Shown here piece by piece: positions 1 to 64,000 of a DNA stretch of 64,000 nucleotides. The notes under the pieces were generated by a model. The model ran no database searches, was not told where the DNA came from, and worked only from the letters and a program-made list of their open reading frames with translations. A program made the translations under genes and the position numbers. Every line of letters starts with the position of its first letter. The first letter of the stretch is position 1. Source of the stretch: Agelas oroides (Eukaryota > Porifera > Demospongiae > Agelasida > Agelasidae); assembly GCA_949130485.1 (NCBI GenBank), contig OX422193.1, forward strand, positions 3,536,371 through 3,600,370, given 5' to 3'.

Positions 1-35
1 AATGGGAACTAGCTACCAGATTTATTTTAACTCAC

Positions 36-3000
36 CTTTAGCTTTAAAAAGCCATCCTTGGTGAGAAAAGGTGGAGAGAGCACTGGGTTAGAGTCAGGAT
101 GGAAGCCTCTCTGGCCTCTTAGGAACCAGCTGAGTTGGAAGTTGTCCCAGATGGGGACAGTCTGGCACACCTGAGAGAACCTCCTCCAGAAGAAGGTGAT
201 ATTTGGGGGATCCACTTGCTTGAGATGTGATTCATTCAAATTCAATGACTGGAGTACTCCTCTTAGAAATGTGCTGTAATATTTCATTATGATTCAATAA
301 AGAGACTACAAAGTCTATCTAATTAACGTCCCAAAAATGCAGAAAACTTTGTGTATTGTTGATCACATTGCCAGAGAAAGGAATAAATCTAGTCTGAGTG
401 CTCTTTTGCGCTATCTCACCGATATACCTAAGAATGCTCGCTTAATAGTAGGCATAACATTGTGTGTTTTCTTACACCTGTATACAACTATGCTCGTACT
501 GCATGGTGATTGCAGTGATTAAGCAACCATGCATGTGGGCTTACTGCAGACTTTATAGCAACTTCTTTCACACACTATTTAGAGAGTCTATGCTTGAGAG
601 CTATGATGTTTACCGACATGCTACGTATATTGCATACTAACTCATTGTCATGGGAAGCGGTCTGGCTGGTCAAGTTTTCGCCAGGCCATGAAACTTGCAG
701 ATTAAATTATGCACAATGGATGTGGAAATGTTGTTTCCTTTGGACAAAAAATAATGTTGCATCAGGAAGGTGTGTTTTGGTTTACTCAGTGGCAATACCT
801 TCAACACAACAAAGTCAAAGATGTAACATATTTCCTAATGCAGCTAGATATAAGCTGTGATTATCTCAAGCTGGTTGCAGTCAAGCTGAGGAGACAGTGC
901 CAGGTTATGAGAAGCCTATTTTGGTACTAATTGCATAAGCAACCTGAGCCCACATCATACCTTACAACTGACAACCCACAAAACATCTGTGAGGGAATCG
1001 CTACAACCACAAGATGATACTTTTGATAAAAGCTGGTGACCCTCTCGCAGATGTTCAGTGTTCATATCTGCAAGATCATGGTTGTAAGATAGTCTGGGAA
1101 AGCTTCCTTTCCAGTTGTCTTATGTAATCAGCAAAATATGTAGTAGATAACCACTGTCTCTTTGGCTTGTCTGCAACCAGGGCAACCACTCTGTGGTTAA
1201 AACAACCAATTCGTTTTGCAGTGATATATATATACATAGCATCTCAACATGCATGGACGTGCACCAAATCATAATCTGCTTACTAACACTGCAAAAACAC
1301 TAGTCTTGGGTTACTTCAACCGCATTTTTAGGTTGTCTCAGTTGCATCAGTGTGACCAAGGAATGCTACCATACAGGCTTTCTTGAAAGTTCATTTTCAT
1401 TAGCTAGTCTCTTGACCTATTTGGCAACATTCCTGGTATTTCTACCACAACCATCCAGCCAAAGAACTCTCCAGGGGCAGATGATTGTGTAACAGTGGCG
1501 TAGCCAGAGTTCAGCGATTACCGGGGCACTTGGTGGGCGTGGCCACGTGCTATCACAAGGTGAACTTTGACCCTGGCTTTGAGACAGCGTAACTTGCACC
1601 TGGGGCTCATATTTGTTGCTTAAGTTGATGGGCAAAGAAGCTAAAAAATCATAGATAAGCGGCATTGGCAGCTTTATTCTACATGACATAATTCTATATA
1701 TAGCAATGCTGTTGCGGTTCAGGTAAGTTGACCTCGCATGATTTACCAGGGCACTCAGAAATTCACCAGGGCCTGGGCCCGTATGGGCCCGGGTGTAGAT
1801 ACGCCACTGTTGTGTAACATCAAAGAAACAACCTCACCATGCAGTGATGCTGATTTATAGGTTTTCTGAAAGGAGATACTAATTTAACAAAAGAGGGAAG
1901 TTTCTCAACTACACTCTGTTCAAATTGTAAGCACTCCTTGAACTTTATGTGTCACACACACAAAAGGAATGGAGCTGAGGTGACCAAAACATGGTTGAAG
2001 TAACCTAAACCTTTCTACGGTGAACAACTGCTATGACCCCCAAACAGTCTTGGAAGAGATCTCTGAACACTCAACCTACGTACCTGGAGAAGCATGTTTC
2101 ACCCCCCTCATACAATTAGTCTCGTGCCCAGACCCCACCCAGCTCACGCGAGGAAAAGGGGTCTGGTGTTACAAGTCCAAATCCTTGGGCTAGCTCCAGA
2201 AGCGTGGAGTGGCCAATCTGAGAGGCGTTTATTTGAATAATGCGGAAGCGAGAACAAGTACTTCAATGGGTCGCGTAAGGTGCCGGGTGAAAGCCGCACG
2301 CGTCGTCATACATCATCATTAATTTTGTACTAAAATTTTTTCATTTGAAATGATTTTATCTCAAGAGAAAGGGTTGCACAAAAGGACGGAACATCCTCTG
2401 TCAACGTGCACACACCGTGCCATGCCCTCTGCATACTTAGACCTTGAGAGCTTGTCTGCTTGATCAACGTCAAGGATGAAAAGGACGCCATATCTCAGGT
2501 GATCTTTAACAACAAGGAATCCAACCAATAGCTGTGTGATTTCAGTGAACTGTATCCAGGTGAGCAAGAATGGGAAGCATTTGCCACAGTTCTGTTGTCT
2601 CCACCACAATCTGCCAGAGACAAATGATGATGCAAATATAGACTTTTCTAGCCAGCACGACGTTTCAGCAACCTGGAAACTTTCAGAGAAAATAGACCCA
2701 GAAGGAGTGAACTCAACCTACACAACAAACTACCCAATGCAGTACAGTGAGACCTGAGAGCCATGCTTAGTAGCAGAAAGACCGAGGGTTCGTGCTCAAG
2801 TCTTTGAAGCAGTTAGCTATTGTGACCTTGCACAGAACTTGGAAAGAGTGCAGTTCTTGATTTCAAAGGACCTCGATAAACTGAAGTTGTGATGGATATT
2901 CCATTGTTTAGTCTCGCAGGCCCGACCCACTTCTGCAAAAGAAGGGAAGGGTCTGGTGAATGTCCCACCGGAATGCAATTAGCTGGATGATGTAACCAGA

Positions 3001-6000
3001 TTTTAAATAATGCACTCTTGAATTACCTGTTGCGGAGTAAGCACACTCCCCGAGAAGTATAGTCAAAGTGTTTTTACAGCTTCTGCAGTAGCGAATGATG
3101 CCCTAGCTCTCCTTCGCCGTTTTCAAGACTGCTATTGCTACTCAAACAGTGATGTAATGCGTCATGTGACAAAATACTGCAATGTGATTGTACTGCACTG
3201 TACTGTGCGGCGGGACACGGCTTGTATACACAGTTCACCAGACCCTTCCCTTCTCTTGCGGAAGTGGGTTGGGCTTGCAAGACTACCCATCGTTCACAAG
3301 GAGAGGTGCAACTCCTTGTTTTTATTTTAGTTTTGTAGGTCATTGTTTCTTACCGCCCATTCTTTTCTACCTGCATCAATTGTTTATCATTTGGTCATTT
3401 AGTGCATGCTTAGAACTACATTTGTGACCTTTGACCCCCCAAAAGGTGACCTACATGCATGTCCGTTGTTTTGGGCTGAGAGCTGACGACCAAAGAAATG
3501 TCAAATGTAAGAAGTTGCTGTTTGTTTACTATGCCTCATCCAAGTGTATAAATGACAGTCAGTATTGTACATTATTTACACAGGAATGACATTGTAATTG
3601 AAAGTCTTCAATTCTTGGCCAACCCACATCTAGTTTTCTGCTTAGGGATGAGAAACAATGAATTGATTTGGAAGAGGCTAACATGCAATTTTTTGTGTAC
3701 ACAATCACCGTTATGGTTTATCAATTTTTGTTGTAAACAACATGACATTACACTGAATAATTTAATAATGATATAAAAGTGATGACATAAAATTTGCTGG
3801 TTTACATGGGAGCTTACATGGGAGTTTCTATCGATCACCACGATCCTACCAAATGGGCTTTCAAATGGTGTGTGGTGGTAGTTTTTCACACATTGCCAGT
3901 GAGTTAGAGGATGTTGGTTGATCCAGTTTTTTCATTAGGGCTGTGTCATGACTATCTCAACACCATTGTCAGTAGCCACAAAACTTCTCTTTTTTCTATG
4001 ACATCATGGGTTGAAGTTGGAAGTCCTAACAAAGATCACATGAATCATTGTATCTCTGTTGTTGTTTCAAATTACAGCCAATGCTGACATCTTTGTGCCC
4101 TCATTGACTGCACATACCACTCAATGTCTTGCCTCAACCCCCCACAAATAAAAAAGGCATTTCATTTTTAAGAAATCTGCATCTTTTCTGCTACCAAACA
4201 CAGCTCTTGGGTCTCAAATGTGCTGCAATTGGTAGCATGCTGTGTAGGTTCAGTTCACTCCTTCTGGGTCCAGTTTCTCTGAGAGTTTCCAGGTTGCTGA
4301 AACGTCGTGCCGGCTAGAAAAGAGTATATTTGCCTCATCATCATTATTTGTCCCTGGCAGATAATTTGTGTGGTGGAGACAACAGAACTGTGTCAAGTGC
4401 TTCCCATTCTTGCTCACCTGGGTACAGTTCACTGAAATCACACAGCAATTGGTTGAATTCTTTGTTGTTAAAGATCACCTGAGGGATGGTGTCCTTTTCA
4501 TCCTTGACATTGATGAAGCTCTCAAAACTGACAAAGGTCTAAGTATGCAGAGGGCGTGGCACGGCGCGTGCACATTGACAGAGGATGTTCCGACCTATTT
4601 AGTACAAAATTAATGATGAAGTAATGATGATGCATGCGGCTTTCACCCGGCACCTTCCGAGACCCTACTTCAATTGTACCGCTCAAAGTGATGTTATGAA
4701 ATTCATTGTCCAACACTGATCAATTTGTAATTCTACACTAACAATTACAAGGCTTCAACACTTCAGCAAGCCCAAGGATTTGGGCTTGTGACACCAGACC
4801 CTTTCCTCGTGAGAGGGTTGGGTCTGGGCACAAGACTATCATACAATGTGAAGAAAGACCCTATGCTTCACTTAATATCCTGCTGCATTTATTCTAACTC
4901 CAGAGAATGTATACCTGTTCAGTTAGGAGTAGGCACATTTAGCTGTTACCATACAGGTGTAAAGAGTTAATTTTCCTGGTTAAAATAAACTAAAATTACA
5001 GATTGTAATTGCTCAAAATTTGATGATTGACATTACTATGGTAGTGGTGGGAATCCTGAGGACTTGTCAAAGTAAAACTAACCAGCATACCTTAGTGCTT
5101 CCTCGATTTTGTCTAGTGGCAGTTGCTGAAATGTGTGGTTCTGCTCATCCAGAGATTTTGCTGCAAAGAACTTATCAATCATGTCATTGCTGACCACCCT
5201 TGTGAGGTATTCAGTTCGGAAGGTGGCGAGTGACTTCTCCATTCGTCCAACTACACTCAGACCATGCTGCAGTACATCTGGAATGGAGTCCCAGTACTCC
5301 TGCAAGCACAACCGTGATATCATATTCAAAGAAGAAAAGATTTTGTATTAATCATGCACTACCTGGACGTAATCTGGTAGGTGTGGTTTCAGTAGTTGGT
5401 ATATTGGTAACCTGAAACAGAAGTACATTTGCAGTAGGTCACATGATCACTGGAATCAGATATCAGACTTGAAGATTTATGCTGTTAAATTTTGTTTTAT
5501 TGTTTCACAAATTAGTTTGAAAAATACTACTTTGACATTACTATACATTGACATTATCACATTACACTGCAGAATCTTCATATATGGGGAAATCTTCATC
5601 TCAAACACAAATATTAGTCAAGCCATGGTATGCAACTCACCTTTGATTGAAGGAGTCTTCTGTTTCTCCCAAAAGAAGCAAGTATTGGTCATAGTTAAGA
5701 TGTTTGATTGCAGCAAGCTTTAGTTCGAGAACTGCACTTTGTGATGGATTGAAGTCAACTGCAACTGAAGGTAATAGCTACCGATCACATGATATTATGA
5801 GTACACTGTAATAATACATTAATATCAGTAGTTTACATAATTATTGCCCTAGTGAGTTGAACGGCGGAATTTCTCTGATATATATAATTATATATATGTA
5901 CTGTACGTCGTACGTCCACTGCACGCGTACATGCACCGCGTACGGACACTATGCGGGTGATCTAATTGGGACTTACATAATAACAATGAACTGCAAAAAC

Positions 6001-7642
6001 AAGTTGGTTGTTTTAACCTCTGAGTGTTTACCATGGTTGCAGACAAGCTGAAGGGACAGTGGTTATATTAGGTATGGAAGACTCTTTGCATAAGGCAACT
6101 CAATAGGCAGCTGCCCTGTTGATGTTACAACCACAATACACTGACAACCCTCAGAACATCTGTGGAGTCATTACAAATGCGCTGCAGTAAGGAACTTTCA
6201 TGTATTGTGGTTGTAAGATAAACAGGGAGGCTACCGTTTGGGCTGCCTTATGCAATTACTCTTCAATACCAAAGTAAAGCTCTCATAACCACTGTTTCTT
6301 CAGTTTGTCTGCAACCAGGGTAACCACTCTAATGCACAGGCATGTTGTCTACCATGCAGAAGCCAATACTGTGGCATTCACAGGACTTTACTGTAACTGT
6401 CTTTATCTTAAGTACAAAATGAAGAACACTTGCATTTCAGTTTTAGTAGCTATAGATAGACGAAAAAGACTATGGTGATGCATTTGGAAGCAAATTGTGC
6501 ATTGCAGGATAATGTGTACCGATCTTCTTGGGTTCATCCAGCAGTAGGTTGAGCACATTGTCTCCACCGCTAGAGGAGAATGGAAAGAGAATACATAAAA
6601 TTATATTGGAAACTCACTAACAACTATATGCAAAGGTAGTTCTTAACAGGATCTCCTACTAGCCTCATTTCCAAGGCTTCCTATATCCAGTAGTATTTGC
6701 AGCTGTATATGTACATCTTGTTCCCATATACTTGCAGTACCTCTAGTGATGCTTATAGTAATAAAGCAAGGTTACATTGAGCTGACAAACGTGACATAAT
6801 CATTACCAAAGGTGCATGAAGTCAACGGCGACTTGTCATATCTGAAACTGCTTTTGCTTCCACACACACAACACTGTAGCACTCAAAAGTCTATCAGGCA
6901 AGACTACTCCCATGCAAGACAAATCTAACCTCGTCAGCAGAATTTGAGGGACGTGCAGGAGAGCGTGGGGACAAGGCTAGTTGATTAGTTGAGGACTGAG
7001 CTATCAAAAACGGGCCATACTTGGAACTCGTGCCACACAACAAACACTTCCAAATGGACCAACATCCACTACAACAGTATTGTATGTAGATTCTGTACCT
7101 CCACAGAGAGAAAGAGCTTGCCCCGAACTCCTTTGGATTTATGAGAGCGTTCAGTAGAACACTTAGGCGTTAGCGTTGTTAGTTCGTTGCAAGCATACAA
7201 GGACATAGGGGGTTAAAAATAACGACTTATGAATAATTGTTAGCAACATTCTGTCCCCACTTTACGAGACACTAACTTTTAATTGAGCGGAAATGAAAAC
7301 GCTTTGACACGGCATGTGCAATTAATTTCGCAAGGTATATGGCTTTCAGTGGCTTTCAGTGGCTTCTCAGTTGGCTTCTACATAAATGAAGAGGTTATCT
7401 GTTACCAACTGTTTTCCAAGCTCAAAGTTTGTAACAGATAACCTTCTCTTCATCAAGGTGTGGCTACTGGTATTGACCCACCTAGTAATACATAGCACAA
7501 TATCCCCGGGCTGTGAATGGAGACCTTGGGAAAGAAGGCGATGATCCTCCCACACTCTGGAGTAGTGAATCGCCGACGCATCTAGCTCCTTTGCGGGTTT
7601 AGCAGCATAACTTTCCATTCTCTTAGCAACTGATGCCCCCAT
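36..7642 (-). CDS. BtaA-like (DUF3419) 3-amino-3-carboxypropyl transferase, 5' six exons, runs off left edge
   Basis: Exons, read from the minus strand: 7642-7482, 6569-6520, 5764-5641, 5411-5363, 5299-5091 and 273-36. All junctions are GT-AG and the phases agree, giving 277 residues before the gene leaves the window. The family (BtaA; BTA1 N-half in fungi and algae) moves the aminocarboxypropyl group of S-adenosylmethionine to diacylglycerol, the first step of betaine-lipid (DGTS) synthesis, at membranes. Visible family marks are [12 protein letters not shown] (about 26-37), the SAM-binding stretch [14 protein letters not shown] (about 51-64), VAVDFNPSQ followed by LELKLAAI (71-89), and the later FFWRR...[11 protein letters not shown] and PPFL blocks in exon 6. 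The ATG at 7642 gives the family's usual short N-terminal lead. Intron 5 (5090-274) is 4.8 kb and swollen by nested transposons. The C-terminal third and any BtaB-like half lie outside the window. Family assignment is firm; the substrate is inferred. Confidence 0.83.
277..864. other. intron 5 stretch, nothing recognised
   Basis: AT-rich intron sequence of the BtaA-like gene. I see no exon, TIR pair or known repeat. Short open frames on the plus strand lack any family signature. Confidence 0.5.
865..1195. mobile_element. Foldback MITE, GTTGCAGACAAGCTGAAG family, copy 1
   Basis: The left part reads CTGGTTGCAGTCAAGCTG and the right end GCTTGTCTGCAACCAGGGC, so the ends are inverted repeats. The centre shares ACAACCCACAAAACATCTGTG-like text with two other copies (about 6015-6335 and 46526-46740). 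No coding capacity. Exact edges and target duplication were not resolved. It lies in intron 5 of the BtaA-like gene. Confidence 0.55.
1196..1492. other. intron stretch, nothing recognised
   Basis: Intron 5 sequence with a short AT run near 1226-1238. No feature seen. Confidence 0.4.
1493..1809. mobile_element. hAT-type MITE with 8-bp target duplication
   Basis: Begins CAGTGGCGTAGCC and ends GATACGCCACTG, so the termini are inverted. It is flanked by the 8-bp direct repeat TTGTGTAA (1485-1492 and 1810-1817). CAGTGGCG-type ends plus an 8-bp duplication are hAT hallmarks. It is 317 bp and non-coding. A second element with a CAGTGGCGGATC end starts at 63771. Confidence 0.75.
1810..2116. other. 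intron stretch, nothing recognised
   Basis: Between two transposon insertions in intron 5. I see no repeat ends or exon here. Confidence 0.4.
2268..4665. mobile_element. Mutator-like foldback element 1 (long TIRs, 9-bp TSD)
   Basis: Starts GGGTCGCGTAAGGTGCC and ends GGCACCTTCCGAGACCC, flanked by TACTTCAAT at 2259-2267 and 4666-4674. The terminal inverted repeats are long, about 2268-2740 and 4240-4665. Each arm can encode a similar peptide of about 80 residues beginning MWWRQQNC, read inward from 2609 on the minus strand and from 4368 on the plus strand. I do not recognise it. No transposase is seen, so the element is non-autonomous. A further MITE sits inside at 2909-3285. Confidence 0.75.
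2909..3285. mobile_element. Foldback MITE nested in Mutator-like element 1
   Basis: The left end TAGTCTCGCAGGCCCGAC pairs with the right end GTTGGGCTTGCAAGACTA; the inverted arms are about 55 bp. The flanks TCCATTGTT and CCCATCGTT look like an eroded 9-bp duplication (7 of 9). It is the third layer of the nest. Non-coding. Confidence 0.65.
6015..6335. mobile_element. Foldback MITE, GTTGCAGACAAGCTGAAG family, copy 2
   Basis: The left arm contains CATGGTTGCAGACAAGCTGA and the right arm TCAGTTTGTCTGCAACCAGG. The internal ACAACCACAATACACTGACA is also shared with the other copies. It lies in intron 2 of the BtaA-like gene. Edges are approximate. Confidence 0.6.
6570..7481. other. intron 1 of the BtaA-like gene
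   Basis: Ordinary intron sequence between exon 1 and exon 2. No repeat with defined ends seen. Confidence 0.5.
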
Positions 7643-7695
7643 GGCTATTGCTCAGGGGAGTACGCAATAACGGAATAACGGAATAACTTTTTTTA

Positions 7696-8586
7696 CAGTC
7701 GATTGCGGTTCCGTTCAAAAATTCCGTCATGTGTGTTTTGCGTAAGTTTGCGTAATTTGCGTAAGTTTGCGTAATTTGCGTAAGTTTGCGTAATTTGCGT
7801 ACGTTTGCGTACGCACGCGTAGCGGCGGGAAGTTTGAACAGTACAGAGTCAGTTATGTCAGCTGAACCAGGAAGAAAGACAGCCTATTCCAACGACCTGA
7901 GCTGGCGCATTGTGTATCAGAGAATAGCAATGAACCTGCCATTCGTGAAAATAGCGCAAAACTTAAACATAGCGGTAAGTACGGTGCACCGTATATATCG
8001 ATTGTTTGAAGAGAGTGGAACTGTGGACCCTCTGTCTCCACGGAAAAGGTTGGATTACAGGAGACTTGATCTACGCAGTGAATTGCATGTTGTTGGAGTT
8101 ATTTTGGAGAACCCATCAATGTACCTAGGGGAGTTATGTTTGGAGGTTATGCAGGTGTTTGGCATCCCAAGCACTGTGTGCAGGACACTGAAAAGATATG
8201 GACTCACGAGGAAGAAGATTTGTCAAGTTGCATTGCAGCGATCTAGCGAACTCAGAGGAAGTTTTATGGCTTAGTGCTTTTTATTAAAGAGAGAGATGTT
8301 AGTGTGGGTTGATGAAACCGGCTCAGATTCTCGTGACAATACTCGAAGATATGGTTATGCATTACCAGCCTCAATCCGAAGTTGAACTAAAGCTGTGATA
8401 CACTCGTGAGCCAGCACCTTTCACTGTACGTGTAGAATGACAGTGCAAATACTATGCCGCCTTTAGGCAGTTCACGTGCAAATATGTACATACCGTAAAT
8501 GTGTTATTTTGCGTACGTTACGCGAGTCACGGCCGGTTACGGACGTACGGATTCACGGAAATTTCGAACGCAGCCGCAATCGACTG
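7696..8586 (+). mobile_element. Tc1/IS630-like DNA transposon, internally deleted
   Basis: The ends CAGTCGATTGCGGTTCCG and CAGCCGCAATCGACTG form terminal inverted repeats flanked by TA (7694-7695, 8587-8588). Total length is 891 bp, against about 1.3 kb or more for a full element. Subterminal direct repeats of GCGTAAGTTTGCGTAATTT run from about 7739 to 7815. It sits 53 bp upstream of the BtaA-like ATG at 7642. Confidence 0.82.
7855..8385 (+). pseudogene. Tc1/IS630-type transposase remnant
   Basis: Reading begins near MSAEPGRKTAYSNDLSWR (7855). It gives an N-terminal helix-turn-helix region (LSWRIVYQRIAMNLPF..IAQNLNIAVSTVHRIYRLF, about residues 15-50) and a GTVDP linker. The frame stops at 8274. 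A frame change near 8280 continues into LVWVDETGSDSRDN, RRYGYALP, the first Asp block of the DDE domain. The rest of the catalytic core is missing, so the copy is dead. HTH plus DETG block plus TA duplication fit the IS630/Tc1/mariner superfamily. Confidence 0.75.
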
Positions 8587-10756
8587 TAAAACCCTTTAGG
8601 GCCGATGGCACCAAAAGGTGCGCGACTGACATTGTACAGTTTTGTGGCTTCTCACTTTGCAATGCCATTCCCAAGGGAACTGACACTGTTGCTGGCAGTT
8701 TGTTGGTTGTCAACCTCTCTGGAATTGTAATAATAAAGGCGGGCTAGGGTGCTGAGCGTCGCAGCAAGCAGCTGTTTTGTTTGGCAACGACAAGTCTGCT
8801 AGCGTGAATAGCGCTCGAACAGTACAACTTATCGTGCCTTCGTTTTATGCTTACCTGGAATAACGCTTCCGTTGCGAGTTACTATGGACCCCTCCTCTTC
8901 AGCAGTGAAGAAAGTAGCGGAGAACGAGAAGTTTTGCAAAGATCCAACGCTGTGGCTCAGGTCGTCTCTCATGGTGTATGTTGAGTGTGTGTACTGGATT
9001 GTATTACAAATTCATAAATTCAATGTCACTTATCAATTTGTGATGAATTTACCTCACTGCTACCTTGGCGAACGCTCCGCCCCCTGAACCCCGCCCCTTC
9101 CTGCCTTGAATAACAATCATTGCAAATAACAGTCGGGGCATACCCCCAAGTTAGTTTGGTTCCCAGACTCTTCCTACAGGAAGGGTCTAGGAACCAAACT
9201 ACCCCCGAGGCTCGTGAAAGCTGTAACAATAGGTAACTATTGCTGCAGGGCATAGTAAAAATGGCTAAACACATTTTCAGCGAGTTTCTCAGCTGACATT
9301 GCACGTTCAGAACATTTTAAAGATGTGAAAAAGCTTTGAACTTTGCCAACACGCAGCACGTGCAATTGCCATCCAGCAAGGTAGCTCTGTTACTGTTGTG
9401 TTGTATATAGAGGAACTATGAACATTGGGCAGACCCTCAACAGTTTCCCTATAGGCAGAACTAAGGATAGCCATGATCCTTAGCCTATGTAAAGGTTTAT
9501 GTAACTATAAGTATTGAAGTTAGCATCAATGCCAGATGGATGACCTACCAGGGTGATGAAATTTGGCGGATTTTAATCTGGCGGTTTCTCTACAAGCCAG
9601 TGTGACATCATCTGCATGCTTCAAAACTACCAAAAACCTTGGTGAATTGAATTTAATTTGGTGGTTTACTTGTCTAACCGCCAATCCGCCAAATTTGATT
9701 CTCAGCCAAATTTTCTGGCCATACAAGCACTGCATTTGCCGAGTTACAACCTGCATATGCACAGGATGCCCTATGTTCCCAGACCCTCAGTAAGCCCCCT
9801 TGGTAGTGTGCACCATATGTGGGTCTGGGAATGGAGACTATGTTGATTCATGCCCATATCACAGGGAAAAGTGTATGAACTGGTGATTTACATTTCAAGG
9901 TCACCCTATAGACTCTAGCTTGTGGAATGAGTTTCTGGTGTTTGTACAGAAGCAAAGTGCTTTCATATATAAGCTTGCATTCGAGAGGTAGCTGCTAGTA
10001 GAAACTTGTGGAGCTGTGTGTTTGCAGGCAGTCTGGTTTTTAACAAAAATGTGTCCATCCTATGTTGTAAATTCAGTCTAATACATGTCATGGTAGCTGT
10101 ATTTATTTATTTATCATATCACCCAGTTGTATAAGTATGTCACTTAAAAATCTGCCATGTACATGTACTGTGATGGCCCTTACGGGTTCAACTATTCCAA
10201 TTAAATCATTACATATTTTGCTGACCAGATGTGGTGTGTGAATGTGGAATGCAGTACATGACTTTCCCTGCAGGGCTACAACTGACAGCAGGCAAAGTTA
10301 CATGCATCATTAAAAAGCTTGGTCATTGTGTCCATGCATAATCTAATATTGAAATAAACAAGCAAATAATGGCAAAAGTAGTGACAAAGGAGCTGAAGTG
10401 GTTTCTAACTCAACAAAGTACTGGTAATGCAGCCACATGTACATTCAATGGACACTCTGCATGGAGGAAATAGCTGGCTGAGATCTCCAGACCTAAACAG
10501 CATCATTATTATTTTAAAATCCACAACTTTCCATATCACATAATGTTTATCGTGCGAGCTACTGCAGATGTATATTAACATTCTTGAGCTGTTCACACTA
10601 AACCTAACCTGTTTTACTGTATGGCTTTGCTGAATACCACATACTGTTTACATAGCTGTGGTTTTGCATGTGTTGTGCACTCAGCTGAAGGTCACCCTAA
10701 GTACTATAGTGGAAGCATTTAATACTGGTAATGTAAAACAACAAAGTTAAGATTCT
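8587..10756. other. intergenic stretch with small MITEs
   Basis: Holds a 55-bp hairpin (about 9151-9205, TAGTTTGGTTCCCAGA ends) and a MITE at about 9557-9716 whose arms carry AAATTTGGCGGATT and its complement. 9775-9842 has a weak hairpin with GGTCTGGGAA ends. A possible first exon, MDPSSSAVKKVAENEKF from 8884 to about 8973 with a GTGTAT donor, cannot be confirmed because no downstream exon is recognised. Nothing else seen. Confidence 0.4.
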
Positions 10757-12415
10757 TCAGTTAAAGGCACTTGGAGCACGTAGAGCATCTATAAGTTCAT
10801 CTATTTTCGATCTTGTCACTCCGACCACTACATAAATGTGTACATACTGTCTCCATTCTCCATTAATGTGCAGCCAATGACCAGAAAGACAGTATTTTCT
10901 CAAGATACTCTCATTGGGTCGTTTGAAGCAAACTGCAAGGGAAGCTGGTGCACGCATTACCCAAAGGTCTTTCTGAATCTCAGCTTCTAATTCTTTTAGC
11001 TTCTTCTCTGCATAAAGTGCAGTTTCCTCTGCTTCCACTGCCATTTTCACTTGTTCATCATAGGAGTACATACTAATGTATGACCACAAGACTATTGCCG
11101 AGTGAGCATTTCGTGAACCAGTCAAAGTGAGATCAGGAGAATCAATGTACGTAATCTGTGCTTTCTCAGGAGGGCGCAATTGAAACTTGTTTTTCGATAT
11201 GTAGATACCACAGGGCCATGGGACACCGATCCACTTGTGCCCACTAGTCACAACTGAAGAGACAAAATCAAGTTGAAAATCAAAGACAGGAGGAGGATTT
11301 TGCTGCATGCAGCCATTTACATACGCCATTTGCAAGAAAGGGGCATAGGCTGCACCCAGAGCTCCGTCTACATGAAACCAAAAGCCTTTCCGAGTAAAAC
11401 TACCACTTGGGTTGGTCAAATCACCGATATAATGCTCTCGTTCATACATGCCATTTTTCTTAAGAATGGGAATAAGTGCTTCACCAGCAGACTGGACATC
11501 ATCGTACGCTCCTTTGAATGTTGTGCCATAGTTAAAGATAACAAGGATAGGGTGGCCTTTAGCTGAAAAGAAGTCAACCAATGCTTTCAACGCTTCAATA
11601 TCAATAATTCCAGGACCGGCATCTCCACCAACACAAGGAACAGCTAGTGGCCATTTACCACCCAAGGGGCACTCTCCAGGGTACCTTTGAGTACCAGTCT
11701 CATAGAACGTTGAGACAACCATTGCCTCCATTGCCTTCATGATAGAGTAGTGCGTTTCATCGGAGTAGAACGCAACTGGACAAAAAGCATTCGGATTGTC
11801 AGGAGGACACTCACACTGCTCATAGTGATAATTGGAGAGGGCACACTTGGAAATTTCTGAACTTCCGCCAACATATTTTCCAGAGAGGTAGTCACGTGCA
11901 TTCCACACAGCATAGAGATTGCCCTCAGTAGACCCCATGGTAAGAATGTAGCCCCAGTAGCTTTCAGGATCCTTTGGATCATGCGGCCATTTGGCATGCC
12001 AGAGTGATGCGTAGTAATCGAGAACATTGCGCTCCATCAACACTGTACTCAAACCATCGTAGCTGGGTCCGAAAGGATCACCACCATTGTTGAGGTGGGT
12101 GCTAAGGAACCCCTGTGCACACTCAGCGTGTGCAAATTGCCTGAAGTTGCACTGAAAACCCAGAACGTCCTTGACGGAAAGCTGTGCTGCTCTTGCTGTC
12201 TCAGCTAGCGTTTTAGTGCGTTGTTCTTCGCTTAAACCAGTGGATGGAACTTGATACCAGGAACTCGTGACAGTTTCTTGCTTGTAATCATAAGTTGTCA
12301 GCGGATCCCAGCTTGGAGGGGAAACTAACAACCGTCCACTTGGAGACTTTGCAAGGGGTGATAAGGATTCATCCCAAGACTTCTTTTCTGGTCCGTAGAG
12401 TACGTCGACACTCAT
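10757..12415 (-). CDS. PLP-dependent group II amino-acid decarboxylase, intronless
   Basis: Complete 552-residue frame from ATG at 12415. It removes the carboxylate of an amino acid, using pyridoxal phosphate, and yields an amine; cytosolic, with no signal peptide seen. The fold-type I motifs are in order: GSTEGN (161-166), the PLP-stacking His of ETHYS (His222), NYGTTFKGAYDD (295-306), HVDGALG with the pyridine-binding Asp (Asp350), and SGHKWIGVPWPCG with Schiff-base Lys394, followed by TGSRNAHSAIVLW. The SGHK...PCG and SRN.HSA blocks are closer to plant serine and bacterial histidine decarboxylases than to animal DDC/HDC/GAD. The N-terminus (about 90 residues) and total length exceed the roughly 480 residues of the plant enzymes. 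No introns, unlike its two host neighbours. A Mutator-like element begins 43 bp upstream. Fold and chemistry are clear; the substrate is not. Confidence 0.9.
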   Translation of the reverse strand: MSVDVLYGPEKKSWDESLSPLAKSPSGRLLVSPPSWDPLTTYDYKQETVTSSWYQVPSTGLSEEQRTKTLAETARAAQLSVKDVLGFQCNFRQFAHAECAQGFLSTHLNNGGDPFGPSYDGLSTVLMERNVLDYYASLWHAKWPHDPKDPESYWGYILTMGSTEGNLYAVWNARDYLSGKYVGGSSEISKCALSNYHYEQCECPPDNPNAFCPVAFYSDETHYSIMKAMEAMVVSTFYETGTQRYPGECPLGGKWPLAVPCVGGDAGPGIIDIEALKALVDFFSAKGHPILVIFNYGTTFKGAYDDVQSAGEALIPILKKNGMYEREHYIGDLTNPSGSFTRKGFWFHVDGALGAAYAPFLQMAYVNGCMQQNPPPVFDFQLDFVSSVVTSGHKWIGVPWPCGIYISKNKFQLRPPEKAQITYIDSPDLTLTGSRNAHSAIVLWSYISMYSYDEQVKMAVEAEETALYAEKKLKELEAEIQKDLWVMRAPASLAVCFKRPNESILRKYCLSGHWLHINGEWRQYVHIYVVVGVTRSKIDELIDALRAPSAFN

Positions 12416-12458
12416 TTCGGACTGTCGCGGCGTTCACACTAGCGGCAAATAAAAAAAA

Positions 12459-14491
12459 GGGTCGCGTAAGGTGCCGGGTGAAAGCCGCATCCGGTAGGTG
12501 GAGCTATGGGCGTGACCTATATCGTGTGACACATGAAGGATACACGTGCACCTGTTTGACATCTAGACATGACTGTTGTACTTTGACCTCGACTGCTGAC
12601 TTGCTTGCTTGGCAAGGGCCAAGGCACACAGCCAACTGTTCTACAGCACTTCCTAAGGTATCCAGTAGAGATTTATATGTGTACCAATGCATCAGACCTC
12701 ATAAAAACTCAGCAGGAGTCCAGCGGGTTGCATAAATCATGATCATGGCCTACTCTAGTACTAGGATTAACTAGTTCACTTAGTACTTCCAATTTCTCAG
12801 AGATGATAACAAAACGTGCATGTATTCCTGGTCAAGGGAGTAAATAGTCTCATGTCAAGCCATCTAGGCTCCCCAATGAAGAATAGCAGGTGCTTTGACT
12901 CAAATTCCTTGTCAAGAACGTATATGTCCAGCAAATTAAGAATGGAGCACTGATACAGTTCACTCTTTGTCACTATTGATTATACACTCCTTGATTTTGT
13001 TGGCCATCCGATATTCCAAGCATCCTATTGACAAGAATATTGAATTAAACCACCAGACTCAGAGATTGTGGATAAGCGTAATCTGGGGACTGACATCACT
13101 ACTTGTAGCCACTTTGATTGATGCTCAAGCCTTCTGCTATCAGTGACAGCTATAAATCATACCCATTTCTCTGTACTACTCCTAAGAAACGTGTAGTCAC
13201 ATGGTTGTTGGATGCAAACAGTTCGTTGATTTTTAGTTTCTCATCAAGTGTTTTATCTGCACCCAATGCGGGTGGGCAGCTTATTCTTAGCCGACAGATA
13301 TTTCTCACCGAAGAACTCAACAAAAATGATGTCAGGAGGATCAATGCTCATATACGCTGTTGTAGAAGAGCTCTTTCGATGCTGTGGAGTAGAGAGACAC
13401 GTTTGTTGGCATTGTGTTCATTGCTACGCTTATCCGGTAGTACTACTACGTCGTTAGTATCTTATATGAAAAAAGAAATAACGGTGATATACTCTATCTC
13501 AGAAATCCATGCAGGTGGCTGATGAGAAACTAATAATCTTACATGGCCATAAAAAGCAGTCAGGCAGGTCAGGTTAGGCCTAAGCAATTTTATGCAGACC
13601 AAACATGCACATGAGCACTTTGATATAAGCTAGTAAGAATGACAATTTCTCCATTATTTGACACAAAACTATTTACTTCCTTGATCAGGAATACATGTTG
13701 TCTAACAAGCCACACCCTTCGCAAAGAGAGGAAGGGTCTGGTCACGATACAACCATTGAGTTGTCAGCAAGGAACGCAATTATCGAATGCATGCAGCAGT
13801 TAAATAATAAGATGCTGACATCTGCTTAGCTAGGAGGAGGCTACTGCTTAACATGCGACATAATTGTGCTCCATGACAATGGATGCGACCTACAAAGAGT
13901 GCAGATCTGATTGGTCACATCAAGTTTCTGCCATGGCAACAACTCTATGGTTGCAGTGTGACCAGACCCTTCCTCTCTGTGAAGGGTGTGGCTTGCGAGA
14001 CTAGAAGACATGCACGTTTTTATTTTTATCGTCTCTGAGAAGGTGGAAGTACTTAGTGAATTAGTTAATCCTATCAATATCACCAACCAATAAAACACAG
14101 GCCTGTCGCCCCAGGATGGAGAGCCTCAAGAACTTCAGTAGCTATGTGTACATGTACCAGAGTAGGTCATTATTACTTAAATTTATGCAATTCAAATAGA
14201 CTCCTGCTGAGTTTTATGTCAACTTATGAATTCTGATGCATTGGTATACTTGTATTAAAATCTCTACTGAATACCTTAGCCTGGCTTAAGAAGAGCTGCA
14301 GAACAGTTGGCTGTGGGCCTTGCCAAGCAAGCAGCAGTCGATGTCAAAGTACAACAGTCATGCAAAGCCAGCGCAATGACACGATGTAACAGCTACAGCC
14401 CTTCGCTTCACATGTCATCATGACGTAATCTAGGTCGCGCCCTTAGCTCCACCCACCGGATGCGGCTTTCACCCGGCACCTTACGCGACCC
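12459..14491. mobile_element. Mutator-like foldback element 2 (long TIRs, 10-bp TSD)
   Basis: Starts GGGTCGCGTAAGGTGCCGG and ends CCGGCACCTTACGCGACCC, the same termini as the element at 2268. The terminal inverted repeats run about 265-290 bp (12459-12722 and 14205-14491). It is flanked by ATAAAAAAAA at 12449-12458 and 14492-14501. The centre encodes nothing I recognise. Its left edge is 43 bp from the decarboxylase ATG, so it must interrupt that gene's promoter or 5' leader. Confidence 0.75.
13700..14003. mobile_element. Foldback MITE nested in Mutator-like element 2
   Basis: The left arm AACAAGCCACACCCTTCGC pairs with the right arm AGGGTGTGGCTTGCGAGACTA, and the inner arms with GAAGGGTCTGGTCAC. 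The left end is slightly worn. Same broad family as 2909-3285. Confidence 0.6.
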
Positions 14492-14501
14492 ATAAAAAAA
14501 A

Positions 14502-14943
14502 ATCATTAGGAAACTTTGACCTTATAATTGCTCACCAGACGTGCGCGCGCCGCGACTGAACTCCATTTTTCTCGTTCCAGTCTGCGCAATGCGACTGGGT
14601 TCGAAATTATAATGACTGCATGTGAATGCATGGTAGAATGGCTAGTACAGGGTTAGAAAATACTTTTGCGTTACAGTGCATTTTCATACTCCAAGTATCA
14701 CAGCTTAATTCACTGACACTGAGTTTAGCATTGCTATTATTCCAGTTTGTGCATGAAATGCATATGTCACGCAACCAGAAGGAACTGTTTTGCCTGATGA
14801 GCACACTACAGAGTCTTGTACTTCAGTGTGATTAATATCCTTCTCTACCTCCAACACAGTTGCACAAAGGTCAGAAATGTTTGATTTAAAAAGTGCTGCA
14901 ATGTCATGATTCTTACAGAACAATTTTTGCTCTCAGCTACCAA
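14502..14943. other. nothing recognised
   Basis: Intergenic sequence. No exon, repeat end or RNA gene seen. Confidence 0.4.
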
Positions 14944-15305
14944 GGGGGTAGGACAAGCTCACAAGCACTCAGCAATCTGATGATGCAATGCAGTAAAATC
15001 CATGGGCTGCAGCCCTTATTAAATGCTTTTTAGGCAGTCTTGGAAAGTAGTTGGCCGCACTAAAGCTAAAACATGCACTTTGGTTTGCTGTTGCGATCCA
15101 GTTTTCTCAGCAGGAATTTCTTCGGCTTTCTGACAATGTAGGGATGTTCTACCCTTAAAAAGTGTTCCAAGCATTGATCCCATTGATCCCCTGGCAAACT
15201 TGGATGCTACGAGCGCTTACTTGTTTAATCTCTGCAAATCCCTGTGAACTTTCCACATACCTAAGAATGGAATGTAAATTTTCACGTGAGTTTGTCCTCC
15301 CCCCT
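14944..15305. mobile_element. MITE with AGGACAAGCTC termini, copy 1
   Basis: The left end GGGGGTAGGACAAGCTC and the right end GAGTTTGTCCTCCCCCC are inverted. The interior is about 85-90% like 20865-21295 by eye (shared GACAATGTAGGGATGTTCTA and ACTTGGATGCTACGAG). Non-coding. Confidence 0.6.
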
Positions 15306-16953
15306 CAACTCATTCCCACACAAGAGCCTGGGAATGAGGCTACAGGGTACAAGGATGCCAGGAGGATACAATGAATTACTGGTACAAACATTTCAGATTG
15401 ATTTCATGTCAGAAATTTTTATATGGATTAAGGTAAATCTGCTGCACATTGATATAGCAGTATATGAAACAGAGCAAAAATGTGTCATTAGCACATTAAA
15501 TTTCTTGCACAGTGGAAGTAAAGCAAAAGAAAGTTTGTGTGGGGCTAGGTACATTTGTATAAATGCTTTCCATTATGGCCAAAATTTATGAGGAGCTGTG
15601 ATCAAATTCAAATACAAAATTCCTAAATTTAGAGTCTACCTCTTATTCTGTAATTTGCTTACATGGTTTAATATAACACTGGGATCACTTCCAAGACTGT
15701 ACATTTAGTAGCCCATGTACTCCACAGTTCTGCGACAAATATAGCTAGCACAACACATAGTCAGATAGACTTGACAATGCCTGAATACCCTTTTCGTTGT
15801 ACCCTCACCGTTTGGAATCATGTCCATGTCTGAAAGTAGCTACCCAGCAGCAGATCAACTAGCTAAGGAAACTTCTATAATTATAGGCCTCAATGGTTAA
15901 CAAAAAGTCGGATGCAGATTAGCGTCTTCTGGCTTCAAAAACTAAAACTGACGATTTCGGAACTAGGGCAGTGCAGGTGTGGGTCAGTGCATTGGAGTAG
16001 ACATGCCCACACAATTCATTGGAACGAAAAGTTGGAATGTGACTACTTTGCATTCGTTTAGCCTTGTTCCCAGGCCTTCCCTGGCTCCAGTTTTTGGTTA
16101 CATATTGGAAAAGCAAGCAAGTACATTACAGGTATTACAAAAACAGCCTTCACCATACATTACACTAAGCCCCTAGGACACGACCTAAGGACCCACGTGA
16201 GCCTTTCATACTTGGTTAGGACATACATGTACATGCAGAGACTTAGCTGTGGACCCAGAAGGTCTTTGTCAGCAAACATCAAGACACTAAATTATGTAAC
16301 TGCTATTTATCTCCCTAGCAGGAAGTGATCTGTGGGGTTTGCCCATGCAATACCATGACCATGTAGCTATACATTCGTAGCTATGTAATATAGGTGTGGG
16401 TGTTGTTGAACAGACAGCTATTTTCCAGACATAAGTGATGTAAGGTAGCAGCGGCATGTACCACACAATGTTAACATTCACATGCATGTAGCAAACATTG
16501 ACAACTTCAAGGTCAACTGGTAAAACAAAATTGACCCATTTCATCTAAATTGAACTGATAGTCATAATATGTAAGTAACTGGGTTCTACCATTCCACTAC
16601 CTTCTGATATCTACTTCAATCTTTGTACCACACACAATTTCTGCATGGAATTCACTGCACCAAAAACATGTAACTGCTCCATCTGTTTCTGCTTTCAAAT
16701 ACTACTTTAATTATAATTATTAAAGTTATGCTTATTTATTGCCACTCCACCCACACCCTAATCTATTTTGTAATAGGTGCACACTCGAATAGCTCATGCT
16801 ATTGTGTATCCTTTGCTCAGCATAAATGTTTCAGGCTTTGCCAGTATGTTGACCTTTGCTTTCATGCATTATCCCTACCCTGTTTGCATACTTTTTGGCA
16901 TGCCATCCTTACATCTTTTTACATTTTTAATGTTTTTTTTAAGTCTTGTCCAA
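15306..16953. other. intergenic, nothing coding recognised
   Basis: Half of a TAGCCTTGTTCCCAGGCC MITE lies near 16060-16090. A segment at about 16868-16932 recurs at about 48652-48716 (shared CATCCTTACATCTT-like text). Otherwise no feature is seen. Confidence 0.4.
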
Positions 16954-17170
16954 GGATCAGAAGGTGTAGTTGCTTTTGCTAGTATGCTTAAGAAAAATCA
17001 GTGTCTAAAGACACTAGACCTCAGTGATGACAGTGTTGGTGTTGAGGGTGCCTTTGAACTGATTGAGAGCCTGAAACACAAATGCAATACTGGAGAAACT
17101 TGAGCTTTTAGAGCAATGCAAACCACTCTCGTTTTCTACACAAGACAAAACACTGCAAGATCGTGTCAAA
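16954..17170 (+). pseudogene. Leucine-rich-repeat fragment (ribonuclease-inhibitor/NLR type)
   Basis: The peptide GVVAFASMLKKNQCLKTLDL, then SDDSVGVEGAFELIESL, has the spacing of an RI-type LRR unit (helix, then LxxLDLSDN-like strand). One base shift near 17090 restores further LRR-like text (LEKLELLEQC). No adjacent NACHT, DEATH or other LRR exon is seen in the window. Probably a stranded or decayed exon of an NLR-like or LRR gene. Confidence 0.5.
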
Positions 17171-17982
17171 TTTTCTTGCTAACCACTCCCTAAGTTAACT
17201 CATTCCACAACACATATCCACCACACAAACACTCTCCTGTTGGTTTCCATGACAACAAGAGCTGTACAGTGTACACTGTAACATCTCTTACCACAAGGAG
17301 ATTGAAGTCTCCCACGACAGCCCTCTGATTCCCTCCTGAGCGATCCTAGAAATCCCTTACTTCCAGTTCTTCTTGTGCATGCAGTGCGAGTGAACAACCT
17401 CAAGACCTGCCATACTCTCATCCAGGGAGGAGCTGTGTCGATTCGTGCTTACTTGTATCCTTGGCAATGAAGGTAGTGAGTGTTTAATTGCTCCTCAACT
17501 TCCTCTAGCACTTTGTGGTTACCAGCCAGGCCATACTGAATGTTCTTCTGTCAACTTTACTGTGTCCACAAACTCATGGTGCATACAGCCATTAGTATTG
17601 TGAGCTCACATGCTTATGTTGTGTGTGTATACATGCACACAGACACAATATGTATGGTGGAAATATAGGCTCGCTTATGTTGTGTGTGTATACATGCACA
17701 CGGACACACAGCTGTACTGTATATCCAGTAGTGATGTCGAACACTGGTACCAATATGTATGTTCGAAATATGCGTTCACTCGTTCCCTAGCCTCACCTGC
17801 TTATTATGCTTCAGTTGTGTTGCAAATAATAACAAGAAGCTGAAGAGCAGCAAAAACTGGGAAGGCCCCCAGGATCATTCATCACATGAATGATGTCATG
17901 GTGGATGTGACGTGAATATGGGGGAGGTGCTCAACTTCAACTAATGAGCTAGATCATGAGTTTGAGCGTTCTGCTGCTAGTT
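17171..17982. other. intergenic with a short tandem duplication
   Basis: About 17609-17648 and 17673-17712 repeat the text GCTTATGTTGTGTGTGTATA plus CATGCACAC. No gene seen. Confidence 0.4.
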
Positions 17983-18072
17983 TAGTCTCGGTCCCAGACC
18001 AAAACCAACACCAGTATCGCGTGGTATATTGGAAGCGATATACACGCCTGATGAGGTCTGGGGATGAGACTA
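17983..18072. mobile_element. 90-bp TAGTCTCG MITE with perfect 9-bp TSD
   Basis: Starts TAGTCTCGGTCCCAGACC and ends GGTCTGGGGATGAGACTA. It is flanked by CTGCTAGTT at 17974-17982 and 18073-18081. Clean insertion of the Mutator-type MITE family. Confidence 0.8.
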
Positions 18073-18577
18073 CTGCTAGTTAGGACTTTGTGTGGTCAAA
18101 AGTACTCAGCTTGATCAGCTCACTTTCAAGCTTAGTGTATCAGCGTGATAATGATCAAGGATCGATGAAAATGGAGTTTATGCTTTCATTGTCCCCTACT
18201 GAAGCAGTATCAGCGTTCACTCTACCTTAGTTGTATTGTGGCATACTCTGTTGCATTGCTCTGCCAACTTAGAGCATGTCAGGTGTGACCCTCCTCCAGG
18301 TCCATTCTCATAAGGTTCCATATCTTCCATACCACCGTATTGACTTCCACTGTCACTGGTGAATTGGCTGTCATGAGAAACACTGAGACAATAGTCTCCT
18401 GAGAGGTTGGATCAGTGACTGTGTGAAATATCCACCATGACAAAGCTGCAGACAGGTTTGCAGTGTTTGTATCACCCCCATCTCTCAGTGGTTATGTTTC
18501 AAAGTCAGATTAATTTTAGAAGCAGAAGTTGTTGTGTAAAGTGGGGGAGCTTCAACACCTACTGGGACATCATTGTC
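18073..18577. other. nothing recognised
   Basis: Intergenic sequence without visible exon or repeat ends. Confidence 0.35.
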
Positions 18578-19095
18578 ACAATGCAGGGTCGTAGCCACCG
18601 GTCCGGTTAGTCCGGTTTCAACCGGACCACTTTTTCCCTCACCCATGGCTTGCTTGGCGTCGCCAAATAGGCCAATGCTCGGCAAACGCCCATGGCACGC
18701 ACACAGCGTGGTGACATGTTGCAACATAATACGAGATGGCTGCGAACAGTGCGAAAGACCGAGTCTTCCAACAATTTTCCGTTCTACCAACCGGACGATC
18801 TGCGAAGGGTGCATGTGGCTTGTGAGATTAGCGAACGATCAGAAAGTCGAAACCATGCAGTGCTATATGGCGCAACGGGCAGAAAGGGTAGATGTTCATG
18901 CATGTAAAACTCTGTCGTCTGGCCTCCGAGAAGCATCGTTTTGGCCCAAAAATGGTCTCAGAAGCAACCTCATAGCCTTTAAATTCTAAAAATTTTTTGG
19001 GGGGGCATGCCCCCAGACCCCCCTAGCTGTTGCGTGCTTACGCACGCACCACTAACCTGACCACTCCAAATTTGATGGCTACAGCCCTGCATTGT
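18578..19095. mobile_element. TIR element, CAGGG(T/C)CGTAGCCA ends
   Basis: ACAATGCAGGGTCGTAGCCA at the left and TGGCTACAGCCCTGCATTGT at the right are inverted. Near the right end is the GGGGGGCATGCCCCCAGACC motif typical of this group (also near 20845, 25770 and 44285). No transposase. Confidence 0.6.
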
Positions 19096-20864
19096 CCCTA
19101 TACACACTCACAGATTAAGTCCCACTTTGTGCGTAGCTGAATTTGGCAGGGCATTTGTAGCGAAATGAGATATTTTGATATGATTAAAAACACTGGCCTT
19201 CAGGTAAGTACCCGTTCTGATCATCGCATGACTACGGGTTTCAGTCTGAAACTTCTTTCTCTAGGTACTCTGCAGCTCAAGACATAAATGTAAATATCAT
19301 CATCTGTTACACAAATCATATGGATTTGAGTACGTAAGGTGTGGCATTTGTAACTACATCAAGTGTATATGCTAATTGCGACATATATATATATATAGTG
19401 CTTTGGTTAATTCAATCTTGATTCTGATCAAGTTTTGCGAAAATCTTACTTATTGTCTGGATGTGGTGCACACAGCTGTCATGTTAAATGAAGGATGTAA
19501 CTACCTAAGCTTTATGCTCCACCCACAGTCACAAAATTTCAGAAAGGCATATTAATTTTGTCAATATTGTACAGGAGTTATATAGCACGTGCATGCATGC
19601 ATGATGTTACAAGTGTCTCTAAACTGCCATACAGTTCTAGTCTTTCAGTGTGAATTACAACTTTGATAGCAAAGCATGATCACATTTTGTTGCTTCTCTT
19701 AAATTTAAAGCATTTCTGAACCACAGTTACAGTGACCAACACCAGAGCCTGCAGTGATCAAAGGAAGGGTGGTTTGCAATCGATTCAAAACTCACAAATA
19801 TCTGGGACTGTCATCAGATGTCAGAGTGTTCCTAACATACTCAGACATATCCTGGGATGTCCCCCTAATCATGCCCTTCCTTGAAGTCCTGGGTTGTCCC
19901 CAAGATGTCCCCTCTGGTAACATGGCTACATGCATTCTTGTAGTCCTAGGTGACTAAAAGTTCTTGGATGTCCCTGGACTTCCCTTCTGGTAACATGGGT
20001 ACACTCCCATAGTCCCAGGTCACTAATGTCCTGGGATGTCCCCAGGACTTCTTGGAATGTCCACTCTGGTAACATGTAGCCTTGTCCCCAGGCCCCGCCC
20101 GAAAAACCGGGAAAAGGGCCTGGACACAGTTGCAAAAATTCCCATATATGCATGCTGTGTCAGCAGTCTTCATTTGTAGTAGATGAATAATCACGTTTGT
20201 CTATTAGATTACTAAATTCTTGACCACATGAACCTAGTAGTCTCGTTCCAAGACTGTTTAAAATGGGAACAAGGCTAGCAGACTTTTATAGGCCTCAAAA
20301 TCCAGATTTAGGTTTCGCTTGACAGGCTACTACTGTCACCTCCCTAAATAATTAGTCCCTAGTCGCTTCATTCTAGAGCAAACGTTTCAATTTCCCTACA
20401 GAGTCATTCTCAGTATATTATGTCAAAAAATTAGGTGTTATATGATAAAACCGAGGGAGAAATTTCACATTGAAAAAGAATGCCTATCCTTTGTGCGGAC
20501 CTATTAGAGGGCTAGAGCTGACCAGTAACAGGGGCAGTTAATAGGCACATACATGATTAGCTTAGACCCAAAGTACAGTTATTGTCTGAGGCTTGGAGGT
20601 ATAATACTGGGGTGGTGCCTCCATGTATTGGCCCATGCAGTTCAAGTCAAGTCATGTCTAGTCAAGACAGAGTAACTTGATGTGGATGGGTTGGGAACAT
20701 GGGTGGCCTGGAAAATGTTTGTAAATCATAGTTGGCCTGGCTTGAATCTGCAATCTCCATACTGATAGAAATATTCCAGTGGCTGCTTTGTTTATAAAAT
20801 GACCTCAGAAGCAATCGCAACACCTAATTTAAAATTTTTCTGGGAGGGCATACCCCCAGACCAG
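19096..20864. other. intergenic with degenerate tandem repeat
   Basis: About 19840-20070 holds a degenerate array of CCTGGGATGTCCCC and GGTAACATG(G/T) units. A short AT run lies at 19382-19398. About 20240-20280 is a small hairpin with TAGTCTCGTTCC/GGAACAAGGCTA ends. No gene seen. Confidence 0.45.
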
Positions 20865-21295
20865 GGGGGGCAGGACAAGCTCACGTGCACTCAGATATCT
20901 GATGATGTAATGCCTAGTGAAATCGTCTGATTCCATGCGCTGCAGCCTTTATTGAGTACTTTTTGTGCAGTTTTAGAGAGTAGTTTGCCGTGCTAAAGCT
21001 AAATATGTACTTTGGTTTCCTGCTGCAATCGGTAACATGCTTTTCTCAGCATGGAAGGTGAGCTCATCCATATCCAGGGATTTCTCCAACTTTCTGACAA
21101 TGTAGGGATGTTCTACCCTTAGAACAAAAGTGTTTCAAGCATTGAACCCCATTGAACCCCGGCAAACTTGGATGCTACGAGTGCTTACTTGTTTAATCTC
21201 TGTAAATCTCCGTGAACTTTCCGCATACCTAAGAATGGAATGTGATTTTTTCACATGCTTCTTAGAGCTTGTCCTACCCCCCCCCCCCCCCCCCC
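20865..21295. mobile_element. MITE with AGGACAAGCTC termini, copy 2
   Basis: GGGGGGCAGGACAAGCTC at the left and GAGCTTGTCCTACCCCCC at the right. The right end runs into a C homopolymer (about 21277-21295), which is a place to distrust length. Same family and orientation as 14944-15305. Confidence 0.6.
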
Positions 21296-22820
21296 TGCCC
21301 CCAGACCTCCTTAGCTACTGTTTGCTTATGGATTAGCCTTGTACCCAGTCGGGCTCGAACGACTAGGGAATTTCCCTAGTCGACTAATCAGCCAGCAGTT
21401 TTTACAACTACTTGACTAATTGAGTACTGACAGGAAGTAAGCTCCTCCAGTTGCACACTGTACATGACAACAGAAACCATACATTATTCTACTTAAGAGT
21501 CAACTTTCAAGTCCATATTCTTGTTAAAAATACAAGCATATCTACATGCTCAGGGCTAAGACTAGCCCTTAGGCGAGACACAACAAGTCCAGCTACAGAG
21601 AACACACGCTCTGCTGGTGTAGATGTTGCTGTGATGGCCAGGTACTTCCTTGCCAGTCCCGCTAACAAAGGAAATCTGTGTCCATTAACTTTCCACCAGT
21701 CGAGGGGAGATGAATCTCGAGGAGACTGTTCCTGTTTAAAGTAGTTTTCAACTTCATCCTGCACAGGATCGGAACTGTCACCGCTACTGGCTGGTGAGTC
21801 ACTTCCTAAAAGCAAATCCGAGGCTTTCGGCCTAGAGTCTGACTCCTTTTCGGTTGTTAGCTCCTGCTGCTGCTGCTGCTCTGTGTCTGCCATTTCTTGA
21901 CAAGCCAGGTCAGTGATGGCCATCTGTAGGTCTAGACACTGATGAGACTCAAGGAATTTAGCCTGCTTAAACCGTGGATCTAAGCATACAGCCACCAAAT
22001 CACTGCCAGGACTGGTAGGATCAATGCTATTTAGGCTCCACCTACTTCTGAGCTCCTTAGAAATGGCACATTTACACTGGTGAATTGCAGGAGAGTCCTC
22101 TTCTGTTACCTCCATTGATCTTGTGAGGCCGTGGACAATTGACTGGAGTGCAGAAATAGATACATTGTACTCAGCACTCAAGAACGTTGTAGCTACTTGT
22201 AAGACATGTAAAACAGGCTTTAGCTCAGCTAACAGGTTCCACTGTTCTGATGTAAGATCCAGGGAATGATCACTGTACTTTGTTACTGATGGATCAGAAA
22301 GAACAGCTGTAACTGGCCAGCACTGCTCAAGAAGGAGTTCAATCAGAAAGTAGGTGCTATTCCACCGTGTAGCAACATCCTGTACCAAATTGTGTTGTTC
22401 ATGTAGCTTGCATCTGCTCCTGCCTTTTCCTCAAGGCAGTGTTAGCGACTTCACTTTTTCGAAAATGTGTTACCAGGCGGCGAGCAGCAGCAATGGCTAT
22501 TTCAATGGATCTGATTTCCAGCCCTGCCTTGACACACAACTGAAGTGTATGCCCAGCACGTGCTTCAGTGTACCACCCATACTTGTCATGAAGTAGTTGT
22601 CCAGCAAGACGGATGTTAGAACCACTATCGCGGACAAAAGCACTCACGTTATCCGTGCTAATACTAAAAGTAGCAAGCATTTCTTTAGTGATGTTTTCAC
22701 CAGTATGTCGATCAGTGAGAGGTTTAGTTCTAAGTAAAATACTGCACACATCCCACTCACTAGATAAAAAGTGCACAGTCAGGGTGAGGTAAGCATGAGT
22801 AGTAAAATACTGGTCCATGG

Positions 22821-23181
22821 TTCCCAGACCCTTCCTGTATGGGCGGGGCGAGAGAGGAGAGGGAAGGGTCTGGTGAATAACTCAACCCCAACGCGGATCC
22901 ACTGCTGTATTCATGCCGTCAGTGTCGATGAGGGAAAATGCGAATGTCAAGTAGGTGTGAGTCGTGAATAAACTTTCGCGTGAATGTGTAGTGTGGACAT
23001 GTGGCTGCGCGTTTAAGTGTGGTACTATAAACTTGTAAGTATTCGTGGCTTCGCAACTATCAATTGTTAAACATTAATGAAATTCCATGGATCTGCGTTG
23101 GGGTGAGTTATTCACCAGACCCTTCCTTCCCTCTCCTCTCTCGCCCTGCCCATACAGGAAGCGTCTGGGAACGAAACTAGG
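22821..23181. mobile_element. Foldback MITE inside the hAT transposase
   Basis: Arms of about 80 bp: GTTCCCAGACCCTTCCTG at the left and the complement ending AAGCGTCTGGGAACGAAACTA at the right. GGTCCA flanks both sides, the remains of a longer duplication. It splits the hAT reading frame right after GDIWT. Confidence 0.65.
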
Positions 23182-24046
23182 TCCAAATATCACCTGTGAT
23201 GCTCACAAAAGCACTCTCCTGCTGTAGCCTCAGCTTAACATGCTCCCTTTACATCGACATACTTTCGCTCGATCAGGCCCATGAAATACTGATCCGAGGG
23301 AAGTCGATACCCTGGTTCGAGGTAGGACAGAAGCGCCTTGAATCCTCCACCATTCAAGGTATTCAGAGGGCGAAGATCGAGAACTATCATCCCCATGACC
23401 AACGTATTGATGCAATTAGATCTCTCCTTCGTACAAGTTTTACATGCGGTGTGTCGAGCTTAAGCTGCTTCGGCTTTGGAGCCTGATCGGTCTGGGTAGG
23501 TACAAAACCTGGACTGTGGACTGGACTATGGACTGGACTATGGACTGGATTATGGACTCAATTTTGGACTCAAGTTTGGACTGGACAGCAGAACCAAACT
23601 AACCTCACGTTTCCAGGCCTTCCCGCCGTCCAGTACTTGATAGCTTCTAGTCTTGTGTCAAAGGTTAGGATTATACAGATTCCTGTTTTATTTTCGGCAT
23701 AGATGTCAGCATTTAAGGCCTAGACAATGCGTTGGAAGAAAGTTAATTGAGCTAGAGACTGAGTACAGTCTCGCAAGCCACACCCTTTGTGAAGGGTCTG
23801 GCTTGCAAGACTAGAGGGGTGAGGTGGCAGCTAGTGAGCATTACCTGCTCAAACAGTGTGCTCGTACAGCCAATATACCCCAACCTAGTCTGGACCCAGA
23901 CCCTTCTTGTGCGGCTAGAAGGGTCTGGGGTCCAGACTAACCCCAACCCGGATCTCAATTTGCAAAAAATTATAGGCAGTCTTCCCAGCAGCTGAATTAA
24001 ATCAGCTGAGGACTCTAGCATGGCTGTTACAAGGCTCGCTTCTGCT

Positions 24047-24113
24047 GCAGGTCCAGTGGCTCAGTGGTAAGAGCATCAGGTTCCAGGTTCGACTTCAAGC
24101 TGGATCTCATTTC
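24047..24113 (+). repeat. tRNA-like (SINE head) segment inside hAT
   Basis: TGGCTCAGTGGTAAGAGC matches the tRNA A box and GGTTCGACTTC the B box, 34 bp apart. No paired acceptor stem is seen, so this is a tRNA-derived SINE head or pol III relic and not a working tRNA. The sister copy lies inverted at about 63555-63615. Confidence 0.45.
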
Positions 24114-25115
24114 TCTCTAAAGCATGTATAACGCAACTCCTTGCCAACCAGCTGGGCTAGGAGACCATAGTCCAGTCCAGAGTCCAGAGTCCAGGTTTTG
24201 TACCTACCCGATCGGTCTCGACGGGATGCTTGTGTTTCAAATGTTCGTTCATGGTATAGAAGTGGCCCCATGGTAAGCAAGCTCCTCACCACAAAAATTA
24301 CAGCTAACTCTACACTTGGCCTTTCCATTATTAGTACTTTCGCTGTTTGAAAATACTTCCAACAAACTGCCTTCTTTTTACTTTCAGCAGAGCCTGAGGC
24401 GCTCTCTTCACCAGCTGCCATCTTGTCCAATTAGGAGCACGTGGTTTAAACTGTGCATGCGCAGCGACTAATCGACGCTTGGTATTAATAGACGACGTAG
24501 CAAATTCTGCTCGACTAATCGATTAGCTGCTGTAGTCGTTCGAGCCCTAGTACCCAGGCTCACGGTGTTAAGTAGTGTAATATACCCATATATTTTTTTT
24601 TGCGCATTCTGTAATGCTATCTAACTCGATATGTGTTTAGTAGTGCTTGCATGTACCATTCACGTCTTGTGTAACTCTTCTTTGTATCACGTTAAAGTTT
24701 TTCTGTTTGCTTGTATACATATAGATGCAGGAATCCCTAGCAGATCAGCCTCAGGTTGAAGGGAGTATACCTGCTTAAAATTAAAGTCTACTACTACAAA
24801 CTACACGCCCACCAAGAGCCTGGGTACAAGGGTAGCTTATGCATGTACTGATTACCCCTTCCATTATCTTCCTTCAATACTGACAGTATTGGTAGCCTTT
24901 CATAGCCATTAAAATGCATGTGATTTTGTCCATACTGAAATGTGTGAGCAGTGCTTCTCCTGGTTATGTGATTTGCACAGTATAACAGTTATCCTAAAAC
25001 TATGAGCAAGTCAGTAGATTTCTCGAGTTGATACTTAATATTATTTCATGAGGTTACACAAACTTGTGCACCTGTATATCAGTTGCATGTTGTAGCCTGC
25101 TGGGTCTGGGTTTGG

Positions 25116-25864
25116 CATGGCTGTAGCAAGTGGTTGGGCTGGTCGGGTTTTGGCCCGACCACTTTTTGCAGACTAAACATGTACGTGCACACACTTTAAA
25201 AGCACTTGAAGTCGCTGCCCATCATCATGCAAATTTCACTGACAAAAAGGTAGCGTTCTGTTAGGTTTTCAGCCATTTCGGTTTACTCGATGGCCAATCC
25301 TTACTGCGACAAAGCTTGTGCTGCCTGCGGTAGGTGTGCGCAGCTAAGTTTATATGCGGAATCTGAAGTCCCTAGCCTTGTTGCCCCACGCCCCGTCCAG
25401 CTTTCCATCATACGTTTGCCATGCGTAGTGTCAGTGACGGAAAGCTGGGCGGGCGCTCAGGAACAAAACTACTCATTCAGTACTCAGTGTGAATCAGAAT
25501 CCTGCTTGCCTATGATCACAGCTAAGAAGCGATCTCCGAGCAAATTTTTGCTGCTGGGGCATGCCTTCCATATAGATGTCAATATACTTGCTTGATCTAT
25601 GTAGCTGCTACATGCATTACATTTACGCACAATCTGCGACCACTACCTCACAGAGTACGTGTAGCCGAACTATTGACATTAAGAATTGCAGAGCATATGA
25701 GATCGTGGGCCCAAGAATGGTCTCAGAAGCGATCTCCTAGCGTCTAATTTAACAAAATTTTCCTGGGGGAGCATGCCCCCAACAACCCCCCCCCCACCTA
25801 GATACTACATGCAGGATGTAGACTTTGGCCACACCACCTTCAAATAGCTTGCTTATGGCCCCTG
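25116..25864. mobile_element. TIR element, CATGGC(C/T)GTAGCAAG ends, copy in left arm
   Basis: Left CATGGCTGTAGCAAGTGG, right GCTTGCTTATGGCCCCTG. A nested small MITE lies at about 25371-25475, with GTCCAGCTTTCC and GGAAAGCTGGGC arms. Sister copies are at about 61395-62140 (other arm) and 43649-44374. Confidence 0.6.
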
Positions 25865-26108
25865 TTTCGTGATGCTCATAGACCAAGTGCAGGACAACCT
25901 TGGATGTCTGAGGACAGATGGAACATCTTGGACCTGGGATTGATGATGCTCATAGACCATGTTGAGGACAACCTTGGATGTTCAAGGTAGTCCTAGGACA
26001 GATGGGATATCTCGGACCTTGAAATGGTCAGGGAAAACCTTGAATATCCAAGTAGAGGGAGATGACTCAGTAAGAATAAGTTCATAGGCTGTACCCAGAA
26101 CAACCCTT
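25865..26108. repeat. Degenerate tandem repeat (GGACAACCTTGGATGT units)
   Basis: Units of GATGCTCATAGACCA plus GGACAACCTTGGATGT recur two to three times. The array is mirrored in the right arm at about 61140-61390. Confidence 0.5.
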
Positions 26109-26730
26109 ATATGTGACCCGCTCAGCAAAAACCCAGCATATCCCGCATTTTATGAAAATGGAGATAAGACCAGAAATCGGTATATCGATGTGCAATTATG
26201 CAGCAGCAACAAAATGCAAGCAATCAGTTGCTTGGTTCCCCAGTTGTGGAGCAAAAAGCATTGCAGACGCGGAATGCAACGTTTCGATGTTTTTACGTCG
26301 CTATGGTAAATTTTAATGTCTCTCGTGTTACGTAAAATTGACACGTGTTCTTGTACAAAGGCAGCTTGAAAGTCGGCAAAGACAGTTGGGAAAGACAGCA
26401 GTTGTGAAAACGGGGGCTTACATTGTGTCTATAGACAGAAAGACAACAGTGAACAGACTGGAAGCTGGTGAAATTGGGTTTTTTGAAAAACGCGTACTAA
26501 GCTGTCCCTAGTAACACTTTCCCGTATTTTACTGACCTGCCTATGAGTTCGAGCTTATATCGTCCTTATAGTAGCAGAGCTGGGCTTTATGATACAGTGC
26601 AAGCCCCCTGTAACACGTTGGTATAATAATCTGAGTTTAGCTGGAAAATGACCTGTCTGCATAAAATCGCTTCAAACTCGAATTCAATATTTGCGGGACG
26701 TGCTGGGTTTTCGCTCAGCGGGTCACATAT
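26109..26730. mobile_element. 620-bp MITE, ATATGTGACCCGCTCAGC ends (left arm)
   Basis: Terminal inverted repeats ATATGTGACCCGCTCAGCAA and TCGCTCAGCGGGTCACATAT. TA-rich flanks fit a TA target. The copy at 60514-61135 sits at the matching place in the right arm, so the insertion predates the duplication. Confidence 0.7.
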
Positions 26731-26804
26731 GTCTTAGATGTGTGGAGTTGTTGTTAGGATTAATTGATGGCAATCCCGGATAAGGCTCTCTTGAAGATCC
26801 GCAT

Positions 26805-28103
26805 CTACCAAAAAGCACACTTTTGTACTGTTATGCACAAGACAATACAAACTCTTGCATAACTTACACACACTAGGAGAACCAGACCAAGTATCTGCAG
26901 GAACAGACAGAGTTCAGACAACATGATAACAGTATAAAAAAAAACACTGCTGAATTTACTGAGTACAGACATAGCTAGGACACTCTAAATATATGCCATA
27001 ATCGGTATGCATAATATTATTTATGGTAGCATAATCAAATTGGGTATAAAGCCACTGATAAGCTACTGCATGAGTAAACATGTACCAGGATAGAAGTGCA
27101 TTTAACTGAAAACAAATCAGATAAGTGAAATAGAAATGCAAAGATTTGGATCTTCATAAAACCATAATGCAGTCTCACAGTTAATTTTTCCGCACATGCT
27201 ACCCTAATGCAAAACACAGGCCTCACAACTTATTTATGTTATTGTTATTTACACTTTCTGGGGTCTGTTTCTGAGAGACCTCTAAGGCTTCAATGCCATC
27301 TCACAGATATTGACATGCAGGCATTCACTTATAAACCATACCTGCTGCACAGATTTACGTGCAGAGTACTGACTCACATTGGACACATAAATAAAACAGG
27401 CACATAAAATTGCAGCATTGCAGTATGTGCTTTGGTAATGCACATGCATTCCAGGTAAATTGACGATTTAATTAAGCTATAGCCTATACGAATGAAATCC
27501 TTCAGCAAACAGAGTTTGATTGCTCACTCATGCAGGATTATGTAGGTATACCAGTGTTATACAAACACCAGAAGTTGTGTGTCGAGTGGGGGAGCACCAA
27601 CACCGCTGGCACATCGATGTTCATGATGTGAAAATTTCAACACATATAAAGTGTGAAGGTTAAAACATGATGGGATAAGGGGATGGGGCATTTATGGCTT
27701 AAATGGATGGGGCATTTATGACTTAAATGGGCGGGGCATTTACAACTTAAATGGGTGGGGCATTTACGACTTAAATGGGAGGGGCATTTATGACCTAAAG
27801 GGGTGGGGCAGTTATGACAAAGTAAGTTATTGTTTGTTTGGAAGATATGCTCAAAAAGCACTGGTCTTCAGGGGAGTAGCTACCCTTTCCAGTCCTCGCA
27901 TGACCATGGGTTTCGGTCCCTTTGAACTCCTGACCCGTGGCCTACTACAGAAAGGGCGGGACCACTCCCCGCCTAAGGCTTGCTTTGAGTGAGGAGCCCA
28001 GCCCTCACTCGACACACAACCATGCATAAACCTTACTGCTGCCATCGTTCGGAAGCCCACTCCGTAAACCATTGCTCCACCAACAATAGCTCCTAAACAC
28101 TCC
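26805..28103 (-). pseudogene. Orphan copy of transporter exons 13 and 14
   Basis: Minus strand. The exon 13 copy, 28103-28037, encodes ECLGAIVGGAMVYGVGFRT (Met where the gene has Ile) with intact AG and GTAAGG splice sites. The exon 14 copy, 26894-26805, encodes LGLVLLVCVSYARVCIVL and ends in the same TAG. Nothing resembling exons 1-12 lies upstream on this strand, so the pair is a duplicated gene tail without a head. The sequence is unbroken but has no visible promoter. Confidence 0.8.
27574..28024. mobile_element. TIR element carrying a minisatellite (left arm)
   Basis: Ends GTTGTGTGTCGAGTGGGGG and its inverse near 28000-28024. It contains a 25-27-bp tandem array (about 27672-27820, GGGGCATTTATGACTTAAAT) of five to six units. 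The sister copy is at about 59185-59665. Confidence 0.55.
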
Positions 28104-28296
28104 CTAATAATTAGCATGGAATGAAGAAACAGTACTAATAGAACTGTATGCAGTTTATAGCACATTAGCCAGTGCACACTGCAGCTCTTAGGCGTCATAC
28201 ATACAGGTACGTATATTAGTTACAAAATTACAAAGTATTTACACTATGATCTTTCTTTGAGCACCCATCACATGACAATGCAGTAATGCAATACGT

Positions 28297-28400
28297 ACTT
28301 ATACCATGGCTTCGAGGGCTGTACAGGTTTTATTGCCCGAGCCCGAGGGTGAGGGTAATAAAACCAGTATAGCTCGAGGAAGCCATGGTATAACTGTTTT
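28297..28400. mobile_element. Palindromic MITE present only in the left arm
   Basis: TATACCATGGCTTCGAGG at the left and CTCGAGGAAGCCATGGTATA at the right form a near-perfect hairpin of about 95 bp. The equivalent place in the right arm (near 58885-58905) lacks it, so it inserted after the duplication or was lost from the other arm. Confidence 0.6.
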
Positions 28401-28531
28401 ATAGCAAAAATGTGTCTCCATAGTAATCCAACATGCATATCACGAGTACATAGCAACTAGAATGGTATTCATCGAAGTTTCAATGATGTATGTAGCAACC
28501 ATGATGTCAAACATACCATTCAGTTTAAAAA

Positions 28532-29283
28532 TTGTGGCAAGGAATGGCTGTGGTTACTCCATCTCTTCTGATCGCCATTAAGATACAAGAGAAAGTTAGT
28601 TCAAACTTTTGTTTAGGCCTTACAGATTGGTGTAGTTGTGAGAGCTGTATTGCAAGTAGAAGTTCGATGGAGCACGAAGAGTGTGTTGACAAACCACCGA
28701 ATGGCAAGCGTGCAAAGCTACATGTATCACTGACATGCTTTAGCACTCCTTGGTCTGATGAAGAGATGATGGAGATTTATAAGGGCAAGTGATCTGCGAA
28801 TACGCAGAGAAGTACAGCATGGGCAGTGAAAGCATTCAGAGAGTGGATCAATGAGCACAACTCTAAGTATCCTGAAGATCAAGTTCCCGAAGACTTCCTT
28901 GACCAAAATTTCGCAGAAAGGAGTACTCCACTAAATCATTGGCTGTCCCGTTTCGTTGTCAAGATGGTGAAAATTGTCCACCAGCTACGTACTCTGCACA
29001 CAGTGCCGGCATTCTTCGCTACATGAGGGAACAAAATCCTGATACACCCGACTTTCTTTCTAAGAAGGATTGATGGTTTAAAGGTCTTTGTGGAGCAATG
29101 GTGTCTATCTTTGTGGAACTTCGCAAAAGGGTGTTGGGACAGAAGTAAAGCACACGGCAGTTATCACTCAGGAGGAAGATCAGCTCTGGGATCAAGGCGT
29201 GCTCGGAGTAGATAGCCTGCTGAAGCTTCTGCGTAGTGTTTTTTTTCTCCGTTGGGAAAGTGTTTTGTATTAGAGGAGGCAAG
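28532..29283 (+). pseudogene. Truncated Crypton recombinase copy (left arm)
   Basis: Same text as the longer copy on the minus strand at 58780-57540: MAVVTPSLLIAIKIQEK, CLGLTDWCSCESCIA, STPWSDEEMMEIYKGK, AFREWINEHNSKYPEDQV. It has an in-frame stop after YKGK and frame shifts later. It ends abruptly at 29283, at the arm boundary, before the catalytic residues. Confidence 0.7.
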
Positions 29284-31021
29284 ACATAAGAATTGTAGGA
29301 TAGGTGGGCTATTGTTTGATAATCAACATACCTGAAATTTAACTCCAAACAGTCTTCTACCCGGGATTTAGCAAAAGAAATACTACATCTGTTCAAGCAC
29401 CTGTCCTCGGAAAAAGGATTCCACGTGTAGGTTAGAAACCTAACCAGAGGTTCTTAGGGCTTTAGAAGCCCGAGGAAGTGTTTACATAATAATTCCAACC
29501 CACGTAGAATCCTTTGGTTACTCAATCGCGACTGTTGTGGACATGGCCTGCGAGCTATGCTACTAGCTGCTCGGCTGTTGAACAAGTTTCTTGCACTCAA
29601 AACGGAGTGGATCGGGCTTGGTTGGGACTTGGAAGATCTTTCCAGTGTATAGTCTCAGTTAATGGTTAGTGAAACCTACAAAATACAGACCTATTCACTC
29701 AGGTTTCTATTTGGGATAGAAAACCTGAGGTATTCTACGTGAAGTAGAAGACCTTACACTTCAACATCAAAGCTAGAATACTCATAAATTTTCTAATAGC
29801 GGACAAGTCAGATAATCATGTATTATATCGCATTGCCAGCCAAATTTGGCAACTGCTGCAGCAAGGTATGGGCTCATAGGCAAGGCCAATGGAAGGGCAA
29901 GTATTTTAGTCTTTCTTTATCAGAGGAGGTGGCAAAGAAGTTATGCATTGTATTTTCGGACATGATTTTCTATCCCCGCGTACTACAATCGTTTCGGGTA
30001 TTGAAAACTATCCCAGCCCCAGCATGTCTTATTGCTCTGATGATCTGGCACAGTTGGTAGCTACCGTGCTAAGAACTTTGAAGTCTGAGGTCCGAAAATA
30101 TATCAGTCCGAGAATAAATTTTTGCCTCTAGCGTAGGAACATGAACACATTGAACAGACATAAAATAGCTTCATTTTTAAACCTGATTTCAACACACATC
30201 ATCAACAATTTCAACAATGTTTGACCTTTGGTGCATAGTTAGATTGCAGTGTACAGCAATGTAGTGCACAAATGCACACTGCAGCAGTGCACAGCAGGTT
30301 TGCTAATTTGCACCAAACACAAGAGTCTTGATCAGTCATAGACAGAAATAGAAACTACAATTCAAGATTTTTTGCTGCACAGAGTACACAAAATGTAGGC
30401 CTCTATACTGATCACCTTGATTAATAGGCTGTGAGGCTGCTCTATTAGCCCTACACAGCTGCCAGAAATGTATCCCTTCTCTGATATTCAATACTGACTA
30501 GCTTGAATACTATACTGATACCATGCTTACTTGTTCTATTTTCCCTTGACGTGCTGTATTCTCTCTGAATGCATACTTGTATGCAGAAATTCGGCTAAGT
30601 TAAATCTCGTAAAGAGAAGGTTAAAATCTAAATTTGGGGTAAAACCCGTAATTTTTTTCTCATGAGCAAGTCTGTAACGAGATTCTGTTGCGAACGGCGT
30701 GTCTTACGAATTCTTGAAGAAGCCAGCACTAGTGAACAAGCTTTCGGTACGTGGTCGACAACAACACCATACGTTCGAAGTGCAACTGCCCTTGGCATCG
30801 TCTTCTTCGATGTCTACAGGTAGTTTCTCTCCTACCACGGGAGTCCATACTCGTTTGCACGAACAACACTCTCAGTACATCTCGGGCACAATGACTTGAC
30901 TTACCATCTTCTCTAGCTCTCTGTACTGTCACATGTCGCGTACTGAATTGTAGCCCACCCCAATTGTCACCGAACGCAATAATTAAATACGCAATCGGCT
31001 TGAAAAGTGCAGAACGCAAGC
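29284..31021. other. no gene or repeat recognised
   Basis: Sequence between the inner edge of the left arm and the next repeat. Open frames of 60-96 residues occur (for example 29818-30060) but none shows a family signature or convincing splice context. Confidence 0.4.
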
Positions 31022-31710
31022 ATTAAACAATTATTAAGGTGGCGGGGAAGCCTTTCGGCAGAGGTTAACGAAAACATAAACTTTGGTTACAGTCAGGACC
31101 AGGGTTACTCCTACTTCAGGGTTAGGGTTTGCTTTAGGGCAATCTTGCTTCGCCTAATTTGAAAAAGGGTTTTAGTGGCTCATTAATATATTCATGAACC
31201 CAAAATTGCCACTCGATGGACGCATCTACACACTCACTCTATGCTTGCTTCCTCTTGTGAATGAGCCCCTCCCGTAGACAAGCTGTGAATTTTTTTGAAA
31301 TGTGCATTCATTTTGGTGCAGTCAAAGTTGTCCATTCCAAGAGTAGTGACAAACATGAGTCTAGCCTGACTTTGAGAGTAGCTCTGAACAAAAGCTGGCA
31401 CAGATTGATTTGAGATACATTGGTGGATAGGACGCTACCTTACTAGCCCCACCTCTCCCCCTTATGTCGCTAAACAACTCACGGTTCTGTTCCACACACA
31501 ACTCCTCTGGAGCTTTCTTCTCTACGGCAGCATGGTACCAACGTTATATTGCGCATTCTAGTTAAAGCCCAGCCCAGCACTCGGAGCACCAGGCCACGGT
31601 CACCTACTAGGCTTGGCATACGATCAGACCTGGGCCTACCCAGTGAGTTCAGTCTTGGCCACTGTAACCTTTCTGCTGCTTCTAGACACAAGCTAGCTTT
31701 CACAAGCAGG
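31022..31710 (+). repeat. Mid-size repeat, left copy (flipped-core pair)
   Basis: The flanks 31022-31240 and 31441-31710 match 50825-50616 and 50416-50193 in reverse complement. The 200-bp core 31241-31440 matches 50417-50615 in the same orientation. Part of the right flank, minus strand, reads RLNSLGRPRSDRMPSLVGD in both copies. Confidence 0.8.
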
Positions 31711-33389
31711 CATTACGCACTACTCACAGCTACTGACACTACAGCACTCTACTAAAACTCCTCTGGGTTTTTTTTTAAGTCGATCTAAGCTTATCTTCAA
31801 AGTTCCGACCACCACATGAGGGGGTTCCGCCAGGCCACATCTTAACTAACTTAATTAGCTTAACAGCTGATTACAAAAATTCAACTGTCATTCTATTCAC
31901 TTCAACATAAGCAAACCCTGACAGGCCCACCGGTGGGGGGTGGGGGTGAGCAGGGGATACTTCCCCGGGGCCCCCAAACTTGTTTCAAGAAAAGGGGCCC
32001 CACGAGGCTTTTTAAATGAATTTATTATTTTTACCTTTCTGGGCTGTATCTTCACGCTATTTATTTTTCTTTCGCTTTCCACTGCATTGTCTGGACTGAA
32101 TTTGGTGAATAATCAGTAACTTCAATTAACAACTTGATGTTAGATTAGCAATGCTACTTATAATACTAGCCTCTGGTTAGCCTCCCTACCAGTGTACAGC
32201 AAGGGAAAGCTTTGAAAGTGCAGCCAAGTTGGAGTCAACAGCTCGATTACACAACACCACACCTACTGAAAATACACTGGAAACTCCTGTGTAAGGGACC
32301 CCTCATTATAAGGGGGGAAAATGTTTGCTCCCAATGGTGTCTGCATAGAGGTGTTCCACCATAGTTTGTTGTGAGGAAGGGCGGAGCAAGCTCATGTATC
32401 ATGGATAGTAAGCATGTTTGCATGCTTGCATGCTTCATTAACCAAAGCACATGTAGCTAGCATGTTCAATACACAAAAAAATTATTTTATATGGAATGTA
32501 TGGTGTCGTAACGGTGTCATAAGAGAACGTAAGGTGTACCACCAAAGCACTAACCAATATACACTCAAAATGGATGTCCATTGTGAGATTTGAGAATAAT
32601 TTAGTCATTTACGTAAGTGTGTTACATGTTGGAGTGTACAACCTATGGCAGCTAACTACTAGCTAGTAAGTAGTGACCTGTCAAGGTGTCGTGCATCACA
32701 GGGCTGCTATAGCATGACAACTTGTATGCATAATATGACCTCTATGAGAGATTCTCCCCACTGACAAGTAGTATGGGTAGTGAATGTGCTGTTCGTAACT
32801 CAATTTATGGTTGTTCATATTATTCACACATGTGGTAGTTAAGGGTACGGGATACGGAAGTGGGCGTGGTCAACGGTCCAACTCGCGGTGGCTACATGCG
32901 TTAGGCTACAGCTGCAAAACACGAAGGATGAGTCGAGAGGCATGACACAAACTTGCACAGCGAAAAGCTATAAGCGATCTCAAAGGAGCAGTCGTACACG
33001 CATGGTCAAAGCTCACGAATTTTCCAGGCAAATTCCGCTTCCGAAAACAACCGGGAGGGAGGAACGGCAACGTAGATGGACAATTCGTAACATTTTTGAG
33101 TGCACTTTACACGACGAAGCCCTCGGTTTTTTCGAAATAGTCTGGTTTCCGCAAAAACTCCACGTACCACTAGCGCTGTGACAATTTTCTGTATAGCCTC
33201 GTTCCCAGGCCCTCGCCCAGCTTCCCGTTGCTTGCAATACGGTTATCCCAAAAAGCTCTTCGTCATGTCATGCACTGCGTTGTCCATTTTTGTCTGGAAA
33301 AAATACACCTCTAAATTGCAACGCGCGTACGTAAATTTAGAATATACGGTAAGTACGCGCGCGCGAGTGGTTCCCCGGCCGGCCCCCCT
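31711..33389. other. upstream region of the transporter gene
   Basis: A G/C-rich patch at 31920-32010 (CCCACCGGTGGGGGG) resembles one at 40615-40670. A plus-strand open frame at 32888-33181 (97 residues, basic) has no family I know. Half of a TAGCCTCGTTCCCAGGCCC MITE starts at about 33196. The transporter promoter should lie just right of here, but I see no defining box. Confidence 0.4.
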
Positions 33390-33460
33390 TAGTCTCGTCC
33401 CCAGACCCCACCCTCTCACGTTTCTCGCCGGGAGGCGCGCGCGGGCTTGGCACGAGACTA
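33390..33460. mobile_element. 71-bp TAGTCTCG MITE
   Basis: TAGTCTCGTCCCCAGACC at the left, TTGGCACGAGACTA at the right. The flanks GGCCCCCCT and GGCCCCCTA are a nearly perfect 9-bp duplication. It lies 166 bp upstream of the transporter ATG. Confidence 0.6.
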
Positions 33461-33625
33461 GGCCCCCTACCCCAATTCAAGAATCGAATCTTGTCGCAAT
33501 CCGCGTTCCATGCCGTCATACGGACCTTCGATCCTCTCTGACTCTGCCTTAGAGTAGTTCTTTAAAGATAGCAGACAAAGCCAAGGGATCTCATTGTCTG
33601 GACAGGACAGCGTGACGTGGACACG

Positions 33626-36600
33626 ATGTCCACCTTAGAAGAAATTTCCTTGCAGCCTGCAGGCAGTAAACAGGTAGAAAATTCTCCTCACTTGACACTC
33701 ACAGAACCACTGAAGCAGGAGGATACCACAGATAACACACAAGAAACTTCATCCAACGGAGAAGGGACCGCAGGACTAGTGATTAAGAGCCGGTGGGAGA
33801 CAGTCTTCACTGCAGTGACAACTTTGCTTGCCACTGCATTTCTGAATGCTGGAATTTCTATGATAGCACCCTTTTATCCCATTGTGGTCAGTAGAAACCA
33901 GTAAATCTTCACAAAAGTGCCATAGAGGCATAAGTTAGCATGTGAATGTAGTTAGACTAAGTTTTGGGAAAAAGCGCAGCTATTCTGTCTTGGTACCTTG
34001 AGACTAGAGATTTGGACACTAATTAGTCCTCAGTAGCTATATGTACTCTGTTTTTTTTTGCTTACAGGAAATTTGTGTGTTAAAACAAGGTTACAATACT
34101 TCATTGTCCCTACTATCCTTTGTGTATTAAAGACCACTACGGCGTGAAATCACCCGAATTTGATGACCGTCAACTAATTGAATAAATATAGCTATAACTA
34201 AATGACCCAGATTCCTAATAGTATGACAGCTATTCAAGGTCTCATATTTGCCAGCTTAATTCGTCAGAATCCCCATCATAGCATATTTGCAGTAATGAAG
34301 GAAATGTGTGAACCATGGCATTGATTTGTGTTCCTATATCCACAGGCACAGCAGCACAATGTTGCAGTGTACATTGTTGGATTTGTTATTGGCATGGCAC
34401 CTCTGTGTGTGACAGTGATATCACCTCTTGTTGGATACCTTGTAAGTACCTTAGCAGTTGTAAATTGATCTCTTTACGGCTTATCTTTATTGTGAATTTT
34501 CTGCACCATAGCTTCCTCATTTGGGACTGAAGTTTGCACAGCTTGCTGGACTATTCTTGGCTGGAGGATCCTTGATTTTGTTCGGGTACTAAATAGCTAG
34601 CAATGTTACCCTGGAAGTCATACAAATCAAAGGCACTACTGTGTGTATATAAGGAACAGCATTTAATACTGATCGGAAGGTGACAATACAATCTGTATGT
34701 AAGGCATGTCACTCCTTAGCTGCCCTAAGAGCAGGCGGAGTGTTGGGAGATCGAAGCATGAGGCCCTAGGGACACCTGACCATACAGCATGCAAGGAGTA
34801 GCTGCTACCTAGCCTCCATATGCCTTCTCCCACCCCACCCCCAGACGAAGGTGGTATGGGTGGAGTCTCAGAAGGGGTGATCCCTTATGCCCTCATGCAT
34901 TTTCATCCCAGCAAAGCTGGTGGTGAGAATACAAAACACAGAAATATAATAAGCCTATCAAAGGGAGGGGAATAAAAATAAAAAGGGTGGGGTAAAAAGC
35001 TCCACCGCACAACAGGTTGACAGCTAGCCTTGAAAGCCACGAGGCTGACATGCGCGCATGCATGCTGCTGACAGTGCACCTGCGCAGGCCCCTTGTGGCC
35101 ACCTCCTGTATTAACCTACTATTAAACATCATTTAATACTGATTGGAAGGTGACAATACAATCTGTATGTAAGGCACATCACTCCTTAGCTGCCCTAAGA
35201 GCAGGCGGAGTGTTGGGAGAAGCATGAGGCCCTAGGGACACCCGACCATACAGCATGCAAGGAGTAGCTGCTACCTAGCCTCCATATGCCTTCTCCCACC
35301 CCACCCCCAGATGAAGGTGGTATGGGGTGGAGTCTCAGAAGGGGTGATCCCTTATGCCCACAATAAAACTACTCCTCCCAAACCACCGAATACCTTACAA
35401 ACTCCAAAAGACGTACATAGCCAAGACAAAATCACAGAATAATAACACTATGCTGACAACTTGAGAACTACTGTATACAGGCTAGATGGGATGAAATGGC
35501 TGCTAATTGGTCCCTTGGGGTGCAAACATAACGCTGATATGCAGCGGACTCCCAACGTCCCAGCATTTTGATGAACGAATCTTTCACTCCAGCTTGAGCT
35601 GCAGTCATGGCCACTCCAATCCTAAAACTGTGATAACTATATCTGTCTGCCTTCAGTCCAGCTCAAAGCAATCCAAGTGAAGGTGGGCCACCAGGTGCTC
35701 TCTTGTGAGTTAGCTGCCATCTTTAAACACAAAGAGGGGACCAGGAGCCTGCGGGCGAATGGCAAGATACGCAAGAACAGCTGCCACTGGGCACAAAACA
35801 TTGTCTGTACGACCCAAGAATATGGCTACACCAGCCCTAAAGGGGTCTGTCTTGCTGCATTTGAGCTTCACACAGAGTAAAGATGGAGACTGGTGCCGAT
35901 CAACTGAGACATCCTCGGGGGACAGCATGGATTCAGGATCAAAATGAGAGCTTGTTGGGAAAGTGAACTCTCCTGCTCTCATAAAGCCAAAAAAGCCAAG
36001 GCAACATGCTGCCCACAGCATAACCACACGTGGGTCCTGAGCCTGGGGAGCCCACACAGACCACAACCTCCTCAGAATCTGACTGAGCTGAGGGAGTATG
36101 CTTGATGCCCTTGAGGATGTACTCTAAGCGAGGAAATGCACCAAGCAGGAAAGGATCCCCAAGGCCTGTGGAGGTGGCACAAGCCTGAAAGATAGACCTT
36201 GGTCGTCTGGTGTTTGAGTTTCTGGTTGGCCAGATAAACCACAAACTTGCACAAAACCACCTCAGTTAATGGAATCAATTGGCTATTAGATGCCTGACAG
36301 AAAGAGATGTAGCGGCGCTTTGCTGATTGATAAGTGCAGGTTGTTGAAGGGGCTAAACCTCTCTCAAAGAAAGTCTGAACATCAGCCTCCAGCTGGGTGA
36401 GGTCCAGTCCGGACAACTGTGGAGCAGCATGTCCAGCAGTGTTGGAAGGGGACTGCCTGACACTGTGGAGCAACAGAGGAGAAAATCGACTTATAATTAC
36501 ATGAGAGGGCATCTGCTGCTAGATTTTCCTTGCAAGGGACATGATCTGACAGGATTCTTAGCTGGTGATAAGCAGAAAAGAAATGGAGGCAACAAAGTAG

Positions 36601-39600
36601 GTGCATCATTGTCACATCCTGGCACAGGCCAACCTGCTGCTACAACTGCCATGTTATCCGAACAGACCAATACTGTTTGCCCTGGCCACTGCTTCCCCCA
36701 CACAGCCACTGCTATTACAACTGGCACCAGCTCCTTGGGTGCAATGTGAACCGACACCCAGGAAAGTGGCCACTGCACCTGAAACTACTTTCCATCGGAA
36801 ATCAAAGCACCGCAGCCCCAGGAATCTGAGGCATCCATAGTCACTGATGCTGATGGAGACAAGGGAGATACGAGGGACCGTCCATTCCAGTCTCTAACAA
36901 AGCAGGCCCACCACTGCAGGTCAGAGCGCACTGGAGAATTAAGACGGATAAAGTGACTACCTACTTTAGATGCGTCAATCAGCCGGCGTAGGAATGTGCG
37001 TCCCGGGGGAACCACAGTAGCTACATGGCTAAGAAAGCCAATAAGGGATTGTAGCTCTCTTTTGGTAGCAGCTTTGCGGCTCAGCCAGGCTTTGACTGAG
37101 CTGCTGATTCGGGCTGGCTTGAGTGGCAGCAAGCTTAGTACGTTGGCACAAGTGTCAATCTGGATACCAAGAAAGGTGAGCTGTGGTGAAGGTCCCTCCA
37201 CCTTATTGAAAGCTACTGGCACACCCAACTTCTGGCATGTGTCTAGAGCTGTCTTGAGCGCTTGAGCACACACAGGCTCATTTGGCGGGCCAAGAAATAA
37301 AAAATCATCGAGGTAATGGATCTGCCATTGCAGTGTAACACCCACGCCAGAGCATCAGTGACTGCCAAGAAAATCTTTGGGGCTGAGCGAAGGCCAAAAG
37401 GGAGAGCTGTGTCTATATAGACATCTGTACCCCATCTAATCCCCAGCAAGGCGTGGTCATCTGGGTGAACGGGCACCATGCGGTATGCTTTCTTGAGGTC
37501 CAGCTTGGCTAATACAGCATCCCTGCCAAGCTTCTGAACAACTCGAGTCGCATCATCCAAAGAAGCATATCGAAGGGAGCACAGGTCAGGGTGGATAGCA
37601 TCATTAACACTTGCCCCTGCAGGGGCTGATAGATCTACAATGAGTCTCCATTGACCAGGTTGGTTGGGTTTAGGAATGAGGCCAATTGGGCTAGTGTGGC
37701 ATGTAGTTGCTAGAAAGGGGGGGGGGGATTGGGCCTAACAGGCGAAAGGACCATACCTCTTCTTGAATATGCTGCTCTACCAGCTGAGGGCTTTCCCGCA
37801 CTGACTGTAAGTTGCGGCCAGATGCTCTAAATGGGACAGCTTTGCGATCAGCCCCAATGTGAAACCCATGTGTGAAACCATTTAGAATGTAATTGGTAAA
37901 TCTGTGGTCTGGATGGCTCAGTGGGTAGGTGGACCACTCAGCTACTTTGAGAGGGGTGGTGAACATATATCCAGTCACAATTGCCAAGTGTGAAGTCAGG
38001 TCATCAACCACTACCAGGGCAGGTATTGACTTGCTAAGTGGGAATCCAGATCAGTAGGGAATTCCCCACTGGGACAGCTCCAGCTGTTGCCATTTAGCAC
38101 CACCCCTGTGACAGGGAGTTCTAGCAAAGTAGCATATAGTCCAGGTACATGGCCAGGATGCCATGACAGACAGCACTGCCGGCTTGCCTGCATGGAAATG
38201 TCAGCTGCTAGTGCTAGCCAGTGCAGCCACCTGGCTCATGTTCCCACCACGCCATCTTCGCTGGGATAGGGGCCACCTGGCACCACTTATGCTAACTAGC
38301 CTGTCCGGCAGCCATATCAGGCAACATGGCAGACATGGCAGCCCTGACAAGGGCTCTATATTGCCTCTTCACCATCCAGCGCCGGAAGGAGGTATTCAGA
38401 GTGCCCTAGGCTGTATACCTCTCCACCCCCCAGCGCTGGAGGTTTGGTATGCTGTGCACACCAGAAATGGCAGCCCTTACCCGGCAACATGTCTCCCCAC
38501 CCCCCAGCGCTGGAGGGTGGAATGCTTTGCATACCAGACATGGCAGCCCTGACCCGGCAACATGTCTCCCCACCCCCCAGTGCTGGAGGTTGGTACGCTG
38601 TGCACACCAGACATGGCAACCATGACCTGGCAACATGTCTTTCCACCCCCCAGCACTGGAGGGTGCAAGGTAACGCTGTGTGTGCCAGACAAGGCCACCC
38701 TGACCGGGGTTATATGCCATCCAGCAGGTGGCAAGCCATGTGAGCCAGACAAGGCTACCCTGACCGGGTTATATGCCATCCAGCAGGAGGCAAGCCGTGT
38801 GAGCCAGACAATGCTACCCTGACCGGGTTATATGCCATCCAGCAGGAGGCAAGCCGTGCGAGCCAGACATGGGTGCCCTGACTGGGCGATAGGGAGCGAT
38901 GGCGCTTGACAAAGAAGCTCCTGCCCGGCATGCTATCACTCCAAGGCGGCCCTGACCAGGCGCCCATATACATTGACTATCTGGCCAACATACACGAGTA
39001 TCTGGGTGCGACGGAACTCACCAGAGCCCACTGCTACAGTCTCGCATCCACAACTGCCATTGGAGTCGACCTCGATGGCAGCCATTTTGTCATCGGTGCG
39101 GGAAGCCGTTCGGGAGGAGGTACGTGTTGCTGTTACTGCTCAAGTCCCAGGAGCGCCAGGCTTACTTCAAGCACCTCGGTCCTTGTCCGAGAATCCATCA
39201 GGTGCCTCATTGCGATCCTGGTCATTGTCCTCCGATGCTGTTCGGGGTGGGCTTCTCTTGGAAGGCTCGGACATGATGACAGCTGGTAAAGGCTCGTAGA
39301 AAAGGTTCGTAGAAAGCTCCACCGCACAACAGGTTGACAGCTAGCTTTGAAAGCCATGAGGCTGACAATGCGCATGCGTGCTGCTGACAGTACACCTGCG
39401 CACGCCCCCTGCGGCCACCTCCTGTATTAACCTTGTTTAAAATACTATTAAACATCATATTATCTGATGAAGTTGTAGAAGTAAACCTCACCATCCACCC
39501 TTGGGGCTTACTTGTACAACTTCTCATGTACTCTTGGGTTTGCTCTACAAACTTAGAGGGTTGGTACAAAACATGTATTCTGGACTCAGATTTGAACTCA

Positions 39601-41633
39601 ATGGACTGATACAGAGCTTGTCCAAAGTTTTACTATGTTCCTTAACTTCCTTAACCAGGGCAGCATTACTCTTGCAGCTCAATATACATACAGCAATACA
39701 GTGAGTACAGCTGAACTTAGTCTCGAACCTAGACCCCCCTCCAACCCTCCAAAGAGGAAAGGGGGGTGTGGTGAATATAGTACAACATTTTTGTACCATC
39801 CTGCCTTGTAGTTTCTGGATGAATCGACTCAACAGCGAATTCATTCTATCGCTACTCATTTCTTGAATACTTTCCTGCATCTTTCGCACCAAGCGTGCCA
39901 CATGTTTATACCCCGGTTTGTGCACTTTTGCATTCCCTTAGCTGCCTGTACTTGTTCTTCGTTCACCATGCGAAACCGTTCTTTGCTACATGTAGCAGTG
40001 TCGCCATCAGTAGAAACAGCTGAACGTCCACTACTGGGAACCAATGCATTAGTAGATGCCCTCAAAACATTTGTGCGTATGTCAGTGGCAAGTACATGCA
40101 GTTCCTCACTAGCACTAGTGGTAGTAGTAGAAACAGTTGGTTAAACTTTCGAAGTCTTCAATGACAGCTTCGTTCATCACAGGTACGTCTATCCCACGCA
40201 AAAACTCCGAACTCAAGAAATCTTGAAAAAGTACTTCCCACATGTTGTCAGGAACATCGTCGATCTTGTCAACAGGTGGCAAGCTCATCGCTAGACAATA
40301 GCTAGCAGTTTTCTCTCCCAGATTGTCACCATAGAATTGCTTCAACCGTAGAATCACTCAAACTCCAATAATGCTCATTGCATTCTTTACTTGTTGCCGT
40401 GGTAAATATGTCGGTGAATTGAACTTCAAAACAGGCTATGACTCAAACTTCAAAGAATCGAGTTACGAATGGAACTTTGAATTAAACAACCAATGAAGCC
40501 ACTAATCGTGTGTGCTTTATTTTGAGTTACCCACTGATTGCGTGCAAACCAGCACTTAATAGTGAATATACACTCATTAATGAAATACACTTAACACGTG
40601 AGTACAGTATCAGGCCCACCGGCAAGGGGGTGTTCGAGGGGGTATGCTCGAACCCCCCTTTTGACCTTCAAACAGTTATAGATATCACCTGGTTACAGGT
40701 TTAAATGCCCTACCGATTGTATAAACTGCTCTACTACTAGCCTGGCTGCCATGGCATTGAGAACATCACCCTCCAAGCACGTTTCGGTTGCTGCAATGCA
40801 CCATGCTGGTTTGTGAGGAATGGGACAACGTTTCGCGAAAATACATGCATAGCTAAATAAATCTCCGTTGCAGACAGACCGAAAGCATACAGAGACGTAC
40901 ATCATGCCTATTAAAGAGTGGTAGTCTCCTTCTGTCGTATAAGCTTGATGCTCTTCCTTGTAATGTAATTCCAGAATTCTCTGCATACTGTTTTACCATC
41001 ACCTGTTGTCAGTCTGCCAGCTACCTTCTCTCGTATAAATTCGATGTCAGCTGGTTTAGCAAATTTCTATACATGGATAAGACACAGCCAAAACTGGATG
41101 CAATACTCTGCGAGCCATGTATCTACTACGGCTCTGCTTCTGTCCCAAAATGGCCTCAGAAGTGACCTGCAAAGATCTAATTTGTAAACATTTCCTGGGG
41201 GAGCATATCCTCTGACTCCCCTTGTCTTGTTTGCTTATACATACATACATGCATGCACATCTGACATCTACGTATGTAACCCACCTTCTGAAAATCCTAT
41301 GGGCCTGAGTGTTGTGCAAAACACCATGGTATGTTGAAGCTGTTTTAGAATTTTGAAATGGGAAAATTTAAATTTGGACAATTCTCAGTCTGTAATTTAT
41401 TTTTGGTCAATTTCCACATTGCCATATTAGGAGTTGACAAAGTGGCAAGTTGACAAATTGGGAGATTAAAATAGTTACCCTAAGTTTTTGAGAGGCAAAA
41501 CTTCAAGCAAGCTGGTGGCTGACGAATGCACTAGTGTACCTGTTTGAGATAAATAACTTAAATAATAGGATCGTAATTTGCGCATTTACACAACACACCC
41601 ACACTCATGCACACATAAATGCACGCACCCACG

Positions 41634-41680
<47 letters not shown>

Positions 41681-44600
41681 CAGGTTTGTGTCCATGATGC
41701 CCTCTGCAGCATCATTTATGGTATTCAGCTTCTTGCTGAGGATGGTGGAAGGTGTTGGTACAGCAATGTATTTCACTGCTTCGTACACACAGCTAACTCA
41801 GTTTTATCCTAGCAAGAAGGCCACAATTGTTGTAAGTGGTTCAGTAAAACTACTACCAGGTCTTCCTCTGTTTTTTTTACCTATCATTGTTTTTAACCTA
41901 CATAATACTGTACCATGGTATTTAAGCATTCTAGTGAAACTGTTGATGTTGATACTAGCAAAAGAATGTTAGTGACTACCATGCACACAGAACACTCAAG
42001 GTTTTGTGCAATACAGTACAAGTTGTTTACTCGAACCCGTGCATGCTCTTGTGCAATAGTAATAAACACACATTGGCATTAACCTGGAATTGAACACAGG
42101 GCTCCTGGTTTGAGCTATTTAGTGCTCTGACCACTGAGCTATGACCATTGGGCCACCACCAGTTCACCAAATCCTCTTTATATAGGAGCACTGGGTTTGA
42201 TCCTCGGCAACTGCTGGCTTTTTGCTTTCCTCTATTTTGTCCCATATGCCAATGAATGTGTTTATGTTTATAGCTGAGGCAAGATGTTATGAAGCAGTAT
42301 CGTTGCTGATGGCAACTGTGAAATCGTTTGAGCAGTGAAATTTTCCTATTGGTATTGATATATGAACCAATAACAAATGAACTCAGCTAGCAATAACAAA
42401 TGAACTCAGTCTTTAGCAGTCAAGTCTGTGCATATGTGCTGTAGGTTTTTTTTTTCCAGGAATCCACACCAAGCTGTTTATTGGTTGTGGTATGTACCGT
42501 AAGCTCACGAAATATACCGCCTCTTTTTGCACACTGTTTTGAGGCAAAAGTGGAGAGGGGGTGTTTGCTTGACTATTCAATTAGTCTTGAGCATATGCTT
42601 CTCGACTCCTTGCAATGTTATGCACGAGGTCAACAATCATGACTGCCATGGCTTTCTGGAAGAACAGCAGCTTCGCTGAACGTGTACTGTGGGAAATCAG
42701 CGGCACCTTGTGTGGATACCACAGGCATCGAAGCAACTTGTATCGTCAGGGGTGATAGGGGACGACCCCACATAAGCTTGTGCTGCGTGCAGTGAAAACA
42801 CAGATGGTTGCCAGCAAACGAGGCCAGTTGTACACCTTTATGAAAACACTCGATGACCGAGCTAAACTAAAAGCTCACTAAAAGCACCCCCAGAATACGT
42901 TCACTACAGTGTGTTTAAACGAGTGGAAATTAACTATGCAAGAACTTAGGGGGTAAAGAGGGGGGAGTGCGTTTGCTCGAAGGGGGTGTATTATCTTATG
43001 GTAATAGCAGGGTTTGGTACAACTCTCACTTGCAGGGTTTGGTACAACTCTCACTAGTGCTTGGGGTTGCAGCAGGACCTGCAGTTGGAGGAGGGCTACA
43101 AGATGTACGTATGCACATACGTTTATATGTATGTGTGAGGGCTACCAGAGGTCTGTACGTATGGATATCTTTCAGTGTGTTTTAAGTGACTGATATCACG
43201 TAAGAGGGTTGTCCTGTATTGCCAACAACTGTCCAAGGGGAATTTTCCACTCCCATGAGTCCTATGGTATGGCAGCGAGTAGGGGAGGATGTCCGTTACT
43301 ATCTCATGTCTCTGCAGGCCTCTGTGGGTGGGTTACATGCGTCCCATATGTCCTTTGGGGACTTATGAATGGGGTGTACAAGTGGGACAGAGAAGTATGT
43401 TGATGGCACCATGGGCCCTCCCTCAATGTACTATGTGTCCCTTGGGGACATACGGGGCAGGTGGGACAGAGAAGTATGTTGATGGACACCATGGGCCCTC
43501 CCTCAATGTACTATGTGTCCCTTGGGGACATACGGGACAGGTGGGACAGAGAAGTATGTTGACAGGACCATGGGGTATCCCTTGATGTTCCATAAGACTG
43601 AGGGATGGAATCTACAGGTGAGATATCGAATTGTGTTGAAGGACAGCACATGGCCGTAGCAAGTGGTCGGGCTGGTCAGGTTTAGCCCAACCACTTTTTC
43701 GCAGACTAAATGTGCATGTGTATACTTGAATACGTCGTACGTATAAGAACAAGTACGTCGAGCCATCTCGGAAAACTACTGCCTATCATTGTGTAAATTT
43801 CACTGACAAGAAGGTAACATTGCATTATGATTTTCAGCCTTTTCGGTTTACTTGGGCCATTCCTTACTGCGACAAAGGCTGTGCTGCCTGTGGTAGGTGC
43901 ACACAGCTAAATTCATAAGCGCAATCTGAAATCACTAGCCTCGTTCCCCAGGCCTTGTCCAGCTTTCCATCGGGTGCCATACGTAGTGCCAGCAACGGAA
44001 AGCTGGGCGGGAGCCTGGGAACAAGACTACTCATTCAGAACTCAATGTGAATCAGAATCCTTCTTGCCTATGATCACAGCTAAGAAGTGATCTCCAAGCA
44101 AATTTTGCTGCTGGGGCATGCCTTCCGTATGTAGCTGCTACGTGCACTAGGTTATGCGCAATCATTACCTCACAGAGAGTAATGGAGGACGTGTAGAAAC
44201 TATTGAAATTCTGTTTGCTAAGAATTGCAGAACATAGGAGATTTGAGGCCTCGGAAGCGATTTCCTAGTATCTAATTTTTCCTGGGGAGCTGCCCCCACA
44301 CCCCCCTAGATACTACATGCAGTATGTAGACCTTGCATGACCACACCGCCTTGAAATAGCTTGCTACGGCCCTGCACCATGGGACAGACATTGGGAGAAA
44401 GGCTTGCAGTGAATATCTCCATGGGATATCCCTCACTGTTCATACATCCCTTGAGGAGTGAAAGATTGGGTGAAAAGAGGGTTGTGTTGAGGGACAGACA
44501 CCATAGGATGTCTCACACATCCCTAAAGAGACTGAGGAATGGGATGGACAGGTGGGACAGTGGCAAGTTGTTGAAAAAAAGGATGTCTCACTTTCCCCAT

Positions 44601-47600
44601 GGACAGTCGGTGGCAATGCTGGACAGAATTTATGTAAGAACACAAAACCAGGTACAATTAGTATGTGGCTGTGCATAAGCTGCTCAGAACAACAAAGGTA
44701 TTAGTTACGCCGTATGTATAGGAGATAAATTCCTGCCAAGTGGGATGTATGACCCAGTTTAACCAATTTAAAAGGTTGTCAGATGCTGCCATAGACAGTG
44801 GATATGTGCATGCTTCCAAGGTATGTATTGCTATTACTAGAGCTACTGTAAATGAACTGTATGTGAGGAGTCTGTGCACAATTAGCTATGTGCGTGCAAC
44901 AACTTCAGGACCAGAGTTTTATCAACACAAAGCATGAGTATTTGAAACCTCTCTGTTAAACATTGCCACATTCTCTTACATGCATATTACTAATAGTAGC
45001 TAGCCAGGTGTGAAACCCAGACATGGTAGTAGAAAACCCATCGATGTATCTATGCTAATGTGTGCTGTGAAATGGCCTTCCATGCTCGCACTTTCCTCGA
45101 GTGCTACTACCTTTTCATGCCTCTGACAGACTGCATACTGTACTTCTTGCAAATTCTATAGCATGCAAAATTTGGGCATGTGTAAAAGACGGCTTGCTGG
45201 ATCACCCGGATCACCAGGATCACAAAAAAATGCGTGCAAAAATTGAACGGGCGATTATAAAGTACTTGCGCGTATACGTAATCAGCCTTGTTCCAGAACC
45301 CTCCCACCTCTTGCTTCTGCTATGCAGGAAAATGTTGTAGGCCTGTACCTATCAGGCTGGCAGCATTCCATCTTGGTTGTCTGGCTTGACCTTTCTATGG
45401 CCTTCAAGGTGTAGCTGAGCCACTTTTTTGCCAGAGCCGGCAGAGGTAAGTCACGATAGTTACGTGCACACAGAGTGGCAAGCATGCCTAAATCTCACTG
45501 GAACAGCTTTCTATGCAAACGCTGACTTGCTGAAACCAAACAGTGTGCGTAGCACGCAGCCATAGCACAGAGTACCGTGAGAAACTCTGACTAGGTAGGT
45601 AACTAGCTGGCTTACCTTGTGCGCATGAACTGTCCCTCTCCGCCTTGAGCTTTTCATGAATGCCTTCCTTTGTGCCACTGCCTGAGAAGAGTCACACCAT
45701 GCGAGTAAGGTTGGAGGCCACTACATAGCCCGAAAGTAGATTTCGGCCAGAACGAGAGCCATGTAATAATACTTATACGTTTACTGTGCATGTACAAAAC
45801 TTTATAATTGCCCATTCGATTTTTGCACACATTTTTGTTTATCCGGGTGATCCGTTGATCCGTTGATCCGGCAGTCTGGCTTTTACACATGCCCCAAAAA
45901 TTTAGTCAAGTAGTGCACTCCATCCTCTTTGGTATAACATGCTCACATAATTATGGTGTGTTTATCTACACCTGGGTATGTATGTCCACAGCAAAAACCT
46001 GTTTGACCATTGACCTTGTTCAAAACCCATCAGTATGCAAAATAGCTACAGTGACATAATATTATATTGCCAAGCATCAACAGTCTTGTCTTGGAATGCC
46101 ATGTTCATCATGTAATTATTGTCTATGTAGCACAAGTGGAAGTTGACACTTGAGTAGTTATAGGTTGTCAGATTCAGTGCAGTCCAATTTGTTTTCTGTA
46201 TAACCAAGTCTCTGTATGGCTTAGCCTTCATTTACAAGCATTCAATCACTGATAGTGTCCCAACTTTTACTTAACCTAGTTCCTGTGGATAGTATGAGTG
46301 TATCATTATTTTTTACAATTTTTTTAAAATTTAGGTTGGTGGGTTTCTGCTACCATTTCTAATAGTTGGTGGTTGTATTGTTGCGCTGATGTTGCTCCTG
46401 ACACTGCTAATCCCACCAACAGGTATGGCATTGTGGCATGACTGCATCATTAGTCTTGTACCAGCACTACTGTATTATGTACTATTCCTTATTTAATGTA
46501 AGCTGTCAGTCTGACAATTGACATTCATGTAGTGTAGAGTTTCTGAACTTTGAAGTGCACTTGTAAAGACTCCCTCACAGATGTTCTGAGGTTGTCAGTG
46601 TATTGTGGTTGTAACATCAACTGGGCCAGGTTGTTTACACACACTTGCTTTTCTGGTTGCCTTTAGCAGTTAGTCTCTAATACCAAAGTAAACCTCCCAT
46701 AACCACAGCTTGACTGCAACCAGGGTAACCACTCTGTGGTTAACTAAAACCATATTTGTTTTTGCAGCAGGCATGAATTCTCTTCTTTGTGTTCATTTCA
46801 GAGTGTGTTAATGTGAAGCTGCCATGGCAACTAGCCTTGAGACTTTTTACCAACATTGTATTTGTCGTGATAGGTAAGACACTTTAGCAGTTACTGTCAT
46901 AAGTATTATCAGTTACAAGTACCCTGTGAATATAAGTACCAATCAAAAGTTTTCACCTGAATAGTATGTGGTACCCCTGAGAACGGAAATATTGCTGCCC
47001 GTATTTCATGCTCACTGTAAATTAACAGCCATTAAAAAAATGCCAGGCCAGAGGAAGCATTGGACTTCAATCTGAATGGTCTACAAGGTGTGCAAAATAG
47101 CAATATCCAGATAGAGGTAGTTGATATTATATTTGGGACTTCCCATGTTAGTTGCTGTATACTTAAAACCTCCTGAACTGAAAGTGGCTATTTAGAGTAA
47201 GTTAGCAATTATCGGACAACAGGTATATTCGGACACTCAAACGCGGAGGGAAAACTGCGTAAACATTCGGCGATACTGCAAGACTGTAGCAGAGGTATGT
47301 AAAACCTGGTGTAACAAAAATGACGCCCGTTCATTGTTTCCTGTTGGTGCTAAAAGCGATTAAATGGCCATCCAAAAAACATCAATCTTCGGAGAAGTGT
47401 ATTTTCAGACACTGTTGTTTGTGCCTTCTCTGAAGCTGCTTTTGGAGAGATTTTAGCATCGATACGATGCCCCAAGACCTCCCCAATTTGCAATATATTT
47501 TGGTAGTGGTAGCTGCTTTGAACACTCAGGGGCGCAGCTGAACATGGACCAGTCCGATTCGATCAATAATCGGACGGTGAAATTTGTCGTTCCTTGCTGT

Positions 47601-50600
47601 GTTGTCTCCAAACACGTTGAAGTCTCCATAATATTAGCATCAGTAGAATCTACAGGCTCTTGGCTACATGCTGGTACTTGTCCGGTGTTTGTGCGTTGAG
47701 TAGTTCTCAAGATATTGTTCAAACTCACCTATTTATACTGCACGTATTAAGTAAATCAACCAGCGTAGTTTATGGAAAGAAACATGGATATCTCGAGAAC
47801 TACTCAACGCACAAACACCGGACAAATACCAGCATGTAGCCAAGAGCCTGTAGATTCTACTGATGCTAATATTGTGGAGACTTCAACTTGTTTGGAGACA
47901 ACACAGCAAGAAACGACAAATTTCACCGTCCAATTATTGATCGAATCGGACTGGCCCATGTTCAGCTGCGCCCCTGAGTGTTCAAAGCAGCTACCGATAC
48001 CAAAATATATTGCGAATTGGAAAGGTCTTGGGGCATTGTATCGATGCTAAAATCTCTCCACAAGCAGCTTCAGAGAAGGCACAAACAACAGTGTCTGAAA
48101 ATAGATACACTTCTATTGATGTTTTTTGGACGGCCATTTTATCGCTTCTAGCGCCAACTGGAAACAATGTGCGGGCGTGATTTTTGTTACACCAGGTACC
48201 TCGTACCTCCGCTACAGTCTTGCGGTATTGCCGAATGTTTACTCAGTTTTCTCTCCGCATTGGAGTGTCTAATTATACATGCCGTCTGATGATTCCTGAC
48301 TTACTGTATTTGTACGGCTGTTAATTTCTTCCCTATTCTGATCCTATATTTCACATCTTGGGGTGTAATGTGTTTGTAACTATGAATTGTGTGAAACCTG
48401 TTTCTGCCTCAAAGAAAGGAAGCAATTATTAGTGAGTGCATTTCTTTTCACAGTTGCATCTCTTATGCTGTCAATAGCCAACATTTATGCTAACTTCACA
48501 TATTTTGGCAAGTACCTTCATAAGCAAGTAAGTTCAGGATACATAGGTGCATGGTAAGATGTTACTTGTCATATCCGGGAGTCAGTAGACAGTTGTGACT
48601 CTATTGTGAAAAAGATGCAGGGAGGGGGCTTTGTATATTTACTTCACTTACTCATCCCTACCTTGTTTGCATCCTTTTTGGCGTGCCATCCCCACATCTT
48701 GTTACATTTCTAGTTTTCTTGTATATGTAGTCTTCAGTATTGGTGTGTCAGTTTCCAATAACAACCAATAATATGCTTTCAACAATTCATTGGTGCCCAA
48801 CAAAGGAAGACTCCGCCATTGTTGCAGCTACCTGGTTTTTTGCTTGTTGCTGACGTCGGTTTGGAGGTCCCAGCTTTGCATGTGTTAATAAGTTATCCCA
48901 TCACACCAGATAGCAGCCAAATGCGCCCGCACTTCGCTTACGCTATTTATCGTGATCGCAGCCCCTTTTTGGACTTGGAGTTAGTTATTACGTGTAACAG
49001 GAAGTCAATCGAAGCACAATTAGCGGCTTTGTCCTATAGGGACTTCCCCTCAAAATCGCGTTTCAAGTTTGCCTGCCGATCGTAGTTGGCCACAGTACAG
49101 CTTATATCCACACGCTACATGTTCTATCGTCAATATACTATCTAATCGTGTCAACGACAGTTGAAACGTACCTTTGCTGAAACTGTCTGCCAACTTTTGC
49201 CGTGTATTATCGGTCATTTTCAGGTACACAGCGGGTACCTACGCTTCCACCATTGTAGCTTCTTCGGACTTCACTAGCAGGTCTTCTGACTACATTCTGA
49301 GTAAAGCAGGTTTGTTTTCAACTAAGCTAAGCCTAACTATCATTGCCTGAACTCAGATATATAACGCAGTGAAACAACACTGCACAAAATCGCCATTTTT
49401 ATCAGCTTCTCTCGTAACCACGAGATCTATTTCTGCGCATGCGCGTTGGGGTAAAAGGGTTAAAGATGGGGTGTGACAATAACTGCGTTAGGGTTGTAGC
49501 CCAAGCGGCACATGTTCCATGAAATAAAAGCCAATAATTTTTTTATACAGAGGGTTGGGAGGCATTTTCATGAAATTTTGCATTATCAAGAGTTTCTGCT
49601 GTACAGTATTGCATTTTGTTTTACACTTAGGCTGTAATTGCATCTTGGTGTCCTAGCTGCTACCATTTTTTTCTTCCTAAACTGCAGCTTAATCTCAGAG
49701 TGGGTCTTATAGGAGTTGTCTACCTTGCTTCTACAACAGCATATGCAGTGTGCACCATAATCATTGGACCAATTACCGACAGACTGGTAGGATTTTGCAA
49801 TTTGTATGCTGTAGTAAAGGATGTTCCCAGGTCTTCTCTGTTTATATTCCAGGGTAAACACTAGGTAGACATAATTATGTGGGCTGCACCTAACTATTAC
49901 AAAGTTGCATTGATTAGTTATTGATTGGTCCCAAACAGTGACCTGCATTGATATTGCCTTGGAAATGGTCTGGTGTTTAGGCCATTGGATGGAAGGTCCT
50001 TGATCACCTTCATCACAGCTCCACATGTCCACCTTTTTTTTTCTTAACATTACCTGACATCACAAGACCTTTCCCCTCCCTAATTGCATCCCGGAAGCTA
50101 TCAAATACTGAAAGTAGTGAAGGCCTGGAAATGAGCGTAATAATTGGGTATACGTCTGTGTAGCTATGAAGCATTATTAGTGCCAAAATTGTATGCCAAG
50201 ACTGAACTCACTGGGTAGGCCCAGGTCTTGCGATCGTATGCCAAGCCTAGTAGGTGACCGTGGCCTGCTGCTCCGAGTGCTGGGCTGGGCTTTAACTAGA
50301 ATGCGCGATATATCATTGGTACCATGCTGCCGTAGAGAAGAAAGCTCCAGAGGAGTTGTGTGTGGAACAGAACCGTGAGTTGTTTAGCGACATAAGGGGG
50401 AGAGGTGGGGCTAGTAATGCTTGCTTCCACTCGTGAATGAGCCCCTCCCGTAGACAAGCTGTGAATTTTTTGAAATGTGCATTCATTTTGGTGCAGTCAA
50501 AGTTGTCCATTCCAAGAGTAGTGACAAACATGAGTCTAGCCTGACTTTGAGAGTAGCTCTGAACAAAAGCTGGCACAGATTGATTTGAGATACATTGGTG

Positions 50601-53600
50601 GATAGGACGCTACCTAGAGTGAGTGTGTAGATGCGTCCATCGAGTGGCAATTTTGGGTTGATGAATATATTAATGAGCCACTAAAACCCTTTTTAAAATT
50701 AGGCGAAGCAAGATTTCCCTAAAGCAAATCCTAACCCTGAAACTAGGAGTAACCCTGGTCCTGACTGTAACCCAAGTTTATGTTTTCGTTAACCTCCGCC
50801 GAAAGACTTCCCCGCCACCTTAAGACCCTAAGTCTAGCCCTAGCCCTAGCCCTAGTTTGCCTTAACCCTAAAATCCCTAACCCCAATCTCATTAACCCTA
50901 ATCTCCCTAACCCTAATTGAGCCTATGAATCTAATTAAAGCCCGACCGAGATCTAAAACCTGGATGTTTCTGTCCACCTTATGAATATTAATGAGTTGGC
51001 TTTAACTAGACCTCAGCATTACCCAACACAACCCTGGGTTCAGTCAGCTGTCCAATGGGAGGGTTAGAGTATGTTGACTCTCATGAACCTCATTATTGAC
51101 CTTCTGTTGAAGCATTGGCAGCTTGGCTTGTGGTTGAAAGGAATGGGTGAATATTTATGAGTATGCCCTAAGCCTTTCATGGACTCAAACCCGAACAGAA
51201 CCGGGCTATGAATCCAATTAACCCTCCTCGGATACTTGTGAATGTCATTAATGTCCAAATTGAGATCAATGAATCTCATTAAAGGCATGTAATTCCAGCT
51301 GGAAGTCAGGCAATCCCTCCCCTCATGCATATTAATAAGTTGGAATTTAGCTAGCTCTTAATAAGTTGGAATTTAGCTAGCTCTGTTTGGCACCCCTAGG
51401 CAACATTCCGTTCATTGGTCCTCAAGAATATGATTAGTGGTGTCATGTTTGTTCTGTGGTAGCACTGGATAGGGTTGACTTGACAAATGTAACATGTGGA
51501 ATATCCTTGGTTCAGTTATGTGCGGCATCTTAACTATGTATAGCGCTGAACTCTAAAGTGTTCGAGCCAAGGTAAACCTGCAGCACTAACTAACCTCTTA
51601 TGAGCATCTTGGGGTGCGGTTACTTTGCTCGATATACAATAAATTAAATATCACAAACACTCAAAAAATATTTCAAGAACTCCAAAATGAAAACAAACAT
51701 CAGATTATGAATGTACACATTAAATGGAACTGTTTGATACCCATTTTGTCTAGTTTTGTCAGTATTAGCTGTTTGAGGGATGAAATTGTTAGTTACAGGT
51801 GACCGATACGTTGGTAAAATCACAACCGTACCTAGACTATTTTCAGAACACTTACTCCAAAATGAAAACAAACATCAGATTATGAATGTACACACCAAAT
51901 GGAACTGTTTGATACCCATTTTGTCTAGTTTTGTCAAGTATTAGCTGTTTCAGGCCTGAAATTGTTAGTTACAAGTGACCGATATGTACAAGTGGTAAAA
52001 TCACAACCGTACCTAGACTATTTTCAGAACACTTAGAGAGTAAGTTAGCAAGTATCGGACGACAGGTATATTCGGACACTAAAACGCGGAGGGTAAACAT
52101 TTGGCGATACTGCAAGACTGTAGCGGAGGTACGCGGTACCTGGTATACCAAAAATGACGCCCGCGCATTGTTTCCTGTTGGTGCTAGAAGACACTGTTGT
52201 TTGTGCCTTCTCTGAAGCTGCTTTTGGAGGAATTTTAGCATCGATACGATGCCCCAAGACCTCCCCAATTTGCAATATATTTTGGTAGCGGTAGCTGCTT
52301 TGAACACTCAGGGGAGCAGCTGAACATGGACCAGTCCGATTCGATCATATGCTAGCAGCCCTACACATCATGGGAAGGTGTAGAGTACTGTGCAATTAAG
52401 CCATTTCAGCTGAAATTATAGAGGAGTATAACTTTGTGCATCTGTACTGTACACTTTATTTTAAGTGACTACAGTGGGCTGGGTAGCAAACCTATGATGC
52501 AATTCTAACATGAATTTTTGTATATACAGAGTCTTTCTGTGTATAATTCCTCCATGCAAACACTCACATACTCAATCACAGAAAACACCTCGATATCTGA
52601 TGATAATTGGTCTGGTGATCACTGCAGTTGGATGCGTGTTTCTTGGACCTGCAAAGTTCATCACTACACCGTAAATGTGCTTCTGTATAGCAGGACTAGT
52701 TCTGTGTGTGTGCTACATATGGAAAACACTAAGTCTTGTGTAGAAATTGAAGATTGTTTTGTTGCATATTTCGATGTATTGCCACCTTCAACCTTCAAAG
52801 AACTGTATTGCTGGTGGGGCTCGTACGCACAGTTTTAGATTCAAGAATATCTAATGCATAAACAAAGGACATATGAGCTCCGCCCATAATGGAAGTTTAG
52901 TGATACGGGACTTTAAACATGGCAAAATATGTCATGTAATTAATCTTTGATTTCTACAAGGGTCTGTTCTCACAGATTTAATTTCCATGTTGTCAGCCTG
53001 CAGTTTGGCTATAGCTTTGTCGCTGTTCTAGTACTTGTCGAGGGAAGACAGACCTGTATTGTGGATCCTTGCGACTTAATTCCTCACTTTCCAAGAAAAC
53101 TATACAGCACACATGAAACGATGGAAGCCTACTCTTGAGGACTGAACGCAACTTGTGTTACCGCTGTTGCGCATACTCTGATCCTCCGAGTTGCTTTTGC
53201 TGCAGCCTAGTTCTTCAAGTGTGGTGCTCTTATCAAATTGGATGGGCTTGAATGCAACTATCCACTTTGTACACTCCCATCGCACTGCTCGAGCTGATTT
53301 TGGTAATGCAATACATTACATGTTAGTAGGTGTTACACAAGATGCTTATGTCATGTACTGGTAAGTGCCCAGGACAAAAATCACCAAATTAAAATTTCGC
53401 CAAACCCCCCGGCCTTTTTTTAGCGATTTCACCAAATTTAATGTACGCCAATTTTTCCCGCTATACGGTATATTATTATGATGTGTATTGACTTCCCTCA
53501 TTACTGGGCTATTTTTCTCTGGAAACTCATTAGGAAACTGTGGCTGTCAATTCTAGCAGATACAATCTTGGGAGTTGGGTTAGCACTTCTGGTTATACCT

Positions 53601-53645
53601 GTATATCCAGACATATATGGAATTGCAAAGTAAGTAAGCTTTGTA

Positions 53646-53717
<72 letters not shown>

Positions 53718-56700
53718 TCAACAGAGTTCATGCACCTTGAGCTAAGTGCGCATTTGCAAAGTACATATAGAATACCCTCATGCACAGATGTGTATCTTCA
53801 CTTGAATTTTTGCACATGCATAAACAATCTTTACAATGGTAACATAACTGTAAGTGAATCTCCCACCTGTAACTTAATTGTGAGTGAGCCTCACACCCAA
53901 AACGTAACTATGAGTGAGCCTTACACCTGTAACATAGCTGTGTGTGAGCTTATACCTAGCTAAAAATATAGCCACACTGAATGTATACTCTTGATGCCAG
54001 ATGCCATAACTAGCATGAGCATACCACACATTAGAACAGGAATGCCGTAGCTAAGGAAAGCATGCCCAATTTTAAGCTTGTCACTATGAAATTTAGTGTG
54101 GGAAATTCATGAGTTGACAGCGAGAGATCCCTACTTTGTTTGCCCATCCCCAAAGTTATTTAAAAATCATAATAACCCTATCTATTAAGCCCCACCCCCA
54201 ATTTGTGTACCTACAACATAGAAATTGATACAAACCCAAGAGCTGAGCGAGGAGTGGTTCCCCCATTTTTGTAGTATGCTACAGACCAGGACTAAAAACC
54301 AATGTTCTTTGAGCATACCCAAAAAGGAACTCATTTATTAGCCTCGTTCCCAGGCCCAAAGAGGAGGATAAAGGGCCTGGTTTCAGCCGTTTACGCATGC
54401 ACTTAATTATTTCCGATTTAAGCACGTGTTGATCAGTGGGAGGGTGCTAATGACGCCTTCAAAGTCACAGAAATGGGAAGAGTTCCTCAAACCCATGTCA
54501 ACTTCTAGATATTACCTCTCAGTTGGCCTGTTCTTCTCGTCAACTGACTCCACGGGAGCTTGCACTGTCTGTTTATAGCTTCAAATCGACCGCTGAATGA
54601 GTACAATCGAGTGAGTTTCTTGCATGCGCGAACAGCTGAAACCAGGCCCTTTCTCCTCCTTTTTGGGCCTGGGAACGAGGCTACTCATTTATCTATAACT
54701 GTCCAACCCATTTAGCTACAAATGCCCCATCCATTTTAGTCGGCTACAAAGTTGGGCTTATTGTTTGTGTGTGTGCGTGTGTGTGTGTATGTGGGTGTGT
54801 GTGGGTGTGTGTGTGGCATGTTCTTTGATTTACTTGTGATGCAAAATTACAATACTTAGTCTTCTTGTTTCCAGAATTTTGCCTATCAAGAGCACTGGAA
54901 TGGTACTCAGATTGCTGAGTTGAATAGGTCATTTGGCACCGTCTTGGCATAGCCTCGAACCCAGGCTTTCTGTTCCGGATTTTGTCTCGCAGCTTTGGAG
55001 AAAAATCGGATTTTCTCCAAAGCTGCGAGACAAAATCCAGAACGGAAAGCCTGGGTTGGAGGCTAGTCTTGGCAGGGCATTTCATGGAAACCTTGTTTTT
55101 AACCATTCACTGCAGTGCAACACTATACGAAAAACAGTAGTGCACTGTAAATCTGCCATGCACTTCTTGTAGTCTAAACGGTGCTTATCCAGAGCCAAAG
55201 CCCACCTGAGGTGGTGTAGTTATAGTAACTGGTAGCTGTAAATAAGTACACTCACTGCATGCACAGGGCAGGAAGTGCACTCACCACTTACGATTAGCAT
55301 TCTCATTACATACCCATCTCATGCACAACAGTAACAAGTAGAGAGAATGCTGACAATTGGGTGAATGATCCAGCTTCCAGATCAGATGACCTTATTCTTT
55401 TTAATACCTAGGTCATTACATACGGGTGAAAGTGAAACAGCTATTGCAAGTCTTGTGTCTGGAATTTTTGTTGGAACAAGTTCTGCAGGGTGAGGAAGTT
55501 TGTAGTACCTTATGATATATCTGCATGTTTACTGGGGTTCAGCCTTCCTTCCTAGTTGGGGCGAGCCTGAGCGAGCCCCACACTAGCGTGACTGCATTGT
55601 GCACGCGTGTGTGTATCTATGCGCATATAGAGTAACCAATCAATTATTGGACACCCCACATTATCGGACGGCTGCATAGCACGAATGGGAGTAACAACGG
55701 CCCTTGTTTCCGATCCAGTAGGTAGGTTGATGCAACTGCTACGTGCACCCCAAATTTGAGCTTTATAGATCAGTGAATGTGGACGCTATGCCCCAATAAA
55801 GGGCGGTGTCCGATGGTCGCGACCATCGGACGAAACTACCGATCCACGGACGACGAAGTCCTATAAAGCGAGGGAGGCAGCACTGTCCACCAAACTTGGT
55901 TTTCAGCTGCAGCTATCCTTACTCTACCTAACCTCCAATTATCAGCGATTCTTACCTTCCAAAAGCCTTTTCAATTTCACGTGCTTTGTCAAAATGTGCA
56001 TACACGGACACCGCCCTTTATTGGGGCATAGCGTCCACATTCACTGATCTATAAAGCTCAAATTTGGGGTGCAATTAGCAGTTGCATCAACCTACCTACT
56101 GGATCAGAAACAAGGGCCGTTGTTACTCCCATTCGTGCTATGCAGCCGTCCGATAATATGGGGTGTCCGATAATTGATTGGTTACTCTATATGCTTGCTT
56201 GGACCGACCACTTACCGGAAATTTAAATGAGCGCATTCAAATATTTCACGAAGATCGATATCGCGATATCGTAAAGCATGTGAAGGCCAGTGGAGGGCTA
56301 CTGTCAGAGTGCAGCGTCATGGACTCGGAGCGAAGACGACTGAAGTTGAAGCACGCATGGCACTGGTTTGTGCTTCTACCGACGACGGCAGGCCGCTCAC
56401 AGGCGGTGCAAATTTAATATGGACGGTTGTTGACTACTCAGAAACCAGCGGTGTAAAGCTTATTCCATGCATGTGTAGCCACATTAGCAGCCCTGGCAGG
56501 TCAGTTTCAGGTCAGGGCCATGCATATTAAAACGGCACTCATAAACGCCATGAAATCCAGCTCATGATTTCAGTATAAAGCTTGGTCCATGCACGTGTAG
56601 CCCAGGATGGAGAAATTGCTGCAACTTGTTGGCATATGCGTCATCAGGTTTGGCTTATTACGCTCATGTAACAGTAGACAGTGACAAATCCTGCTGTGTG

Positions 56701-59700
56701 CCATGAAAAGTTAATACGACATTTAAAGCAAATCAAAAACCATTTTAAAGCCCCCTGTGAACGGTAAATGGATGTGCATGTAGGAGGATAATTGACTTGA
56801 TGTATTATATCACTCATCAGTGACATAATATCCTGTATCAGCTTGCTCAGGCTCGCCCCCACAATGTTCTACATTTTCTAGTAGAATGTAAATGGTGCTC
56901 ACATCCCATTGTGAGAGTTGTAGCATAAGACAAAACTGAGTGTTTTAACTGATTTACTGTATTTGCTCTAATTTATGGAACGGCCAAAAATAATTGTATT
57001 GGCGACCGTTCCGCATTAATTAGAATGTGTTAAAAATCATTTCCCTTCGCATTCAAATAAATTAGAGTGGTTTTGCACGTGTCAAAAGCAGTTGAACAGC
57101 TACTGAAAAAAGCGAGATGGATCGATTTGTAACAATGTCAACACCACAGATAACACAGAAATCTCTCCTATAACTTACGCTGTGGAGACTCCCAGAGGTG
57201 AACATGTTTCACTGCAATCGAAGAGATCGTCGCCAGCTGTGAACCGTGGGCCTGGTCGACCGACAGATTCGCCGTGGCCGTTGTTATATGCACAACAATA
57301 CCACTGTTGGCCACCTGCCGCTTACTCTGGCATTTTCTGACTCACGGAGGAGAAACGAATGCAGAAGGCGACGGCGCTCTCCACTCATTCCGGGCGGATT
57401 GAAGATTTCGTTGCACGTTGAGACTGATGCCTATATTGCAATCTACTGGTAATGCTGTACATTTGAAGCAGTTACATTAGTAAGTTCTTTACCAAACTCT
57501 CATGCTTCTGCTCCTGAAGTTGGTATATTAGAAAGAGCCTGCTGTTGCTCATGAGAAGGTCTCTCATACAATCTCAGAACAATGCCCAGTACAACTTTGA
57601 ATCAGCTTCTCAGGGACACTAGCAGAGAACATGTGAGGGGCGCCTGTAGCTCTTAAGGCGTGATTTGTCTTCTTTTCAGTGATCCCAGCCTCAGCACACA
57701 TATTGCGTACCATTGTCTGTAGCTTTTCCTTCCCTATTGGCACACACTCATATCATGGGCCATCTGGTTTCAAAACTGGAACAGGTTTTGGCCTCAAATA
57801 ATAAATACCCTTTTCAAAAGCCATTCTGGGATATTTCGACAAATAAAGATCAAGTAAATACACTACACATCTCTCACCAATACTCGGATTGGCATAAACT
57901 GGTACGACTTTGTTACTAACTCTCAGCTCAGCCCCTGAGTTGTTCTTAGAGCCATTTTCGATGTAGACATACCGATCTGGGTCATGTTTCCACTGGAATT
58001 GAGAAGGTTTCAAATTTCTTTGTTCCTTGCCTCCTCTAATACAAAACACTTTCCCAACAGAGAAAAAAAACCTACACAGAAGCTTCAGCAGGCTATCTAC
58101 TCTGAGCACACCTCTATCCCAGAGCTGATCTTCTTCCTCCTGAGTGATAACTGCCGTGTGTTTTACTTCAGCCCCAAAACCCTTTTGGTGAAGTTCCACA
58201 AAGGTAGACTCCATTGCTCCATGAAGACCTTTAAACCGCCAATCCTTCTTAGAAGAAAGTCGGGTGTATCAGGATTTTGTTCCCTCATGTAGCAAAGAAT
58301 GCCGGCAAGAAGGCTGTGCAGAGTAGCTGGTGGACAATTTTCACCATCTTGTCTTCGAGCCTCGACAATGAAACGATGATTTAGTGGAGTGCTCCTTTCT
58401 GCGAAATTTTGGTCAAGGAAGTCTTCTGGAACTTGATCTTCAGGATACTTAAGAGTTGCACTCACTGATCCACTCTCTGAACGCTTTCAATACCCATGCT
58501 GTACTTCTCTGCGCATTCACAGATTGCTTGCCCTTATAAATCTCCATCATCTCTTCGTCAGACCAAGGAGTGCTAAAGCGTGTCAGAGATAGCTTTGCAC
58601 ACTTGCCATTCGGTGGTTTGTCAACACACTCTTCACGCTCCATCGAAGTTCTACTTGCAATACAGCTCTCACAACTACACCAATCTGTAAGACCTAAGCA
58701 AAAGTTTGAACTAACTTTCTCTTGTATCTTAATGGCGTTCAGAAGAGATGGAGAAACCACAGCCATTCCTTGGCACAATTTTTAAACTGAATGGTATGTT
58801 TGACGTCATGGTTGCTACATACGTCATCGAAATTTCGATGAATACCATTCTAGTTGCTATGTACTCGTATTACGCATGTTGGATTACTATGGAGACACAT
58901 TACGTATCACATTGCATTACTGCATTGTCATGTGATGGGTGCTCAAAGAAAGATCATACGTAGCTAGCATAAATACTTGGTAATTTTGTAACTAATATAC
59001 GTACCTGTATGACTCCTAAGAGCTGCAGTGTGCACTGGCTAATGTGCTATAAATTGCATACAGTTCTATTAGCACTGTTTCTTCATTCCATGCTCATTAT
59101 TAGGGAGTGTTTAGGAGCTATTGTTGGTGGAGCAATTGTTTACGGAGTGGGCTTCCGAACGATGGCAGCAGTAAGGTTTATGCATGGTTGTGTGTCGAGT
59201 GAGGGCTGGGCTCCTCACTCAAAGGAAGCCTTAGGCGGGGAGTGGTGCCGCCCTTTCTGTAGTAGGCCATGGGTCGGGAGTTCAAAGGGACCGAAACCCA
59301 TGGTCATGCGAGGACCGGAAAGGGTAGCTACTCCCCTGAAGACCAGTGCTTTTTGAGCATATCTTCCAAAAAAAACAATAACTTACTTTGTCATAACTGC
59401 CCCACCCCTTTGAGCCATATATGCCCCACCCATTTAGGTCATAAATGCCCCTCCCATTTAAGTCGTAAATGCCCCACCCATTTAAGTTGTAAATGCCCCG
59501 CCCATTTAAGTCATAAATGCCCCATCCATTTAAGCCATAAATGCCCCATCCCCATATTCCATCATGTTTTAAACTTCACACTTAATTTATATGTGTTGAA
59601 ATTTTCACATCATGAACATCGATGTGCCAGCAGTGTTGGTGCTCCCCCACTCGACACACAACTTCTGGTGTTTGTATAACACTGGTGTACCTACATAATC

Positions 59701-60439
59701 CTGCATGAGTGAGCAATCAAACTCTGTTTGCTGAAGGATTTCATTCATATAGGCTATAGCTTAATTAAATCGTCAATTTACCTGGATTGCATGTGCATTA
59801 CCAAAGCAAGAACGTTACATACTGAATCCGCAATTTTATGTGCCTGTTTTATTTACGTGTCCAATGTGAGTCAGTACTCTGCACATAAATCTGTGCAGCA
59901 GGTGTGGTTTATAAGTGAATGCCTGCATGTCAATATCTGTGAGATGGCATTGAAGCCTTAGAGGTCTCTCAGAAACGGACCCCAGAAAGTGTAAATAACA
60001 ATAACATAAATAAGTTGTGAGGCCTGTGTTTTGCATTAGGGTAGCATGTGCGGAAAAATTAACTGTGCGACTGCATTATGGTTTTATGAAGATCCAAATC
60101 TTTGCATTTCTATTTCACTTATCTGATTTGTTTTCAGTTAAATGCACTTCTACCCTGGTACATGTTTACTCATGCAGTAGCTTATCAGTGGCTTTATACC
60201 CAATTTGATTATGCTACCATAAATAATATTATGCATACCGATTATGGCATATATTTAGAGTGTCCTAGCTATGTCTGTACTCAGTAAATTCAGCAGTGTT
60301 TTTTTTTTATACCGTTATCATGTTGTCTGAACTCTGTCTGTTCCTGCAGATACTTGGTCTGGTTCTCCTAGTGTGTGTAAGTTATGCAAGAGTTTGTATT
60401 GTCTTGTGCATAACAGTACAAAAGTGTGCTTTTTGGTAG
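33626..60439 (+). CDS. SLC18B1-like major facilitator transporter, 14 exons
   Basis: Exons: 33626-33886, 34346-34441, 34512-34585, 41684-41831, 43036-43104, 46335-46422, 46802-46873, 48454-48527, 49688-49786, 52582-52670, 53534-53629, 55412-55489, 59104-59170, 60350-60439. Every junction is GT-AG and the phases agree, giving 466 residues; human SLC18B1 is about 456. The family is a proton-coupled vesicular polyamine exchanger with 12 membrane helices. Visible marks: a hydrophilic N-tail, SMIAPFYPIV (TM1), SFLLRMVEGVGTAMYF (TM4), GVAAGPAVGGGLQD (TM5 motif C), IIIGPITDRL (loop 8-9 motif A), GLVITAVGCVFLGP (TM9), LLVIPVYPDIYGIA (TM10), GAIVGGAIVYGVGF (TM11) and LGLVLLVCVSYARV (TM12). I chose ATG 33626; the in-frame GTG at 33617 is not a credible animal start. 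Introns total about 25 kb, mostly transposons. Exon 14 could splice further at an internal GTAAGT, so the C-terminus is the least certain part. Confidence 0.88.
34661..39456 (-). mobile_element. Ngaro-type (DIRS order) tyrosine-recombinase retrotransposon, fossil
   Basis: Lies in intron 3 of the transporter, antisense to it. Its split direct repeats follow the Ngaro A1-ORF-B1-A2-B2 plan, read on the minus strand: A1 at about 39456-39313, B1 35359-35131, A2 35130-34997 (with extra sequence to 34893), B2 34892-34661. The parts in order are a first-ORF region (39290-38000) with tandem repeats, a reverse transcriptase region (about 37560-36990), RNase H (about 36980-36400) and a tyrosine-recombinase region (about 36512-35700). 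The copy is broken, with several interruptions (well under ten by eye). The two B copies are nearly identical, so the insertion looks fairly young. Confidence 0.85.
38300..38890. repeat. Tandem repeats within the Ngaro first-ORF region
   Basis: Units of about 85-110 bp share CAACATGTCTCCCCACCCCC and CAGCGCTGGAGG; a second, shorter unit of about 62 bp (GGTTATATGCCATCCAGCAG) follows at about 38705-38880. At least four and three units respectively. Confidence 0.7.
39545..40065 (-). pseudogene. Possible Crypton-like fragment
   Basis: NMWHAWCERCRK followed by EMSSDRMNSLLSRFIQKL resembles the N-terminal helical part of DUF3504/Crypton recombinases, where a W..W block precedes an LSRFI.E.R block. 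It is interrupted by a small TAGTCTCG MITE (39719-39780). No catalytic half is seen. It lies in intron 3 of the transporter. Confidence 0.4.
40115..40986 (-). other. Two unassigned open stretches in intron 3
   Basis: 40357-40115 reads DKIDDVPDNMWEVLFQDFL; 40986-40693 reads QRILELHYKEEHQAYTTEGD and later a cysteine-rich part. They look protein-like rather than random but match no family I can name. They may be parts of the same decayed element as 39545-40065. 40615-40670 between them is a G/C-rich repeat patch. Confidence 0.3.
40987..41632. other. intron 3, relic of TIR element
   Basis: 41100-41250 contains the ATGGCCTCAGAAGTGACCT and CTGGGGGAGCATATCC text typical of the CGTAGC TIR-element group. 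Its own ends were not found. Confidence 0.35.
41633..41680. repeat. (CA)n microsatellite abutting exon 4 acceptor
   Basis: A CACCCAC run followed by about 16 CA units, ending three bases before the CAG of the exon 4 acceptor at 41683. It replaces the usual polypyrimidine tract. Confidence 0.85.
42030..42235 (-). repeat. tRNA-derived SINE
   Basis: On the minus strand, ATAGCTCAGTGGTCAGAGCA (A box, about 42145-42120) and GTGTTCAATTCC (B box, about 42100-42085) have tRNA spacing. The cloverleaf stems do not close, so a working tRNA is unlikely. Intron 4 of the transporter. Confidence 0.5.
42498..43003. mobile_element. Possible TIR element ending next to exon 5
   Basis: TACCGTAAG at the left and CTTATGGTA at the right are short inverted ends, and both subterminal regions are rich in GGGGGTGT or its complement. 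No coding capacity. Weak evidence. Confidence 0.35.
43011..43055 (+). promoter_or_regulatory. Duplicated 3' splice site at exon 5
   Basis: The 20-mer GGTTTGGTACAACTCTCACT occurs twice, at 43011 and 43036, each directly after a CAG. Use of the second acceptor gives the conserved TM5 frame; use of the first would add 25 nt and shift the frame. Confidence 0.7.
43386..43570. repeat. About 80-bp tandem repeat in intron 5 of the transporter
   Basis: Two full units and part of a third of GACAGAGAAGTATGTTGATG ... CTTGGGGACATACGG, nearly identical to each other. Confidence 0.75.
43649..44374. mobile_element. TIR element, CATGGC(C/T)GTAGCAAG ends, copy in intron
   Basis: CATGGCCGTAGCAAGTGGTC at the left, GCTTGCTACGGCCCTG at the right, 726 bp. 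It contains a nested small MITE at about 43937-44029 (TAGCCTCGTTCCCCAGGC to GGGAACAAGACTA). No transposase. Confidence 0.65.
44375..45165. other. intron 5, nothing definite
   Basis: About 44380-44610 repeats words such as GGGACAGAC and ATCCCT from the 43.4-kb array in decayed form. No exon or element ends seen. Confidence 0.35.
45166..45903. mobile_element. Foldback element, GGGCATGTGTAAAAG ends
   Basis: The arms of about 115 bp are inverted: TTGGGCATGTGTAAAAGAC...GGATCACCCGGATCA at the left; TGATCCGGCAGTCTGGCTTT and TACACATGCCCCAA at the right, with ATTGCCCATTCGATTTTTGC between. Non-coding. Confidence 0.6.
46526..46740. mobile_element. Foldback MITE, GTTGCAGACAAGCTGAAG family, copy 3
   Basis: Shares CTCACAGATGTTCTGAGG, GTCAGTGTATTGTGGTTGTA and the end CTGCAACCAGGGTAACCAC with the copies at 865 and 6015. 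Left end worn. It lies between exons 6 and 7 of the transporter. Confidence 0.6.
47193..48308. mobile_element. 1.1-kb palindromic foldback element with two divergent ORFs
   Basis: The arms are inverted almost to the centre (about 47750). The left end TAGAGTAAGTTAGCAATTAT and the right end TCCTGACTTACTGTA are related. Frames of 91 and 92 residues (47728-47453 minus, 48050-47772 plus) read outward and agree at 76 of the last 84 positions, for example TTNFTV.LLIESDW.MFSC. I recognise no domain. It lies in intron 7 of the transporter. A half copy is at 52033-52347. Confidence 0.75.
48528..49687. other. intron 8 of the transporter, nothing definite
   Basis: 48652-48716 recurs at 16868-16932. A plus-strand frame of 88 residues (48819-49085) has no family signature. 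No element ends resolved. Confidence 0.35.
50193..50825 (-). repeat. Mid-size repeat, right copy (flipped-core pair)
   Basis: Reverse-complement partner of 31022-31710 in its flanks, same-strand partner in its core (50417-50615). On the minus strand the core holds a protein-like frame (VPAFVQSYSQSQARLMFVTT, then LGMDNFDCTKMNAHFKKF), which the left copy breaks with one extra T in a T run. Confidence 0.8.
50826..50935. repeat. Degenerate CCCTAA-like interstitial array
   Basis: AGCCCTAGCCCTAGCCCTAG followed by TTAACCCTAAAATCCCTAAC and similar words. It resembles decayed TTAGGG telomeric repeat, directly next to the right mid-size repeat. A shorter GGGTTAGGGTTT lies inside the left copy at about 31120. 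Confidence 0.55.
51680..52034. repeat. Tandem duplication of about 175 bp
   Basis: TCCAAAATGAAAACAAACAT starts at about 51680 and again at about 51855. The two units run to TTCAGAACACTTA with a few changes. In intron 9 of the transporter. Confidence 0.8.
52033..52347. mobile_element. Half copy of the 47.2-kb foldback element
   Basis: GAGAGTAAGTTAGCAAGTAT through CCAGTCCGATTCGATCA matches the outer left arm of 47193-48308, with an internal deletion. The second arm is absent. Confidence 0.7.
52671..53533. other. intron 10 of the transporter
   Basis: A decayed pair of CACCAAATT(A/T)AA words at 53380-53450 resembles the MITE at 9557. Otherwise nothing seen. Confidence 0.35.
53648..53718. repeat. 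(CA)n microsatellite just after exon 11 donor
   Basis: About 33 CA units starting 18 bp past the exon 11 donor (GTAAGTAAG at 53630). Confidence 0.9.
53838..53952. repeat. Degenerate tandem array, about 28-31-bp units
   Basis: Four units of the type ACCTGTAACTTAATTGTGAG followed by TGAGCCTCAC. Intron 11. Confidence 0.6.
54339..54683. mobile_element. TAGCCTCG MITE with perfect 9-bp TSD
   Basis: TAGCCTCGTTCCCAGGCCC at the left, GGGCCTGGGAACGAGGCTA at the right, flanked by CTCATTTAT (54330-54338, 54684-54692). Mutator-type MITE, 345 bp, intron 11 of the transporter. Confidence 0.8.
54767..54815. repeat. (GT)n microsatellite, impure
   Basis: GTGTGTGCGTGTGTGTGTGT with GTATGTGG interruptions. Confidence 0.85.
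54950..55065. mobile_element. 116-bp near-perfect hairpin MITE with 9-bp TSD
   Basis: The whole element is a palindrome (TAGCCTCGAACCCAGGCTTT to its complement) with arms of about 55 bp. It is flanked by GTCTTGGCA at 54941-54949 and 55066-55074. Confidence 0.85.
55628..56189. mobile_element. 562-bp foldback element, TAGAGTAACC ends
   Basis: TAGAGTAACCAATCAATTAT at the left and ATAATTGATTGGTTACTCTA at the right; the arms run about 180 bp. Both arms hold repeated TCGGAC words. TA flanks fit a TA target. The ends are related to the 47193 element. Intron 12 of the transporter. Confidence 0.75.
56190..57539. other. intron 12, nothing definite
   Basis: No exon is recognised here; exon 13 lies beyond at 59104. 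Short open frames at 56178-56530 and 57246-57452 carry no family signature. Confidence 0.4.
57540..58780 (-). pseudogene. Crypton tyrosine recombinase (DUF3504 type), longer copy
   Basis: Minus strand. An N-terminal Cys-rich stretch (GLTDWCSCESCIA, then ECVDKPP) is followed by STPWSDEEMMEIYKGK, WVLKAFREWISECNS, LNHRFIVEARRQDGENCPP and LHSLLAGILCYMREQNPD. The core has the catalytic-Arg block CIRGGKEQRNLKP, YVYIENGSKN and VPVYANPSIGERCVVYLLDL. After a stop near 57752 it continues into HALRATGAPHMFSASVPEK and TGHCS, matching the H..R and H/W boxes of tyrosine recombinases. At least three frame changes or stops, so inactive as read. It lies in intron 12 of the transporter and crosses the inner edge of the right arm (about 58022). 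Confidence 0.75.
59185..59665. mobile_element. TIR element with minisatellite (right arm)
   Basis: Partner of 27574-28024. The array at about 59397-59560 has a 25-27-bp period (CATTTAAGTCATAAATGCCCC), and one plus-strand frame reads as nine-residue units of the type HLSHKCPI. It follows exon 13 and lies in intron 13. Confidence 0.55.
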
Positions 60440-60513
60440 ATGCAGATCTTCAAGAGAGCCTTATCCGGGATTGCCATCAATTAATCCTAACAACAACTCC
60501 ACACATCTAAGAC

Positions 60514-61135
60514 ATATGTGACCCGCTGAGCGAAAACCCAGCACGTCCCGCAAATATTGAATTCGAGTTTGAAGCGATTTTATGCAGACAGGTCATTTTC
60601 CAGCTAAACTCAGATTATTATACCAACGTGTTACAGGGGGCTTGCACTGTATCATAAAGCCCAGCTCTGCTACTATAAGGACGATATAAGCTCGAACTCA
60701 TAGGCAGGTCAGTAAAATACGGGAAAGTGTTACTAAGGACAGCTTAGTACGCGTTTTTCAAAAAACCCAATTTCACCAGCTTCCAATCTGTTCACTGTTG
60801 TCTTTCTGTCTATTGACACAATGTAAGCCCCCGTTTTCACAACTGCTGTCTTTCCCAACTGTCTTTGCCGACTTTCAAGCTGCCTTTGTACAAGAACACG
60901 TGTCAATTTTACGTAACACGAGAGACATTAAAATTTACCATAGCGACGTAAAAACATCGAAACGTTGCATTCCGCGTCTGCGATGCTTTTTGCTCCACAA
61001 CTCGGGAACCAAGCAACTGATTGCTTGCATTTTGTTGCTGCTGCATAATTGCACATCGATATACCGATTTCTGGTCTTATCTCCATTTTCATAAAATGCG
61101 GGATATGCTGGGTTTTTGCTGAGCGGGTCACATAT
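60514..61135. mobile_element. 620-bp MITE, ATATGTGACCCGCT ends (right arm)
   Basis: Partner of 26109-26730 with the same ends and the same 67-residue shadow frame. It lies just 3' of the transporter stop codon (60439), so it may be within or beside the 3' UTR. Confidence 0.7.
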
Positions 61136-62682
61136 AAGGGTTGTCCTGGGTACAGCCTATGAACTTATTCTTACTGAGTCATCTCCCTTCTACTTGGATA
61201 TTCAAGGTTTTCCCTGACCATTTCAAGGTCCGAGATATCCCATCTGTCCTAGGACTACCTTGAACATCCAAGGTTGTCCTCAACATGGTCTATGAGCATC
61301 ATCAATCCCAGGTCCAAGATGTTCCATCTGTCCTAGGACTACCTCAGACATCCAAGGTTGTCCTGCACTTGTTCTATGAGCATCACGAAACAGGGGCCAT
61401 AAGCAAGCTATTTGAAGGTGGTGTGGCCAAAGTCTACATCCTGCATGTAGTATCTAGGGGGGGGGGGGTTGGGGGCATGCTCCCCCAGGAAAATTTTGTT
61501 AAATTAGACGCTAGGAGATCGCTTCTGAGACCATTCTTGGGCCCACGATCTCATATGCTCTGCAATTCTTAATGTCAAAGTTTGGCTACACGTACTCTGT
61601 GAGGTAGTGGTCACAGATTGTGCGTAAATGTAGTGCATGTAGCAGCTACATAGATCAAGCAAGTATATTGACATCTATACGGAAGGCATGCCCCAGCAGC
61701 AAAAAATTTGCTCAGAGATCGCTTCTTAGCTACGATCATAGGCAAGCAGGATTCTGATTCACATCGAATACTGAATGAGTAGTCTTGTTCCTGGGCGCCC
61801 GCCCAGCTTTCCATCGCTGGCATTAGAGACGGCAAACGCACGATGGAAAGCTGGACGGGGCGTGAGGCAACAAGGCTAGGGATTTCAGATTCCGCATATA
61901 AACTTAGCTGCACACACCTACCGCAGGCAGCACAAGCTTCGTCGCAGTAAGGATTGGCCATCGAGTAAACTGAAATGGCTGAAAACCTAACAGAACGCTA
62001 CCTTTTTGTCAGTGAAATTTGCATGATGATGGGCAGCGACTTCAAGTGCTTTTAAAGTGTGTGCACGTACATGTTTAGTCTGCAAAAAAGTGGTCGGGCC
62101 AAAACCCGACCAGCCCAACCACTTGCTACAGCCATGCCAAACCCAGACCCAGCAGGCTACAACATGCAACTGATATACAGGTGCACAAGTTTGTGTAACC
62201 TCATGAAATAATAACTCGAGAAATCTACTGACTTGCTCATAGTTTTAGGATAACTGTTATACTGTGCAAATCACATAACCAGGAGAAGCACTGCTCACAC
62301 ATTTCAGTATGGACAAAATCACATGCATTTTAATGGCTATGAAAGGCTACCAATACTGTCAGTATTGAAGGAAGATAATGGAAGGGGTAATCAGTACATG
62401 CATAAGCTACCCTTGTACCCAGGCTCTTGGTGGGCATGTAGTTTGTAGTAGTAGACTTTAATTTTAAGCAGGTATACTCCCTTCAACCTGAGGTTGATCT
62501 GCTAGGGATTCCTGCATCTATATGTATACAAGCAAACAGAAAAACTTTAACGTGATCAAGAAGAAGACGTGAATGGTGCATGCAAGCACTACTAAACACA
62601 TATTGAGTTAGATAGCATTACAGCATGCACAAAAAAATATATATGGGTATATTACACTACTTAACACCGTGAGCCTGGGTAC
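61136..62682. other. right-arm intergenic sequence
   Basis: Contains the tandem GGATATTCAAGG-type array (61140-61390), the CGTAGC TIR-element partner (about 61395-62140) with its nested small MITE, and unique sequence up to the hAT edge. No gene seen. Confidence 0.5.
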
Positions 62683-63770
62683 TAGGGCTCGAACGACTAC
62701 AGCAGCTAATCGATTAGTCGACCAAAATTTGCTACGTTGTCTATTACCGGAATTTTCAGGTTTGTTGTCCGCGCCCTTTTGGTTTATAACTTGCGCATGC
62801 GCATACTGCCTGTCTAAAAAAACCTGTTTGGCTGCATGCATGAAGCAGTTTAGGCACCTGAGGGACTTAGATTTACAATATAGTGACTATCTACCTGGTC
62901 TGTGAACGTGGCTTCACATCACCGGTCTCCTCGAACATCTCGTCTCACAGTCCGTTCAGACACACTGTGTAGCTGGCCTATATCTTGTGGAGAAGCATGC
63001 CAGGCGAGGGCAATCCAGATTATTCGCCATCGCAAATCGAGGGAGTACGGAATAGGGATGACTAAAGCCAGAAGACAGTGCTTTTGTTGTTTGGATTTAC
63101 CGCGGCACATAATCTGGGTCAAAGTTCAAGCAATTGTGTGCATGCGTATTCGGTATTGGACAACAAACCTGAAAATTCCGGTAATACCAAGCGTCGATTA
63201 GTCGCTGCGCATGCGCAGTTTAAACCACGTGCTCCTAATTGGACAAGATGGCAGCTGGTGAAGAGAGCGCCTCAGGCTCTGCTGAAAGTAAAAAGAAGGC
63301 AGTTTGTTGGAAGTATTTTCAAACAGCGAAAGTACTAATAATGGAAAGGCCAAGTGTAGAGTTAGCTGTAATTTTTGTGGTGAGGAGCTTGCTTACCATG
63401 GGGCCACTTCTACCATGAACGAACATTTGAAACGCAAGCATCCCGTCGAGACCGATCGGGTAGGTACAAAACCTGGACTCTGGACTCTGGACTGGACTAT
63501 GGTCTCCTAGCCCAGCTGGTTGGCAAGGAGTTGCGTTATACATGCTTTAGAGAGAAATGAGATCCAGCTTGAAGTCAAACCTGGAACCTGATGCTCTTAC
63601 CACTGAGCCACTGGACCTGCAGCAGATGATAGTTCTCGATCTTCGCCCTCTGAATACCTTGAATGGTGGAGGATTCAAGGCGCTTCTGTCCTACCTCGAA
63701 CCAGGGTATCGACTTCCCTCGGATCAGTATTTCATGGGCCTGATCGAGCGAAAGTATGTCGATGTAAGGC
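62683..63770 (+). mobile_element. hAT element, partial copy (right arm)
   Basis: Starts TAGGGCTCGAACGACTA after the duplication remnant CTGGGTAC (62675-62682), the partner of 21349-24549. It carries the BED finger frame (CNFCGEELAYHG, HLKRKHPVETDRV, 63304-63460) and LDLRPLNTLNGGGFKALL (about 63633-63690). It is interrupted at 63771 by another element; the remainder is likely outside the window. Confidence 0.8.
62747..63181 (-). mobile_element. 435-bp Tc1/IS630-like element inside hAT, right arm only
   Basis: CCGGAATTTTCAGGTTTGTT at the left and its exact inverse at the right, with TA duplication at 62745-62746 and 63182-63183. The left arm carries the empty site GTCTATTAATACCAAG at about 24478-24493. 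On the minus strand, 63122-62919 encodes an IS630-type helix-turn-helix start (SLDLRWRIIWIALAWHAS, then VSERTVRRD) without a catalytic domain. Confidence 0.8.
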
Positions 63771-64000
63771 AGTGGCGGATCTAGGATTTTCAAAAGGGTG
63801 GTTCCAGTGTGCACTTGACTGATCACTAACCTTGGCGGAGCGTAATAAAGCGCGCGAAGCGCACCCGCATGCCCACCCCGCACGTCCCCCCATGCCCCCC
63901 CCCCCCCCCCCCCCCCCAAAATTTTTTGATTTCAGCCCTTCTGAGGCTACAAAGGCTTTGTCCGAACTGAATATCTCGAAGGCGACGAAGCAACTCTAGA
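63771..64000. mobile_element. Start of a CAGTGGCGGATC-type element, runs off right edge
   Basis: CAGTGGCGGATCTAGGATTT is a typical hAT-MITE end. A C homopolymer of about 22 bases lies at about 63896-63917. The other end is not in the window. Confidence 0.5.

Follow-up and report, generated by a model that had tools for sequence, protein, structure and literature searches.

The window, i.e. the whole 64,000-nucleotide stretch of Agelas oroides DNA analysed here, carries an SLC18B1-like transporter gene and an intronless decarboxylase-like gene (Table 1). The identity of the transporter, proposed in an earlier sequence-only reading of this DNA, was borne out by a match to SLC18B1 itself (PDB 9d7u, E 7e-20) and by the Pfam family MFS_1. 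PDB 9d7u was the only solved structure matched at E up to 1, over residues 118-353 of a query that was a 403-residue composite of 11 exon pieces and not the full protein. Across the genome, at least 106 exon matches, including at least 28 to the first exon, were obtained from the 103 of 261 candidates scored, and the gene appears to be one of many copies. The best solved relative of the decarboxylase-like gene is L-methionine decarboxylase (E 1e-130). No RNA family matched within the window at gathering scores, and a partial literature search, covering titles and abstract openings, found no title that dealt with this locus, with sponge SLC18B1 or with an animal L-methionine decarboxylase. An inverted paralogue, designated C, has an exon 12 match at 3430.6 kb, in DNA examined from 3430001 upwards. 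As this match falls near the edge of the examined DNA, it is not claimed that paralogue C lacks the tail of the gene.

Table 1. Features of the window (C11, chromosome carrying the locus).
Feature	Position	Strand	Evidence or remark
Right-hand flank of the first tandem unit	1..18413	+	tandem copy to right of window; match C11:3605.5-3629.8 kb
Intronless decarboxylase-like gene in duplicated flank	10760..12433	-	558-codon open frame; Pfam Pyridoxal_deC
Non-homologous junction between flank and inverted outer right arm	18413..18414	.	one shared base
Outer left arm, inverted third copy of outer right arm	18414..27413	-	substitution counts
Antisense exon 14 copy, left arm	about 26894-26805	-	peptide unchanged
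Homologous switch zone, right-arm-type/left-arm-type sequence	27414..28069	-	diagnostic sites
Antisense exon 13 copy, left arm	about 28103-28037	-	one I->M change
Inner left arm, left-arm type	28070..29292	-	substitution counts
DUF3504-type fragment, inner end of left arm	28409..29292	+	inverted match to 58016-58901
Spacer holding gene exons 1 to 12	29293..58015	+	match boundaries and exon evidence
Exon 1 of SLC18B1-like gene	33626..33889	+	3' edge approximate
Exon 2	34347..34441	+	edges approximate
Exon	41684..41832	+	edges approximate
Exon	43035..43097	+	edges approximate
Exon	46335..46423	+	edges approximate
Exon	46803..46874	+	conserved with inverted paralogue C, open frame; edges approximate
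Exon	48415..48527	+	
Exon	49688..49783	+	edges approximate
Exon	52580..52672	+	edges approximate
Exon 11	53540..53629	+	5' edge approximate
Exon 12	55413..55489	+	paralogue C match, open frame; edges approximate
Right arm, part within window	58016..64000	+	inverted matches; extends on to ~68420
Exon 13, right arm	59104..59170	+	
Exon 14 with stop codon, right arm	60350..60439	+	
437-bp element with terminal inverted repeats, right arm only	62745..63181	.	TA insertion site read from arm sequences

The 3' end of the transporter gene lies in one arm of a large inverted repeat. As previously claimed, exons 13 and 14 are found in sense in the right arm and antisense in the left arm, where the exon 13 copy stands 5.5 kb from exon 1. 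The left-arm copies retain their AG acceptors, and the copy of exon 13 also its GT donor. The arm pair itself, 28.7 kb apart, is supported by three inverted matches, namely 24041-24487 with 63182-63626 (98.9% identity), 24486-28292 with 58911-62746 (95.7%) and 28409-29292 with 58016-58901 (90.2%). The arms are not of about 6 kb, as had been proposed: the left one covers 18414-29292 and the right one runs from 58016 past the window end to C11:3604790 (window ~68420). The outer limits first given for them derive from a 143-base exact inverted match between 23249-23391 and 63625-63767. Up to 63626 the arms differ by 175 substitutions in 5106 aligned bases, with a longest exact run of 291, and "nearly identical over long runs" overstates their similarity; divergence falls from about 75/kb in the innermost ~1.5 kb to about 10/kb outside it. 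The three insertions noted earlier correspond to the three larger length differences within the limits first given: the right arm is longer by 437 bp (62745-63181), and the left arm by 107 bp (28296-28402) and by about 649 bp (23392-24040, the gap between inverted matches). The first description was accordingly sound for the inverted arms, the exon placement and the gene identity, and mistaken in arm length and degree of identity. At the inner end of the right arm, an opposite-strand frame (57753-58268) matches DUF3504; DNA similar to this fragment also occurs on chromosomes C8 and C2.

On chromosome C11 the arm is present four times in alternating orientations, because a block of ~73 kb containing the whole transporter gene is tandemly duplicated (3490812-3554784 and 3564382-3629798). 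Immediately left of the window lie another two arms and another copy of the gene, and both tandem units share one orientation. Summed over twelve blocks longer than 1 kb, the units differ at 537 of 55,419 aligned letters, about 10 substitutions/kb, with a patchy distribution (0 to 32 differences per kb). The flank at the start of the window matches C11:3605.5-3629.8 kb in interrupted blocks of 91-98% identity, the last of which ends at 18414. An older inverted duplication is also recognizable as 28 collinear blocks (739 substitutions in 13,740 positions, 54/kb), and its inverted copy survives as a decayed arm of ~31 kb on the left side of the other gene copy. This older duplication would first have placed antisense exons 13-14 upstream of the gene. 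In the old arm these exons bear three substitutions and an 8-bp deletion; at the 54/kb average, about nine substitutions are expected without constraint, and about half as many if constraint acted on the real gene alone; no special constraint on the old antisense exons is therefore claimed. Copy number, counted in one assembly and not from read depth, is two for the inner left arm, the spacer, the inner right arm and the flank, and three for the outer right arm, which gives the order 1-2-3-2-1 along the source. The segment 18414-27413 is inverted and lies between direct copies at C11:3521085-3529903 and C11:3594386-3604790.

Like the four arms and the tandem units, the mosaic structure of the window's left arm and its two junctions are direct observations in this assembly. 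In this arm, an inner part of old left-arm type is joined to a third, inverted copy of outer right-arm sequence. The inner part shows 5/1268 substitutions against the old left arm, versus 109/1462 and 111/1462 against the two right arms (alignment columns 0-1600). The outer part shows 20/1664 and 15/1669 substitutions against the right arms, versus about 7-10% against the old left arm (columns 2000-4000); it includes a ~512-bp stretch without right-arm match (18578-19089). One junction, a switch between 28070 and 27413, falls inside the older inverted repeats. The diagnostic sites at 28294-28070 are all left-type (9/9), the old arm is deleted over most of 28070-27549, the sites at 27549-27414 are mixed (6 left, 8 right), and below 27414 the arm is right-type, with two exceptions down to 26296. 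The second junction is non-homologous: at 18414 the tandem match ends and the inverted right-arm match begins, with one base in common.

The three right-arm-type copies were compared in 5221 selected columns, a set without the switch zone, one dispersed repeat and a region of indels. They have 35, 28 and 26 unique sites and 3, 4 and 6 shared derived sites per pair, and no pair stands out, a star-like pattern of the kind expected if the copies were of one age. In all 6670 columns after 1850 the pattern is not star-like: unique sites number 79, 49 and 89, and at 25 sites the left arm retains the base of the old arm where both right arms differ from it, compared with 5 and 7 sites for the remaining pairs. 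Most of this left-arm excess is ascribed to those three regions; an older left-arm copy, or a later exchange between the right arms, would explain it as well.

These features suggest that the locus probably arose by two events, an old inverted duplication and then a rearrangement that duplicated the ~73 kb block. In the first step, a segment of ~28-31 kb, comprising the last two transporter exons and the decarboxylase gene behind them, would have been copied in inverse orientation ~4 kb upstream of the gene, resulting in long inverted arms around a ~29 kb spacer. A later rearrangement would then have used these arms. At its junction at 18414, the far end of the right flank would have been joined non-homologously to the outer right arm in inverse orientation; at its other junction, a homologous switch would have led out of the inverted right arm into the left arm, and a second run of spacer, right arm and flank would have followed. 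We infer this order of steps and a replicative, template-switching mechanism. The left arm originally described is thus likely to be the footprint of the second event. The idea that an inverted duplication took the last two exons to the 5' side of the gene is retained, but a single event of ~6 kb is ruled out by a left arm that is mosaic and extends to 18414: the older copy would be the ~31 kb arm, and the left arm of the window a junction product of the later ~73 kb duplication.

The second event may also have followed another route, in which an ODIRA-type inverted triplication, produced by switching between leading and lagging strands, was later trimmed by arm recombination and end joining. 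This possibility, tentative at best, is counted within the likelihood of the two-event history, since the end product is identical and only the route differs. The available part of PMC10766186 derives DUP-TRP/INV-DUP structures in this way, and both junction types fit; the route requires more steps, and its product is indistinguishable from that of direct template switching.

Common processes alone would be involved if a plain tandem duplication had started within the old left arm and ~9 kb of the new left arm had then undergone gene conversion by a right arm. A tract end at 18414 is expected, because homology between the old arm and the right arm continues past that point; the tract would stop at 18414, where homology ends. 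The left-arm excess in the unfiltered columns leaves room for separate timing. However, one tract of about 9 kb is needed, and according to the consulted part of PMC3961182, mammalian conversion tracts rarely exceed 1 kb, with up to 22 or 53 kb suggested. Moreover, the left arm is equally close to both right arms in the 5221 selected columns, and it carries a hAT-bearing stretch that is absent from the old left arm. This explanation is therefore considered unlikely.

It was also proposed that arm recombination can flip the spacer, which would yield both orientations and an exchange of tails. On paper, the gene indeed remains complete after such an inversion, with the I->M change in exon 13 as the sole difference and an identical exon 14 peptide. 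Long inverted arms 28.7 kb apart, in some stretches only about 1% different, would favour the process, and at PLP1 in humans the repeats that underlie DUP-TRP/INV-DUP give rise to a common inversion as well, according to the part of PMC4352052 available. Nevertheless, both tandem units have the same orientation, the inner arms are still about 75/kb apart, and the right arm lacks a mosaic reciprocal to that of the left arm, which makes flipping improbable. A reciprocal inversion as the source of the mosaic is ruled out because both outer arms are right-type, which is impossible from one inversion between left and right arms. More doubtful still is a reading of the arms as a standing amplifier and switch, which would already have multiplied the transporter/decarboxylase gene pair while spacer orientations segregate harmlessly and tails are exchanged; the spacer could turn over in this way without harm to the gene because the gene tail lies in both arms.

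An assembly artefact, i.e. two haplotypes set in tandem or a misjoined repeat, is equally doubtful. The units differ by about 1%, which lies within the range of allelic differences in outbred animals, and repeats of this kind are difficult to assemble; on the other hand, the 220 kb examined contains no N, the tandem units are structurally different, and 18414 is a precise splice with one shared base, not an overlap that an assembler would use.

If the two-event history is correct, the antisense tail upstream of the gene is a single trace of a larger rearrangement, of a kind familiar above all from human disease, that duplicated ~73 kb, and an inverted repeat seen in a single window may be a minor part of a larger tandem structure. 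The locus would be a case, resolved to the base, of a class of rearrangement described mainly as new mutations in humans (inverted triplications are known from yeast too), and in this sponge genome it would have been retained with the two junctions and the parent repeats still legible. It would also indicate that an old inverted duplication can prime later amplification of an intact gene.

The transporter resembles SLC18B1 (PDB 9d7u) by a sequence match over most of the protein, but differs from it in being one of many genomic copies. With its gene end inside the repeats, it is like the human inverted repeats sharing gene exons that the accessible part of PMC3961182 describes, in which exchange between repeats should leave the mRNA unaltered; both orientations are seen in people, versus one orientation in one assembly here. 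In this assembly, the locus has the layout of human DUP-TRP/INV-DUP rearrangements mediated by inverted repeats. In these, as far as the available parts of PMC4352052 and PMC10766186 describe them, one junction lies in the inverted repeats and the other mostly shows microhomology of 1-4 bp. The same sources allow the sponge locus to be compared point by point. Both have the order duplication, inverted triplication, duplication, both combine a junction in pre-existing inverted repeats with a non-homologous one having little or no microhomology, and in both two junctions account for four copy-number steps. Unlike the human cases, which are new mutations in patients with repeats about 99% identical, the sponge rearrangement is found in an animal reference assembly, its triplicated part is small (about 9 kb) and within an arm, and its parent repeats are diverged (54 substitutions/kb).

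The arm carrying exons 13 and 14 of the SLC18B1-like gene is present four times on C11 (contig OX422193.1), in alternating orientation; the genome searched comprised 259 Mb in 141 contigs, at least 23 numbered contigs carrying long sequence. Self-comparison of C11:3440001-3660000 (220 kb, no N) revealed a tandem duplication that pairs 3490812-3525378 with 3564382-3598700 and continues, interrupted, as far as 3554784, which pairs with 3629798. On this diagonal the blocks longer than 1 kb, twelve in all, differ at 5-23 substitutions/kb (537 in 55,419 aligned letters when summed), and single kilobases of the two units, A and B, show 0 to 32 differences. The window spans C11:3536371-3600370 and its gene lies in unit B, and the tandem duplication thus places a second copy with the same exons left of the window. 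The head-to-tail pair inside the unit A right arm, just left of the window, is either very recent or an assembly matter, and the interval of the two arrays flanking unit B has no counterpart in unit A (table).

Features of the window and its C11 surroundings (window positions unless marked C11)
Feature	Position	Strand	Remark
Inverted match	24041-24487 / 63182-63626		98.9%, window self-comparison
Inverted match	24486-28292 / 58911-62746		95.7%, window self-comparison
Inverted match	28409-29292 / 58016-58901		90.2%, window self-comparison
Exact match, 143 bases	23249-23391 / 63625-63767		
Left-arm surplus, ~649 bp	23392-24040		gap between two arm matches
Outer left-arm stretch, ~512 bp	18578-19089		no right-arm match
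Element, 437 bp	62745-63181		terminal inverted repeats, TA target; right arm only, absent from left
hAT transposase-like frames	21507-22881	-	outer left arm; Dimer_Tnp_hAT in one of two
Reverse-transcriptase-like frames	36785-37734	-	gene intron; RVT_1 in one of two
Self-complementary stretch, 1.1 kb	47193-48308		intron; 87% to own reverse complement
Decarboxylase gene	10760-12433	-	intronless, 558 codons
Head-to-tail duplication, 4.15 kb	C11:3527303-3531457, 3531455-3535606		99.93%
Tandem arrays, ~79-80 bp spacing	C11:3613277-3615639, 3618703-3620065		

Open frames and splice sites served to define the exons, and the gene product is a major-facilitator protein; a search of solved structures with an E limit of 1 matched it to SLC18B1 alone (9d7u, E 7e-20). 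The sequence-only reading had counted 14 exons; 13 segments were placed, several with approximate edges. Over these 13 segments the gene differs from copy A at 5 bases, 2 of them amino-acid-changing, with 46803-46874 translated out of frame in that comparison; a separate frame reading found this segment open. Distant inverted paralogues flank both sides, one running from C11:3456614 down to ~3430.5 kb and the other from 3694650 down to ~3665.3 kb. The family is large, with at least 106 matches to its exons, the first exon accounting for 28, among the 103 of 261 candidates scored (C11, C6, C9, C3, C1, C7, C16, C17 and C22). The self-complementary intron stretch is probably a transposon-like palindrome.

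Among solved structures the decarboxylase comes closest to a bacterial L-methionine decarboxylase (E 1e-130), and bacterial relatives from three loci are 39-43% identical. The sponge genome holds eight near-full-length matches (five on C11 at 3.34-3.66 Mb, two on C2, one on C7 at 51%; one of the eight has a stop) plus fragments. The gene may have been gained by horizontal transfer and amplified beside SLC18B1-like genes. Elsewhere, the nuclear-receptor DNA-binding domain gave four genome matches and wnt eight, on four contigs; numbers this small point to a sponge.

Within the window, the arms differ at 175 substitutions in 5106 aligned bases (up to 63626) and agree without a break for at most 291 bases. 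The outer arm limits proposed earlier trace to the 143-base exact match, and the three larger length differences then reported are present (right +437 bp, left +107 bp, left +~649 bp). The 437-bp element has at least 14 other stretches of at least 400 bases at 96-97% among the genome matches scored. The hAT-bearing stretch has a counterpart in the right arms; the old left arm, the decayed inverted arm left of copy A, gave no alignment there.

That old arm belongs to an older inverted duplication, in which C11:3460730-3492088 matches 3548775-3521085 in 28 collinear blocks, chosen out of 96 minus-strand hits, with 739 substitutions in 13,740 aligned bases (54/kb); on the plus strand the 12 longest hits span 54-216 bases and are scattered. 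Decarboxylase remnants lie at the far end of the old inverted arm, and a DUF3504-type fragment, with similar copies on C8 and C2, marks the inner limit of both arms. This duplication set exons 13-14 antisense upstream of the gene.

The window left arm is a mosaic. At window 18414 the unit A tandem match stops and the inverted right-arm match begins, one base being shared. In the four-arm alignment its inner part differs from the old left arm at 5/1268 positions and from the two right arms at 109/1462 and 111/1462; in columns 2000-4000 it differs from the right arms at 20/1664 and 15/1669, the right arms from each other at 14/1672. Diagnostic sites are left-type at 28294-28070 (9/9), adjacent to sequence deleted from the old arm, mixed at 27549-27414 (6 left, 8 right), and right-type below 27414, with two exceptions down to 26296. 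This pattern places a switch in the intron separating antisense exons 13 and 14, somewhere from 28070 to 27413.

In 5221 selected columns, which exclude a dispersed repeat, an indel region and the last part of the switch zone, unique sites number 35 in the window left arm, 28 in the A right arm and 26 in the B right arm. With the old arm as reference, the two right arms have 3 derived sites in common, and the left arm has 4 and 6 in common with one or the other of them. No two copies are markedly closer than the rest, the pattern that a simultaneous origin of all three would give. The main rival has the duplication first and a long tract of gene conversion afterwards. When every column after 1850 is counted (6670), there are 79, 49 and 89 unique sites and pair counts of 25 (two right arms), 7 (left and A right) and 5 (left and B right); omitting two stretches and keeping the switch zone (5457 columns) gives 51, 28 and 26 unique sites. 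The lack of a standout pair hinges on column choice. Assembly error may also account for the arrangement.

A flipped spacer would make the gene end in the left arm's exons. The suggestion that it leaves a workable gene holds on paper (exon 13 with one I->M, exon 14 peptide the same, splice sites kept), and this assembly shows no sign of inversion. Human repeats whose shared exons render inversion harmless to mRNA are described in PMC3961182; a spacer inversion, even if seen, would therefore not be new in kind.

For the proposed younger event, the product fits break-induced replication with template switching and an inverted triplication trimmed later alike. The window locus matches DUP-TRP/INV-DUP rearrangements, with features described at PLP1 and MECP2 in PMC4352052 and PMC10766186, in its copy numbers 1-2-3-2-1 with the middle copy inverted, and shares with them one homologous junction in older inverted repeats and another with a single shared base.
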